From Chlorella sorokiniana (taxonomy: Eukaryota > Chlorophyta > Trebouxiophyceae > Chlorellales > Chlorellaceae), in NCBI GenBank assembly GCA_025917655.1, contig CP084614.1, positions 2,356,001 through 2,420,000 on the forward strand: 64,000 bases of DNA, given 5' to 3'. Numbering within the stretch: the first letter of the stretch is position 1; each line of letters starts with the position of its first letter. A program made the position numbers and the translations under genes. Below are positions 1 through 64,000 of the stretch, in pieces. A model generated the notes under the pieces. It ran no database searches. It was not told the origin of the DNA and worked only from the letters and a program-made list of their open reading frames with translations.

Positions 1-1139
1 CGACCCGCGCAGCCACCGCTACGCCGGCATAGCGTGCCCCCGCGTCCGCCAGCAGGGCACCTGCGAGCTGGGGGACGCCTGCCCCTACGCCCACAACGAC
101 ATGGAGTTCTGGCTGCACCCCAGCAGGTGCGCTGGCCAATGGCGCCGCGCCCGGGCGGCGCCTGGGCAAAGCTCCGCTCGCGCTCCGCACGCCGAGGCCG
201 AGGGTGCAGGGCTGGTCAAGCTTCTGCCCAGCTGGCGCTGCCGCATTTGGGGGCCAAGCTGCGCCTGTCATTCCCGCGCCGGGTGCCTGCTGGCCACGGT
301 CGAACTGCCTGCCCCCCTCCCCCCTTCACACACACACACACACACACCACCGCACCCCCGCACCGCCCTCCACAGGTACCGCACGCAGCTGTGCCGAGGA
401 GGCGGCGAGTGCCGCGCCGCCGTCTGCTACTTTGCCCACACCCTGGAAGAGCTGCGGCTGCCCAGCGACGAGCCCTTTGTGGCCCTGCCAGCTGACAAGC
501 ACTCCGGCGAGGCCGGCGGGGCAGCGGGGGCGGCCGGCGAGGAGAGCCTCGCGCGCCTGCTGCAGCTGCTGGTGGGGCAGCCGCCGCCGCTGCCCCGCTC
601 CGACACGGGCTGCAGCGGCGGCGGCTCGTCGGCCGATGCCTCGGGCAGCTGGGCGGCGGCGGCGGCGGCCCCCTCGCCGTCCGCGCTGGCCGCGCAGCGG
701 CTCGCGGCTGCGCAGCTGGCGGCGCGGGCGGCGGCAGCGCAGCAGGAGCGGCTGCTGCTGGACCCTCACCTGGCGGGGCAAGTGAGCCAGCTGCAGCACC
801 AGCTGCACCCGCCCTCCCGCCGCATGGCCGACTCCGCCGCCGCCCGCCTGTTTGCGGCACCGCACGGCCTTGCCTCCCTGGTGGCGGCCCCCTCCACCTC
901 CAGCCTCGCGTCTGCAGCCACCTTTGCCGGTGCGTGCCGCCGCAGCTGGGGTGGGGCTGGCTGGCTGCGCAAGCGTTGCAGCTGCGGGAGCAGCCCCGCC
1001 CAGAGTCCCACACCTATACTGTCCCACTGGGCTTGGATGCTTACGATCAACTCCTTTCCACCTGCCCACCCGCGCAGAAGGCTCGGACCCTGCACCCAAC
1101 AGCAGCGGCAGTGCCTCACGCTACGGCAGCTCGCGCTGA
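1..1139 (+). CDS. Tandem CCCH zinc-finger protein A (RR-TZF family), 5' truncated by window edge
   Basis: Exons 2..126, 376..929 and 1078..1139 join in phase; the 5' part lies outside the window. The first visible exon carries CCCH finger 1 (C-x8-C-x5-C-x3-H, including CELGDACPYAH). The second exon opens with YRTQLC and carries finger 2 (C-x5-C-x4-C-x3-H). The fingers are 16 residues apart, the spacing of plant RR-TZF proteins, which bind AU-rich or other mRNA elements and recruit decay or translation factors. The rest is Ala/Gln-rich and probably disordered, with a MADSAAARLFAAPHG box shared with gene B. The intron between the fingers is phase 2 and splits an Arg codon, as in genes B and C. 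It contains a (CA)n tract. RNA binding is family knowledge; the targets are unknown. Confidence 0.85.
327..347 (+). repeat. (CA)n microsatellite in intron 1 of TZF-A
   Basis: About ten CA units on the sense strand, about 30 nt upstream of the 3' splice site at 375. It is one of several sense-strand CA tracts in introns of this window. Confidence 0.9.
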
Positions 1140-2068
1140 AACCGGACCCTCGCACCAGCCCCCTGGGCCCCCTTGCCTAACATCCGCCCCCTGCCGAGTA
1201 CATTGCTGCTGCCACGATGCTTCAAAATCACGCACATCAAACAACAACAGCTGCCTATCATCCAGCCCGACCCAACTAACCAATCCCTCCCAAACCCTCA
1301 TGCGCCTGTGCCACCTGCTCCCGGCACGCCAGCACTGCCTGCTAACACGCAGCTAACATATGATGCACCTCTCACCTGTCCAGATCTAATCACGTCTCTC
1401 TTGGGTTCCATGCACCTATTTCATCGCCAGAACACCTGGCTCGTTTCCATCTACCAGCCTTCATGCCCCTCCCTCCCTTCAATTCTGATTTCATCTGGCT
1501 AAGTCCCCCGCCATGCCCTGCTGGCTGCTTGCCCATCCAGCTGCGTTTACCTGGCATGTGTGTCGTGTCTTCTACATATTTCATGTGTCATATGTGTGCG
1601 CGCACCTGTGATTTCATTTGATTCCGTTGGCCCTTGCCTGCATCGTTTGCGCGGCAACTGCTGACCTGCATGAATGCGTTGCAGGCTTCCAGCTTGGCCT
1701 GCAAGCTTTGTTGGCTTTCCTTTTATGTGAGACGTGAGTTATGAACGCAGCAGTGGAAACGATAGGGTAGACGTTCCACCACAAGGTTGAACGAAATGAT
1801 GCAGCGGCAGGGGCCGGTGGGGGTGGCGGTGGTTTCCCACAAGGCCGCAGCGGTGAAAGCCACATTAGCATAAGCTGCCCCATTGGAATTATAGAATCAA
1901 ATTCACGTCCTTGGGTGCAAACCCAAAAGACGAAGCGGGAAGTGTGGTGATTTGGCGGCCCAGCCTGGCCTGTTCCCAAGCAGAGCACATGGCCGTCATG
2001 CTGCAGTCCTAGGGCCACTTGAGAATCGAGAACTGCTAAAGGGCATCACCAGAAGCGGGTGGTTGCCC
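1140..2068. other. Intergenic: TZF-A 3' flank and TZF-B promoter
   Basis: No supported gene. Base composition drops from the GC-rich coding level to more AT-rich DNA around 1200-1900. This fits a long 3' UTR followed by the promoter and leader of TZF-B. No clear TGTAA signal was seen. Confidence 0.5.
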
Positions 2069-3871
2069 ATGGGGCGAAGAAGATGTTTCGGGCGGCGGAA
2101 CCCGGCCCCAACGGAGCTGCCGTTGCTCTCACCTGGCACAAACGACTCTGCTGGTTTGCTAATGATGCTAGAATTCAAGGCAAGCCTCCAAGCCCAGTAT
2201 GACCCACACGCGCTTTGGGCTGCCCTGTTTCGTTGCTTCCGCCGCTCTCTGCATCGGCACCTTGAAAGTGTGGGCAGCGCATCACATCTGCAGCTACGAG
2301 GGGAGCTACGGTCTGCAGGGTCTGCAGGTAGTGGCGGCGCCCGTCAGGCTTGTTCCGTGCACACGGCTTCCCCTCCTGTTCTTGTCTGCGCAGGTGCATC
2401 CCTGCAACCGCACGGACATACATGACCAGCTGCGCTGCCTTGGTGTGCACCGTGGGGAGGAGATGACTCGGCGCGACCCCTGCCGCTGCCAGTACACCGG
2501 CATCGCGTGCCCCAGCATGCGCCACGGCGGCGGCTGCGACCTCGGGCAGGCCTGCCCCTTTGCCCACAACCCTCTCGAGTACTGGCTGCACCCCAGCAGG
2601 TGGGCTGGTGGGCGTGAAGGCGTGACCGGCGGCGCGCCCCAGGGGCAGCACCGCTGCACCGGCCTGAACTCTCCGGCCGCCCGGCTGCTACAATACTGCA
2701 CAACACTTTTCGCGTCCCCGCCCCCCCTGTCTGCAGGTTCCGCACCCAGCTGTGCCCGGATGCCTTCGCGTGTCGCCGCGCGGTCTGCTTCCTCGCTCAC
2801 AACCCCGAGGAGCTGCGGCTTCCCAGCGAGCCGTCGCTGCCTGCCGGCGCCCTGCTGCATGCAGCCGCCGCTGTCGCAGCGGGAACAGCAGGCGCTGCCC
2901 CTCCTCCCGTGCCCCTCGGCTTGAGCGTGGCAGCACGGCAGCGGCCTGAGCGAGCGGGTCCAGCAGCCGGATCTGCATGCCTGCCCGAGCGGGATGCGCG
3001 GCTGAGCGCCGACGCGCCCAGCCCTGAAGAGTACCGCCGCGCCCTGCAGCAGACAGCGGCGCTGCTGCGGCGGGGCCAGCAGGGCGGCGCGGCACCCGCG
3101 CAGCAGAAGCAGGAAGGACACGCCCCGTTCTGGCTGCAGCAGCCGTGTGCAGCTCCGCCGCTCCCTGTCGAGGCCGTGTGCTGCGGGTGAGTCTGGGGCC
3201 TCTCGCCGGGTGCGCACTGGATCAGGCTTGAAGCGCTGCCACACCTGCACGCATCGCAGCCTGCTCCTCTCCTCTCCCTCTGTCCGCAGCGACCCTGCTA
3301 GCCACAGGCACGGCCATCGCCGCCCTCCACCCCATCGCACTGGCCCACAGAGCGACGTGCCGGCATGCGCCAGTCGGGCGGCCCCTGCCAAGGCGGCTGC
3401 ACAGCGGGGTGCGGCATGCGCCACGGCGGCCGCTGCAGGGCAGGGGCCCGAGCCGGCCTTGCTGCATGTGTGCGCTGATCAGGCTGAGCGGCAGCTAATC
3501 CAGCCCTCGGCGCGCATGGCGGGCACCGCCGCCGCCCGCCTGTTTGCGGTGCCTGAGGGCTTTGCCTCGGTGCTGGCATGGCACTGCCGCTCCAGCACAG
3601 ACACAGGTGATGGGGCCCTCGTCGCTGCGTATGGGCCCGCTCTGGGCACTGCCTGGCAGTGCCCCTGGCGTGTGCTGCTGACGTGCCGAGCATGCGGCAG
3701 CCCTGTCGCTGCTCAGCCGCCCACGATCCTTCCTCCTGTGCCGCCGCGGCAGCCCGACACACCCAACCCTACCCCACTCACCCCCCTCCAGATTGCGACG
3801 ACTTGGACTTTGCGTCGTGGCGCTGCAGCGGCGCCTCCTCTGCCGCTGCAAGCGTCGACTGTAGCCACTGA
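2069..3871 (+). CDS. Tandem CCCH zinc-finger protein B (RR-TZF family)
   Basis: Exons 2069..2179, 2394..2599, 2737..3186, 3290..3606 and 3792..3871 give a clean 387-aa frame. Exon 1 ends in LLMMLEFK, the counterpart of the FMMYEFKV box that opens the plant RR domain. Exon 2 continues with VHPCN and then finger 1 (C-x8-C-x5-C-x3-H). Exon 3 opens with FRTQLC and finger 2 (C-x5-C-x4-C-x3-H). A conserved SARMAGTAAARLFAVPEG box matches gene A. The RR region's own first Cys-His cluster looks degenerate compared with gene C. Intron 1 needs a GC donor (AAG|GCAAGC). The start at 2069 is the only in-frame ATG well upstream; an earlier leader exon cannot be excluded. Inferred role: cytoplasmic mRNA regulation. 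Confidence 0.85.
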
Positions 3872-4874
3872 GCCAGGCTCAGTGCGAACCACAGCCGCCG
3901 TCTGCGCTGCCTCGCTCTGCAAATGGCACCCTGGTGCGGTGGTCACCCCTTGCCGCCACCGGACCACGCCCGCTGACGTTTTGAATAGACATTCTGGAGC
4001 GGCTGCGCCTCAGCTTCAGGCCCTGTGGCCTCGTGCTTTGCTTCGCTTGCTGTCGATGCCTATCGACTGCAGCAACCTTGAACGAATGAAACGGATGATA
4101 GTTGGAACCCGAATGCCTGTCCCCTGCCGCCATTTTATTGTACAGTTTTTCACCGCCTTTGATAGCGCCCACCTGCGCATGTTGCCTGCCTTTGCTTCCG
4201 ATACTCGATCGTCGTTCATGTATGTGATAGATTCTAATAATGCACAGGCTGCAGCGCAGGTGCTTATTGTCAACATGCAGCTGGTTGGCCGGCGGCAAGC
4301 GGGCATCCCCCGCTGTTGCCACAGGCGGCAGACTCGTGTAGGACCTGATGCCCAGGCAGCGAGCAACAGCGCCTGTGCGCAAACAAATCATGTTAGGCCA
4401 TCACCAAAAGCGCGTGGCTCCAACAGAGGACTCCGCAAAAGGGGGCATAGCTGGTTGTAGTGGCCGGCGGGTCGTGGGGCAAGTGGCGGCGGCTGGGTAG
4501 GGAGGGTTGAGGGCGCGGGCGCCTGTCGTCCCCTGGTTTCCGGGCCCTACATGCAGTTAAAAGTGCCTGAAGACCTCGAAACCCTCATTTGGACGGCTGT
4601 GTCGCGAGATTGGTAATGCCGCATCGCGAGATGGCGTGCCGCGATGAGCTTCACCTTCTGCCAAATCTTGAAGGGACGCTTTTCAACAGTCTTTGTTTGC
4701 CTTCTGCAAGCTATACAGGATCATAAATACAAACTCCTTTGCAGCCACTCAGCGCTGCGCCGCCAGCAGAATACTACGCCGAGCCGCGGCTTCAACGCTA
4801 CCGTTGGAGCATCACGAGTGGTCGGCATAGCTAACTCACCCACGGTTCATCAGCCCGGAACCCCAGCCACCGCC
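3872..4874. other. Intergenic: TZF-B 3' flank and TZF-C promoter
   Basis: About 1 kb between two genes on the same strand. No coding exon supported. The segment around 4040-4300 is AT-richer than the genes and probably holds the TZF-B 3' UTR. No repeat or RNA gene recognised. Confidence 0.5.
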
Positions 4875-7376
4875 ATGTCGCAAGCCGCCGAATCGGGCGC
4901 GCCCTCTGCGCCCTCTGGGTCGCTGGACGACTTGTACGCGAGCGATGCATTTCGGATGGAGTCAATGAAGGTAATCAAAGACGCCGACAAATGCCCTTAC
5001 GCTCGGGGGCCAGGCACCGCCCCAGAATGAGGCTGTGCGCCTGGGCCGTGGGCGTCTCCTTTGTTTTCTACACTTGCCAAGCTCCGGCGACGCCCGCATC
5101 AGCAACCGCCGACTGTTGCCTGTTTGCCTGTTGAGTACCGTCCCGCCACCAATAGCCGCCCACGTTGCCGCCCATGCACCCACTCCACCCCGCAGGTGCT
5201 TCCCTGCAGCAAGCACTACGTGCACGATTGGACCGCGTGCCCCTTCGCGCATCCGCACGAAAAGGCCCGCCGTCGCGACCCCCGCAAGCACCAGTACACC
5301 GGCATCGCCTGCCCCAGCATGCGCCAGGCACGCGGGGCGGTTGGCTGCGGGCTGGCCCGCTTGCCACTCTGCATTCGCTCCCTGCTTGCGCTGCAGCCTG
5401 GCCCGGCTGCTGACGGCCTGCTGACGGCTGTAGGTCAGCTGCATGAAGCGTGCGTGCCGGCAGCCCACGGCTGGCTGGCCCCCACTGAAACTGTCGCCCG
5501 GTGCCGCCACCTTTGCAGGAGGGCTCCTGCTCCCTGGCGGATAACTGCCCCTACTCGCACAACGTCTTTGAGTACTGGCTGCACCCCACCAGGTGCGCGC
5601 CGCGCGCTTGAAGAGCAGCAGCCTGTGATCAGGACCCCCCGAGGCACCCTGCGCGTACCGTTCAGTGGCACAGTGGCACTGATGCGCACAGTCTGGTGGC
5701 TGCCTGCCAACCCGCACCCAGCCACCCCGTCCTGCCGCAGGTACCGCACCCAGCTGTGCAATGACGGCGCCAACTGCCACCGCAAGATCTGCTTCTTCGC
5801 GCACTCTGCGTCCCAGCTGCGCGTGCCCGACGCCAAGCCGTTTGTCCCCGCGGAGGCCGTGGTGGCTGCCGCTGCCGCCGCCGCAGCAGGCAGCTGCGCC
5901 GCCGACGCGCTGGCGGCGGGCCCCACGCCGCCCTCGCCCCAGCGGGCAGCTCCCGCGGCTGCGCCGCCCCTGCCGCCGCCAACACCAGCGCCTCCGCGGC
6001 CGCGGAGCACCCCTGGTGGAGCTGATGACGCGGCTGGTGGCCCGCGGCAAGGTGACCCCGGAGCGCTCCGCCGCCATCCTGCAGCAGGTGCTGCCCCCGA
6101 CGCGCTGCAGGGGCTGCAGGCGCAGCTGGGCGCCGCCGCACAGCCGGAGCGCGTGTGCAGCAGGTGGGGCCCCGCTCGTTTGCATGCTGACTGCAGCTGG
6201 TTCGCTGCCTGCACACATGTTTGCTGGGGGCAGAGGCAGGGCGGGCAGAGCTCAGCGGGGGCCGCGCTTCATAGGCGGTATTCCCAGCGGCAGCTCGCCC
6301 GCGCCCCCCCCCCCCCACCCCCCACACACACACAACACCACCCACACACACACACACACATCTCCACCTCTCCCTTCTTCTTCCACTGTCGGCCATCTGC
6401 AGTGACCCGCTCAACTGGACGCACCGCATGTTCTCCCGCCCCCCCGCCCGCCGCCCCCTCGGCCGCCGCCATGCTGCGCGCCAGCGCGACGCCGGGCGCT
6501 GCCTGGGCCCTGGCCCCCACACCGGCCCGCCTGAGCACTCGGCCATGGACGCTGCTGCGGGGCCCTCTGCTGGGCTGAGCGTGGCCGAGATGCGGCTGGC
6601 GCTGCTGCAGGGGGCGCTGCAGGAAGTGCAGCAGGCGCGGGCTGACAGCGCCCGGTCGTCCCTCGACACAGGTGGGCGCCCGGGGGCCGGGTTTGGAGGC
6701 GCTGAACACTCTGCCGTGGGGCTCTTGCGCGGCAGCTGCTGGCTGGTTGTTCCGCTGACGCCTCCACCCCTGGCCTGTTTGTGCCCGTCATGCTTGCAGT
6801 GCGCGCCAGCTTTGACGCCGTGCCGATGCAGCTGGGAGGCAGCCCCACCCCCGCGCCTCCTGGGACGCTTCCTGCGCCTCCATCGTGCACCAGCAGCTGG
6901 CGCTGGGCGCGCTGGCGCAGCAGCAGGCGGCGGTCGCCGCCGCGCTGGCCGCCTCCGCGCAGCCGCCGAGCTGGGGGCAGGGCGGCGCCGCCGACCGCGC
7001 CTCGCTGGACAGCCAGTTCAGCCAGCTGAGCCTGGTCGCGGACGGGCGCCAGGCTGGCGTGCAGGGCGGGCAGCGCACCAGCCTGGAGAGCCTGATGAGC
7101 CTGGGCGGGCGCTCCAGCCTGGACCCCGCGCACAGCTGGGAGGGCTCGCTGGCGTCGCCGCACATGCTGCTGTCGCAGCAGGCAGCGCTGCGCGGCTGCG
7201 AACCGCCAGAGGCTCACCCCGCCGTCGACGCCTTCCAGTCGGCGTTCTACGCCTCGCCCGCCGCCGCGGCGCACCCCGCCCAGCGCAGCTCTGCGCAGCC
7301 GCCCGCCGGCACGCCGCTGCACGACGGCGGCGAGCAGCCGCCGCTGCTGCACCCGCGCCCCCGCCGCTCCTTCTGA
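4875..7376 (+). CDS. Tandem CCCH zinc-finger protein C (RR-TZF family)
   Basis: Exons 4875..4970, 5196..5327, 5519..5592, 5741..6163, 6403..6671 and 6800..7376. This is the best-conserved member: exon 1 ends YASDAFRMESMK, exon 2 has the RR region with HDWTACPFAHPHEKARRRDP, and finger 1 is completed across a GC-AG intron (CAG|GCACGC at 5328) as C-x8-C-x5-C-x3-H. Finger 2 follows YRTQLC. The C-terminal half is Ala/Gln/Ser-rich with DPLNWTHRMFSR and a Ser/Leu-rich tail. Two places change frame: about 6005-6100, where ELMTRLVARGKVTPE is read in another frame, and about 6848, inside a run of C. Both look like sequence indels. Genes A, B and C form a head-to-tail array of divergent paralogs. Confidence 0.85.
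6323..6360 (+). repeat. (CA)n microsatellite in intron 4 of TZF-C
   Basis: Two CA tracts after a long C run, on the sense strand, ending about 40 nt before the 3' splice site at 6402. Confidence 0.9.
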
Positions 7377-8103
7377 GCTGGCTGGCACGCCTGCCGCCTC
7401 CCATCACCGCACCCTGCCACAGTTTTTCGACGGGGAGGGGGCGTCTGCCTGCCCCGCAGCCGCCAGACACCTCACCCACCCCTTTTCCTTGACAACACGC
7501 GGTGCCTGCCGTCCTGTTGCCTCTGAGAGTCCTGTCGCTCGCCTCGCCCCCTGGTCTGCTGTCCTGCGCCCTGTTTTCCAGACACACTTTGAATGCCGAT
7601 CCAATCGATTCTCTCGCCGCACCACCCCAACCAGATTGCCCACCGCATGAGCCGCACTTACCTCAAAGTCCCCACTGTTTGCTGCCTTTTGCCCCCTTTC
7701 GGCAGCTCAGCGCCCAACCAGCCGCCTTCTTCCAACCACAGATACAAGCAAAGAAAACCTCCAGTCCAATTTTTTGTTCAATTTCCGGCGCCGCTGCCCC
7801 GCCTGTCAGGGGCGCTGGCGCTGCGCGCCCCTTCCGCCCGCAGCCGCTCCGTTCTGCAGTCAGGGGATGCCCCCACCCGCTTGTTTGCCAGCCTGAGCAG
7901 GCCGATCAGCTGGACGGCCCTCACATCAGCCAGCCCTGCCGACAGCATGCGGCCTGCAGCCAGCAGCTGTCTGACCAGCCCTCCCGACCTCGTCTTCTTT
8001 CTCCCTTGCTCTCCCCTCTGCACTCCCGTGCCCCGGTGCTGTTGGGTTCTGCCCCGCCGACGCACCACGCCACGTCCTGTCCCTAGAGAGTTGGCAATGC
8101 CTG

Positions 8104-8108
8104 TGTAA
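8104..8108 (+). promoter_or_regulatory. Candidate TGTAA poly(A) signal of TZF-C
   Basis: TGTAA is the standard green-algal polyadenylation signal. Here it lies about 730 nt after the TZF-C stop, so the 3' UTR would be long. Confidence 0.4.
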
Positions 8109-8132
8109 CCAACCGCAGGTGGCAGTCATCTG

Positions 8133-8137
8133 TTACA
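8133..8137 (-). promoter_or_regulatory. Candidate TGTAA poly(A) signal of the cupin gene
   Basis: TTACA on + reads TGTAA on -, about 460 nt past the cupin stop at 8597. Confidence 0.4.
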
Positions 8138-8596
8138 CATGAATCAGCAAAAGTGTGGCCAGATCGGGGCTGCTGCAGCATGGGCAGGAGGGGCTCGGCC
8201 GGCCTCTGGTTGTAACGAGAGCGGGAGGACAGAGCGGGAAGGAATGAAAGCAGGAAGCTGGCAGGGGGCAGCAAAAGGTTCGGGGCTCCATGAGCATTCG
8301 TTATTGGTGGTTCTAGCGCGGCTCGGCAGCTGCCTCACTGAACCCCAGCAGGAGCGCTGGGTGCGCTCATCCAAGAGTGGCGCTCGACGAGGGCCTTGCA
8401 CCGACGGCGTCCGAGGGCTTAATTGGGGGAGGACAGCCGAGGGCTGGTGGTACAGATGTCCGGGAAGGGGAGCCGAACGCGGCACGCCTCCGATCAACAG
8501 CTGCGGGGCCCACGAGTGCGGCGACAAGCAGGGAAACAGCCTGCTCATGCTGGCTGCCAGGCCTGCGGCGGGGGCGGGGCAGGCGCCGCACGCAGC

Positions 8597-11500
8597 TCAC
8601 GGCTCCGTTTGCAGCACCGTGCTGGCGGCGTCTGGCGACAGCAGGGAGAGGGTGGTGACGTTGCCCTCTGGGGCGCAGCGGGTGGTGCACTGGGGGTCGT
8701 TCAGGGAGGCCAGGGAGCCAGGGGGCGTCCAGAGTGGCGGCCCAGCCAGGGAAGCTCTCGATGCCCAGAGCGGCTGCGGCAGGGGGCGCGGGCAGCAGCA
8801 ACGCGGTGACATCCAGCGGTGACCAGCAGAGGGGGTAAAAACCAGCCAGCCAGCCACACAACAGCGGCGCCAGGCCGCCTTTTCCTGGCCCCCAGCTGCT
8901 TGAACCCAGGAGCTTGCACCGACCCAAGTCCAGACTGCCGCCAGCCACCAACCACCAACAAGTGGAAGCACAGAAACAGATGCACGCGCCGCTGCTGAAC
9001 CTTACGACCCGCGGCCGCGCCATCGCTGTTGGAAGCCCACGCTCACACACTGCCCGGCCCCTCCTCTCCCACCCGCACACAGTGGCCCCCCTCACCGGCC
9101 AGCACCCCCTGCGGCAGAGCCAGCAGGTCGGCCACAGGGTACACGCGGTTGGCCCCCCGTGCAGTGAGCAGCGTCAGCAGCACCGTGTCCTTGCAGTTGG
9201 CGTTGGCCAGGTAGGACAGCACGCCTGGGGGGGGAGAAGGGCGGGAGGGGGGGGGGGGCGAGGGATGAAACGGGTGCCCTTGCTTCCGCGCGCGCGTGCT
9301 TTGAGGCTGGCAGCATGGCGCCGGGTCGCTGTGCTGGCTGGCTGGCGCAGGGCGGCGACATGAGCAAGCGCCAGCAGCCACCCCCGGCGGCTGCCACAGC
9401 CACACCGGGGCGCTGGCAGGGCTGCAGCGCGCAGCAAAGCGCGGGCGCACCCAGCGGGATGACGGCGACGTCTCCCGGCTGCAGGGTGCGCACCACTCGG
9501 CGGGTGCCGTTGACCACCAGGATCACGTCAATGGTGCCTGGAAAGGGGGGCAGGATTGGGCAGGGCAGGGGAGGGGGTTATGGGGCAGGGCATGAGGGGG
9601 GGGGGGGGGTAAGGGGCAGGGCGTGTGTGTGTGTGTGGGGGAGGCAGGGGGCGGGCAGGCTTGAGCCGCAGCTTCAGAAGGCCCCGCAGGCCGCACCGTT
9701 TGCAGCGGAGGCGCAGGTCAGGGGGCGCAGTAAAGGCGGAGCTGGCAGCGGCTGGCCAGACCCAAACCACGCCCTCCTCGGCAACGACGGCCACCCTTCG
9801 TCGCCGCGCAGCACAGCTGTTTTCCGCCTGCCTGCTACGGTTTCCCGACACAAACCATGCGCGCTCAGCTGGCTGGCTCGCATCGCCGCCCCTCTCACCC
9901 GACAGCACGGTCGTGAGTGCGTGCGCGTTGGCCTGGAAGCGCGGTACCGAGGTGCTGCAGGGGAAGTACCGCGTCCACAGCGCCTCCACCTTTGCCTGGG
10001 CCAGCCCCGGCAGCTGCTCTGCGGGCAGGCAGAAGGCAGGGGAGGACCAAGCGCGGCAGGTGTGTGTGTGTGTGCGTGTGTGTGTGTGTAACCTGTTTGT
10101 AGGTTTGCAAGGCAGGAGGCTGCAACCAAGAGAAAGTGGTGCACTGCGGCAGGGCAGCGGCGGGGGCAGCACGGGCAGCAGCCAAAGCGCACTGTGGGTC
10201 AGGCGTCGGCGGTCGGCGTGTGAGTTGCTCCCTGACCGCGGCCCCTCGCTGACGGAAGCCATGAAATCGTTGTACACGCGGCCAGCAGCGGCGGCGGTGT
10301 GCGCCTCTGCGGCCAGGGAGCGGCGCGACGCGCCAGCTGTGCCAGCCAGCAGGCTGCGGCGAGCGGCCGGGGCGCGGCGGCTCCGCCCCCGCGCGTCGCT
10401 GGCTGCTGCGCTGGCGTTGCAGGCCGCCTTGCACTGCTCGCTGGAAAGGTACATGTGGCTCTTTGGCAGCTTGATGCCCGCCTCAAACGCGGAAAAGTTG
10501 TTCACGCCAAAGCTGGCTGCAAGGTGGGAGGGCGGCGGCAGCGGCGGCCGGAGGTCGGCAGCGGCGGCGGCGGCAGCGGCGGCAGCCCGGGCTGTCACCC
10601 TGGCTGGGCGCTGGAGGCCGCGCTGCTGGGCGGCAGCGGCCATGCCACAGATAAGCAGCACCCGCCCGCCCGTCTGGAAGGGCCAGCAGCAGCAGCGGGC
10701 GGCAGGAGGGGCGCGGCCATCAGGGGTGCACGCCAGAGCAGCCGGTCGGCAGCGGATCGGCAGCAGCAGAGCAGCATCGGCGGCGCCGTGCTCACAGATC
10801 TGTGCCTGCTGCGGCAGGCGCAGCAGCTGGTCAATGGGGTAGACGGTGTCAGGCAGCGAGGAGGAAAGCACGATCACCGCCTCCGCCTCCTCGCACCCCG
10901 GGTTGCTGTAGGAGTGCAGCGCGCCTGCAGGGGAGCGCAGGAGCGTGTCGCAGCAGTGGGCAGCAGCCGGCAGCGGCAGCGGCGGCAAGCGGGTGAGGTG
11001 GGGTGGCGGTGGACGGGCGGTGCGGCGGAGTGGGGCGAGCGGTGGCGGCGGGCGGGGGGGGTTAGGCGCGGGCAGCAGGGGCAGCAGAGGCGCAGCCCGC
11101 CGAGATGGTACACACTAGCAGCCAGCGCGCCTGTGGGCACCACCGCCAGGTCGCCCCTGCGCAGCGTGTGGCGGTGCACCTCCCCCCACCACCAGCACCA
11201 CTTCCAAAACGCCTGCAGCCGACAGGGAAGGAGCGTGTGTGTGTGTGTGTGTGGGAAAGTGCGAGGAGGAGGAAGGGGGAGGGGGATCCAGGGGTCGCAA
11301 AACCATCAGAAGACAACGTGATTGAATTGAAGGTATGTGCAGGGGAGCAAACGTCGGCGGCCGCCCGCCCCACTCGAGCGTGTGGGGCTTGCACGCCGCC
11401 GCCGCCGCAGCCCACCCACCCGACTTTAACACGAGCGTTTCTCCGCAGTTGGTGTGGTAGTGGGGCGCGAACGATCCGCACGGCCGCACCGTCAGCAGCT

Positions 11501-12053
11501 GCATCTGGCTGTCCGCAGTGGCCAACGCCGGCATGTTGGCTGCGAGGGGCGGCGGCGGCAGCAGCAGCACAGCGCACCCGCGGTGAAGGGCGGTGGGTGC
11601 AACAAGCGGCTGCTGGCAGGCGTAAAGCGGCAACAAAAGTCATGAGTAGGTGTCCGGCGCACGGGGGCACCAGGAGGGCGACTACAGTAAGCCCTTTTGA
11701 GCGTACCGCACCTGCCGTGAGCGAGTGCCAGTGGCCGTACTGGCCGTTGAAGGGCACCGGTGCAGTGGACAGCGAGGCCATGAACGAATTGTATAAGAAT
11801 TCCGCCTCGTCCGTGGCCTGCAGATTCAACGGTGGAGCCAGTGAGGCGTGGCGAGCAGCAGGCGGAGAGACGCAAGGGGGCAGAGCAGGCGACGGCGGCA
11901 GGCCAGGCCGAAGTCCCGCGGTGTTGCAGTCCCCCGGCGACCAAGAGGGCGCCCTAGCAACTCCAGGCCGCCACTGCACAGACCGGGAAGACGAGGGCAG
12001 CACCAGTGTGTTCTCACCGCGCCGGTGGCCAGGGTAGCCACCCTAGCAGCCAT
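8597..12053 (-). CDS. Two-domain germin-like cupin protein with a degenerate second domain
   Basis: Exons on the complement: 12018..12053, 11712..11817, 11420..11539, 11131..11212, 10796..10924, 10193..10516, 9899..10018, 9451..9537, 9096..9224 and 8597..8773, about 437 aa. Domain 1 has cupin motif 1 (HYHTNCGE, then six residues and G) and motif 2 as an exact G-x5-P-x4-H-x3-N match (GDLAVVPTGALHSYSN), so it should bind a metal. Domain 2 repeats the exon pattern and sequence (GDVAVIPLGVLSYLAN) but has lost the metal His residues. Motif 2 of domain 1 is intact only if the intron after 11131 uses a GC donor (ACAG|GCGCGC). Frame slips occur in a G run near 11180 and a C run near 8720. Germin-like proteins are usually secreted, but no signal peptide is obvious at the proposed start, so the 5' end is uncertain. 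Confidence 0.72.
9622..9637 (-). repeat. (CA)n tract in a cupin intron (sense strand)
   Basis: Reads GT on + and therefore CA in the transcript. It lies in the intron 9538-9898, next to a poly-G/C stretch. Confidence 0.85.
10060..10089 (-). repeat. (CA)n tract in a cupin intron (sense strand)
   Basis: About 15 dinucleotide units, CA in the transcript, inside intron 10019-10192. Confidence 0.85.
11234..11253 (-). repeat. (CA)n tract in a cupin intron (sense strand)
   Basis: About ten units, CA in the transcript, inside intron 11213-11419 and about 20 nt upstream of the 3' splice site. Confidence 0.85.
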
Positions 12054-13121
12054 GCTGCTAGGATTATACAGCGCAGAACCATCAATTGAAGGACATGTCG
12101 AACGGGGAAAATGCCTCGCGACTCCGATGCTCGGGGACCTTCCGGCCTGCGCCCCACAGCTTGCGCGCAGCATGTGCGCTGACTCCAGGTTCCCCGCTCA
12201 TGCACCCTCTTCAAACATACCGATTTGGCGTTGGCAGCAGGGTGCCGGCGGGCAGAACCTCCGAAGCCGAGCAGCCCGGGCAGTGGCGGCGGCGGCACAC
12301 TGCCTTAAAGGATGGCATCACTGCAGTGTTCACGCATGCTCCTCGAGGAGGTTGAAAATTTGCAACATTCTGTGCAATGCTACATTCCTTCTTCAGAACG
12401 TTGATGGCAATTCCGTTATGGTCAAGCAGGCAGCAGCAGCGCAGGGGGAAATTGGCTGCCGTGTGAAGAACAGGGGGATGGCGCGGCTCATGGTGGAGTG
12501 GGGGCAAGTGTCTGCAGCAGGGGTCGCCCGAACCTAAACCTAAAACAGCAAAATACGACAAAGCACATGTGGGCCTGGGCGGGCTGTGAGCTTCATGCAG
12601 CAATACAAAAAAGGGGATCGATCCGGCGCGGTACGGCGGCAAACAACGTACAGAAGGGAATACCAACGTGCAACGACAGTGCACATCATCATCGTGATCA
12701 TTTGTTGGCAGGCGGCTGGGAGGCCGGCGGAAGATGGGAGGGCAGAGGGGGCTCAGAGAGCGCAGCCCCAAGCCGCAAATCTCAAGGTTTCTCGGATGCG
12801 TGGGCACAGAGATGGCAAGAGGTGCGGCGCTTCGACTGCAAGCTTGCCTGGCGGGTCGACAGGTTGTGCCGTCGCTGGCGCATGAAAGCAAGCATCCAGC
12901 CCAGCAGCAATGAGCATTGGGTGCTCTTCAAGGCGGGGACGGTGTGTGACAGAGCAGGAGCCGCCAGAATCCAAGGAATAGGGAGGGTTGTTGGATGAGG
13001 AGTCGAGGATTGGGAGGGGTATGCCAGGCAGCAGCTCCGCAGACTGCTGCGCCACGCAAGCCTGCTTTCGTGGGCACTGCTGTCGCCATCAAGGGGGCGA
13101 GGGCAGCTGGCTGTGCCGCTG
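12054..13121. other. Intergenic: cupin 5' region and response-regulator 3' flank
   Basis: Both neighbours are on the minus strand. No exon could be tied to either gene with confidence, though a missing first exon of the cupin gene carrying a signal peptide could lie at 12060-12350. Confidence 0.4.
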
Positions 13122-14238
13122 CTAGCCAGTGGGAGCGACGCCCTCCTCGCTGCCACTGCCCGATGAGCTGCTGGGCAAGCTGGCACCCGAGGCCCCACAA
13201 CACGCGGCTGCTCGCGACGATGCGCCGCAGCTGCTGCCATCGCTGCGCGCGCCGCAGCCAGCTGCCGTGCAGCTTCCCAGGTGCGGCTCATCCTCGCTGC
13301 CGCTGCGGCTGCCGGGGCTGCCACTCTCCTGGCAGTGCTGCAGGCCGAGGCCTGGCAGCCACCGGAACAGCAGCTGCACGGCATGCTGCTTGTCCATGGG
13401 CTTGGGCTGCACAGAAACAGCGCAGCGCAGGCGAGGGAGGGCGGGTCAGAGCAGGGGCCAGGGTGGCTGCATGGCTGGAATGAAGGCACGTGGGCGCCGG
13501 CGCTGCCGCTGTCGGCCCCCACACCCGCATCCCTGCACCCACACCCGCTCCCCGCCATCGTGCCTCACCACGACGTCGTTGAACCCGGCATGCATGCACT
13601 GCAGCCACGTGGGCGAGCCGCGGCGCACGTCCTCGCTCGTGTATGCCACCAGCGGCACGGGCAGCCAGCCGCGGCGGCTCTCCACCGACCGGATGCCCAG
13701 CGCGGCGTGGAAGCCGTCGCATACGGGCATCATCAGGTCCAGGAACACAAAGGCGATGGCTGCGCGGCCGTGCTGCAGGTACGCTTGCAGGCCCTGCCGC
13801 CCGTCGCAGGCCTCAATCACATCCAGGTTCAGCTGCGGCGGGTGGGACGGCGGCCGCGATACAGTCAGCGTGTGCACTTCAGGTGCACACAGATGGTGAG
13901 GCTTGACCAAAGCACCAAGCATGCGTGAGTGGAGCTGCAGAGCTGCGGAGGCGGGCCTCGCAGGGTGCAGGGCTGAGTCAACGACGGCAGCTGCGTCAAC
14001 GACGGCAGCCGCACAGAAGACCAAACAACAAAAAGCCCGCCGCCCCACGCTCACCGAACGCAGCAACCTAGATATAACGATGCGATTCACCGGCTGGTCA
14101 TCCTGCGACGGGACAGGCGTGCACATGAGGCAGAAACTGCGGAGGGCCTGTCACCGTGACCCTCCCCTCAAACCGGTCGGCCAGCCCCACGGCTGCGACT
14201 TCTTGTCACTGTTCACGCACCACGACGAGGATGGCCAT
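13122..14238 (-). CDS. Stand-alone response regulator (receiver domain only)
   Basis: Exons on the complement 14221..14238, 14055..14102, 13569..13832 and 13122..13406 give a clean 204-aa frame. The first coding exon is 18 nt (MAILVV) and the second starts with DDQPVNRIV, so the intron falls exactly before the acidic pair of the receiver. The phospho-acceptor Asp is in FVFLDLMMPVCDGF, the Ser/Thr switch in YTSED, and the conserved Lys in PKPMDK. No kinase or DNA-binding domain follows; the last 75 residues are Ser/Gly/Cys-rich and probably disordered. Inferred role: phospho-acceptor in a histidine-to-aspartate relay. The start is chosen because VLVV-type strands usually open receivers; an upstream fusion partner is possible but no exon of one was seen. 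Confidence 0.82.
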
Positions 14239-14967
14239 GCGGGGCGCCTGTGCGTGGGGTTGGTAGCAGGACAGCAACAGGCTGCTTGCGACATGCAGCG
14301 GCTGAGGCACGCTGAGAAGGTGGGATAGGTGTGCAAACCAAATTACAACATATGGCGGGGCAAGCGTCGTGACCGAGATCTCAAACATGGGAGGCAGCAG
14401 GATCCCCTGCTGCACTTTTGCGCTCCTGTGCAGCCAACCTGGACGCTCCCCTTGCCTTTTGGGCGCCGTGGGCTCCTCTCTGAAATCTCCATCCGCTGCT
14501 TCTCAGAGCGTCTTGATTCCAGCGTTCAACTTGTTGATTCATGGAAATGTGGGTTGGCGACTGGAACCCCCAAAAGGTGAGACATGAGCCGCCGGCGCTC
14601 CCTTGACGAGTTCGCTGACTTGTGGCATACCAGCCTCATCTTCACACTTCAAACTCGAGGTCTTGCATCGAAACTGTGCATCAAGAACAGGAAAGCAGGC
14701 AAAATGGGCAACACATCGCTGCAAGAAGGGAGGGCGGGCTTCTAAACAACACCAGGCATCAAAAATTGTCCTGGAAGCATCTTTGCATTTTGCATTCCGG
14801 GTGCTGCCATGAGAAACAGCGGCTGCGGGGCAGGCATTCATGGGGCGACACGAGCTTGCACATTCCATCACAGCAGCATTACGAAAACAAGGGGGGGGCC
14901 AGGGGCTTAGCCAGGAATTGCGGAGGAAAGGGGCCAGCAGTGACCAAGGCAATCACACCGGGGGAGT
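14239..14967. other. Intergenic between two minus-strand genes
   Basis: Should hold the response-regulator promoter and the 3' UTR of the membrane-protein gene. A TTACA at 14343-14347 (TGTAA on -) is a weak candidate for that transcript's end. No further gene supported. Confidence 0.45.
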
Positions 14968-16485
14968 CTAAGCGGCCACGCGGCCAGGGTGGCGCTGCAG
15001 CGCGCCCAGCGCGCCAAACAGAACATCAGCAGCCAGCATGGCCAGGCAAAGCGCGCAGCGTGCTGCCGCCACAGGCGCCAGCACCAGCTCGCGAGGTGGC
15101 CGCAGCGCGCCCAGGCTGGCCCGCTGCGCCAGGCGGGCGCCAGCCAGCAGCGAGCTCTCCAGCAGCACCAGCAGCAGCAAGTAGAGCCGCAGCGCCATGC
15201 CGGCAGCTGCGGGGAAGGTGCCTCCCAGCGCTGCCGAGCCGCCACCCTGCCGCTGCTTCGCCTCCACCACCGCGGCATGTCCTGCGGTACCGCCCTTCAC
15301 ACGCCACGTTTCTTCCGCCGCCACTGCATGCGGCTGCTCCTTGTGATCCTCTGGGATGACGAGGCGGGCGAGCGCGCTGCCGCCGCCCCCATGCGTGCGC
15401 GGGCGAGGCGCAGCGCCACGGCGGCGCGGCTCTGCAGCTCCGCGGCCTCCGCCGCCAGCCGCTCCACCTCCCCAAGGTCCAGCCCCTGCACCTCCGCCTC
15501 GGTCTGCGCTTGCATGGAAACGAAGAGAAAGGCGAAGTGAGGCAAGCAAGGAGCTCTGTGCTACAACACCTGTTGGTAGAGGCAAGCCCCCACGGCGGCT
15601 TGCCGCCGCATGGGCGCCGCTCTCAAGCTCCGTGCTTTGCAGCATGACCTCGCGCACCTGCGGCAGAGCGCTGCTGAGGCAGGAGGTCCAAGAGGTGGTG
15701 GAGCGGGGCGTGTCGCAGCCGGCGGCGGCCGCCGCCAACTCCTCCTCCAGGGTGGCCCCCAGTGAGCCTTCTACATCGTAGAACGCCGCCGTCTCTGAAG
15801 CTGCCGTGCTGCGGGAGCTCCCCACCGAGGGCTGGCCAGCAGAGGACGGCGGGCTGCAGCTGTCGGAGCGCGGGGCAAAGGGCGAGGGCAGCTTGGAGGG
15901 CGGCGGCGGCACGGCTGCGGTTGATGCCGCCGCCGGCTGCTGCGGCTGCGGCCCGCTCCAGCCCTCGTCCAGCAGCTCCAGCAGCGAGCTCTGGCTGCGC
16001 GGGGTGCCGCCCTCGTCGGTGGCGCGCGCGCGTCGCCGCCGCCGCCGCCCGGGCGGCGGCCCGCCCGTCGCGCTTGCCCGCCTCGCCGGCGCTGCAGGGC
16101 AGGAAGTAAAGGACCAGGTGTGTGAGACAAGATTGTGGGCATCGCATTATCCCCCAAAGAGCGCTTCGCGCTCAGCATAGTAGGGCTGGCTCGTGCGAGC
16201 GGCGCTTGTGCACCTGTCGGAGCGACGGCTGGAGCGCAGTCGGCGAAACATGTCGAGCGAGGCCTGGAGGTTGTCTGGGTCAAGAACCGCACGCGCTGCG
16301 AACGGGAGTGACGTGCTTGCGCTCTGCTGGCGGCTGGGCTGGGCCAGGGCTGCCCTCAGCGTGGGGTCGAGGCCGGCCGAGGCACCCGCGACCGCCGACG
16401 ACAGCTGCCACGACAGCTGGGTGCGGAGGGCGGCGCTGTTGCTGCTGCTGCTGCTGCTTCGCGTGGATTCTCGGCCGCTGCTCAT
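14968..16485 (-). CDS. Membrane protein of unknown function, disordered N-terminus and two C-terminal hydrophobic segments
   Basis: Exons on the complement 16214..16485, 15658..16091 and 14968..15503. Not recognised. The N-terminal third is Ser-rich (MSSGRESTRSSSSSS) and includes LDPDNLQASLDMFRRLRSS. The middle is low-complexity, and TPRSQSSLLELLDEGW is a possible helix. Exon 3 starts with an Ala/Glu/Leu coil (GEVERLAAEAAELQ). The C-terminus has two hydrophobic stretches (LRLYLLLLVLLESSLLAG and LVLAPVAAARCALCLAMLAA), so it is probably tail-anchored or a hairpin in a membrane. Two frame changes are needed, one in a GC dinucleotide run near 16025 and one in a G run near 15390. No function proposed. 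Confidence 0.6.
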
Positions 16486-16950
16486 CGTTTAGCAGCCATT
16501 GCGAATACCGTGCGTGGTCTGGGAGGGGCTGAAGGCCAGGGTTCAAGCTGCAGTTGTCACGGGACCGCACCCATGCTCTTGCGACGCGATGTGTGGCGAG
16601 CAAAGGCAATACGTGGCCTGGAACGCTGCGTGCCCTTCCCAATCCAGTTCCGGCTTGAGCAGGTACCATTCCAACGCGAGATGTACTGCCGGACTGTGTC
16701 ACGATGTCTTGCGAGGCTTTGCGTCCTAATCTAGGTGCACCATCGGCTTCCTGGCAGCCAGGGCACGGTGCTGGCATTTGCAACTTTGTGCGATCAACAT
16801 TGAAGGGACCCTGCAGCCTGCTGATTGAAACACTGTCGCATTTGTATTGTACGGCCGCCACACGTCGTAAACAGCTTGATCGGGCCGCGTGGAGGAAGAG
16901 CGGCAACAAGCTGATTTCCTGCGGGCCCTCCCAGCAGCAGCCACGTAGCC
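16486..16950. other. Divergent promoter region, membrane protein / ERdj3B
   Basis: 465 bp between two divergent start codons. AT content is higher than in the flanking exons. No clear TATA box or repeat seen. Confidence 0.5.
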
Positions 16951-19493
16951 ATGCGGCGATCAAGGGCTACAATCGCAGCAATCGTGCTGCTGGGATTCCT
17001 ATCCCTGGCTGCAGCGTGAGTGTGGGGCAGCAGGTGCCGCCCGCCTAGCCGCCTGCCGCTTTCCGCCCAGGCCGCTGCGCCTCTCCCCCATCTTCTGATG
17101 ATCTGCCCTCCGTCTTTCTGCTGCAGGCGGGACTATTACGACCTGCTGCAGGTGCCGCGGTCAGCAACGGATGCGCAGATCAAGCGAGCGTATCGCAAGC
17201 TGGCGCTGAAGATGCACCCGGACAAGGTGCAGGGCAGCGAGGAGGAGAAGAAGGCTGCGGCCCAAAAGTTTGCCGACGTCAGCCACGGTGCGCGCGGAAG
17301 CGGGCGCCAGCGCGTGTCACCAGCAGCATGGGTCCTTTGCATGGCTGCAGCCTCGAGAGGGGCTCGGCACAGCCGCCTGGCCCCGCGGCTGTTGCAGGCC
17401 GGGTTGCGGACAAGCCCCGCCCTGCTTCCCACCAGCTTCCTTCCCACTCCGCCCTCGCAGCCTATGAAGTGCTGACTGACGCCGAGAAGCGCAAGGTGTA
17501 CGATCGGTACGGCGAGGAGGGGCTCAAGCAGATGGGCCAGGGCGGCGGCGGCGGCGGGTCCGCCCAGGACATCTTCTCGCAGTGAGCAGCCGGGGCTGCC
17601 GGGGCTGGGGTGCTGCGCGGGCTGCCGAGGCAACTCCATGAAAAGCTGTCGCTGCCGGCGACCGCAGCTGGGCTCAGCGGCGAAGCAGCCGCGGGCCAGG
17701 CCCCTGCCGCCTGTCGCGCAGCTGCGGGCATGCACTCACACACACACACACACCTGAACGCCACCGTGCCATCCCTCTTGTCCAGACTGCTCTCACCCTC
17801 CTATCCCCACCCTTCAACCCCAACTCCCCCTGCACTCCCAGGTTCTTTGGCGGCTTTGGCTTCGGCGGCGGCTTCGGCTTTGGGCAGCAGGAGGAGGAGA
17901 CCCTAAGGGCGACAACGTCGTGTTTGAGCTGCAAGTGGAGCTGCAGGACCTTTACCTGGGCCGCGAGTTCAGGGTGGGTGGCAGCGGGGGCCTCACGCAC
18001 ACACAACGAGTGGGGTTCTGGGGTTCAGAGGCAAGCAGGCCGGCCCAGGCCCAGAGACAACAACAGAGGTGGGGATCCCCCGACCCGCCAGCGCAGGGGG
18101 CTGCGCTGTACGGCACGGGGCGCCAGGCTCCAGGCCCCTGCTCACGGCGCCTGCCTCCCCCTCCTGGTGCTGCGCAGCTGGTGCGCGACAAGATGGTGGT
18201 GCGCCCCGCCCCGGCACCCGCAAGTGCAACTGCAAGAACAAGGTGGTGACGCAGCAGATCGGGCCCGGCATGTACCAGCAGTACACCACGCAGGTACGTC
18301 CGCGGCACAGCGCAGCGTCGCGGTCCCATTGCACGCATGCCTGTGCCAGGGGCGCTGCCGCTGCCGCTGCCGCCCTCTGCCTTGCACCTTGCCTTGCACC
18401 TTGCCAGCCTGTTGGCCCCACCTCTCGATTGCATGGTCACGTACTTTCTTTCACTAAGTTCTTTCCCCGCCGACTTTCCTCACAGGTGTGCGAGGACTGC
18501 CCCAACGTGACGTACGAGCGGCAGGCGGAGCCGCTGACTGTGCACGTGGAGCCAGGCATGCCCGACGGCCACACCATCACCTTCTTTGAGGAAGGGGAGC
18601 CGATTGTGGACGGTGAGGCGCCTGGCCGGCTCTTGGTTGTTGTGCACTGTGGCGGTGCGTGCAGATGCTGGGGTGTGCGCGTGGATGGCAGGCGGCCTGG
18701 CAGGCGGTGGGGCGGGAGGCGGAGGGGCACGGGCGTGCCAGGGCTGGCGGGGTGCAGCCGCGCAGCGGGGAGCTCCGTGATGAAAACCGGGCCTGGCAGC
18801 GTCGCAGCCCACTTCCAGTGCCCCGCCAGCCGGCCCGGGTTCGCCGGCGTCCCCTGACCCGTGCCTGTGCTCTGCCGCCCTCCGTGGCGCGCAGGGGAGC
18901 ACGGCGACTTGCACGTCGTGCTGCGCACCACGCCCCACCCCACGTTTGAGCGCCGCGGCGACGGCCTGCTGGCCAACGTGACGATTTCGCTGCTGGAGGC
19001 GCTCGTGGGGTTCGAGCGCGAGGTGGGTGCTGCCGGGTTGGGTGCTGCGGGTCGTGCAGGCGGACAGCCGCTTGGGCGCGGCTGAAGGGGCAGCGCTTCT
19101 GTTTGTGTGGGATCCAGCAGGTCGGCTGCGCCCGGCTGCTGGCGGCGCTTGGCACTGCCTGGCTGCATTCGCCGCGCCTCGCCAGGTGGTCACGCAAGGT
19201 TTTGGGGCCTGACGGCTCGTGCCTCCCCTGTTCCGTCGCCGCGACAGCTGGAGCACCTCGACGGGCACAGGGTGCAGGTGGGCACGAGCGGCGTGACGCG
19301 CCCGGGCGAGGTACGCTGGTTCCAGGGGGAGGGCATGCCGCAGTACGAGCACACGTCCCGCGGCGACCTGTGGGTGACCTACTCGGTGGCCTTCCCGCGG
19401 AGCATCAGCGAGGCGCACAAGGCGGAGCTGCGCCGCCTGTTTGGCGGCGACGGCGAGTGGCAGCGCAGCGCGCTTGCGCACGACGAACTGTGA
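16951..19493 (+). CDS. ERDJ3B: ER luminal DnaJ co-chaperone, ERdj3B/DNAJB11 orthologue
   Basis: Exons 16951..17015, 17127..17287, 17461..17581, 17842..17973, 18178..18293, 18486..18612, 18895..19022 and 19248..19493, about 365 aa. The start gives a signal peptide ([17 protein letters not shown]) followed at once by the J domain ([14 protein letters not shown] intact). A Gly/Phe linker follows, then substrate-binding domains with the CNC and CEDCP cysteine pairs typical of DNAJB11, VEPGMPDG and [15 protein letters not shown]. It should deliver unfolded clients to BiP in the ER lumen; plants also use it for receptor-kinase quality control. Two places in strictly conserved segments lack one C (17903-17905 before KGDNVV, and about 18212 before the CNC motif), most likely assembly errors. 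Confidence 0.93.
17736..17752 (+). repeat. (CA)n tract in intron 3 of ERDJ3B
   Basis: About eight CA units on the sense strand within intron 17582-17841. Confidence 0.9.
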
Positions 19494-19851
19494 TGGAGCC
19501 CCATTCATTTCATTCATTCAAACAATGCTGTTTATCGCACTCCCCTGCTTTCTGAGGGCACACGCGAACTCGCAGAGCACGGAAGCGGCGGGCAGCTCCG
19601 AGCTGGCGGCAGCAGGTCAAACTGGTCAACACACGGCTGTGATTCGGGGAAGAGTTTCCTCACTCTCACGCTGCCATTTCACTGCTGAGAGCTGCTAAAT
19701 CGCTGCTGGTTGCACAGCGCGCTACCTGCGCATAGCAACCTTTCGGCAGTGCCGGTCTGCCTCTTGTGCCCTTAACTCAGTATACGCGTATTCGCTCTCA
19801 ACCCTCTCAATTGAAGTCCGCAAAACCGATCTAGCACCCACGTTGCCAAAG
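19494..19851. other. Intergenic between ERDJ3B and WDR92
   Basis: About 360 bp between genes in the same direction. Holds the ERDJ3B 3' UTR and the WDR92 promoter. No exon or repeat supported. Confidence 0.5.
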
Positions 19852-21405
19852 ATGGTCGCTCTCGACGGCCCACAGATCGCCGAGATAGTTTACCGCAGCG
19901 TGCCTTTCACCGTGCACGATGTCAAGTGAGCACTGAAGCTGCGCCAAGCACGCCATCCGATTGCACGGGGCATGCCCATCCACCTCCCGCCTCGCGTCTG
20001 CCGCCGCTCGGTGTGCCCTCGCAGGTGGTTGCCAGGCACTGCAAGCTTTGTTGCGCTGGGATGCCTGCCGATTGGGACAGGCATGATCCAGGTGTATGAG
20101 CTGGACGGTCCAGAGCTGAAGGAGGTGGCATCAGCCAAGCAGCCGTCGGGGTTCCAGCGCGGCAGCTTTGGCGCGGCGGCGGACGGGGCATGCAGCTGGC
20201 GGTGGGCACCCAGGCGGGCCAGCTGCAGCTGCTGGACCCAGAGCGGCTGGATGCGGGACCCCTGTTCTCCGTGCAGGCGCACGCCGGCGTGGTGAACGCC
20301 CTGGACGCGTTTGGCCGCAAGGTGAGGGGCGGCGCCGCGCTCAGCGTGCCAAAGCAGCACCCAAAGCAAGCAAAGTGCCGTGCACCCCAAATTTTTTCGC
20401 AACGCTGGCTGCAGAGCAAGGCGGGCCCCTTGATCGTGACCGGCGGCAAGGACGGCGCGGTGCGGGCGTGGGACCCGCGTGACCCCTCGGCCCCCGTCGC
20501 CGCTTTCGTGCCCGCGGACGGCGCCGCCGCCTCCGACTGCTGGACCGTGGTGCTGGGCAACTGCTACAACCAGGAGTGCTGCGTGCTGGCGGGCTACCAG
20601 AACGGGGACCTCAAGATGTTCGACCTCAAGGCGGCGAGCGTGCGCTGGGAGGCAAACGTGGGCGAGGGCGTGTGCGGCGTGCAGGTGAGGCGCCAGGGTG
20701 GCCGCGACTGCACGCGGCTGCTCGCATCGCAAGCCAGGCAAGCCAGGAAGGAGCCCTCGAGCAAGGCCTTCAGCCGCCATATGCGCTGCCTGTCGTTGCT
20801 CCCCGAGCGCACGAGTGGACCTGCTGCTGCCTGTGCCCCGCCGGCGGCCCCCGCAGTTTGACCGCCGCGACATCGCCATGAACAAGTTTGTGGCCGCCTG
20901 CATGCACTCCCGGCTGTGCGTGTACGACGCCCGCACGCACCACTCCCTGCACGGCTTTGCCGGGCGCACCACCGCGCTGGCGGCGCCGGGCAAGGACGCC
21001 ACACTGTGGGGGCGCACCACTCGCCCCACAACCGTGAGGTGTTCATGGTGCCCGCGGCGACGGCGCGCTGTCGCTGCACCGCTACAAATACCCCGACCAG
21101 AGGTGGGTGGGTATGGAAACCTGCCGGCATGGGGCATGTGAGGCCGGGAGCAGTGCTTGCTGGTGCTGGTGCTGAGGGGCAGGCCTGCAAGCGGCGCTCT
21201 GCTGCCCACCTTCAGGTCTGTCAAGGACCCCAGCGGCGAGCCGGTCGGCGTGGTAGGTACCGTGGAGGCGGTGTGTGAACGCACCGTCTCCGCGCAGCCC
21301 GTGTCGGCGTTTGACTGGAGCAGCGACAAGGCTGGCGTGTTTGTGTCGGCGGCCTACGACCAGACGATTCGAGTGGGCATGGTCAGCCGCTTCAACTCCC
21401 TGTAA
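19852..21405 (+). CDS. WDR92: WD40 protein WDR92/DNAAF10 (Monad) orthologue
   Basis: Exons 19852..19925, 20025..20321, 20415..20684, 20857..21102 and 21216..21405 give about 359 aa, against roughly 357 in animals. Diagnostic segments in order: FTVHDVKWLPGTASFVALG, GTGMIQVYELDG, KDGAVRAWDPRDPSAPVA, DCWTVVLGNCYNQE, RRDIAMNKFVA, NREVFMVPA, and the C-terminal DQTIRVGMVSRFNSL. In animals and Chlamydomonas this protein works with the R2TP/prefoldin-like complex in cytoplasmic preassembly of axonemal dyneins. Three single bases are missing in G runs (about 20187, 21010 and 21053); the frame resumes correctly each time. Its presence in a lineage usually regarded as non-flagellate is notable (see findings). 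Confidence 0.92.
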
Positions 21406-22051
21406 GCGCGGTACCGCACTGCCCGGTCGTGTCGCGGTCATGGTTCGCGCTGCGGGCCTCCGCACGGGCCGCCGCTGCAAGCTCCCCAAGTACTCCTGCA
21501 CCAGCTCTTCCACTGGCATTGCTTGCGCTCAAGCGGGGGTGGGCGCCGACTGAGAAGTGCGCCGCCCGGGCTGCTGCATACGCCTCATGCAGCACTGTTG
21601 TCATGCTGCCGCCTGGGCTGCTGCCAGCTGTCGCTGGCTGCAGGGTGTTTGTTGGGGGGATGAGGGGAGTTTTGTGAGTGATGAAACGGTGAGAATGGCA
21701 GTCAGCTTGCTGAGCCAGCCGAGTGGAGGGGTTGGGGGTGAAGAGCAGGCAGCCATTTGCAAGTGCTAGTTGCACGGCAGATGTGGGCTGCATGCACCAA
21801 ACACATACACCCCAACCTCTTCATTCTGGCTGGCACAGTCATATGCACTGGGCGACGGCATGCGGGGTTTCGTTCTGTTACACGTCATAAGATTCTCAAA
21901 TCAATTCAGGGGGACAAATCGCGACAGATCCACAAAAGAGGCAGCGAGAGGGGGATAGCGGAGGTATCCTTCGCTAAGGTTCAGGGTGGGGAAGGGGGTC
22001 ACTAAATCAGGGGGTCAGGCCGGAACCCACTGCTTCCCATTCAACAGCTGT
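21406..22051. other. Intergenic between convergent WDR92 and fasciclin copy 1
   Basis: The WDR92 side is unremarkable. From about 21845 the sequence belongs to the duplicated fasciclin unit and is the 3' UTR of that gene. Confidence 0.55.
21878..21882 (-). promoter_or_regulatory. TGTAA poly(A) signal of fasciclin copy 1
   Basis: TGTAA on -, about 170 nt past the stop at 22052. The same signal lies at the same distance in copy 2, which supports its use. Confidence 0.65.
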
Positions 22052-23347
22052 CTACATGCCCCACAGCGTCTTCAGGCTGCCAAACATGCTGCCCATGCCC
22101 TCCTCCTCCTCCTCCGTGATGTCGGGCAGCAGCACGGCGTCAATCACGTGCACCACGGCGGGGCAGCCGGCGTTGATGTCGGCGGCCGTCACCACACCGC
22201 TGGACAGGGAGCCCTCCACTGTGATGCGCTGGCTGGGCGGCTCGAGCTTGCTGAACACCTGCATGGCAGGGGGAGGGTGTGAGCGGGCGAAGGGCGGCAG
22301 GCGTTGAGAGTAGAAGGGGGTTGCTACCCGAGAATGCTTCCCTGCAGCATTGCCCCACCCATTTCCTTTCGCCGCCCTACTCGCCTTTTGAATCTGGATG
22401 GTCAGCTCGCCGCTCTCGCCCTCCTCGGCAGCGCCGCCCTTCTTGGACCAGGCGGCGGCGGCCTGCAGGTCGGCGGACAGCAGGGTGGGCAGCTTCTGCT
22501 CGTCGCTCAGCTGGTCGGCGGTGAGGGCGGCGCCGGGGACAACATGGTACTTGAGGATCTGCGGCAGGGTCAAGGCAAGTGAGCGACGGATTATTTTTAG
22601 TAGGTGGGGGAGCGAGAAGCGCGAGCAGGAGGGGAAAGGGAACGATTGGCAGCAGCAGCGCACAGGGCACAGCTGTGGAGCCTTGCCCCCTTGCCCCCTT
22701 ACCGCCTGCAGCAGCTCGGGCTGGGCCAGCAGCTGGCTGGCAGTGATGCCCAGGTCCTCCAGGGCGGCGTCAAAGGCGTCGTCGGAGGGCGCAAACACGG
22801 TGGCCTGCAGGGCGCGGTCGCTGAGGGCGGGGGCCAGGCCCGCGGCCTGCGCAGAGGAGGAGGGGGTGTGGGTTGGCATGCATGCAGGTGGAATGCAATC
22901 CAAGGTTCAAGCCTGCTGGAGATGCAATCCGGGGTGCAAGGCACAGAGCAGGCGCTGCCGCCGCACCCTCCTCTTGCTCCTCCCCCTCACCTGTGCGGCG
23001 GCCAGCAGGGTGGAGAAGGAGCCAGCCTGCGCTGCCACCTCAGCCACTGACTGGCACTCAGCGGGAACGGCAACGGGGGTTGTGGTGGCGCCGGCATTGG
23101 CACTGGCCCCAGCGGTGGCGCGTGTCATGGCTCCGGCCATGGCCCCAGCAACGGCATTGGCACCGGCCAGGGCGCCAGCACCCACATCAGCGCCGGCCCC
23201 GGCACCAGTGCCGTCCATGAAGCCGCCAAAGGTGCGCATGCCGCTGACTCTGGCGCCAGACACCTTCGGGTGGTGCTTCTTCAGTGTGGCCGACGCCCCG
23301 CCCACCAGGGCGCACAGCAGCAGCGCGAGCGCGGCGCGGTGCTGCAT
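22052..23347 (-). CDS. Secreted fasciclin (FAS1) domain protein, copy 1
   Basis: Exons on the complement 22991..23347, 22703..22846, 22385..22558 and 22052..22258 give a clean 293-aa frame. A signal peptide (RAALALLLCALVGGASA) is followed by a Gly/Ala-rich linker of AGA-type repeats, then one FAS1 domain: AVPAECQSVAEVAAQAGSF, ATVFAPSDDAFDAAL (H1), LKYHVVPGAALTADQL, and CPAVVHVIDAVLLP (H2). The domain holds an Ala/Lys/Glu insertion before strand LTIQIQ. FAS1 proteins act in cell adhesion or cell-wall matrices; an extracellular role is inferred. No GPI-type hydrophobic tail; the protein ends in an acidic stretch and LKTLWGM. Intron 3 uses a GC donor (AAG|GCGAGT) where copy 2 has GT. Confidence 0.9.
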
Positions 23348-23786
23348 CCTGACGGTTGCTTGAGTGTGTAGGGGCAATAGAAGGAGCCTGTGGAATGCTG
23401 TGGGCTCGAAGGACGCGAGCGCGGACAAAAGAGCGTGTGGGAGAGCCCGCCTCGCGCATTTGAGCCCCTCCCCGCCCTTGGCGGGGCTCTGGGAGGGGCT
23501 GATGGCACAGTGAGATCCCTGGGAGGGGCTGATGGGATTTGCTGGGAAGGTGTACCTCTGAGGCGTATTGGGAGATGCACAGCCACCTGCTCTACTGCTG
23601 CAAATTACAGTCGATGCAAACAATCCATTCGTTTATTTATTTATAATCTGAGGCATCTAGCAAGCTTATTATGCAAAAGTCTGAATCTGCTGTGGCAAAT
23701 GCCATCCCTGCCCTACACAACTCGACGTGTTATTGCTGCCTCTCTCGCTAGCGCTCCATCCACGCTCAAGCAGACTGCCCTCAACC
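23348..23786. other. Intergenic between two minus-strand genes
   Basis: The fasciclin promoter (shared with copy 2 up to about 23495) and then the 3' UTR of the Cys-rich gene. Confidence 0.5.
23605..23609 (-). promoter_or_regulatory. Candidate TGTAA poly(A) signal of the Cys-rich gene
   Basis: TGTAA on -, about 180 nt after the stop at 23787, the same spacing as in both fasciclin genes. Confidence 0.6.
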
Positions 23787-26711
23787 TCACTCCGCCACAG
23801 GCACGCACCGCCTGTCGGGGCTGTCCTCGTCGTCAAACTGGAAGCCCTCCTTGCACCAGTCGCACTGCTCCCGCCCCTCCAGGTCGGTGGAGCACGAGGC
23901 GCAGTCGCCCTTGCACTGCGGGCAGGCGGCGGCAAGGGAGAGGGGCTGTGACTGCGCTGGGTTGGGCTGTTGAGGGCAGCAGCGTGCGGCGTTCAACAGC
24001 CAAACCACACCCACGCCTGCCAGCCACTCGGCCATCTGGCAGCACTCAGCCCCGCCCCTCCCCTCACACACCACACCGAAAGCTGCAGCCCCGCCCCCCC
24101 CCTCGCACACTCTTCCACGGATAGAGAGGCAGGCCGCTCACCGGGGTGCACAGCGCGCTGCTCGTCGTTCCAGAAGCCCCCTCGCACAGGCTGCAGCGGT
24201 CGGCGTCGACCTGGCAGTTGGCGCAGTTGGCGACGCGGCAGGGCGCGCACGTACCGCTGGCGCCGTCCACGCCGTACGGCTCCGACGGGTCCTCGCACAC
24301 CTTGCACGTCTCCACGCCGCCCTCACAGTTCTGTTGCAGGGGGAACAACAGCAACGATCAAAGCAACCTGGTGCTGCTAGCAGGCAGGGAGGGAAAGCAA
24401 AGCAGGAGGTGCTTGCAGGTGGTGCTTGCAGGGGGTGGGCCCAGCCAACCCACGAGGCTGCTCGGGGGCCACCACCCCGCGAGACAGGTGCCATGCGGCT
24501 CTCACCACGCAGCGGGGTCTGAGCAGCGCGCGCAGCCGCCGTCGGTGGTGTTGGTGTAGCCCAGGTCGCAGGCTTCGCACTGGTCTGCGGAGGCCTGGCA
24601 GAAGATGCAGCCCTCCACGCACTGCGGGGACATGGGGTTGGGCGTGGATGAGTGCGTGGGGGGCAAGCAGCGGTGTGTGTGGTGGCGGGGCGGGGGTGGG
24701 CAGCAACGAGGCGGTGCTGCTGCTGCTCGGCAACTGTGGCAGGCCGACAAACAGCAGCTGCGCCCCCACCCCCCACCCCTTCCCCCAAGAAACGTAAAGT
24801 GAGCTCACTGGCGCACACAGCCCAGTGGTTGCGTTCAGCCCGAAGCCGTCGCCGGAGCACTGGTCGCACTTCTTGGCAGAGGTGCACTTGTTGCAGTTGG
24901 GAGGGCACTGCATGGGGGTTGCAGTTGAAAGGCTGGTCAGACGCTGCCAGGTGGCAGCACCAGCAGGACCAGCAGGGGCAGGGGGCGGGCAGGGCAGCGG
25001 GGCCACCCCCGCCGAATGCTGGCGCCAGCTGGCACGCCATGGCCGGCAGCTCACCGCGCGGCAGCGCCCGACTTGGGGTCTGGGAAGTAGCCTCGCTCGC
25101 ACTCGCTGCACCGCTTGGCGTCGCCGTCGCAGTAGCGGCAGCGGCTCCTGGCGGGGCCCTTGCAGGGCTTGCAGGCGCCGCCGGGCTGCACACCCTGCCC
25201 CTCCTTGCAACGGGTGCAGGCGCCGGTCAGGTTCTCGCAGGCCTGTGGGAAGGGAGTGAGGCAGTCGAGTTCATTGTTTCTCACCACAGTACTTTGTCGG
25301 CAGTTTATGCAGGGCAGGGGGCCAGGCAGAGGCATGGTGCAGCGGCGGCGACTGCGGTGGCTTCCTGCAAGCAAGCGGCCGTCATGGCTGGCCCCCTCAC
25401 CATGCAGTCCTCAGCTGGGCACTGCATACAAGCAAGGGAGGGGAGGGTGGGGGCGGCGTCAGCCACAGAAGCTCACAAACAACAGCAGCTTGGCACTGCT
25501 TGGAGGCTCCCCTGCCCCTACGCCCCACCCCCACCCCACCCCACCGCCCACCTCGGTGCAGCGCCCCTGCGCGTTGGCATAGTACCCGAACTCGTTGTCC
25601 CCTTCGATGTTGCCTGCAAGAACACACAGCACCAGTGTTGAGGCTTGATTGGGGAGCAGCGCAGGTGCTGCCAGCAGGCCCACGCGGCGGCGGGACGGCG
25701 GGGCCGCCTCCTTCTGGACCTCCTCCCACAAGCCAAACCGCTGCGCCGCAACGCGTGCATCCCGGCAGGGCATCGCCCGCTGCGCCCGCTGTGCACCCTC
25801 GGCGCGCCTGAGCAGTCGGTGCAGAAGGCTGGGTCGTCGCCGTCGCAGTCGATGCAGACGAGGGCGTCGGTGAAGCGCTCTGGGTCGCACTGCAAGGTGG
25901 AAAGGGGGAGGAGCGCGCGTGTGTGTGTGTGTGGGGGGTTGGGGGGGCGGGGGCGCGCGCGCAGGATGGAGGCTGGCGGCATCTCGTGGAGCTGCTGAGG
26001 GGGTGGGTGCAGAGGACAAGGCCAAGGCAACCCAACGCCTGCGCCCCCGCACCAGCTGGCAGCGCCCATCGGAGGAGAGGCCGAAGAAGTTGTGGCACTC
26101 GAGGCAGGCCGTGTGCTCGTCGTTGCAGCGGCGGCAGCCGCCGAGCGTTTCGTAGTCGCCCTCGATGCCGTCGGGCGCCTCTACGCACGCGTCCAGCTGG
26201 CAGCCGCCGTCGGGCGTGAGCGAAAAGAAGTCGGCGCTGCGGGCGGCGGGGGCGGTGCGGGCAAGGTGCTGGCCGTTGCGTCGGGCGCTTTGTATGGGCG
26301 GAGCAGTGACAACACGGCGCTCACCACTGCTCGCAGGTGGTGTTGGTGGGGTCGCAGCGGGCGCAGCCCCTAGGTTGGACACATCGCCGAACACGCCGTC
26401 AGGGTTTGAAATGCAGGCGGCAGATGCGGTGCCGGCTGCAAGGGGCGGCGGCGCAGAGGAGCTCATCAGCGAGCGGCCCCCAATGCGGACCGGCTTTATC
26501 CATCAGTGATCATCAATTCGCGGGGCAAGCTGGGGTGCACGCGGTATCGGAAGCTAGGCAAAACGGGGGTGCCACTGGTGAGCGAGGCTGCACCAGAAGC
26601 TCCTTCTACATGCCAAGAACGCATATCATGATCGTTCTCATATCATACAGCCGCTGCAAACGCACCAGTGAGCACCAGGAGCGCCAGACTGCAAGCAGAC
26701 AAGCGCATCAT
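23787..26711 (-). CDS. Secreted Cys-rich protein with growth-factor-receptor/furin-like repeats
   Basis: Exons on the complement: 26666..26711, 26325..26435, 26053..26236, 25808..25889, 25552..25613, 25401..25421, 25055..25242, 24809..24907, 24506..24621, 24142..24330 and 23787..23915, about 409 aa. Exon 1 encodes a signal peptide (MMRLSACSLALLVLTG). The rest is a chain of Cys modules such as CRYCDGDAKRCSECERGYF, CNKCTSAKKCDQCSGDGFG and CIFCQASADQCEACDLGY, the C-x2-C-x(n)-C-x2-C pattern of furin/GFR Cys-rich domains. No membrane segment or GPI tail. Exon 6 is only 21 nt (CPAEDCM). The intron after exon 4 fits only with a GC donor. Three bases appear missing in G/C runs (exons 2, 7 and 9); restoring the Cys pattern makes the total length divisible by three. 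Function unknown; extracellular binding is a guess. Confidence 0.78.
25919..25932 (-). repeat. (CA)n tract in an intron of the Cys-rich gene
   Basis: Reads GT on + and CA in the transcript, inside intron 25890-26052. Confidence 0.85.
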
Positions 26712-27439
26712 GTCTCGGACGCAGCCCCCTCTTGTTGGGTCGACAACGCAACAATATTGAAGTGTTTGTATGCAAGCGCAGCCCTTTAAATAGCCCAAAG
26801 CGCAACCAACGCGCTGGCAACGCGGTCATGGATATGATGCGGTGACCGAAGGAGGCATCCAGTACAAACAACAACAATTCAAATCATGTGTGCAAGGATA
26901 GAGCGCGCAGGTATCCATTGGGCTGCCTCAAGGACGGGCAGGCTGGGCAAAAGCGGCCTGGAATGAGCAAGCATCCGGGAGCGCCGTCAATACTGACCGA
27001 ACTTCTCATGGCCCACCATAACGATCTGGCTTTTGAGACATATGTCGTGTCGCATTAATCTATCGCATTCTTCACCAGGATTGCAACGTGGGATGTCCTC
27101 AGCTGCGATAGCAGGGATGAGCGGCGGCAGCGGCCTGCGGGAGCCAATCTCAAATCTGAACGTGCCCTCTAATGCTCGATTCGGACCTCCCAGGAGGTAT
27201 TTGAGGTAGCTGCAACAAAAGAAACCAGCATTGTGGCACTGACTTTTCCAGTCCCCACACCTCCAGACAATCCCCAAAAACTTCTTTCGCGCATTGTTGG
27301 CACAGATTGAGTGTCATTGGGCCTGCAATCCCTATGACGAAAGGCTGAAAACATAGGAGCAAAGCGCCACTCCCCTCGCACCCACGCAGCAACCCTCGCT
27401 GTGAGGACTCTCAAAGCATCGGCTCGGCAGCATCTCGCG
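26712..27439. other. Divergent promoter region, Cys-rich gene / ankyrin-U-box gene
   Basis: About 730 bp between divergent starts, AT-richer than the surroundings. No exon, RNA gene or repeat supported. Confidence 0.5.
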
Positions 27440-29295
27440 ATGGCCGTCGATGATAAACGATGCGAAGCTTGTCCAGGCGCGCTGGAGGCGTCGTGCAAGC
27501 CTACCACGCAGGCCCGCGTTTTGCTGGCGCCGCCGCCAAATTCACACTGCCGGCTTCCTCCCCCTCCTGGCCCCCTGCACACTCCTTTGTACCTCGTTTC
27601 ATGCGCAGATCGGCTGCACCAGGCGTTGATCAGCAAGACAAGCCAAAAAAACCGGAACTTCAAGTGTGCACCCCCAGCACCCTCCGCTGCGACCATTGTG
27701 CCAGCTTTGCACTCCGCAGCAGGCGGCGGCGACGAACGGCAGCTCTGCTCGCTGCTGGCAGCAGGTGCCAACATGGAGGGGCTGGACGGCGAGGGCAAGA
27801 CTGCTCTGGCAGCCGCTGCAGCGCGCGGGCGGCAGGCGTGCTTGCGTGCGCTGCTGGCAGCGGGGGCCGCCGTCGAGGCGGCTGACCGCCACGGCCACAC
27901 TCCCCTGCATTGGGCGGCCGCCTGCGGCCAGGCCGCTTGCATCAGCATCCTGCTGGCGGGAGGCGCCTGCATGGAGGCAGTAGACTGCAACGGGCTCACC
28001 GCTGTGCACTTGGCGGCGGGGAGGGGCCATGTGGCTTGCTTGGCTGAGCTGGCCGCGGCGGGCGCCAGCTTGCTGGGAGCCGACAAGCTTGGCAACCTGC
28101 CCATCCATGTAGCCGCCTGCAACGGGCACGTCGCCGCCGTGCGCTGGCTGGCCGCGGCAGGGGTGCAGGTGGGTGCGCCGGCGCTGGTCGCAGTGCGCAA
28201 CGGCTGCGGCAAGACGCCGCGACAGGTCGCAGCAGACTTCGGTCAGCGTGCTGTGGAGCGTCTGCTGCGCCAGCTGGAGCGACACCGGGGCAGGCCAGGC
28301 AAGGAATGCGGGTGCATGCCGCTGCAGAGGGCTTGTTTGCATTTACGCCGCCAGTCTGGGTTCAGGCTGGCCTGACAGCTGTGTGTGGCTGCTCTGCAGT
28401 CTGCACGGGTCCGTCTCACCAGCCCGGCTGCCGCTCGCTGGAAGCAGCGGAGGCTGTTGCAGCGGCGGCAGCGGCAGAGCTGCTTGCCGAGGAAGAGCAT
28501 CTCAAGGAGCAGCGGCGCGGGCAGCAGCACGCAGGGCGGCAGCAGGGCAAGCAAGGCGGCAACAGCGGCACGCGCCAGCCGGCCCGCGCAAGGCTGTAGG
28601 CGCCCCTTTGCAGCGGCAACCTGCGGCCAGCGCCGCAGCAGAGGCTGTGGAGACCCGGGCAGCGCCAGGGGATGCAGGGGCTGGAGGGCAGGCGGAGCAG
28701 GGCGGTGAAGGCACGGCTGACAGCGCTGGCCACGCCCATGCGGACCCTGCGCCTGTTCAATCATGCCCAGCAGATGCAACAGCCAGCTGCCCGGCAGACC
28801 AGCCAACAACTCCTGGCCTGGGCGCAGCCCAACAAGGCTTGCCCAGCCGCGCTTCAGCAGACAAGTGCTCGCCGCAGCTGCCGCCGGTGCCCGCGCAGCA
28901 GCCTGTGAAAGCGGAGGCGCAGGCTGCTGGTCTGGATGAGGGCTTGCTGGCGGACCTTCTGTGCCCCATCACCCAAGAGCTCATGGAGGACCCTGTTGTG
29001 GCGGCGGATGGAGAGACGTACGAGCGAGCTGCCATACAAGGTGGGTGCAGGGCTTGTGGAAGGCCCTGGCTGCAAGGAAGGCTGCACTGAGGGTTTGTTC
29101 ACCGCGGCGTTCATGCCCATCCCCTGCCCTGCATCCCCCGCTGCAGCCTGGATTGCGCGGCAGGTTGCCGCTGGGCTGGCGCCGTGCTCGCCCCTCACCA
29201 ACGTGCCGCTGCCGCACACAGAGCTTCAGACCAACAGGGTTGTGCGGCGACTGACCGCCGCCCTTGCAGCAGCAGGTCTGAGACCCGAACTATGA
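27440..29295 (+). CDS. Ankyrin-repeat U-box E3 ubiquitin ligase
   Basis: Exons 27440..28298, 28400..29040 and 29147..29295. The N-terminal half has five or so ankyrin repeats (HGHTPLHWAAACGQAACIS, GLTAVHLAAGRGHVACLA, LGNLPIHVAACNGHVAA). A Glu/Gln-rich coiled linker follows, and the C-terminus is a U-box (LLCPITQELMEDPVVAADG, ETYERAAIQAWI, CSPLTNVPLPHTELQTN). U-boxes recruit E2 enzymes; the ankyrin part would bind substrate. Intron 1 fits only with a consensus GC donor (CAG|GCAAGG). One base is missing near 28585. The start is uncertain: the 90 residues before the first ankyrin repeat are not protein-like and an upstream intron may exist. Confidence 0.8.
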
Positions 29296-29587
29296 CTGAC
29301 ACTGAGCAGTAATCGCTGCATGTATCGAAGGAAGACGCATGGGGTTCGGGCGAGTTGGCCCATCAGCGGCGACGTGGCGGCGCGAGTTGGGTCAAGGGAT
29401 GCGACGTGATTTGCGCATGCATGCAATATTCGTATTGTTTTCCGGACCTTTTGTTACCTGATTAGCTCGGTAAACTGGGCCAAGTGGTGGGAGTCGCCGC
29501 TCCGCTTATTTCAGTGTCTGGAGAGCGAAGCTGTAGGGACGACGAAAGGCTCACAAGCGTCGCGTCGAAGCCAATATATCACTCAGC

Positions 29588-32500
29588 ATGGGAAAGAGCC
29601 AGTGGGAGGATGCGGCGGATGGAAGCTCGAAGCGGCGCAGCGAGAGCTCCCAGAAAGCAGACAAGGAGGGTAAGAAGAAGAAGAAGAAAGCGCAGCGTGC
29701 AAGATCACACCGAAGCGGCGGTTGCGGGCGATGCAGAGCCGGCGGCGGCGGCCGCCGTGGTGCCGCCTGCCGCCGACGGCATGCAGCCAGATCGAGAGCC
29801 TGAGGAGGCGCTTGATGCGGCGGCCGGCAGCCACGACGCGGATGCGCCCAACTCTCAACAGGAGGGGGCAAGGCCGGCGCGGCAGCGGCCAGCGCGCAGG
29901 CAGCGGTGGCAGGCGCGGTCGCAGGCGGCGGCAAGCCCGCGCCGGTGCTGCCTTGGATGCGGGTGCCTGTGGCGATCGACGCGGCCGACGGCACGCCGCT
30001 GGACCAGGTCCGCGGCATGGACCCGCGGCTGAGGGCCGCCCTGCAAGGTGAGCCGCAGCCGCCCTGCAGGAGGCGCAGGGGCCCTGCGGTACAGCAAGCA
30101 TTACTCAGCAAGCCCTTTGTTGGTTGCGGCAATGCATCGACTTCCTCCCTCGTGGCTGACCCTTTAGCCCCAGGATGCGCCCCTCCCCCACGCACACACA
30201 TCCACCCACCCACCCACCCGCACACACACGCACCCAATGCAGCCGCCGGCATCGAAGCGCTCTTCCCGGTTCAAACGGTGGTGTGGCGTGAGACTGCGGG
30301 CGGCGCCTCGGCGGCGCACGACGTCTGCCTCTGCGCCCCCACAGGCTCCGGCAAGACCCTGGCCTACTGCCTTCCCCTGCTGGCGGCGCTGGCGGGCGCT
30401 CCCAGCCGCTGCTGCGCGCGCTGGCAGTGCTGCCCACGCGCGACCTGGCGGCGCAGGTGTTTGGCGTGCTGCGCACGCTGTGTCCGGCGCTGGGCCTGAC
30501 AGCAGCGCTCGCAGCAGGCAAGGCCAGCGCCACGGCAGAAGCGGAGCTGCTCTCTGGAGGCGGCATCGGTGCGAGCGCTTGTGGGGAGGGGCTGGGCCGC
30601 CGTGCGTTGAGGCTCGCCCTGCCGTGCATGCTTGGCTGGCTGGCGGGGGCTGGCGGGGCTGCTGAGGATGTTGGGACTGTTGGGCGGCCAGCGCCCGTGT
30701 GGCGCGCTCCCACGCCTGCCCCGCCGCACCCTGCCGCCCTCCTGGCCATCTCAATCGCGCCGCGCTGCCCCGTGCCCCTGTCCCATTCCTCACGCCCTCC
30801 AGCTCGCGCCCTCCCTCCCCCTCCAGACATACTGGTGGCCACCCCGGCCGCCTTGCCGCGCACCTGGAGTCCACGCCCGGCTTCTCTCTGGCTTCCCTGC
30901 GCTTCCTGGTGGTTGACGAAACCGACCGCCTGCTGCGCCAGGCCTACCAGGGCTGGCTGGCCAAGGCCCTCGCCGCCATGCACCGCAGCCCCAGCCGCGC
31001 CGCTGGCCACGGCGGCAGCGGTCGGCTGCCGAGCGGCGGCGGCAGCGCAGGAGCAGGCGGCGAGGGAGGGCGGGCGGGGGTGGCCGCGGCGGCGGGCCTG
31101 CCCGAGCCGCGGCGGGTGGTCAAGTTTGTGGTGTCTGCCACGCTGACCCGCGACCCAGCCAAGATTGACCGCCTGGGGCTTCACTGCCCTCGCTACATCG
31201 CCACCAGCACAGGTGGGCGGCTCCCGCACGCTTGGCTGCACGCGCACTCCGCTGTTGCTTGTGTGGGTGTCGGGTGCATGCAGGCGTTCTTGTCTGCCAA
31301 GGGGGCATGTGTGTGCCTCGGAGACCGGAATTCCTGTGTGCTCCAGCCTGCGGGACCAGGCTGGGGTGGACCCAAACACCGGCTGCCGCCGACCTGTTGG
31401 GGACGGCGGCCACCCCCACACACCCCTCCCTGTGCTGCCTTGGTGGGCTGCCCAGCTCGATTGTTGCGGTCCTGCCGCTTCAACCTCCTCCTCCCCGTGC
31501 TGCACCCGGTACCGCCTGTCCCGGCGCAGACGACCACCGCCACAAGCTGCCCCGCAGCCTGCGAGCTCAAGCTGGTGGTGGCCGCGGAGCGCAAGCCTGC
31601 CGCCCTGGCGGCGCTGCTGCAGGCGAGCAGACGGCTTTGCTTCATGCGGGCTGGGGCGTGGGGAGCTGGACGCGGGGTCTGCGCATGCAGCGCTGTTCTG
31701 GGAGCCGCGTGTTCCTGGCTGCCTGGCTGTGCCCTGCCGCATGCCTGTGCCCTCTTTGGCAACCAGAGCTGGCAGCGTGCAGCTTTGTGTCCTGTAGCCA
31801 GCGGCCGTGTATAGTCTGCTGCTGCTTCACCTGCTGGGTGCCCCCAAAAAAAAAACATACACAACACACACCTTTTCCTAACACACATTACGTGCACGCA
31901 CTGCCTCATCCAGGAGCTGCGCGGCGAGCCGACCATCGTGTTTACGTCGTCTGTCGAGGCCACGCACCGGCTGCACCTGCTGCTGCGCGCGCTGCGCTGC
32001 CTGCCTGACGCCGTCGTCGAGTTCTCTTCGCTGCTGCCGCCGCCGCAGCGTGCCGCCAGCCTGGAGGCCTTCCGCAGCGGCAAGGCCAAGGTGGGCGGAA
32101 ATAGGGGGTGAGGGGGGGAGGGGGGCACGCGGCGCCTGTGGGCAAGGTTTGCAGGCAGGTTGCGCCGGGCAGGAGGGCCGAGGTGGGTGACCCGGGTTTG
32201 GAGCGGCCGGAGGGAGGTGCCGTTTGGAAGGCTGGGCCTGCGGAGGGGTTGGGTTTTCCTTCAATGCAGCCCCGGGCGCCCTACCATGGCCCGCCTGCTG
32301 CTCTCGTAGCAGGGGCCTAGGCGTGCCCAACCTGCCTCGGCCTCGCGCGGTGCTTGCTGCCAGCATTCCACCTGACGTGCTTGCCGCTCTTCTCCCCCCC
32401 CAACAAACTCCAAAACAAAGGTGCTGGTGTGCTCGGACGCCATGACGCGCGGCATGGATGTGGAGGGGGTGGCAAACGTGGTGAACTACGATGCGCCCGT

Positions 32501-33170
32501 GTACGTCAAGACGTATGTGCACCGCGCCGGGCGCACGGCACGCGCGGGTGAGGCAGCTGCCTGGCAGCTGCCCGGCAGCTGCCCGTCGGCCCTGCTCCTG
32601 CATTGCCCCTCCTGTGTACTGACTGCTCGGTTAGGATTGCAGCTCGCGGGCGGCAGGGGAGCAGGTGGAAGGGTTTGTTGCATGCCCAGCCCAGTCCATG
32701 CCGCCTTCTGCCCCAATCGGCCAGCCTGAGAGGCCAAATCTGCCGCCTTCACCGCAGGCCGCCCGGGACGCGTCTTCACCCTCCTGCGCCACGAGGATGT
32801 GCGTCACTTCAAGGCCATGCTGCGCAAGGCGGACAACACCTTTGTGCGGGACCATGTACTGCCCAAGGGCGCGCTGGAGGCGGTACGCGACGACGTTGAC
32901 GCAGCCCTGGACGCCATGGCCGCCGCTCTGGCTGCGGAAACCGGCCAGGGGGCGGCCCTGCTCGAGCCCACTCAGCGGAATGCGGCAGCAGGGCAGGCGT
33001 GGGCGCCGCAGCAGCAGAAGCAGCGGCCGACGGTGCGCAATGGAGGCGACGGCCAGGCGGGGGCGGCCAAGCGGCGGCGTGTGGCGGGGGTGCCTGAGTT
33101 CAGCCTGCTGGCGCACCCGCCAGCTGACATGGCGCCTGCTGTGACGCCCCGCCCGCCCACGGTTCTGTGA
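29588..33170 (+). CDS. DDX51: DEAD-box RNA helicase, DDX51/Dbp6 type
   Basis: Exons 29588..30047, 30243..30568, 30827..31212, 31530..31622, 31914..32090, 32421..32547 and 32758..33170. A Lys-rich N-terminus ([12 protein letters not shown]) leads to [12 protein letters not shown] and GIEALFPVQ (Q motif). Helicase motifs follow: CAPTGSGKT (I), LPTRDLAAQ (Ia), ATPGRL (Ib, once a missing G is allowed), VVDETDRLL (II, DETD rather than DEAD), SATLT (III), [14 protein letters not shown] (IV), [14 protein letters not shown] (V) and HRAGRTARA (VI). The order and the [13 protein letters not shown] segment match DDX51/Dbp6, a nucleolar 60S assembly factor. Intron 4 needs a GC donor (CAG|GCGAGC) and intron 5 ends in AAAG rather than CAG. 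Several one- or two-base gaps occur in exons 1 to 4. Confidence 0.88.
30197..30235 (+). repeat. CA/CCCA-rich tract in intron 1 of DDX51
   Basis: Mixed (CA)n and (CCCA)n on the sense strand directly before the 3' splice site at 30242. Confidence 0.8.
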
Positions 33171-33875
33171 TACGGCCGCATGTGTTACCGGTGTCAAGCC
33201 AAAATTGCTTTCAAGGGGGCCGGGTCAAGCATAAAACAAGCGCAGTACCAACCAGGGAGCAGGGAGGCGCTGCTGCAGCACGGTACAGAGGGGCGAGCAC
33301 GAGTACAGGCGGGCTAGCGCTACACAGCAGGTGGGGGGCAGGGCAGGCGGCGGGGCGCACTCGCTGGTCGTTTGTTGGCTCAGGGTTGGGGGTGGAGGCC
33401 TGGGGTAGGGGGCTGAGCGAGTCGTCCAGCCGCTGCTGCCGCATCGCCGGTTGGCAGGCGGTGCCAAGAAGAAGAGAGGAGGGAAAATTGAGCGGACAGG
33501 GGTAGAAAGGAGAATGCGAGGGAGGTCGGGCCAGGCATGAGGGGGGCCCATCTGGGCACCCCGGAGACGGCGAGGGAGGACGCATAGCATGAGGGGAGAG
33601 TCCTCTGTTTCGAGGCACTGAAAGGGACTGGCAGCGCTGCAGGGTCAATATCATGGAAGGGTGCGCGCCCCTGTGAAGACAGCAAAACACGCTGGCCCAG
33701 CCGGCGTGGTGGGGCCTGTTCGGGGTGGTGGGAGCTTGGTGGCGACTGCCGCAAGACCTGGCGGCGCGCGGTGGGCGCGAGCATGCCTGCCAGCTGCGCC
33801 GGGCCTGCAGCCAGGCCTGGCGGCGCTGCAGCGTGCCGCAGCGGCCCGGGCGCAGCTCCTGCCGTCGCCGCCGCC
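33171..33875. other. Intergenic between convergent DDX51 and U-box/WD40 genes
   Basis: About 700 bp holding both 3' UTRs. No exon supported and no clear TGTAA signal. Confidence 0.5.
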
Positions 33876-36800
33876 TCACCACACGCCCACCGCGCCGTCG
33901 TAGGCCCCCGACACGATGGGGCCGCCGTCTACCCGCGGCGAGCACGCGCACCGCGTCGCTGTGCCCCTCCGCCTTGCGCACGCACTGCCAGGAGGCCAGG
34001 TCCCAGAAGCGGATGGAGGTGTCGTAGGATCCCGAGGCCACAAAGAGGTCGCCCACCGCCAGCGCCAGCACCGCCTCGCTGTGGCCCTCCAGCACCTTGG
34101 TGCACGACAGGCTGTCGCAGGACCACACCTGTGCAGGGTGGGGAGGGGGGGCAGGTTAGGGTGCATGGTGCGGGGGGGTGGGGACGGGGGGCGGGAGGTT
34201 GGGGTGCATGATGCGGGGGCAGGGTAGGGGGCATGCCGGTGGTTGGGGCCGGCAAGGGAGCTTGTATCTTGGAGGGTGGGCGGGAGGAGAGTTCAGTGCT
34301 AGAATGCCGGGCAGCCTGTCGGGTGTCAGCGGCGAGCGCAGCCGATGTGCGCGGGGGCAGGAGGGGGAAGACAAGAGGCGGAGCTCGCCCGCGGCTGCTC
34401 AGGCGCTGGCCTGAGCTCCAGCCGGTCCACACGCACCCGCACAGTCTTGTCCCAAGAGCCGGAGAAGAGGTGGCCCTGCCCCACCGCCAGCACCCGCACG
34501 TTGTCCTCGTGGCCGTCCAGCACCCGCAGGCACGTCAGGCTGGCGGCATCCCACACCTGCCAGCCACAGCGGGCCGGGGATGGGGGTGGGTGGGGGGAGG
34601 AGGAGGCAGGGCACAGCCAGTCAGGGAAGCCCGCTCAGTGCGACGAGCGGTGCATGAGCAAAACCGCTCCGCCGCCGGCAAGTGCTGCTCCCAAGCACTG
34701 GCCGCAACGCTTGCAACGCTGACGCTTGCAACGCTGGCGCGCAATGCGTGCCTGCATGGCAACAGTGGGCTGAAGGGGCGCTTGATTGCAGCGCAGCGAG
34801 CGCACCCGTATGGTGGTGTCGTCGGAGCCGGAGAAGACGAGGGAGTCAGTGGCGGCGAGGGCGCGCACCGCGCCGGTGTGCCCCACCAGCGTGGCCAGGC
34901 AGCGCAGCGAGGCGGCGTCCCACACGCGCACCTGCGGGTTGGCAGGGCGCCAGCACGACGGAACCAGAGGGCGTTGCATGCTCAAGCACACGCATGCAGG
35001 CGGGCGGTGTTGGCAGGACGGCCAGAGCCCCCTAGATGCGACCTTACAAAGAAACATGTGAGTCGCGGCGCACAGAGCGCAAAGGGGCAGCCAGCGCACC
35101 GTCTTGTCATACGAGCCGCTGAAGATTTTGTCGCCGCAGCGCACCAGCGTGCGCACGGGGCCGGTGTGCCCCGTCAGGGTGGCTATGCAGGCCAGCGTGT
35201 CCGCATCCCACACCTGCGGGGTGCGACGGGCGGGTGGGGCGGGTGAGTGGTGCGTTCCTTGGCGGCATGGCCCAGCCAGCCCGATTTCAAAGGGGTCGGC
35301 AAGGCTGGCATGCAGGATTGCTGAAGGGGAGGGCCTTGCTGTCGGGCATGCACAGCGGCAGCACACTGGGAGGGGAGCAGCGCGAAGACACATGGGGGCG
35401 AAGCCGTGTGGAGCTGCGCTTCAGTGGCCCCCTCACCAGCACTAGCACTAGCACTAGTAAGTAACAGTGCGCTCCTGACTCACCCGCAACGAACCGTCGT
35501 ACGAGGCTGAGAAGACGCGGCCGCCGGCCACCGCCAGCGCGCGCACCGCGTCCGTGTGGCCCGTCAGCGTCTTCTCCCGCTGCAGCGTGTCCAGGTTCCA
35601 CACGCGGATGGAGTAGTCGTATGAGCCGGAGAAGAGGCGGTTGCCTGCCACAGCCAGCGACAGCACCGGGCGTGTGTGGCTTTCCAGCACCTGAAGCGCA
35701 GCGCGGGCGGCACGGCAGCCACTGCTCAGCAAACACTGCGGTAGTCCTCAGAAGCAGCCATGACTGGAGGGAGGTGCAGGGCAGGGCTGAGCTGAGGGCA
35801 GCAGGGATCAGCTGCGGCAGCAGGCAGCGGAAAAGGACGGGGCAGGGCTGACGGGGGCGGCGGAGCACGGCCTTGCAGCGCCTCGCCTGCAGGCAGCGCT
35901 TGGTCCCGAGGTCCCACACTCGCACTGTCTTGTCTGCTGAAGCCGTGTACACACGGTTGCCATGCACCTCGATGGCCCAAATGATCTCGGAGTGGCCCTG
36001 CATGGAGAGGCGGCAGCGACAAGAGTCGGCAATCGTGTGGGCAGGTGCTGAAGCCATGGCGACATAGCCGGTGCATGCAGAGAGGCCGGCCAATAACCTG
36101 CATGCAGAAATTCAGGCTACAAGGCAATGCCAGGCGTCCATGCAAAACACTCAGAAGGCTGGAGCTCGTGCGCTATCAGCCGCTGGCGGTGGGGCAGCGG
36201 GCACGTGCGGCGCGCGCTGCAGCTGCACCCACATGCAGAATGTTGCCGGCACGGCCCTCGTCCCACTTGAACACCGGCTGCACCGTCTGCTGCGTGGCCC
36301 GCTCCGGCAGCTTCACCCCGTTCTGCTGCGCCCAGTCCACGATGGCGGAGCGCAGCGCAAAGTTGGGGGTGAGCTCCAGGTGGCGTAGCCGCATGCCCGT
36401 GACGGGGCACGTCTTGTGCCCCTGCGCCAGCCAGCGCTCGATGCTGTGGCGGTCGTAGGTGTGCCCCGTGGCCAGGATCACCGGATCAACCTGGCGTGGC
36501 ACGGACAGGGGCAGGAGCCGGACAGGGTTGGGTGGCCAGCTGAGGGGAAGTTGGGCACGGCTGCCTGTCACGGCACCAACACCAAGCTCAGCAGCTCAGC
36601 CCGAGCCTGCCCACCATGATTTCCATCGAGACCGGGCACACAAACGAAGAAGGGATAACCCGGCCCTCCAGGCTCTGCACACTGCTCTGCAGGGGGTGAA
36701 ACACGGCAGCGGGACATGCAGCGTTCACCAACGCAGGGCGGGAGGCAGCTGGCCCCCTCCCGGCTACGCGTCGGCCGTGTTCCTAGGAGCCGCCTGCCCG

Positions 36801-37071
36801 TTTAGCTCCCTCAGTGGCCACAAAGAGCCGACAAGGTCAACCGGTGGGCCGGCAGCAGTGGGCCGCCCACCTCTGCGTTCAGCGCGGGGGCGCCCGCAAC
36901 TGCGGCCCCAGCTGGAGGCTGGTTCGCTATCTGGGGCGTGGCGGTCATGTTGTTCGCCGGTTGGCGCTCCGCCGGCCGAGTTGCGAACTGTGGCGAGTCG
37001 GTCAGGGGCGCTGGCGAGTCTGAACGCGGTAGGATCCTAGCTAAGAAACCGGGCTTGCGTGATGAGCTCAT
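33876..37071 (-). CDS. U-box/WD40-repeat protein, likely E3 ubiquitin ligase
   Basis: Exons on the complement: 36871..37071, 36615..36686, 36233..36490, 35887..35997, 35484..35690, 35100..35213, 34806..34931, 34437..34556 and 33876..34128. A disordered 70-residue N-terminus is followed by a full U-box (SSFVCPVSMEIM, VDPVILATGHTYDRHSIERW, KTCPVTGMRLRHLELTPN). Then come seven WD40 blades, mostly one per exon and all in phase 0: GHSEIIWAIEVHG, SHTRPVLSLAVAG, GHTDAVRALAVAG, GHTGPVRTLVRCG, GHTGAVRALAATD, GHEDNVRVLAVGQ, GHSEAVLALAVGD, plus a closing GHSDAVRVLAA strand. Intron 4 uses a GC donor (CAG|GCGAGG). One frame change near 33935. The U-box is N-terminal, as in Prp19, but the WD repeats are closer to TRAF7/Fbw-like propellers, so it is probably not Prp19. 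Confidence 0.85.
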
Positions 37072-38572
37072 GGGAGCCCGGGGTGCGCTATGGAGCGCGC
37101 TGGTGGGTGCTCAAGGTCACCAGGTTGGGGCTGCTGGCCGCAGGGCTGCGCACGCCTGCAACAAGCCCTGCGAAGTCTCACCAAACGGGTTGGCGGTCTT
37201 GGGAAAGCCCTGCCGGCCGGTGCGTTCCTCGCCCTGCTGGCTCGTGCTGGCGCCCACGCGCCGACTTGACGTCGCTCCTAGCGCTTATTACATGCGACTA
37301 CGATTTGGTTTCGTGATATGAAGTCATGCAATGTTACTCTGCGCAGGCAAAGCGAGAAAGGGCAGACATGCTCACACATGGCGCCCCTGAGAGACCACTC
37401 GAAAGTCACTCGTGCCCCTCCACCTGCTATCAGTAAAACCTCGGGCAAACTGCATTGGAAATCCGCCGTGGAGGTGCAGGATGTGATCGGACAATCCATG
37501 CAGCAGACGGCCTTGCAGACGGTATCAACTTTGCAGGCACAATCTGCATGGTTTTGGCATGGTCTGGAGGTGGAAGGACGCAGCAATTGCCTGTATTGCA
37601 GCGACCAGATACGTTGTTAGGCGGGTTGCTTTACTGTTAGCGCTTCGGGCTGCTGACGGCGTGTGAGGCACCGCCGCCAAGTTAAGGTGCAGTGGTTCCA
37701 GGCTGAGTGCGGTTTCCTTGCTTGTTAGTGCAATAAGGATACTGTCTGGAGGCAGCAATGCACAGTTGCAGGCCCAGCCCATCTGCACTTAGGTGGGCTG
37801 CCACAAACACTTTATTGGCTTTCTGCTTGCCTGAGCGCGCTCTGGCAGAAAGCCGGTGTTGCGCATGTGCGGCCCTTGCGCAAACATTTAGAGCATGAGT
37901 CTGACACCACACAATATGAGCATCTTACCAGTGCCGCTGAGATGGGATGGGGCAGCCGCTGCGTGCCTACAATCCGTCGGCGCATAACGGAACGCCACTG
38001 TGGGTCAACAAGGTTTGTCGTCCGAAACCTGTGCCAATGACTAGCCGCTACGCTTTCAAGCTTTAAGGGTGTGCTCCAGGAAGAACAAACCGCCGATTCA
38101 TTCTCTCATTTATTTTGCGCCTCCAAGCTGGACAGGAAGGACTCACAGTGGCGTCCTTTGGGTGCTCGATACCGCCCATGCTGATCGCTGTGGCGGTTTA
38201 GGATTGTTGAGCAGCATGTTGGTGCAGCTAAGAGCCCATAACCGGAAAACGTAGGCGATCCGAGCGCAGGTGTGTCTGCACATCGTCGGCCTTCGAACCA
38301 GTGGATTGCGCCTGTGTGGGGGAGGCTGGCTGCCGGCTCGGCGGGCCGCCGGGCACTGGGCGGCCCGCTGCGCGGGCGACGCCGCCCGAGGCGTGTGGCG
38401 CTCAGGCATGTGGTCCCCCTGCCCGACTGTCCAGCGCCATGGAACCCGGGCCAGGCATCCGCAAAAGCGCCTACGAACCGGGTCTGTGGTTTGTGGCGGC
38501 TGAGCCAGGAACCACACTGCAAGACCATGGCACCCAGTGGCAGGTGCGCCGCAGCGGCTGCCCGCCAACGAC
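37072..38572. other. 1.5-kb divergent intergenic region
   Basis: The longest gene-free stretch apart from window ends, between divergent starts. It is less GC-rich and has short ORFs without protein-like composition or splice-compatible partners. It should hold both promoters; otherwise I see nothing in it. Confidence 0.5.
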
Positions 38573-41500
38573 ATGAGCGCTGGAAGAGGCGTCAGCCAGC
38601 GCCCCAAACCTCCATCCCTCATGTACATCGGCAAGTCTCGCTGCCTGGCAGGGCCTCCGTTGTTGGAGTTGCTGCATAGGCACCCTGTCACCCTGCCTGC
38701 CTGCCCTGCTGTTCCCTACCCCGCCCACAGATCGGCAGCCGCTACAGCCTGCTGCGTGTGCTGGGCTACGGCAGTTTCTCCTCCGTGTGCTTGGCGGTGG
38801 ACGAAGCAACCGGGGAGCAGGTGGGTGCACTGCGCGCAGGGTGCGAGAAGCTGGCCGCCTTTGGCTGCGTCCCTTCTGAGGCGCCGCCGCGCGTCGCTGC
38901 GCCGCTTGGCACAGCCTCTAGTTGGGCGCCTCGGCTGGTACGCCTTCCCTGCACCGCCGCAAGCCCATCCCGCGCGTCGCATCCCGCCGCACAGGTTGCG
39001 TTGAAGCGCGTGGCGGACGTGCTGCAGTCTCCGGAGCACACGCGGCGAGTGCTGCGTGAGGTGTGCATCCTGCGCCGCCTGCGGCACCCCAACCTCATCG
39101 CCATCCGCGACGCCTTTGTGCGCCCCTCCGCCACGGGGCAGTGCCGCCTGCGGGGCGGCAAGCTGGTCAACCTGAGCGTGGACGTGTACATCGCAATGGA
39201 GCTGGCCGACGGCGGCGACCTCTTCCACCTGCGTGGCCAGCTGACGGGTGCGCCGGTGGGATGCGCTGGCCAGCACGGCATGCCTTCCTGAGCTGCGCCA
39301 GTGCGTCTGCGGCTGGCCAGCTATCCTTTGCAGCCTGAGCTGCTCTGTACAGCTCTGCAGTCCAGGCGCCTGCTGGGCCAGGGCGCAGCTGCCCCTCGCA
39401 GTTCAGCCCCGTGGCGGGCCTGGCGGCTTTCAGCCGACGGGCCTGCCCTGCTGTGCAATCATCTCTCAGCCGGCCCCGCCGCTGCGCGACTGTCCTTCCC
39501 TTCCTTCCCCGCTGCTCAGGCGGCGAGGTGCGCTCGCTGATGTGGCAGCTGATCGTGACCATCCGTTACCTGCACTCCCTGCACGTCTGGCACCGCGACA
39601 TGAAGTCACAGGTGGGCGCCTGCTGCAGCCGTGGGTGCTGGTGCTGCATGCTTCTGGTTCAGGGTGTGCATGCCGCCACGCCTGGCCAGGCGCTGCGCCG
39701 GCCGTGGCGGCAGCTTGTCCCGTTGCGGCGCGCCGCAGCTGCTGCCGCATGAAAACTGACCCACTGCCTTTCTTTCTACCTGTTTTCCACCCGTTTCACC
39801 GCCTCCCGCCAGAACGTGTTTCTGTCGTGGGAGAATGGGGAGCGAATCGTCAAGGTGCGAGGGCAGCGCAGGCAGGCTGCTGCCTTGCTGCGGAGGATGT
39901 ATCTGCATGGGCCGGCGCATGGATGCGGGAGGGCACTCCTGCCCGCCACTGGGTTCGCACTCGAAGCGCAAGCCCCCATGGAGTGGCCCCCTCGCCTGCA
40001 TTTTGTGCCACCCCCATCTTTGCTCCCCCGCCCGCCCGATCCCTCTGTCCAGATTGGCGACTTTGGCAGCGCTCGGTCCGCCACCCCGGGCGGCTACCCC
40101 TGGGCTGAGCAGAGCGCGCCCAGCATGGAGGTGCCAGCAGGGCGGCCCTCTGCGGGGCCCGCCATGCTGCACGGCGCTGACAGCTATGCGGCCATGGACG
40201 CTGCGATACAGGTGGGCGGTACAAGCACGGGCATGGGGATGTGGGTTTGGGTTTGTGTGGGTGTTTGGGCTGGTGTGGGTGTGCTGCGCTGCCTCCCTTT
40301 ACGTTGCCTGCCCCCTCTCGTCAATCCAGCCTGCCCCGCTGCCCTCCCTCCATACCCGTCTCCTGCCCTCCCCCTTGCTCCTCATCCCCGCTTCCTCCCC
40401 CTGCCTCCCCCACAGCCCCAAGACCTGTACGCCCAGCCTGAGCCTGGCGCGGAGGAGGGCGGGGGGGGGCGGGCAAGGCGCCGCTGACCCGCGTCGTGGC
40501 CACGCCCTGCTACCGGTGAGGGCCGCCGCCAGAAGTCACGAATGCCACGCGGCGGATTTTGTGGGTTTGATGTTGTTTTGTTTCGCTTGTTCCATAACGA
40601 CAACTGCTGGTGGCATCTGCACCGCCCGGGCGTCCAGGGCAGGCACTGACGTACCACCGCCACCACCATCACCGCACACACCGATGCTACCGCCACGCCC
40701 CCCCCCCCCGCCCCCTGCAGCGCCCCTGAGGTTGTGATGTCGCGGGGGGCTACACCGCCGCCATTGACATGTGGTCCCTGGGCTGCATCTTCGGGGAGCT
40801 GCTGCAGCGCATCGCGCACGTCGGCTCCGCCGCCACGCCCAACCTGCAGGTGCCTGCTCGCCTCCCTCCGGGCACCCCTCCCCTCCAACCCCCTCCTCGC
40901 CTGATGCTCGGGCCCGTCGCAGCGCGGGTGCTTCCAGTCCGGCATGCAGCTTGGAGTCGACGGGGCGCCAATGGGCCTGCTTGGGTGGTTCGGGGCTGCT
41001 CCCCGGAAGGGTCCGGCTGTTCATTACGCGCCTGACGCTGGGCTACCCTGCGCTGCTGGCGCCGCTCCGCCGCCGCAGGTGGCTCCCCTGTTTGCCATCC
41101 ACGGCCTGCCCAAGACGCCGGGCGACGGCGAGAGCTTTGTCGGGGGCCGGGCAGCGAGCTGACGCGCAGCGAGCTGCAGGCACGCCGCCCTTGCTCCTAG
41201 CTCCAGCCGCTGCCGGCATGCGCGGGCGCTGCGCCCGCGTTGCATGCCATCAGCTGCAGCCAGGCTCACGCCGCTTCGCATGTGTCCACGCCATCTCCTG
41301 CAAGCCCCACCGCACCCCCTCCCCCTTCCCCCACCACAAACTCGTAGTTCCTGCTACTCTCTCTCTGTCTCTGCCTTTGTCTGTCTCTCTGTCACTCTCA
41401 TGATCATCCACCACGATAACCACCCATCCGCACACATACCCATACTCTTCACAGCCATCTCTTCCCCGCTGCAGGCGCTCTTCAGCGTGATGGGGACCCC

Positions 41501-43734
41501 CTGCTGGGCCGACGTGGCGGCTGTGCAGGAGCCGTCCTGGCGGCGGTACCTGCACCACCTGCCCGGCCGGGCGCCCACGCTGTACCGCAGGTGCGGTGCG
41601 GGACAGTGCTGCGAGCTGCGGCGGTACAACCCGCCCCGGGGCTGCCCTGAGGTGCCGTCCGGAGCAGCCACACCGCTGCTGCAGCTCACGCAGGACTTAC
41701 CCCTTCCGTCATTGCTGCCGGCGAGGCCTTGTGTCGCTGGCTTCCCCCTCTCCCACCCCACGTCTGGTGGCCCCCACGCCAGGTTTGCCGCCGCGGGCGA
41801 GGCGGCGGTGGACTTGCTGGCGCGGCTGCTGGCCTTCGACCCAACTCGGCGGTGCAGCCCTGAAGAGGCTCTGGCCCATGAGTACTTTGCTGACACGTCG
41901 ACAGGGGAGGCGGGTGCGGGCGCTGCACACTGTTTACGTCTGTGTGCTGCCTTGTGTAGGCTGTGCTGTGGCCATGACGTGACGCCTTGGCAGCGTGGAA
42001 AAGTGCTGCTGCTGGCTGCCTGGGAGGGCTCGCCGTCTCTGCCCCACTAGCAACGGGGTGCCCCACCCGCTTGCCCACAGGCGGCCTGGACGACGCCGTG
42101 GCTTCCGGGCAGCTGCTACCCGGGGGCAGGTGGAGCGGCGGCGGCGCTGCGGCTGCCGGGCAGGCTCCTTCTCCCGAGGGGGAAAGGGCTGCTGCCGCAC
42201 CCACCGCGGCCCAGCTGGAAGCAATGGACGAGGGTGCGCCGCCAGCAACGCCCTGTCGGCGCTGCAGCCCTACTCCGTCACTCCCTGCGGGGTGCCGGTG
42301 GCCCACGCCGAGCAGGCAGCGGCGGCAGCGCAGCACGCGGCGGCGGCGGCGCGCCACGCGGCGGCTGCCGCCGCCGTCGCGCAGCAGCGGGGCGGCGATG
42401 CCGCGGCCAGCGCGCTTGCGGGCCCCTTTGCCTCGCGCTTGCATGTGGGAAGCCCGGCCGACAGCTCCTCGGTGCAAGACCCAGCACAGCTGAGCGCCTC
42501 GCCGTTTGCCACGCCGCCTCATCGCTGTGGCGGCGGCGGCGGCAGGGGCGAAGCGGCGGCTGGGCGTGCGGCGGCGGCGGCGGCAGAGGGCGGCGAGCGC
42601 ACTACTGGGAGGAAAGCGAGCCGGGCGGGCCCTGGCCATGCTCGAAGAGGAGCTTTCAGCGATCACTGGTGGGAAGGAAAGGGGCGGGGGCTGCTGGCGC
42701 GAGGGCTGATTGAGGGTGGGGCCTGCAATGCAGTGCTTGCAGCGAATGCAAAGTGCTGCTCCTGCCTGCCTGCGCACCCCGCCCGGCACTCGCCTCACGG
42801 TCGCAACGGAGGCGAGCGACCCGATGGCTCAACCTTGCCCTTGGGCTGACCATCAAATTCCCATGCAGCGCACTACAGCACCGCCTCCCCCGAGGACGAG
42901 GGCAGCCAGATGCTGCGGCGCTTGCTGGAGGAGGAGTGCGAGGCGATACAGGCGGCGCAGGCGGCGACGCGGGCGCCCCAGCGGCGCGGGGGGCCCTCCA
43001 GCGACGGCGACGCCGCCAGCGGCGGCAAGAAGCGCGCGCGGCTGCCGCATGGCGGCGGCGGCGAGTCGGGCATCCTGTCCAGCCTGCTCAAGCGGCGCGA
43101 CGGCGGCCTGCAGGCGCGCCGTTTGCGGGGAACTTGCTTTGCTTGACGCAGCTACTCCTGGGCCCGGTTTGCACATGAGCTCCCCTTTCCACTCGACATC
43201 CTGCTCTCTTGCTTTGTCTGAAGTCTTTGCTGGCCGCCAGCTCCAGCTGCTAGCCCACAAGCTCGCAAGCCCCCTCTCCCCCTCCCCTCCCCCATCCCCA
43301 ATCCCCCGCTCCCGCCATGCAGGAGGACACTGCCGCGCAGCTGGACGCCGACAGCTTTGCGGCGCAGCGGCTGAGCAACGTGGCGGACACGTGGCAGGGA
43401 CGCGAGCTGGACCCCTCTCGCATCCTGGGGGCGCAGCGCCACGGGGAGTGGTTCCGCTCCCAGCCCGCCCAGGGTGAGCTTGCAGGCTTCGGCAATGCAG
43501 TGCCTGGGCGGTGGTTGAGGGGGTCTCCTGTGGAAGGGAAGCGCCACGCCTCTGCAGCCTGACGGGGAAAGAATGCTTGCTGATGCTGCAGCTACTGTGT
43601 CCGCCCCCCGTCTCACCCGCTGCAGGCCCGGCCGCTGGCCCGACCTGGGAGTCACCGTGCTGCCCCCGGGCAGCGATGCATCCAAGCTGGATCCCCAGCT
43701 GCTGGCCATCATGCGAGCGCAGCAGGGGCGCTAA
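38573..43734 (+). CDS. MAP-kinase-like CMGC protein kinase with long C-terminal extension
   Basis: Fifteen exons: 38573..38634, 38739..38820, 38995..39247, 39520..39611, 39813..39854, 40053..40211, 40416..40515, 40721..40849, 41079..41180, 41475..41590, 41783..41913, 42081..42668, 42869..43113, 43323..43473 and 43626..43734. Kinase features: Gly loop LGYGSFSSV, VALKRV (Lys), HRDMKSQN (catalytic Asp), IGDFGSAR, YRAPEVV, IDMWSLGCIFGELL, FSVMGTPCWADV and FDPTRRCSPEEALAHEYF. The activation segment carries a low-complexity insertion of about 75 residues and shows no TxY motif before TPCYRAPE. A tail of about 400 residues has Ala/Gln-rich parts and Glu-rich coils. Introns 9 and 13 need GC donors. 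Five or more bases are missing in G runs. Joining the tail exons rests on phase and spacing only. Confidence 0.78.
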
Positions 43735-44065
43735 CGGGGTCTGGGCGTGAGCTGGCTTGGGCTGAAGTGCGGGCTCCCTCAGGCCGTTTAACAATCAGGT
43801 TCATCCATCCATCTCATTGATCAAATTCACAACCCAGCACAGGCAGGTAGCCCTCGCGCCTGCTACCAATCATGATGCATCTCTTTTGCGTGGTTGCTGC
43901 ATGCAATGTAAGCCGCAGGTTTGCCGACCCCGCCTCTGGCGAGAGCAGCCGCGCCCAATGCAGCACATTGGCTCTGCACTGCATTGCTGCCTTTACATTT
44001 TTGGTTGTCATGTCGCCGTGATTTGCGCTAGACCGCTGTTTGACGGCAGCATAAGGGTTTGCGAG
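43735..44065. other. Intergenic between kinase and SBP2-like genes
   Basis: About 330 bp. Includes the kinase poly(A) signal and the promoter of the next gene. No exon supported. Confidence 0.5.
43907..43911 (+). promoter_or_regulatory. Candidate TGTAA poly(A) signal of the kinase gene
   Basis: TGTAA about 175 nt after the stop at 43734, the same spacing as in the fasciclin genes. Confidence 0.6.
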
Positions 44066-46447
44066 ATGCGCTCTTGGGCTGCCGTCGCTGCAGTGAAGTC
44101 AAGAGTGCAGGAAAATGGTGAAACTACTCGTACAACACTTCCAGTGCCCATCACGGCGGCTCTGCAGCCTGGTAGCGGAGAAGCGCTGTTGCGCGAGGCG
44201 GCAAAGAGCCGGCAAGACGTCACAGGTGGGTGCAATAATGGGAAGGGGTCGCCTAAAAGCTGCCAAGGGATGCCGCCGCTCAGCCGATCGCCCAGTCCCA
44301 CCCCGGCACCACCGCTGGAACGAGCGCAAACTGTAGCGCCGCTGGTATGCAGGCGAACGCCGCTGTTTGGCCTGTGGGAAGGGCTTTCGCGACATGCAGC
44401 GCTTTGCGCAGCACCTAAAGGATGCTCACGGCGGCCGTAACGCACCTCAGCTGCAGCCTGCCGCGCGGCCGCCCAGCGGCGGGCACGGCCCGCCTCCCAG
44501 CCTGCGTGCCGCCGTCCAGCTCGGCGATCTGCTGTTGAGGGCGCTGCCAGCTGGCGGGAGCCCCGCACCCAGACCGGGGACCAGGCCGGGCGGCCGAGCT
44601 GGGCAGCGCCAGCAGCATCCGGAACAGCCTCTCCAGGGGGCGCAGCATCAACAGCAGCCACGCTCTCGAGCCCAGCCACCTGATGGGCGGGCTCAGCCCG
44701 CAGCAGCCACGCCGCCGGCTGGCGGCCCCTCTGCTGGCCACAAGGCAAGCCGCTTCACCCTGCAGCCTGCGGTACACAAACACACTGCAACTACAACAAG
44801 GCGAGGATCGTCCGGTAACAACGTTTTGCTCTGCCCGCGGTGCCTCTGCAGGCTGCCACCGCCGCTCTGGAGCCGCCGCCGGGCACCCGGGCCAAGCGCG
44901 GCAAGCGGGAGAGCAGGCTGAAGCGTGCGTTCCGGCGCAGCGCGGCGGCACAGGCGTGTAGCCACTGGCAGGAGGTTCTGGCAGGTGGGGCGGGCTGCTG
45001 GGGGGCCTTTTGGTAAAGAGATGCTCCTGCACCCTTGTTTGAGTGGGTCGGGTGGGTGGGTGGGTGTGTATGTGTGTGTGGGGGCGGAAAGGGGGGCCTG
45101 CAGCCCTGCAATCATCCACTGTGACTGGCGTCCCCCTGTCCTCGGCCCCATGCAGAGCTGGAGGCAGCTATGCAGGCCGTTGGCGAGGCCCAGGGATCGT
45201 TAGCCAACCAACTGGCAGCGGCAGAGACAGACGCCGAGGCGGGTCACCAGGGCGGCGAGGGACAGGGGAAGAACTGGGCGGAGGGGCAGCCGCAGGATCC
45301 GCGTGCCGCCGACCTGGCGGTGCGGCGGCAGCTGCTGCAGCAGCAGTTAAGGCACGCGGACGAGTGTCGGGGCGGCTGGCGACAGCACACGGCCACGCGC
45401 GCGCCAGGCTGGCGGCCGCCCAGCGGCAGCAGCAGCGGGTGGAGGGGCTGCTGCCTGCCGGCGGCGTGCTGGAGGTCAGCAGCGATGGCGAAGAGCGGGG
45501 AGCGGCAGCTGCGGGACTGCACGCTGTACCAGCAGCGGGACAGGTTGTCCCGGATCACCCAGCTGCGCAGGTGGAAGCGACAGCACAGCAAGGCTCCCAG
45601 CAGCAGCAGCAGCAGCAGCAGCAGGAAGGAGGGCAGCTGGTAGCGCCGCCTGTTCCGGGGAGCGCCGCGCTGCAGCCCACACTCGCCGTCCCCACGGCAC
45701 ACGCTGCACCCCCAAGCTCAAGTTCTGCAGCGGCCTCTGAGGCTGGAGGCAGCGAGGCGGCAGCATCCGCAGCCGCATCCAGCAGCCTAGCCAGCTTCGC
45801 TTTCCAAGATGTGCTGACCAGCTGGGCTGCAAGCAGCGGCAGGCAGCAGGCGGCAGCAGTGGGGCCGGCGCCGGGGGTCGGCAGCTGCTGGCTGGGGGCG
45901 CCCCTCCGGGCGGCGAGGGCCTCCGGCGAGCCACATGGCGGCGGCGCAGCAGGCGCGGGGTGCCGCTGCTGCTGCAGCCCCCAGGCAGGCGCCGGCGTTA
46001 CTGCCCGAGGCACGCATTGATGTGCCCACCGACGCAGCAGCAGAGCCTTCCACTGTTGATTCTCTCGCATGCAAGGGCTCAGGCTCGGCAAGCGCGGCAG
46101 GCAGCAGCGCTGGCAGCAGCGCCAGCAGCGGCAGCGAGAGCAGTGAGAGCAGCGGCAGCGGCGGCTCCTTTGGCCTGCAGTGGGGGACCAGCCGCAGCTG
46201 GGCCGGCGCGGTGCGGCTGCAGGCGGGAGCTGTGGCGCAGCACGCAGCCCCGGCCGCGCCACAAGCTCCTCAGCAGCAGCAGCTGCGGCAGCACCAACTC
46301 ACATCGCTCCAGCTGCAGGACCAGCAGCAGGGGGCAAGCAGGGGCAGCAGCAGGGGCAGCAGCAGCAGCAGCAGCAGGGGCAGCAGGAGCAGCAGCTTCA
46401 ACTGCCGCCCGACTCTGCGCAGCAGCCCGTGGCCGGACTGCAGGCTG

Positions 46448-46478
<31 letters not shown>

Positions 46479-48378
46479 TGCATCGCAGCCATCCTCCGCC
46501 CAGGCTCAGCCCGAGGGCACCGGGTCTCTCGCCGCGGCGGCGAGCCAGCCCGGTGCTGCTGCTGCAGATGAGCCAGCCTCCGTTTCTGCGACCGCTCGAG
46601 TGGTGGATGTGGCTGCTTGGCTGGAGGCCGCTGACGCTGCTTCCGCCACTGACGCTGCTTCCGCTGTGCCGCCATCGGATGCGGGTGTGGGTGGGGAGAT
46701 GCTTGGGCGGCGAGGCGGCTTGGCCCCACCAGCTCTGGTCCTGGCACCACTGCAGCAGGCGCCGGCCGGTACAGCAATGCCGGCGTTTGTGCAAGCCGCT
46801 GTGGAGCCCCCGGGGGCCTTCAGGTGCCAGCTCTGCGGCGTGACGATCAGCGGGCAGCGCAATCTGGACGAACATCTGGCCAGCAAGCGGCACGCCAAGC
46901 ACGTGGCAGCTGCGGCGGCGGCAGCCGCCGCCTCGGCTGCCGGCCCCGACGCCACGCACGGCCTGGCTCTGGCGGCGGCGGTGGCGGGGCTTCCTGGCGC
47001 AGGCAGCAGCAGCGCGCTGTCGCCGCCGGGCGGCGGACGGACGTATGTGGGCATCGGCGCTGACGTGGCGCCCTACGTGTGCCAGGTGGGCGGCTGCGCC
47101 CTCCCCTCCTCCACCCCTCCTCTGGCCCCTCTCCCACCAGCTCCCCACGTGCTGCCGCTCGCCCAGCTCAGCCAGCCCAGCCAGCTCAGCCCAGCATGCT
47201 CGCCTTGAACCTTTGCGAATGTCTTCTTCCCATCTTTTCGAAATTAACCCTTCTCCCTGGGTGGCTGTGGCACCCAGCTGTGCTGACAGAAGCACCTGCC
47301 TGCTCCACCACCCTTCGCTCCCTGCCCCGACACTTGCCCAGCCCCCCGTCAAAAACAAAGAATCGTCCCCTTTTGGTCACCGCCCCACCCACCCGCCCCA
47401 GGTCATCTCTCCCGAGCTCAATGCTCTGGCTGAGGCCGTGCTGCGCCGCCTGACGGAGTGGCAGGAGCGCGTGCGCCAGACCGACCCAGCCAACTTCCGG
47501 CGCAAGCGGCGCCTGGTGTCTGGCCTTCGGGAGGCAAGCAAGGGCCTGGGGGCGGCACGCGTTGGGGAGTGTTTGCATGTGGCCGAGGCCTCCAGTGTGT
47601 GTGGCCAGCGTGCAGGCAGTACGTGCAGGCAGCACGTGGGGACAGCGCATCTGCTGGGAAGGCGCCCGCGCCGCTGGCTTCAGGAATGGGGGTGGGCGGA
47701 CGGGCGTCTGGGCCTGCACGTGTGTGGCAGGAGGGCTGCAGGTGCGCCGCCATGCCGCTGCTCCCAGCCCGACGCGCTCGTTCTGCTGCCGCTGCCGCCG
47801 CAGGTGGAAAAGGCGGTGAAGCTGCGGCGGGCCAAGCTGGTGCTGCTGGCCCCCAACATTGCCAGCCTGGAGGGCGGCGAGGGCGGCGAGGCAGCCGCAT
47901 CGCCGCCGCAGCCCGGCGCGAGCGCCTGTCCCGCGACCGCCCTGGCGGCCCTGGCTGCGGAAAAGGAGGTGCCCCTCGTGTTTGCGCTCAGCCGGCAGCG
48001 TATGGGCAAGGTGAGCTGGGCTCGCTGTGCTGGTCATCAGCCGCTTGCCCGTGACGGCAAGGGCCCCCAGCCACCTGCGCGTTGCTCAACAAAGTCGTGC
48101 CCCCTCTGCTGTGCCTCCTCTGCTTCCCGCTGCCGCAGCTCCTGGGCCAGCGCAAGAGAGCCAGCGCCTTTGCGGTGCTGGACGCAAACGGCGTGTTTGA
48201 GGAGGTGCGGCGCCTGGAGCAGCTCGCAGAGGAGGGGCGGCGGCAGTGGCGGGCGCACCACGCAGCGCTCGGCGGAGGCGCCGGGAGGCGCCACAACACA
48301 GCTGATCGCCCTGACGGATGTTACATGCTGCTGCATGGCACAAGTGTGGTGCAGGCAAAAGATGAGCCGGTGCTTTAA
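44066..48378 (+). CDS. SBP2: SBP2-like protein: L7Ae RNA-binding domain (SECIS-binding family) with two C2H2 zinc fingers
   Basis: Exons 44066..44225, 44353..44744, 44852..44984, 45156..47085, 47402..47533, 47804..48010 and 48139..48378. The C-terminal domain reads VISPELNALAEAVLRRLTEW, KRRLVSGLREVEKAVKLRRA, KLVLLAPNI, EVPLVFALSRQRMGK and KRASAFAVLDANGVFEEVRR. This is the L7Ae fold with the SID-like lead-in typical of SECIS-binding protein 2, which delivers the Sec elongation factor to selenoprotein mRNAs. Upstream are a C2H2 finger (CLACGKGFRDM), a coiled region, a long Gln/Ala/Ser-rich stretch, and a second, U1-like finger (CQLCGVTISGQRNLDEH). Introns 2 and 5 need GC donors (AAG|GCAAGC, GAG|GCAAGC). 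The low-complexity exon 4 changes frame several times. An SBP2-like protein without a selenium role is possible. Confidence 0.72.
45058..45080 (+). repeat. GT-rich tract in intron 3 of the SBP2-like gene
   Basis: Dinucleotide repeat in GT orientation on the sense strand, the one clear exception to the CA orientation of other intronic tracts. Confidence 0.8.
46320..46475 (+). repeat. CAG trinucleotide-rich coding repeats
   Basis: Runs of CAG in exon 4 of the SBP2-like gene, giving Gln or Ser tracts depending on frame. Frame changes cluster here. Confidence 0.75.
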
Positions 48379-48706
48379 GAGGGAAGGCAGCAGGGTAGCC
48401 AGCTGCACATTTGTGAGGGCGGACTTGTGTGACAGGCGACTGACATGGTGGGACTGCGCACGGGCGGAGGCAGCTGGGCGCAGCCAGCGTGCGCTCGTTT
48501 GACCGCGCATGCATGGGCATGCAGGGCGAGGGTGGGGGTCTGTCATGCGGGGCATGCCGCTGCCGGCAGGCGCGGCCGCCAGCCGGCGCTGTCGGCGCCG
48601 AAGGGCCGCTGCCAGCGGGCCAAGAGTGACTGCTCGGGCGCAGATCATCGGCTGCCGCTGCCTTCAGAGTATCACGAACAAACCGAGTTGGAGCAGTTTC
48701 CTGCAT
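48379..48706. other. Intergenic between convergent SBP2-like and Cys-module genes
   Basis: About 330 bp with both 3' UTRs. Nothing else recognised. Confidence 0.45.
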
Positions 48707-50506
48707 TCAATGGCAACAGGCAGCCACGGTGCTGAGCTGTGCTGCGGTCAAGGTGGGCAAGCACAGCCTCCCACCCGCAGCTGCACACACCAAGCGAGGA
48801 CGCCACACTTGTGCAAGCAGCAGCAGCCCCTCACCGTTGATGCAATCCGAGTTGACTACACAGGGAGAGCCTATGTCTGACTTGAAACAAACGGTGAAAA
48901 AGCTGCAGGGGCAGGCATGTCGGGTTGCATGGGGGTTGTGGGGTTCAGGCATGGGCGGTATGTGGGCCGCCCGCAGCGGGTAGGCGTGCGTGCGGCACCT
49001 CGATGCAAGCTCATACACCGCTGCTCACCACTGGCCGTCGTCGGCGCAGTCTGCGTTGTCCGCGCAGGGCCCGCCCGTGCCCGACAGACCGCATCTGCCG
49101 TTAGACTTATTGCTGCACGGGTGGGGGGGGACCAGTCGGTGCAGCCGACGAGACCCGCCGCACAAAGCAGCAGCGGCACTGCGACCGTGGCTGGCGGGCC
49201 AGTGCCAGCGGGGCGGCGACGCTTGCGGCGTGCCGCACCAGTGCCCTGAGACGCAGTCTGCGTCGAAAGCACAGTCGGCTCCGTCGGCCACTTTGCCGCA
49301 CGTGTCGCTGACAGGGTTGCTGCAGGGCGGGGGATGCACTAGTGGGGAGAGTGAGGCGAGCGGGCACGCGAGGTCGGGGGCCTAAACATTGCCCAACATG
49401 TTTTCAGCACAGTGTGCCGCTGCCTGCCTGCCTTAAAAACAAAAGGCCAAAGCAGAAGGAGCAGCTCCTCTGCAAAAGAGAAGCACGCACCAGGTGCCTG
49501 TGATGCAGTCGCGGTCCCGACCGCATGTGCTGCCGTCTGGCACCCCGCCACACAGGTGGGTGACAGAGTGGCACAGGCCGGCGGCGCACTCCTCGTCTCG
49601 GCCGCACGCAGAGCCGTCGGCTTGTGGGTCGACGCAAAAGTTGGGCTGAGATGGAGGCTGGCGGCTGCCGAACGAGGAGGAGGAGACGGAGAGGTAAGGA
49701 GAGGGAGGGATGGCAGCATGAGAGGTCGTGGAGGGATGCTGCCAGGCAAGGGCCCTCTTTGTCAAAGAGGGGCACACAGCTGGATGATGCACACTGGTCT
49801 GGGCTTGGATGCAGGCACCCGGTTCACGCACCAGATGCCGCTCTGGCAGACTTCGTCTTGGAAGCAGAACTCGCCGTTGGCGAGTCTGCGAGATTGGGAC
49901 AGGGCAACGGGCGCAGCGTCGTCACCACAACATCGCACCATAACTTCTATCATTATTGGCAGCAATGCAGGCAAGAAGCACACACAGCACGCGGTAATGA
50001 GATCGGACTGTCACGCACAGAGCAGGGGGTGGCGGCCGGGGGCGGGGGCGGGGTGGCGGCCGGGGGCGGGGCCGGGGTGGCGGCCGGGGGCGGGGCCGGG
50101 GTGGCGGCCTGGGGCGGGGCCGGGGGCGGCCGGGGGCGGGGCGGGGTGGCGGCCTGGGGCGGGGGCCGTGGCGGCGGCCGGGGGCGGGGCCGGGAGGGCG
50201 AGGGCGAGGGCGGGGTGGAGGAGGGCGGCGCTTAGGAGGCGGCGGGCGCACAGCTGCCTCGACGCTCGGCAGCTGCAAGTAGCAAGCAAGGACAAGGTGG
50301 GCGCCCCGAGCTAGTGAGCAAAAGAACGACCAGAAATCACCGCAGACGGCGCATGTGCTGGCTGTCCCGAGCCGGCCTTGCTCGGAATCATGGAATAACA
50401 ATACTCGCGGCACACGACCCTGACCCATGCCACCGCCGATCACCTGCACGCTACATGCCCAGATGCCCACCAAGCACGCGATCGCAAGCAGCAACGGGCG
50501 CATCAT
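48707..50506 (-). CDS. Secreted protein of tandem six-Cys modules, exon-encoded
   Basis: Exons on the complement: about 50445..50506, 49832..49885, 49491..49645, 49239..49319, 49029..49112, 48835..48902 and 48707..48780. Exon 1 encodes a signal peptide (MMRPLLLAIACLVGIWA); its exact donor is uncertain because no site gives the needed phase. Each later exon encodes a module such as CGKVADGADCAFDADCVSGH or CGLSGTGGPCADNADC, that is C-x(5-8)-C-x4-D/E-C-x4-C. The introns after exons 2 to 5 are all phase 2 and split the same Cys codon as TG|C. The module resembles short disulfide knots of the Dickkopf/colipase kind, but I cannot assign a family. One C is missing at the start of exon 3. Function unknown. 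Confidence 0.68.
50028..50225. repeat. GC-only 24-bp minisatellite
   Basis: Degenerate tandem units of about 24 bp built from GTGGCGGCC plus G runs, with G-rich strand +. Several runs of four or more G per unit give strong quadruplex potential. It lies in the presumed first intron of the Cys-module gene. On the minus strand one frame reads PAPGRHPG repeats, probably by chance of composition. Confidence 0.8.
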
Positions 50507-51204
50507 CACCCACGGGCCCGCGGGTGGGCCGGGCAGACCCCGATGGCTGCCTAAGGGCCCCTGTGGCTGCTGATCGATGCTTCACAACGGGTAAATGCGA
50601 TTGGTATGCACGGATGGCATCCCTTTATGGCTTCTTGATCGCTGGCAACTGCTCAGTCCCCGGGACGCCTCCCGCTGCCAGGCACAACTGATGTGAAGGC
50701 TGATTTGAGGCCCGCAGGCTCAATGTGCGCAGGTCGTCGCAAGTTCCATATGATGATCGTACAGCTGGGATGGCCGTTGATTGACCAGAGATTGTAACAG
50801 TGGCTGGAACGGGTCAACTCCGGCAAGCAGCCAAGCTGTGCCGCCACGTGCGCACGGGTGCCAGCTCCCGCCGGCGCTGACGGCAAGCTCAAGCCACCCG
50901 CGTTGGCGGTGCAGTGCTGGGGACAATTGACACTGCTACCCTCCTCAAGCGGCCTGGTCCAGCGGGGCTGCACGGCTGCAGCGCGTGCCCTTGTGGCCGC
51001 CATACCGGGCAGGGGCTTCGAAAAATTCTCGTCGAATCCGGTGACAACAAAAGCGCCCAGGGCGGCACCAGCTCAATTGACAGGAGCGCACGATGGGTGG
51101 GTCCGATTTCCGTTGAGCACAATGAAGATGCTCTGTACCGCCTAGGCAGACCTGCGGACCCGCATGCCACCACTCCCATGCCACCACTCCCTTTCACTGC
51201 TGTG
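50507..51204. other. Intergenic upstream of the SBP2-like fragment
   Basis: Contains the promoter of the Cys-module gene. No exon supported. Confidence 0.45.
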
Positions 51205-51305
51205 TCAGTGCGAGGGAGCCTGCTCCTTTGCGGTTCTGGACGCAAACGGCGTGCTTGAGGAGGTGCGGCGGCTGGAGCAGATCGCAGCGCTTGGCGGCAG
51301 CAGCG
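51205..51305 (+). pseudogene. Fragment of the SBP2-like L7Ae domain
   Basis: FAVLDANGVLEEVRRLEQIA matches the last exon of the SBP2-like gene at about 48165-48230 with two substitutions in 20 residues. The match fades on both sides. No preceding L7Ae exons and no long frame around it, so it is a dead fragment copy, lying just upstream of fasciclin copy 2. Confidence 0.8.
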
Positions 51306-51628
51306 GGGGATGGCACATTTGCAGCCGGCCCAGCTTGTGTGTTCCATTAAGTTTTCTCTCGCGTCTGCTATAATGTGCCGCCTTGCTTGCAGTGTCTCCC
51401 CACCTCCTCAGTACAGATAGGTCGTACAGCTTCGTGCGCCTCTTTCAGCCCTTCCAAGGAACCACTGTGCTGTTAGCCCCTCCTAGAGCCCTATCATGGG
51501 CCGGGAGGGCCTCAAAATGCGCGAAGCGGGCTCGCCCTCTCGCTCTTTTGTCCGCGAAAGCGTCCTTCGAGCCCACAGCATTCCGCAGGCTCCCTCTGTT
51601 ACCCCTACACACTCAAGCAATTGTCAGA

Positions 51629-52906
51629 ATGCAGCGCCGCGCCGCGCTCGCGCTGCTGCTGTGCGCTCTGGTGGGCGGGGCGTCGGCCACACTGAAGAAG
51701 CACCACCCGAAGGTGTCTGGCGCCAGAGTCAGCGGCATGCGCACCTTTGGCGGCTTCATGAGCGACGCTGGTGCCGGGGCCGGCGCTGAGGCTGGCGCTG
51801 GGGCCATGGCTGGTGCCGGTGCCACTGCCGGTGCCGATGCCAACGCCGGCGCCATCACAACCCCGTTGCCGTTCCCGCTGAGTGCCAGTCAGTGGCTGAG
51901 GTGGCAGCGCAGGCTGGCTCCTTCTCCACCCTGCTGGCCGCCGCACAGGTGGGGGGGAGGAGCAAGAAGGGGGCGGCTGTCGCGCCTCTTCCGTGCCTTG
52001 CACCCCGGCTGGCAGCTTGCATCTCAAGCAGGCTTGAACCCTGGATTGCATTCCACCTGCATGCATGCCAACCCACACCCCTTCCCCTCTGCGCAGGCCG
52101 CGGGCCTGGCCCCCGCCCTCAGCGACCGCGCCCTGCAGGCCACCGTGTTTGCGCCCTCCGACGACGCATTTGACGCCGCCCTGGAGGACCTGGGCATCAC
52201 CGCCAGCCAGCTGCTGGCCCAGCCCGAGCTGCTGCAGGCGGTAAGGGGGCAAGGCTCCACAGCTGTGCCCTGTGCGCTGCTGCTGCCAATCATTCCCTTT
52301 CTCTTCCTGCTCGCGCTTCTTGCTCCCCCACTAGATATTCCGTCACCAGCTTGCCTTCACCCTGCTGCAGATCCTCAAGTACCATGTTGTCCCCGGCACC
52401 GCCCTCACCGCCGACCAGCTGAGCGACGAGCAGAAGCTGCCCACCCTGCTGTCCGCCGACCTGCAGGCCGCCGCCGCCGCTCAGCCCGCCCCCGCCTGGT
52501 CCAAGAAGGGCGGCGCTGCCGAGGAGGGCGAGAGCGCCGAGCTGACCATCCAGATTCAAAAGGTGTGCAAGGCGGCTGGAGGATAGGGGTGGGGTAATGC
52601 TGCAGGGAAGCATTCTTGGCTAGCTAGCGCTGCTCCTCTCGGCGCCCATGCCCTTCGCCCGCTCACACCCTCCCCCTCCCTGCCATGCAGGTGTTCAGCA
52701 AGCTCGAGCCGCCCAGCCAGCGCATCACAGTGGAGGGCTCCCTGTCCAGCGGCGTGGTGACGGCCGCTGACATCAACGCCGGCTGCCCCGCCGTGGTGCA
52801 CGTGATTGACGCCGTGCTGCTGCCCGACATCACGGAGGAGGAGGAGGAGGGCATGGAGGGCATGGGCAGCATGTTTGGCAGCCTGAAGACGCTGTGGGGC
52901 ATGTAG
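51629..52906 (+). CDS. Secreted fasciclin (FAS1) domain protein, copy 2
   Basis: Exons 51629..51948, 52097..52240, 52371..52562 and 52691..52906. Same plan as copy 1: signal peptide RAALALLLCALVGGASA, AGA linker (shorter by about 12 residues), FAS1 domain with ATVFAPSDDAFDAAL and AVVHVIDAVLLP. Differences: a six-residue insertion with QPAPA in the Ala/Lys region, and an extra MEG near the end. Exon 1 lacks one C of a five-C run that copy 1 has intact (at about 51863), so the printed sequence shifts frame before VAEVAAQAG. This is either a true lesion or the same indel error seen elsewhere. With that base present the product is about 290 aa. Intron 3 uses a normal GT donor. Confidence 0.85.
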
Positions 52907-53566
52907 ACAGCCGTAGATTGGGCAGCAGCGGGCGCCCGGCCTGGCCCCCTGATTTGACCCCTTCCCCACCCTGAACCTTAGCGAAGGGATACCTCCCGCT
53001 ATCCCCTTCTCACTGCCGCTTTTGTGGATCTGTCGTGATTTGTCCCCCTGAATTGATTTGAGCATCTTATGACATGTAACGGAACGAAGCCCCGCATGCC
53101 GTCGCCCAGTGCACGCTGGTGTGCTGGCTGTCAGGCCCTCCAAAAGCGGAAGCGCTGGCGCCTCGAGTTCTGGGCGCCCTGCACGCTGGCAGCGGCGGCG
53201 CCTCATCCACATGTCCTGCCGCAGCACGGCATGCATGCAATCATACGTCCGCAAGGGCTCTGGTTGCTGCTTGTAGGTTGAGGAGGCGTATGCGAGCCCC
53301 CGGCAGGCTTCAGGGAGGGAGAAGTCGGGCCGCAGGGTTTGAGCACAGGCTGCGCGGGTAGGGCTTGTTCCTGCTTGCCGTGACTGTGCATTCCTCTCTT
53401 TCATGCCAAATCGCTCTCAGCAAGTGACATTGAGACGTCCGGCCGACGGCTAGCCCCGAGAGCGTCCTTACGAGGAACCCACAGCTCTCTTCTGCTGACC
53501 CTCGCTTTAAATATGTTACTTTTCAAAAAGCCTGCGATGCACCGCGTGTAGGGACTTTGGCTGTCG
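52907..53566. other. Intergenic between fasciclin copy 2 and ankyrin/HECT gene
   Basis: The first 200 bp is the duplicated 3' UTR. The rest is promoter of the ligase gene; an AT-rich patch with ATATGTTAC lies at about 53510. No exon supported. Confidence 0.5.
53075..53079 (+). promoter_or_regulatory. TGTAA poly(A) signal of fasciclin copy 2
   Basis: TGTAA 170 nt after the stop, conserved with copy 1. Confidence 0.65.
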
Positions 53567-56500
53567 ATGGCGCGACGCCGAGCAGCGTTGCCGCCAGGGC
53601 GCCGCGTGGACGAGGCGCTCCTGTCTGCCGCCAGCAGCGGTCGCCTGGCTGAGCTGGAGGCCGCGCTGCAGGCGGGTGCTGACCCCAACGCACGCAGCGC
53701 CTGCGGCGACACGCCGCTGCTGCTGCTGGCTGCTCGCGGCGGCTGCGTCGCGTGCTGCAGCGCCCTGCTGGCTGGCGGCGCCGATGCCGCATCTCAAGGC
53801 AGCGGCGGCGCCACCGCCGCCATGATTGCGGTGCAGCTGGGCTGCCCGCGCCTGCTGGAAACGGTGCTCACCCCTGCGACAGACCTGTCGGCACGCACCG
53901 ACCGCGGCCTCTCCGCATTCCAGCTGGCCTGTTTGGGGGCCGCCCGCCCTCCACCCTGCGTCGCCTCCTGCAGCATTACCACGAGCAGCTGGGTGCTGCG
54001 GGGGCCAGCCACGTGGGCAGCACAGCGCAGCCAGCAGACCAGCCAGGCAGGGCGGACGCTGAGGCGGGCCGGCCGCTGGTGCTGGCCATGTATGCCGCGG
54101 TGGCGGCCGGCGCCGCCTCCTGCCTGCGCCTGTTGGCTGCCGACCAGCTGGCCCGTGCCGCCTACGCCGCACAGTTTGGTGAGGTGGGGAGCCTCCGGTG
54201 CCGGCCTCGCGCAGCGGCGCGACGGACCGCTGCGTGCGGCGCGGCAGGAGGCAGCGGACGGCAAGGCTGCGCCTTCAGAGGCGGGGCAGCCGGCGGACGG
54301 CACCTCGCTTGAGTCCCTCCATCCCGACTCGCCAGCACCCATGGAGGCCGGAGGCTCGGCCACGGAAGCGGATCAACTCGCGGCAGAGCAGCCTCCCTCA
54401 GCACACCCGCTTGCGGAGCCTTTGCCGGACTCGCTGCCTGCATCACAGCCGCCGGCGCCGGCGCCAGCGCATCGCTCTGCGGCCCTCCCAGCGGCGGCAC
54501 GCGCGCTGTGCCCTGCTGAGGAGGAGCGGCTGCAGGAGGAGCTGGGGTTCCTGCTGGAAAGTGAGGTGGTGGGGCCGGCCAACGCCCGCGCCGCCAGCTT
54601 CCTCTGGCAGTCAGGTGGGCGTTTTGAGCTGGAGTGAGCGCAGGGAGGCTGGGCGTACGGCGGCGGAGGGCCAAAGGGAGGCTGCATGCAGCAGTGGGCG
54701 CCCTTAGGCCCCTTCCCCACCCACTGCGACCCCTAGCCATGTTCGGCCCCTCCTTGCTTGCCGCCCTGCGCCTTTTCGTCCTGAGCTGCTCAGAGGCTGG
54801 CGCAACCGCACCCCCTCCACCCCGCTGCATCCGCAGGCGGCCTGCCTTGCCACCTGGCCGCCGCCGTCAACCAGCCCGACTGCCTGCATGTGCTGCTGAC
54901 GGCCGGGCTGGGCTCCCAAACGAGCCCAGCGCCGAAGGGTTCACCCCGCTCATGCTGGCCGCCACCGCCGACGCGGCCGCCGCCGCCGCGGTGCTGCTGC
55001 GGGCGGGGGCGGCGCTGGAGGCACGCAACTCTGCAGGCCGCACCGCCCTCTTCCTTGCGGCGCTGGGCGGCAGCCCCGCAACCCTGGCGCTGCTGGTCCG
55101 AGCGGGGGCAGACGTGAGTGTGGGGCCTGGCTGGCTGGCTGGCTGTTTGCTCGGTGGTTGTCACGCTCTCGCTTGGCCGCCTGGCGGGCGGGCTGGCTGG
55201 CCGGCGCAGTCTAGCTGCGTTTGCAGAGGCTTGCATGGAACGCTTGCCACTGCCGCCTATGACGGGATTTGTTCGCCGTCCAGCCCCCGTGCTTCCTGTG
55301 CGGCTGCTGCAATTGGATCACCCCATCCCACCCACCTAAACAACCCGCACTCGCCCCTTCTCTCGATCGCCCCCATGTGCGCAGGTGAATGCAGCGGAGA
55401 GCGCGTGCCTGATTTCCCCCTGGCCGCCGCCGTGACGCGCGCCGCTGCGCTGGAGGGGCTCCGCCGCCCTCAGGCCGCCGCCTTTGGGCGCTGCGTGCAG
55501 CTGCTGCTGGAGGCTGGTGCTGACCCGGGCCAGGCAGCCCGCGACGGCATGACGCCGCTGCACGCCGGCTCAGAGGGCGGCTCGGTGGCTTGCGTGGAGG
55601 CCCTGCTGGCGGCGGGGGCGGCGCTGGAGGCGGCCGATGCAGCGGGGCGCACGCCGCTGGCGGGCGCCGCCGCGGGCCGCTCGCCCCACCCTCGCTGCGT
55701 GCTGCACCTGCTGGCGCGGGGGCGGAGGTGGCTTCGCCGGAGCTGGTGGGGCTCTCTGGCGGCGTGAAGGCTGGGCCGCTGCATTGCTTGGATCACAACC
55801 TTGCTGATCAATGACCTCCTTCAAGTTGACCGTTGCTCGTGGCTGCCGTCTGTCCACCTGTTACAGTCCCCGCTGAGCCTGAGTTCTTCGCTTTGTCACC
55901 CTCCTATTCAGGCCGCTCGGCTGCTGGACTGCCTCGTCGACGCCAGCCCAGCCAGCACGCTCGACCCCAGTGGCACAGGCGAAGCTGGCCATGCGGACGA
56001 GGGCGACCGCGGCGGCGGCCCACCCTCAGTGTGGCGCCTGCTGGCCGCCCTCAACGCCCGCCAGCTGCGCGCGCTGACCGCCTGCCGCCGCTTCTTCGAT
56101 CTGCCGCACACGGAGGCGCCGTCGGCGCGGCTGGGACCCGCCGCCTTGGAGGCGATGCTGGAGGTGCGTGGTGACGGGAGGGGGCCGTTTTTTGTTGTAT
56201 GTGTGCAGTTTCGCGATGCGTGAGAGTTGCTCTGTTGCGCCCTTTGCATGTGCGTTGTTGTGGTGTAGAACGTGCGTGGGCGGTTGGATAGGGCGGCAGC
56301 AGCACTCTTGGGTGTGTGAGTGTAGGAGGTGCGGGATGCGGCGGGGCGAGCGGCGGCGGGCTGCCTCTGTGCTCGGCCCTCCTGCATGGTCATGCCCCAA
56401 GCTGCCGCGCCCCCAGCCTGGTAGACGCTCCCGCCCCCTGCTCGCCCTCCTTGCGCAGCTGGCGGCAGAGGGCTGTGCCAACCTCCTGTACAACGTCTCG

Positions 56501-59451
56501 GCGGCGGACAACGCGGCTCAGGGCGCCGACCAGCATACCTGCTGGAGCTGCTGCGGCGCGCTGCGCTGGGCGGCGGCTGCGACGTTGGCCGCGATGGAGG
56601 GGAGGAGGCTGGCGCGGGGAGGGCGCCTGCTCCGCTGCGCACGCTGTGCGCGCTGCGGTGGAGGCCAGCGGGCACGTGGGCCGCCTGCGCGGCATGTGGG
56701 CCTCCGCCGGCATGCTGCTGCAGTACGCTGCCTGCATCGCGCGGTGCGGCGGCGTGCCGCCACGCGACCGCGAGCTGCTGGCCTGCCGCGTGGGCCACCT
56801 CTTTGCCGCCTACCACGCCCTGGCCCGCCTGCTGGCCGCGCTGGGCCTCAGCCTGACTGCCGCTGTCGCGCGGCCCAACGCACCCTGCGGGAGGCCCTTG
56901 CCCCTGCTGCGTCGGGCAGCGAGGGCAGCGCCGCAAGCGGGCCAGCGACAGGGCTGCAGCCGCCGCCGGCTGTGCCTGGCAGCGGTGGCACGGCGGCGGC
57001 AGCGAGTGCCCGCTCGGCTTCGCCCGAGGAGGAGGAGCCTGCCATGGCGGCTGCGCTGCGTCCCTTTGGCGACGACATTGACCAGCTGCTGGGCTGCATC
57101 GCTGACCAGGATCAACTGCCGGCCTGGCACTTTGTGCTGGAGTACCGCCAGGTGCGCGGCAGCTGCCAGGCAGCTAGTGAAACGCGTATTGTGGATGCAC
57201 GCCCAGGCGGCCCAAGGGGTAGCTGCTGCGCGGCTCTCTCGGCCAGTGGGCAGTAGCGGTGGGGCAAGCCTGGGAGGCAGTCCGGTTGGAGCTCATGCCA
57301 GCGCACACCCTCCACTCAACCCCCTCCTGCCTCCATACCACAACGCAGGTTGCCAGCCTGGCCAGCCGCCAGCGCCTGCTGCAAAGCCTGGCGGTGGCCT
57401 GGCCGCGCCGGCGCGAGCGAGCCCTGCCTCTCTCCACCGCCCGCAGCGGCCTGCTCCAGCGCGTGTGCACAGCGGTGGACGACGCTGCGGCGGCCGAGGC
57501 GGCGGGGGGCGGGGCTGTGGCGTCTGCCGGTGGCGTGCTGTGGCACGGCGTGCGTGTGGCCTTCGAGGGGAGGACGGCAGCGGCGACGGCGTCAGGCGCG
57601 AGTGGTTCAGCCTGCTGGCGGCTGAGCTGGCGGATCCACAGGCAGGCCTGTTTGAGTCGCACAACGGCGGCGCCGCCACGCGCCGGCACCCCACGCCATC
57701 CTGCAGTGCGACGCTCCTCACGGGGCAACCGCCGGCGGCGCCGGCAACGGGGCCAGCAGCCCTGTAGGCTGCCACCTGCGCAAGTTTGAGCTGGTCGGCG
57801 CCCTGATGGGGCTGGCCCTGCTGCAGGCAAGCTCCGGCTGCCTGTATGCTGCTGCATGTTCCAACTGGGGGTCCTTCAGTGCAGCAGGCACTGCCGGCGC
57901 AGCCTCTGCGCTATCCGCCCCGCAGGCGCAGCCCCGGCCTCCTGGCCAGCGCTCACTGCCAGGCGCCAGAGGCCTCTTTGTTGAGCATGCTGCAACCGCC
58001 CGTTGGCCCGCCCGACAACCCTCCCTTTCCTCCTACGCAGGGCTGCACGCTGCCCGGGTTCCGGCTGGCTCCCGCCGCCTGGCGCCTCGCCCTGGGCCAG
58101 CCGCCGCAGCCGGAGGCTGACCTGGCGGCCGCCGACCCGCAGCTGCACCGCAGTCTGCGGCTGCTGCGGGCATGGGGCCCGCCGTGGCGGAGCTGGGCCT
58201 CCACTTTGAGGCGCACGATGCCCTGGGGGCGGGGGTGAGCTCATCTTTGGCTGCAGTTGGCCGCGCGGATGCTGGTTTGCCGCCCGGCCAATCGGCAGCA
58301 CGTGCCCGTGGCAGGCCCTTGCAGTTGGCTGCTGCCTGGGCTGGTGTGTGGCCTCTCCGTCTCTCCAATCCACCACCCTGCTTGCGTCCTGCCCGCTCGC
58401 TGCAGGCAGAGCTGGCGCCCGGCGGGGCCACGCTGGCGGTGACGGCGGCGAACCTGCAGCAGTACATCGCGGCCCTGGCGCGGTACAAGTCGGTGCACTG
58501 CATGGCCGATGCCAGCAGGGCGCTGGGGCGCGGCCTGCGCGGCGTGCTGAGCGGAGACGCGGTGGATGCGCTGGCGCGCTGCTTCAGCCACGACGAGATG
58601 AACGCCATGCTGGCGGGCCTTGCTGAGCTGGACGCCGCCGAGTGGCGGGCACACACCCGGCTGGAGCACTGCACCCAGCTCACCCCCAGCTGGGCTGGCT
58701 GTGGGCCGCGGTCGCGCGCTGGGCGCCGCCGCAGCGCGCAGCCCTGCTCACCTTCGCCACGGGCAGCTCGACGCTGCCGGCGGGCGGCTTTGCCGCGCTG
58801 CGCGGCTTCAACGGCGCGCCGCACCCCTTCACAGGCACGCGCCGCCACGCTCCCAGCCCCTCAGCCATGCATGCACTCCCCGCTGTGCGCCCTCCCAGCT
58901 CCGACGCTTTCGCCAGCTGCCGGGGTCCCGCCGGTCAACCCCATTGCCTGCTTACTGCCGAAACCCCGGCCAGCGTACCCCTGGGCGGGACGGATGGCTG
59001 CTTCCTCAACCCTCCCCCCGCCCCATGCCCTCCCGCAGTCTGCCTGGTTGCAGCGGAGGGCGACAGCCGCCTGCCCCGCGCCTCCACCTGCTTCAACACC
59101 CTCTTCCTGCCCCGCTACTCCTGCCCCGCTGTTCTGGAGGCGCGGCTGGGGCAGGCCCTTGCCGGCGCCCACGTCTTTGACGAAGGTGGGTGACTGGGTG
59201 GGTGCGCTCGTCTGCAGTTGGATTCTATTGCTGTTTTTGCGTGTGGGAGGGGGGGGGCGCGCGCGCTCTTAGCTCAGCAGCCTGGGGCGGTGTCGCTGCT
59301 GCGCCTGCGGTTGAGCAGTTGGCGTGGCGGTGCCCTGCTGCCCGGAGGCCTGGCAACCAGGGTTCTGCTGGCGTGGCAGAGCGTGCAAGCAGGGCACTGG
59401 CGCATGACCCCTGCCTGCCTCCCTGCCTGTGCAGCCGTGATCCGGCGTTGA
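53567..59451 (+). CDS. Ankyrin-repeat HECT-type E3 ubiquitin ligase
   Basis: Exons 53567..54614, 54837..55113, 55385..55763, 55912..56163, 56459..57151, 57349..57826, 58041..58234, 58406..58834, 59039..59185 and 59435..59451. The N-terminal part has ankyrin repeats (ALLSAASSGRLAELEAALQA, FTPLMLAATADAAAAAAVLL, DGMTPLHAGSEGGSVACVEA). The C-terminus is a HECT domain: VRREWFSLLAAELADPQAGL, FELVGALMGLALLQ, LAPGGATLAVTAANLQQYIA, LGWLWAAVARW, FATGSSTLPAGGFAALRGFN and RASTCFNTLFLP, where the Cys is the ubiquitin-accepting residue. In animals HACE1 combines ankyrin repeats with HECT, but the long middle here is unlike it. The introns after exons 6 and 8 need GC donors (CAG|GCAAGC, ACAG|GCACGC). At least six frame slips, mostly one base missing in G/C runs, so exon 1 and exon 5 details are approximate. 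Confidence 0.84.
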
Positions 59452-60620
59452 GTTGACCCAGACCGACGACAACCGACAACTACAGCTATTCAAGGAGTAT
59501 CTATCGTTGCCTACAACAATTTTAATGCACCAGCATTCGGGAAACCAGTCAATTTTGGGGAAATGCGTCTGCCATTCTTCATTCGTCCTGCCACTGTTGT
59601 CCTGCCTGCTCTGTACTGCATCCCTGCTTGCCATGCCCCGCCTCTGCACTTATAATCTATGCCCTGCACCCCTGCCATTCATTGCAAACCTTGCAAACGT
59701 GTATTTGCATGCGCCAGTCAACCCGGCCACAAGGGCAGGAGCATCAGCAATGGGCGACACCTAACTTGGAGGCGTGCCGTAAGCATACTGAGGAGGATGG
59801 GCTGTGGAGAGTAGGGAGCGCTGAAAGGGTAGTGATGCGACTGAGCAGGGGCACAAGGCGTTCACATGAGCCGCGGCGGCAAGTCAGGCATTTGCCGCCT
59901 CGAATCGCCGCCTGCCGCTTGTCCGCCTTTTCAGCGGGCTCCTGCCGCTGCTCTGCAGGCCCCTCGTGTCGATGCTGCGCCCTCAACTCCTCCTCTCCAG
60001 CCTGCCTCCTTGGCTGCTGCTCGTCGCCTTGGCCGCTCTGTTCCGTGCTGCCGGCCCAGCTGCTGGTGCCTTTCCAGGCTGCAGCTTGCCGCTCCTGCTG
60101 CTCGCGGCATCCTGGCATGCCGGCTTGGCCGCCGGCTGCACGCTGTGCGTCCCGCTGCTTGGCCGCCTGCCTCACCGCAGTGCACCCGACAGGCCGGCTG
60201 GTCCCCCTGATTGCACCACGCCTCAGCTTCAACAACCTTGGAGGCACGGCGGCCTCCGTGCTGCTGTGCCACCCTGCCGAAAGCATGATGCTGCTTGCGC
60301 TGACCTGCAAGAGGCGCAGACCCCAAGCTGCAGGACTCGTAATAGCATGTTCAGTAACAGGCAAAAACAAGGAAATATGTGAAGGTGCCAGCTGTGCTTG
60401 AAATGCTGGCAAGATGGAAGGAAGAGCATGCATGGGAGGTCAAGAGGGCTGGGCAACGCTGCAGCCTATGTGGGGGCTCAAGTGAAAATGGCGAACATGA
60501 AGTAGGCCTGATATGGAGCGGACAGGCACCTAACAGGAGCAAGAGGCCGGTGTGCTGCATGGAGCTTGGCATGCACGTTTTGACGGCTTGCCGCCGCCGG
60601 CGGGTGGGCCAGGCCCTGCC
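59452..60620. other. Intergenic between convergent ligase and aquaporin genes
   Basis: About 1.2 kb. Open frames exist on both strands at 59630-60430, but their composition is poor for protein and no splice partners or family motifs were found. Taken as two 3' UTRs plus spacer. Confidence 0.5.
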
Positions 60621-63169
60621 TCACACACCCACTTCGCTGTTGAGCTTGGGGCTGTGGTTGTCAGGCAGGCTGGAAGTGGGGCTCAGTGCGACAGCCGGAT
60701 CCCCGCGGGTCTTCTGAGCCGGGAAGTCCTGCACATGGGGCGGGAAACAGGGCGCCACCCGGCGCAGCGCTCGTCGGCGCCTTGCCCCGCGACCAGGCAG
60801 CGCCGGGCCCGCAGCCACACGCGCACCGCAGCACCGCAAAGGGTCTCCGAGGGTGCGGGCACCCTCGGGCAGTAAAACCTGCATTATTGCCTTTTGACCG
60901 CCGGCACCCACCCAGTCGCTGTCGAAGAATAGGTGGAAGGGGACGGCGAAGAGGGCGCCCACAAAGGGGCCCACGACGAACACCCAGAAGGTGCCGGGCC
61001 AGGTGCCAGACACGATGGCGGGGCCCAGGGAGCGGGCGGGGTTGATGGAGCAGCCTGCGCAGCGAGCGAGCAAGGGAGGAAGCATGAGGGGAGCCCCAGG
61101 TGCGGGCAGGTCCCAAAGAGGAAGAATGACCAATGTGTCAGGGCAGCAAGGGCCCCCACCCGTAGGGCCCGCTGCCACGGCACGCAGCCCTCTGACCGAG
61201 CAGACACTCGGCGGCGGCGGCCGCACGGCAAAGCGCATGCCCTGGCCCTCACCGTCGATGGGCAGCAGCACGGCGTGGGCGCAAAAGACGGCGAAGCCTG
61301 CGGTGCGGGGAAAGAAACGAAAGTAGAAACAGCAACTTGCAGCGTGGTGAAGCCCAAGAAGCATCTGGGTCCCCCCTCACTCCAACCCTGGCAGCCACTC
61401 GGCCCCCTCACACACCCCACTCTTCACGACCCGCAGGCGCGCCGCCGCGCCCTGCCGCTCACCGATGGCCAGCGGTGCCTGCGCCTTGGCGGTGCTCTTC
61501 CGGTTGGCCGCCGTCTCCAGCACCACACTCACCAGCACAAACGTCATGACCTGGCGGGTGTGTGGGGTGGGGATGGGGGGGAGGGGGAGGGGAGCCATGA
61601 CGGGTGTCATGACCAGGCAGCCGGCCTGCTTCCCTGCCCAGGTTCAGGCAGCACCCTTGGGCCAGGCATCTGCTGCAGCTTTGCACACAATTTCGCCCAT
61701 GATCGCGTTGCCGGTGGACACCCCGGCCGCCAGCGTGTTGCTGCCCAGCGAGCTGGCGCCCGAGTTGGGGATGGTGGCGTAGAGGAAGGAGGAGCCCAGG
61801 ATGGCGCCCACAATCTGCGGCAGCAGCGGCCAGAAGAGGGGCACCCAACAGTAACCATAAAGCCCTGCCCAGTGAGGCACAGGCCAGGTGGCGGAGCCCC
61901 AGCATGATCGAGATGGAAGGGGAGGGGGGCCGCCCGCCGCGGCTGGGGCGCACGGCAGGCCCACCTGAGCGGCGATGTTGGCGGCGGCCTGCACCGGCGA
62001 CAGCTCCCGGCTGAGGGCCAGGCCCAGAGTGACTGCGGGGTTGAGCTGGCTGCAGCGGGCGCAGCGTGTGCCAGTTAGGCAGAGCAGCAGGCATGGCGTG
62101 TGTGTGTGTGTGTGTGGGGGCGCGCGCGCTTGTGACAGTGACAGCCAGCCATGCCATGCAGTTCCGAGTCCAACAAGGGCAGAGGGCCGTCAGCAGCTGT
62201 TTGCACCGGCATCCCCCTCACCCGCCGCTGAGGTGGGAGGTTGCGTAGACCAGCACTGCAGGTGGAGGTTGGCAGGAACAGGCGCACGAAGGCGTTGCCG
62301 ACTGCCCACATCACACGCTCTGTAGCTAAGAGATGCAAAGCAGAGCTGGCTGAGCAGCGGGCCCCACCTGTGATGGCCAAGCCGAACGCCAGTGCGGTGA
62401 TGACGCTGCAGGCGGCAAAGTCGGGCAAGGGGAGGGGTGAGGCGCATGCGCAGGCAGCGGCAGCGTCAACTGCGGCAGGCTCTGGGTCATCAGCGAGCAG
62501 CACCGGGGTCTCGAGCGCTGAGCTCTGCCCAATCTCCCTTGTTGCTGCGCAGGCACCGTCAACCATTCTTGGGAAACAGTTCAGAGCCCTAGCCCCAGGG
62601 CGCACCCCCAGCTTCCGTTGATCGTGATGTTGTCCAGCAGCGTGCGCACTTGCATCTCGGTGCTGCCCAGCACGCTTTCCGACCGCGTGGCGTTGACCAG
62701 GGTGTAGCCCCTGCACGCATCAATGGCATGAGAAAAAGGCAGCAAAACCACCGGGAAGCTTGCGGCGGGAGGGCTGGAAGTGCAGCTCTCTGAGGCAGGC
62801 GGCGTCTGGAGGGCCAGGACGGTCCAGCTGGCGGCGGCGGCAGCGGCACGCCGGCCTCACGCTGCAGGGGTCTGCAGTGAGCTGAAGGTGGTGGCGGTGC
62901 CTGTGCCGATGTACCTGCCAGGAGCACACACATGAGAGGGAGAGGTTGTGGTGTGGTGCAGGGTGCCGCATGCGGCAGCAGCTCCTGCCCCTCCTGCAGG
63001 ACCCTTGGACCGCCGCAGCTGCCGCCGCAGCCCTCCACCAGAGACAAGCCGCCCCTGCACGGCTGCCCTGGGGCTGGCAGATCGACAGGCAGGCTCTGCA
63101 ACTCCTGGCTCACACAAAAAGGCAGGTGGCGACGGCCTCCGCCACGGTCGCCTTCAGGCTGAGCTTCAT
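60621..63169 (-). CDS. Aquaporin (major intrinsic protein family)
   Basis: Eleven exons on the complement: 63114..63169, 62861..62914, 62606..62710, 62368..62405, 62222..62255, 61965..62049, 61689..61814, 61463..61550, 61253..61297, 60912..61054 and 60621..60728. They give a clean 293-aa frame. Helix 1 (AEAVATCLFVYIGTGTA) is followed by a long loop A with NATRSES and NITINGS glycosylation-type sites. Then come VITALAFGLAITVLVYATSH, loop B LSGGQLNPAVTLG, helix 3 region, VMTFVLVSVVLETAAN, FAVFCAHAVLLPIDG, loop E CSINPARSLGPAIV, and WVFVVGPFVGALFAVPF. Both NPA boxes and the pore Arg after the second are present. It should form a water or small-solute channel in a membrane; the subfamily is not clear. 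Two exons are only 34 and 38 nt. Confidence 0.92.
62098..62116 (-). repeat. (CA)n tract in an aquaporin intron
   Basis: Reads GT on + and CA in the transcript, inside intron 62050-62221. Confidence 0.85.
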
Positions 63170-64000
63170 TTACGCTGCAGACTGCGGAATTGCGTTCTAC
63201 GTTTTATTCAGCAACGTAAGGGCAGACTAGGGGCACTCTAGGCTGTCGATGCGTCACGTTTTTAAGACGGGAGACCGTAGTCGTGTCTCCCGTAGCCAAA
63301 AGTCGGGATCATGAGGCGCCATTTCCACATCATCCAGCGGGGTTTGCATCCCTGAAGTCTTTCATCCTGTATTGTGTAAGGTTCGAAGGGCTAACGTCGC
63401 TGAAGGGCGCCCGACTCACCTGCCTGGGCAACTGCGATACGGCGGCATCCCTGTGAGCTCTGTATAGAGTCGCAACGCACTTGTAAGTTGATAAATTAAA
63501 GAGAATCGCAGAACAGAGTGCCAACAAACTATGAGGTCTGTCGGCACCTGCGCCCACCACCGCCCTTTCGCCTCACGCCCAAGCGGCAGCCCTACCCCAG
63601 CTGTAGCAGAACAGTAAAGCTCCTGACGCCATACTCAATTTCTACCGCTGAGCTACAGCTTAGCACCGTCGGCACTATGGCTGAGTCCTGTCCCTGTGCC
63701 GGGGCACCCTACTGCCCGGGCCCCAACATTGCGCACCCTGCATCGGGACTGGATCTCCAACTGCAAGGTTTATCAAGGCAGCACATCAAGACTGTCTCCC
63801 ATACCAAACCCAGTTTCCAGCCCGCGCGCCGGCAGGGCGCTGTACGTGACCTGCCCGCACGCTCCCCTTGTGTCGTGTGTTGCAAAAAGACGGCGCGGCA
63901 CACAAGCGGTGCGGCAAGTGAAGACCAAGTAGAGCGGGGGCCTGGCACCAATGTGTTGAGGCACGACCACTTTTGACATGCAGGGCTTGGGGTGACGAGG
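63170..64000. other. Upstream region of aquaporin to window end
   Basis: No exon supported. It contains a perfect 9-bp hairpin at 63267-63293 and a short tRNA D-arm look-alike near 63640-63665 on the minus strand that lacks the other arms. Confidence 0.45.
63267..63293. repeat. Perfect inverted repeat upstream of aquaporin
   Basis: ACGGGAGAC and GTCTCCCGT separated by nine bases, about 100 bp upstream of the aquaporin start codon. It could be a binding site or a 5' UTR hairpin. Confidence 0.6.

Follow-up and report, generated by a model that had tools for sequence, protein, structure and literature searches.

A 64,000-nucleotide stretch of the Chlorella sorokiniana genome, referred to here as the window, raises the question of how many introns an alga can carry with GC donors and how its spliceosome would recognise them. 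GC-AG introns make up about 1% of introns in most eukaryotes. The preliminary description of the window listed 14 introns at which frame and motif were said to be joinable only with a GC donor. All 14 donors are present as AG/GCNNG on the expected strand (the slash marks the exon boundary) and share the form AG/GC[AG][AC]G; 13 coordinates are exact and one, given as 41181, is off by a single base and really lies at 41180 (Table 1). Homology or paralogy independent of the donor letters backs ten of the 14 sites, strongly at 11130, 22384, 35886, 47534 and 57827 and modestly at 2180, 5328, 31623, 41180 and 58835, and the need for a GC donor is unproven at 25807, 28299, 43114 and 44745. GC starts and AG ends lie at protein-supported junctions at these ten sites and at three sites in other loci. 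The list is thus partly confirmed: most of its donors appear to hold up as U2-type GC-AG introns, and we infer that they are spliced in the cell.

Table 1. Predicted GC-AG introns of the window and the fasciclin paralogue, with rank among 2,760 forced non-GT donor sites.
Feature	Positions	Strand	Donor	Rank	Remark
GC-AG intron, first tandem CCCH gene	2180..2393	+	AAG/GCAAGC	500	exon MMLEFK joins VHPCNR
GC-AG intron inside CCCH finger	5328..5518	+	CAG/GCACGC		
GC-AG intron, cupin gene	10925..11130	-	CAG/GCGCGC		
GC-AG intron, fasciclin gene	22259..22384	-	AAG/GCGAGT		
Probable GC-AG intron, Cys-rich gene	25614..25807	-	CAG/GCGCGC	24	
Probable GC-AG intron, ankyrin/U-box gene	28299..28447	+	CAG/GCAAGG	35	
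GC-AG intron, DEAD-box helicase gene	31623..31913	+	CAG/GCGAGC	9	
GC-AG intron, U-box/WD40 gene	35691..35886	-	CAG/GCGAGG		
GC-AG intron, MAPK-like kinase gene	41180..41474	+	CAG/GCACGC	447	
Probable GC-AG intron	43114..43322	+	CAG/GCGCGC	1	score 14.3
Probable GC-AG intron, SBP2-like gene, 5' part	44745..44851	+	AAG/GCAAGC	27	
GC-AG intron, SBP2-like gene	47534..47803	+	GAG/GCAAGC		
Inverted fasciclin paralogue	51629..52906	+			GT at donor homologous to 22384 (MAFFT alignment)
GC-AG intron, HECT gene	57827..58040	+	CAG/GCAAGC		
GC-AG intron, HECT gene	58835..59053	+	CAG/GCACGC	3	

In the cupin gene, the motif G-x5-P-x4-H-x3-N is whole only with the GC join at 11130, as the preliminary description had reported; the Cupin_1 score is 71.1 bits with the GC donor versus 59.6 bits in a GT-only model, and Cupin_2 spans the junction at 35.0 bits versus a 26.3-bit match elsewhere in the GT-only model. 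The join at 35886 raises the WDR3 propeller score from 196.0 to 258.7 bits and the WD40 score from 174.8 to 188.4 bits, and a single FBXW7 match over residues 109–306 covers the junction at residue 149, as judged by residue span only. At 47534, the L7Ae domain scores 52.4 bits with the GC donor and 37.4 bits without it, and the junction aligns without gaps to SECIS-binding protein 2. The segment joined at 57827 scores 27.6 bits against HECT and aligns without gaps to SMURF1 at the junction; the downstream exon by itself has no HECT score, and the GT-only segment matches a different stretch of the domain at 21.9 bits. The Pfam gain at 22384 is small (77.4 versus 76.3), and the inverted fasciclin duplicate carries AAG/GTGTGC at the homologous donor with an acceptor and flanking exons that align, a recent duplication in which one copy has GT and the other GC.

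Among the modestly supported sites, the 2180 junction lies inside a Pfam AtC3H23 zinc finger match (37.6 bits, residues 32–63), and the next tandem CCCH gene, read by eye, has the same intron with a GT donor, ATGAAG/GTAATC, and a joined protein that scores 66.0 bits with the AtC3H23 family. Joining at 5328 yields the C-x8-C-x5-C-x3-H spacing of two tandem paralogues, whereas the GT-only model adds four residues; zf-CCCH matches residues 71–91 of the joined protein at 11.0 bits, under the cut-off, and zf_CCCH_4 gains little (17.5 versus 16.5 bits). At 31623, Helicase_C scores 18.8 bits with the GC donor versus 12.6 bits GT-only, both under the cut-off; the DEAD domain score runs against the GC donor (38.8 versus 45.6), the two models differing in their N-terminal exons, and a PDB search with a short helicase segment around the site gave no match. 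At 41180, TRSELQ/ALFSVMGTP lines up with a MAP kinase and shows no gap at the junction, six of the aligned residues lying upstream of it. At 58835, the junction GFAALRGFNGAPHPFT/AE aligns across with HECW2 GFASLRGSNGPRRFCVE, with short gaps nearby; the Pfam sum for the C-terminal part of HECT favours the GT-only model (57.3 versus 51.1), and the full HECT segment scores 76.7 with GC and 79.4 without, the GC model there having used another acceptor for 57827.

The basis for the remaining four sites is frame and gene-finder score. When each of the window's 2,760 AG/XYNNG sites whose dinucleotide is not GT was forced and ranked by that score, 12 of the 14 listed sites fell within the top 73, the exceptions being 2180 and 41180. 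Pfam found no family in the Cys-rich gene of 25807 in either the GC or the GT-only model and none above the cut-off in the protein joined at 43114. The 28299 intron falls between domains, with the same Pfam scores with or without GC, and its acceptor differed between gene-model runs (28447 or 28638).

Twenty other 10-kb loci supplied 19 further GC candidates, of which ten, picked for looking conserved, were tested with Pfam and three of these taken on to PDB. Alignments of RFC3, IleRS and BOP1 to PDB chains cross the GC junctions; RFC3 shows no Pfam gain (29.8 with GC, 30.0 GT-only). These three and the ten window sites form the set of 13 supported donors, the other seven Pfam-tested candidates entering only a 20-donor count.

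Position +3 differs sharply between the two donor classes. Of the 13 supported GC donors, 9 carry A there, compared with 19 of 499 GT donors taken from our own unverified gene models (p = 7e-10; odds ratio of the +2/+3 coupling about 57), and 439 of those GT donors have G. Across all AG/GCNNG sites +3A has a background of 29%, against which 9 of 13 is still an excess (p = 0.003); with the seven further candidates the count is 11 of 20. Supported GC donors match the U1 complement outside +2 at a mean of 6.0 of 8 positions versus 4.0 in GT donors; the strict scan demanded AG and +5G, which may also have steered the preliminary description, and only the shifts at +3 and +4 are free of selection. 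The loci sites were chosen with a model whose preference at +3 was set to neutral. The GT/GC paralogue pairs read GCGAGT versus GTGTGC (fasciclin) and GCAAGC versus GTAATC (CCCH). The U1 snRNA search gave a single match, on C3, with a canonical 5' end, beginning ATACTTACCTG. The +3A excess appears to compensate for the lost +2 pair.

These introns are likely to be of the ordinary U2 type, with C in place of T as the second donor base. U1 with a normal 5' end would still recognise them, the missing +2 pair being offset by stronger pairing elsewhere, at the exon-end AG, at +3 with A rather than G, often at +4 with A, and at +5 with G. We infer that the change ran from T to C and that drift caused it; in a Chlorella-like alga rich in GC, such drift would steadily generate GC donors at sites with sufficiently strong flanks, and these donors would settle at about 4–8% of introns.

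A trans-acting change (in U1C, a Luc7-type protein, U1/U6 modification or an undetected variant U1) that lets the spliceosome tolerate +2C is an unlikely alternative. Because the U1 5' ends of Aureococcus and M. pusilla are normal as well, PMC3033335 invokes RNA modification or U1 snRNP proteins in these algae, and our search for a variant U1 pairing with C at +2, which found none, returned one U1 match and could miss divergent copies. However, the one U1 match has an unaltered 5' end, and the +3A shift, for which a spliceosome with full tolerance would have no need, suggests that +2C is still costly. The tight +2/+3 coupling could also mean that GT-G and GC-A are two donor codes, each perhaps recognised by its own U1 snRNP state or helper protein, instead of one class having drifted from the other, a reading that we regard as decidedly improbable.

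The gene model of the window contained 113 GT and 12 GC introns on the first pass and 110 GT and 20 GC introns after retraining, at least one of the latter being false: the GC intron at 51791 is spurious, the retrained model having used it to span a shift of frame in the fasciclin duplicate. Supported GC introns number ten among about 125, or about 8%. Our share estimate rests on a one-pass joint competition among donor dinucleotides, in which GC was picked at 21 of 1,361 sites and all other non-GT dinucleotides pooled at 48 of 9,820 (p = 4e-5); a previous joint competition, covering somewhat more sites and read at a bonus of -2, pointed in the same direction (17 of 1,510 versus 25 of 10,886). 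Calibrated from this competition on sequence only, the GC-AG share is roughly 4–11% in the window and 3–5% in the twenty loci; the GC:GT ratio is higher in the window than in the loci (10:103 versus 11:358, p = 0.015), but the window was chosen because it looked high. Counting frame-only GC joins overstates the share in 67% GC sequence. A share several times the usual 1% holds, and the one in eight first proposed exceeds the 4–11% estimate and is not a genome-wide figure.

An artefact, with frame-joining in a GC-rich genome and assembly indels mimicking GC donors, has to be weighed against these counts. Frame-joining by itself is weak evidence because the gene finder uses mock dinucleotides too: with strict AG/XYNNG sites and a fixed seven-percent prior, the retrained model picked GC at 36 of 1,361, CC at 28 of 1,119 and CG at 32 of 1,527 sites, several mock picks being shadows of a GC site sharing the same acceptor. 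Unsupervised retraining with an extra donor dinucleotide ran away (228 GC introns, but 245 CT and 215 TG), and its counts were discarded. Two exons shift frame without an intron between, at about 41140–41160 in the kinase gene, upstream of 41180, and at about 58170–58185 in the HECT gene, and frame alone is therefore unsafe here; the invented intron at 51791 speaks the same way. The Pfam tests were confined to GC candidates. Nevertheless, PDB chains align over GC junctions, one paralogue pair has GT opposite GC, and GC exceeds the pooled mocks, all of which makes this explanation highly improbable; an artefact may be the source of some among 25807, 28299, 43114 and 44745.

In mammals and nematodes, GC donors have been proposed to be kept for regulated alternative splicing; for the present introns this reading has equally little to recommend it, although the available text of PMC2490688 links GC donors with such splicing. 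Several supported sites lie within conserved domains (WD40, RFC3, IleRS, HECT), where skipping or extension would break the protein, and nothing in the present data shows regulation. There is next to no chance that these are U12-type introns, whose donor motif is RTATCC and not the AG/GC[AG][AC]G seen here; a U12 snRNA search gave no match, and U5 was likewise unmatched, so this search is insensitive.

In the available text of PMC3033335, a paper reportedly by Iwata and Gotoh, 7.7% of introns are GC-AG in a Chlorella sp., compared with 22.2% for Micromonas pusilla and 39.6% for Aureococcus anophagefferens, and the abundance of such introns in some GC-rich algae is termed an enigma. The present genome falls in this class, with a G+C content of 67.4% in the window and 65.6% in the sample, a share far over 1% and a canonical U1 5' end, as in Aureococcus and two Micromonas there; it differs in its share of about 3–11%, estimated without RNA, and in its +2/+3 coupling, none within an alga being described in that text. 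Micromonas RCC299, at 64.1% GC, has 2.7% GC-AG introns (PMC3033335), which speaks against GC richness as the sole cause. For mammals, the available text of Churbanov et al. (2008, PMC2490688) describes compensation and neutral fixation of GC donors, with GT converting to GC in strong contexts; the flanks here are likewise nearer consensus, but mammalian GC donors are fewer than 1% of sites, and here most GT donors carry +3G and most supported GC donors +3A. Eurytemora affinis, a lineage with many non-canonical (GA) donors, has a variant in one of five potential U1 copies according to the available part of PMC7072748, whereas the only U1 found here is canonical. Elevated GC-AG use is real but of a known kind, already in print for GC-rich algae including a Chlorella (available text of PMC3033335).

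In genomes of this sort, gene finders restricted to GT would get several percent of introns wrong; here, GT-only models lose, add or swap about 4 to 23 residues at junctions in the cupin, WD40, helicase, SBP2, HECT, RFC3, IleRS and BOP1 genes. The +2/+3 coupling, together with the GT/GC duplicate pair, offers a clean test of mutual compensation among donor bases.

The preliminary description had read 14 GC donors from the window sequence, and the AG|GCNNG context is present at all 14 once 41181 is corrected to 41180. Using a self-written and self-trained gene finder limited to GT donors, we forced each of the 2760 window AG|XYNNG sites with a non-GT dinucleotide and ranked them by gene-model score. 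Twelve of the 14 listed sites fell within the top 73, with 43114, 58835 and 31623 at ranks 1, 3 and 9, and 41180 and 2180 low at 447 and 500. GC accounts for 18 of the top 73 sites and 331 of all 2760, and 6 of these 18 are absent from the original list.

We compared gene models built with GC donors allowed (GC) or excluded (GT-only) by Pfam, both in the window and for ten GC candidates from 10-kb loci elsewhere in the genome.

Pfam scores of GC and GT-only gene models at candidate GC donors
Gene or domain	Donor	GC	GT-only	Outcome
Cupin	11130	71.1	59.6	Gain
WDR3 propeller	35886	258.7	196.0	Gain
L7Ae	47534	52.4	37.4	Gain
Helicase_C	31623	18.8	12.6	Gain
Fasciclin	22384	77.4	76.3	Gain
Ankyrin/U-box	28299			No gain for GC model
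Cys-rich	25807			No family in Pfam search
HECT, full segment	57827	76.7	79.4	Against GC; GC model took different acceptor
HECT, C-terminal part		51.1	57.3	Against GC
IleRS	L035 7454	23.5 bits	No match	Stretch spans junction
IFT140/172-type TPR		36.6	30.3	Stretch spans junction
RPE65-type dioxygenase, two places		69.0; 134.0	63.7; 132.6	Stretch spans junctions
RFC3	L029 7846	29.8	30.0	Stretch begins beside junction; no gain

Among the ten loci candidates, the Pfam stretch clearly spans the junction in four; for BOP1, HisKA, SNF2 and the CCCH protein of locus L023 it falls on one side of the junction, which makes small Pfam differences there uninformative, and the L033 candidate has only a weak match. 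At residue level, PDB chains align through the window junctions of 47534 (SBP2), 57827 to 58040 (SMURF1) and 41180 (a MAP kinase) without a gap there, and a HECW2 alignment crosses 58835 with short gaps nearby. In the loci, the best PDB matches of RFC3 and IleRS likewise cross the GC junction gap-free, as does that of BOP1/Erb1 (L022 9758); the second BOP1 match is interrupted there by a gap of one residue. Restricting the models to GT costs 23 residues in RFC3 and 13 in IleRS, and adds 11 to BOP1. Separately, the MAPK-like and HECT genes carry frame shifts inside conserved exons at G runs (window ~41140-41160 and 58170-58185, no intron between), which are either assembly indels or real frameshifts. 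The IFT140/IFT172-type TPR protein of this Chlorella-like alga (C1:700001-710000, locus L020) belongs to a flagellar transport family. The organism appears to be related to Chlorella, as an exon on contig C3 scores 146 bits to fatty acid photodecarboxylase PDB chains, those of Chlorella variabilis.

Frame-joining by itself is insufficient as proof of a GC donor, because the finder also takes other dinucleotides in AG|XYNNG context when these are allowed; after retraining it used 36 of 1361 GC sites, 28 of 1119 CC sites and 32 of 1527 CG sites. One-pass joint competition, one of four settings, selected 21 of 1361 GC sites versus 48 of 9820 for the other 14 dinucleotides (p=4e-5), and under the same setting 90 of 151 strict-context GT introns were recovered after T was changed to C. 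Subtracting the false choices predicted by the rate of these mock donors and dividing by sensitivity, we estimate over the four settings a GC-AG share of ~4-11% in the window on contig C6 and 3-5% in twenty 10-kb loci of contigs C1 and C2, rough values with net counts of only 2-8 sites each. The difference between window and loci (p=0.015) concerns a window that had been picked for high GC-AG. The eukaryotic genome comprises 38.8 Mb in 15 contigs, with a G+C content of 67.4% in the window and 65.6% in a 318-kb sample.

Two paralogue pairs place GC and GT donors at a common intron. The fasciclin gene at 22052-23347 (-) aligns with an inverted duplicate at 51629-52906 (+) across each of the first copy's three introns, and the third donor reads AAG|GCGAGT in the former versus AAG|GTGTGC in the latter. 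The duplication is recent, with part of the flanks also alignable, and remaining genome matches are 43-60% identical. A length difference in the first coding exon of the duplicate alters its frame, and a GC intron at 51791 in the retrained model is spurious, as it bridges this difference. In tandem CCCH genes, AAG|GCAAGC at 2180 corresponds by eye to AAG|GTAATC in the neighbor. The flank is stronger in the GC copy in both pairs. Intron positions differ among the three tandem CCCH zinc-finger genes of window 1-7376, a minor example of introns gained or lost within a gene cluster.

Across donors, the bases around +2 appear to compensate for C at that position. The 499 GT introns called by the GT-only model have G at +3 in 439 cases and A in 19, whereas the 13 GC donors with support, ten from the window and three from the loci, have A nine times and G four times (p=7e-10); A occurs at 8 and G at 6 of the 14 listed sites, and A at 11 of 20 when seven more Pfam-tested loci candidates are added. 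AG|GCNNG sites in general have +3A in 29%, exceeded by both 9/13 (p=0.003) and 8/14 (p=0.03), and the contrast is therefore partly a lost +3G preference and partly a gained A. Outside +2, the supported GC donors match the U1 complement at 6.0 positions on average and GT donors at 4.0, or at 5.0 when only GT donors sharing the AG...G context are counted; all 13 supported GC donors have -2/-1 AG and +5G, both preconditions of the loci scan. The literature searched, mostly available without full text, yielded no statement of +2/+3 coupling in algae, and one may still be published.

The single U1 snRNA match found has the 5′ end ATACTTACCTG, and thus no base change there able to pair with C. Among U6 snRNA matches, eight truncated 64-nt copies form a tandem array of ~555 bp (C4:2006301-2010250, loci L014-L017; three copies aligned) adjoining a full-length U6 at C4:2010742. 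A 2011 study (PMC3033335) likewise describes a canonical U1 5′ end for Aureococcus and for each of the two Micromonas genomes. Against an overall GC-AG share of 1.3%, it lists 39.6% for Aureococcus, 22.2% for M. pusilla, 7.7% for Chlorella sp. and 2.7% for Micromonas RCC299, ties the share to G+C content and terms its origin an enigma; for plants, a 2018 study (PMC6310983) gives an average of 1.2%. The GC-AG introns here are thus one more case of a known trait.
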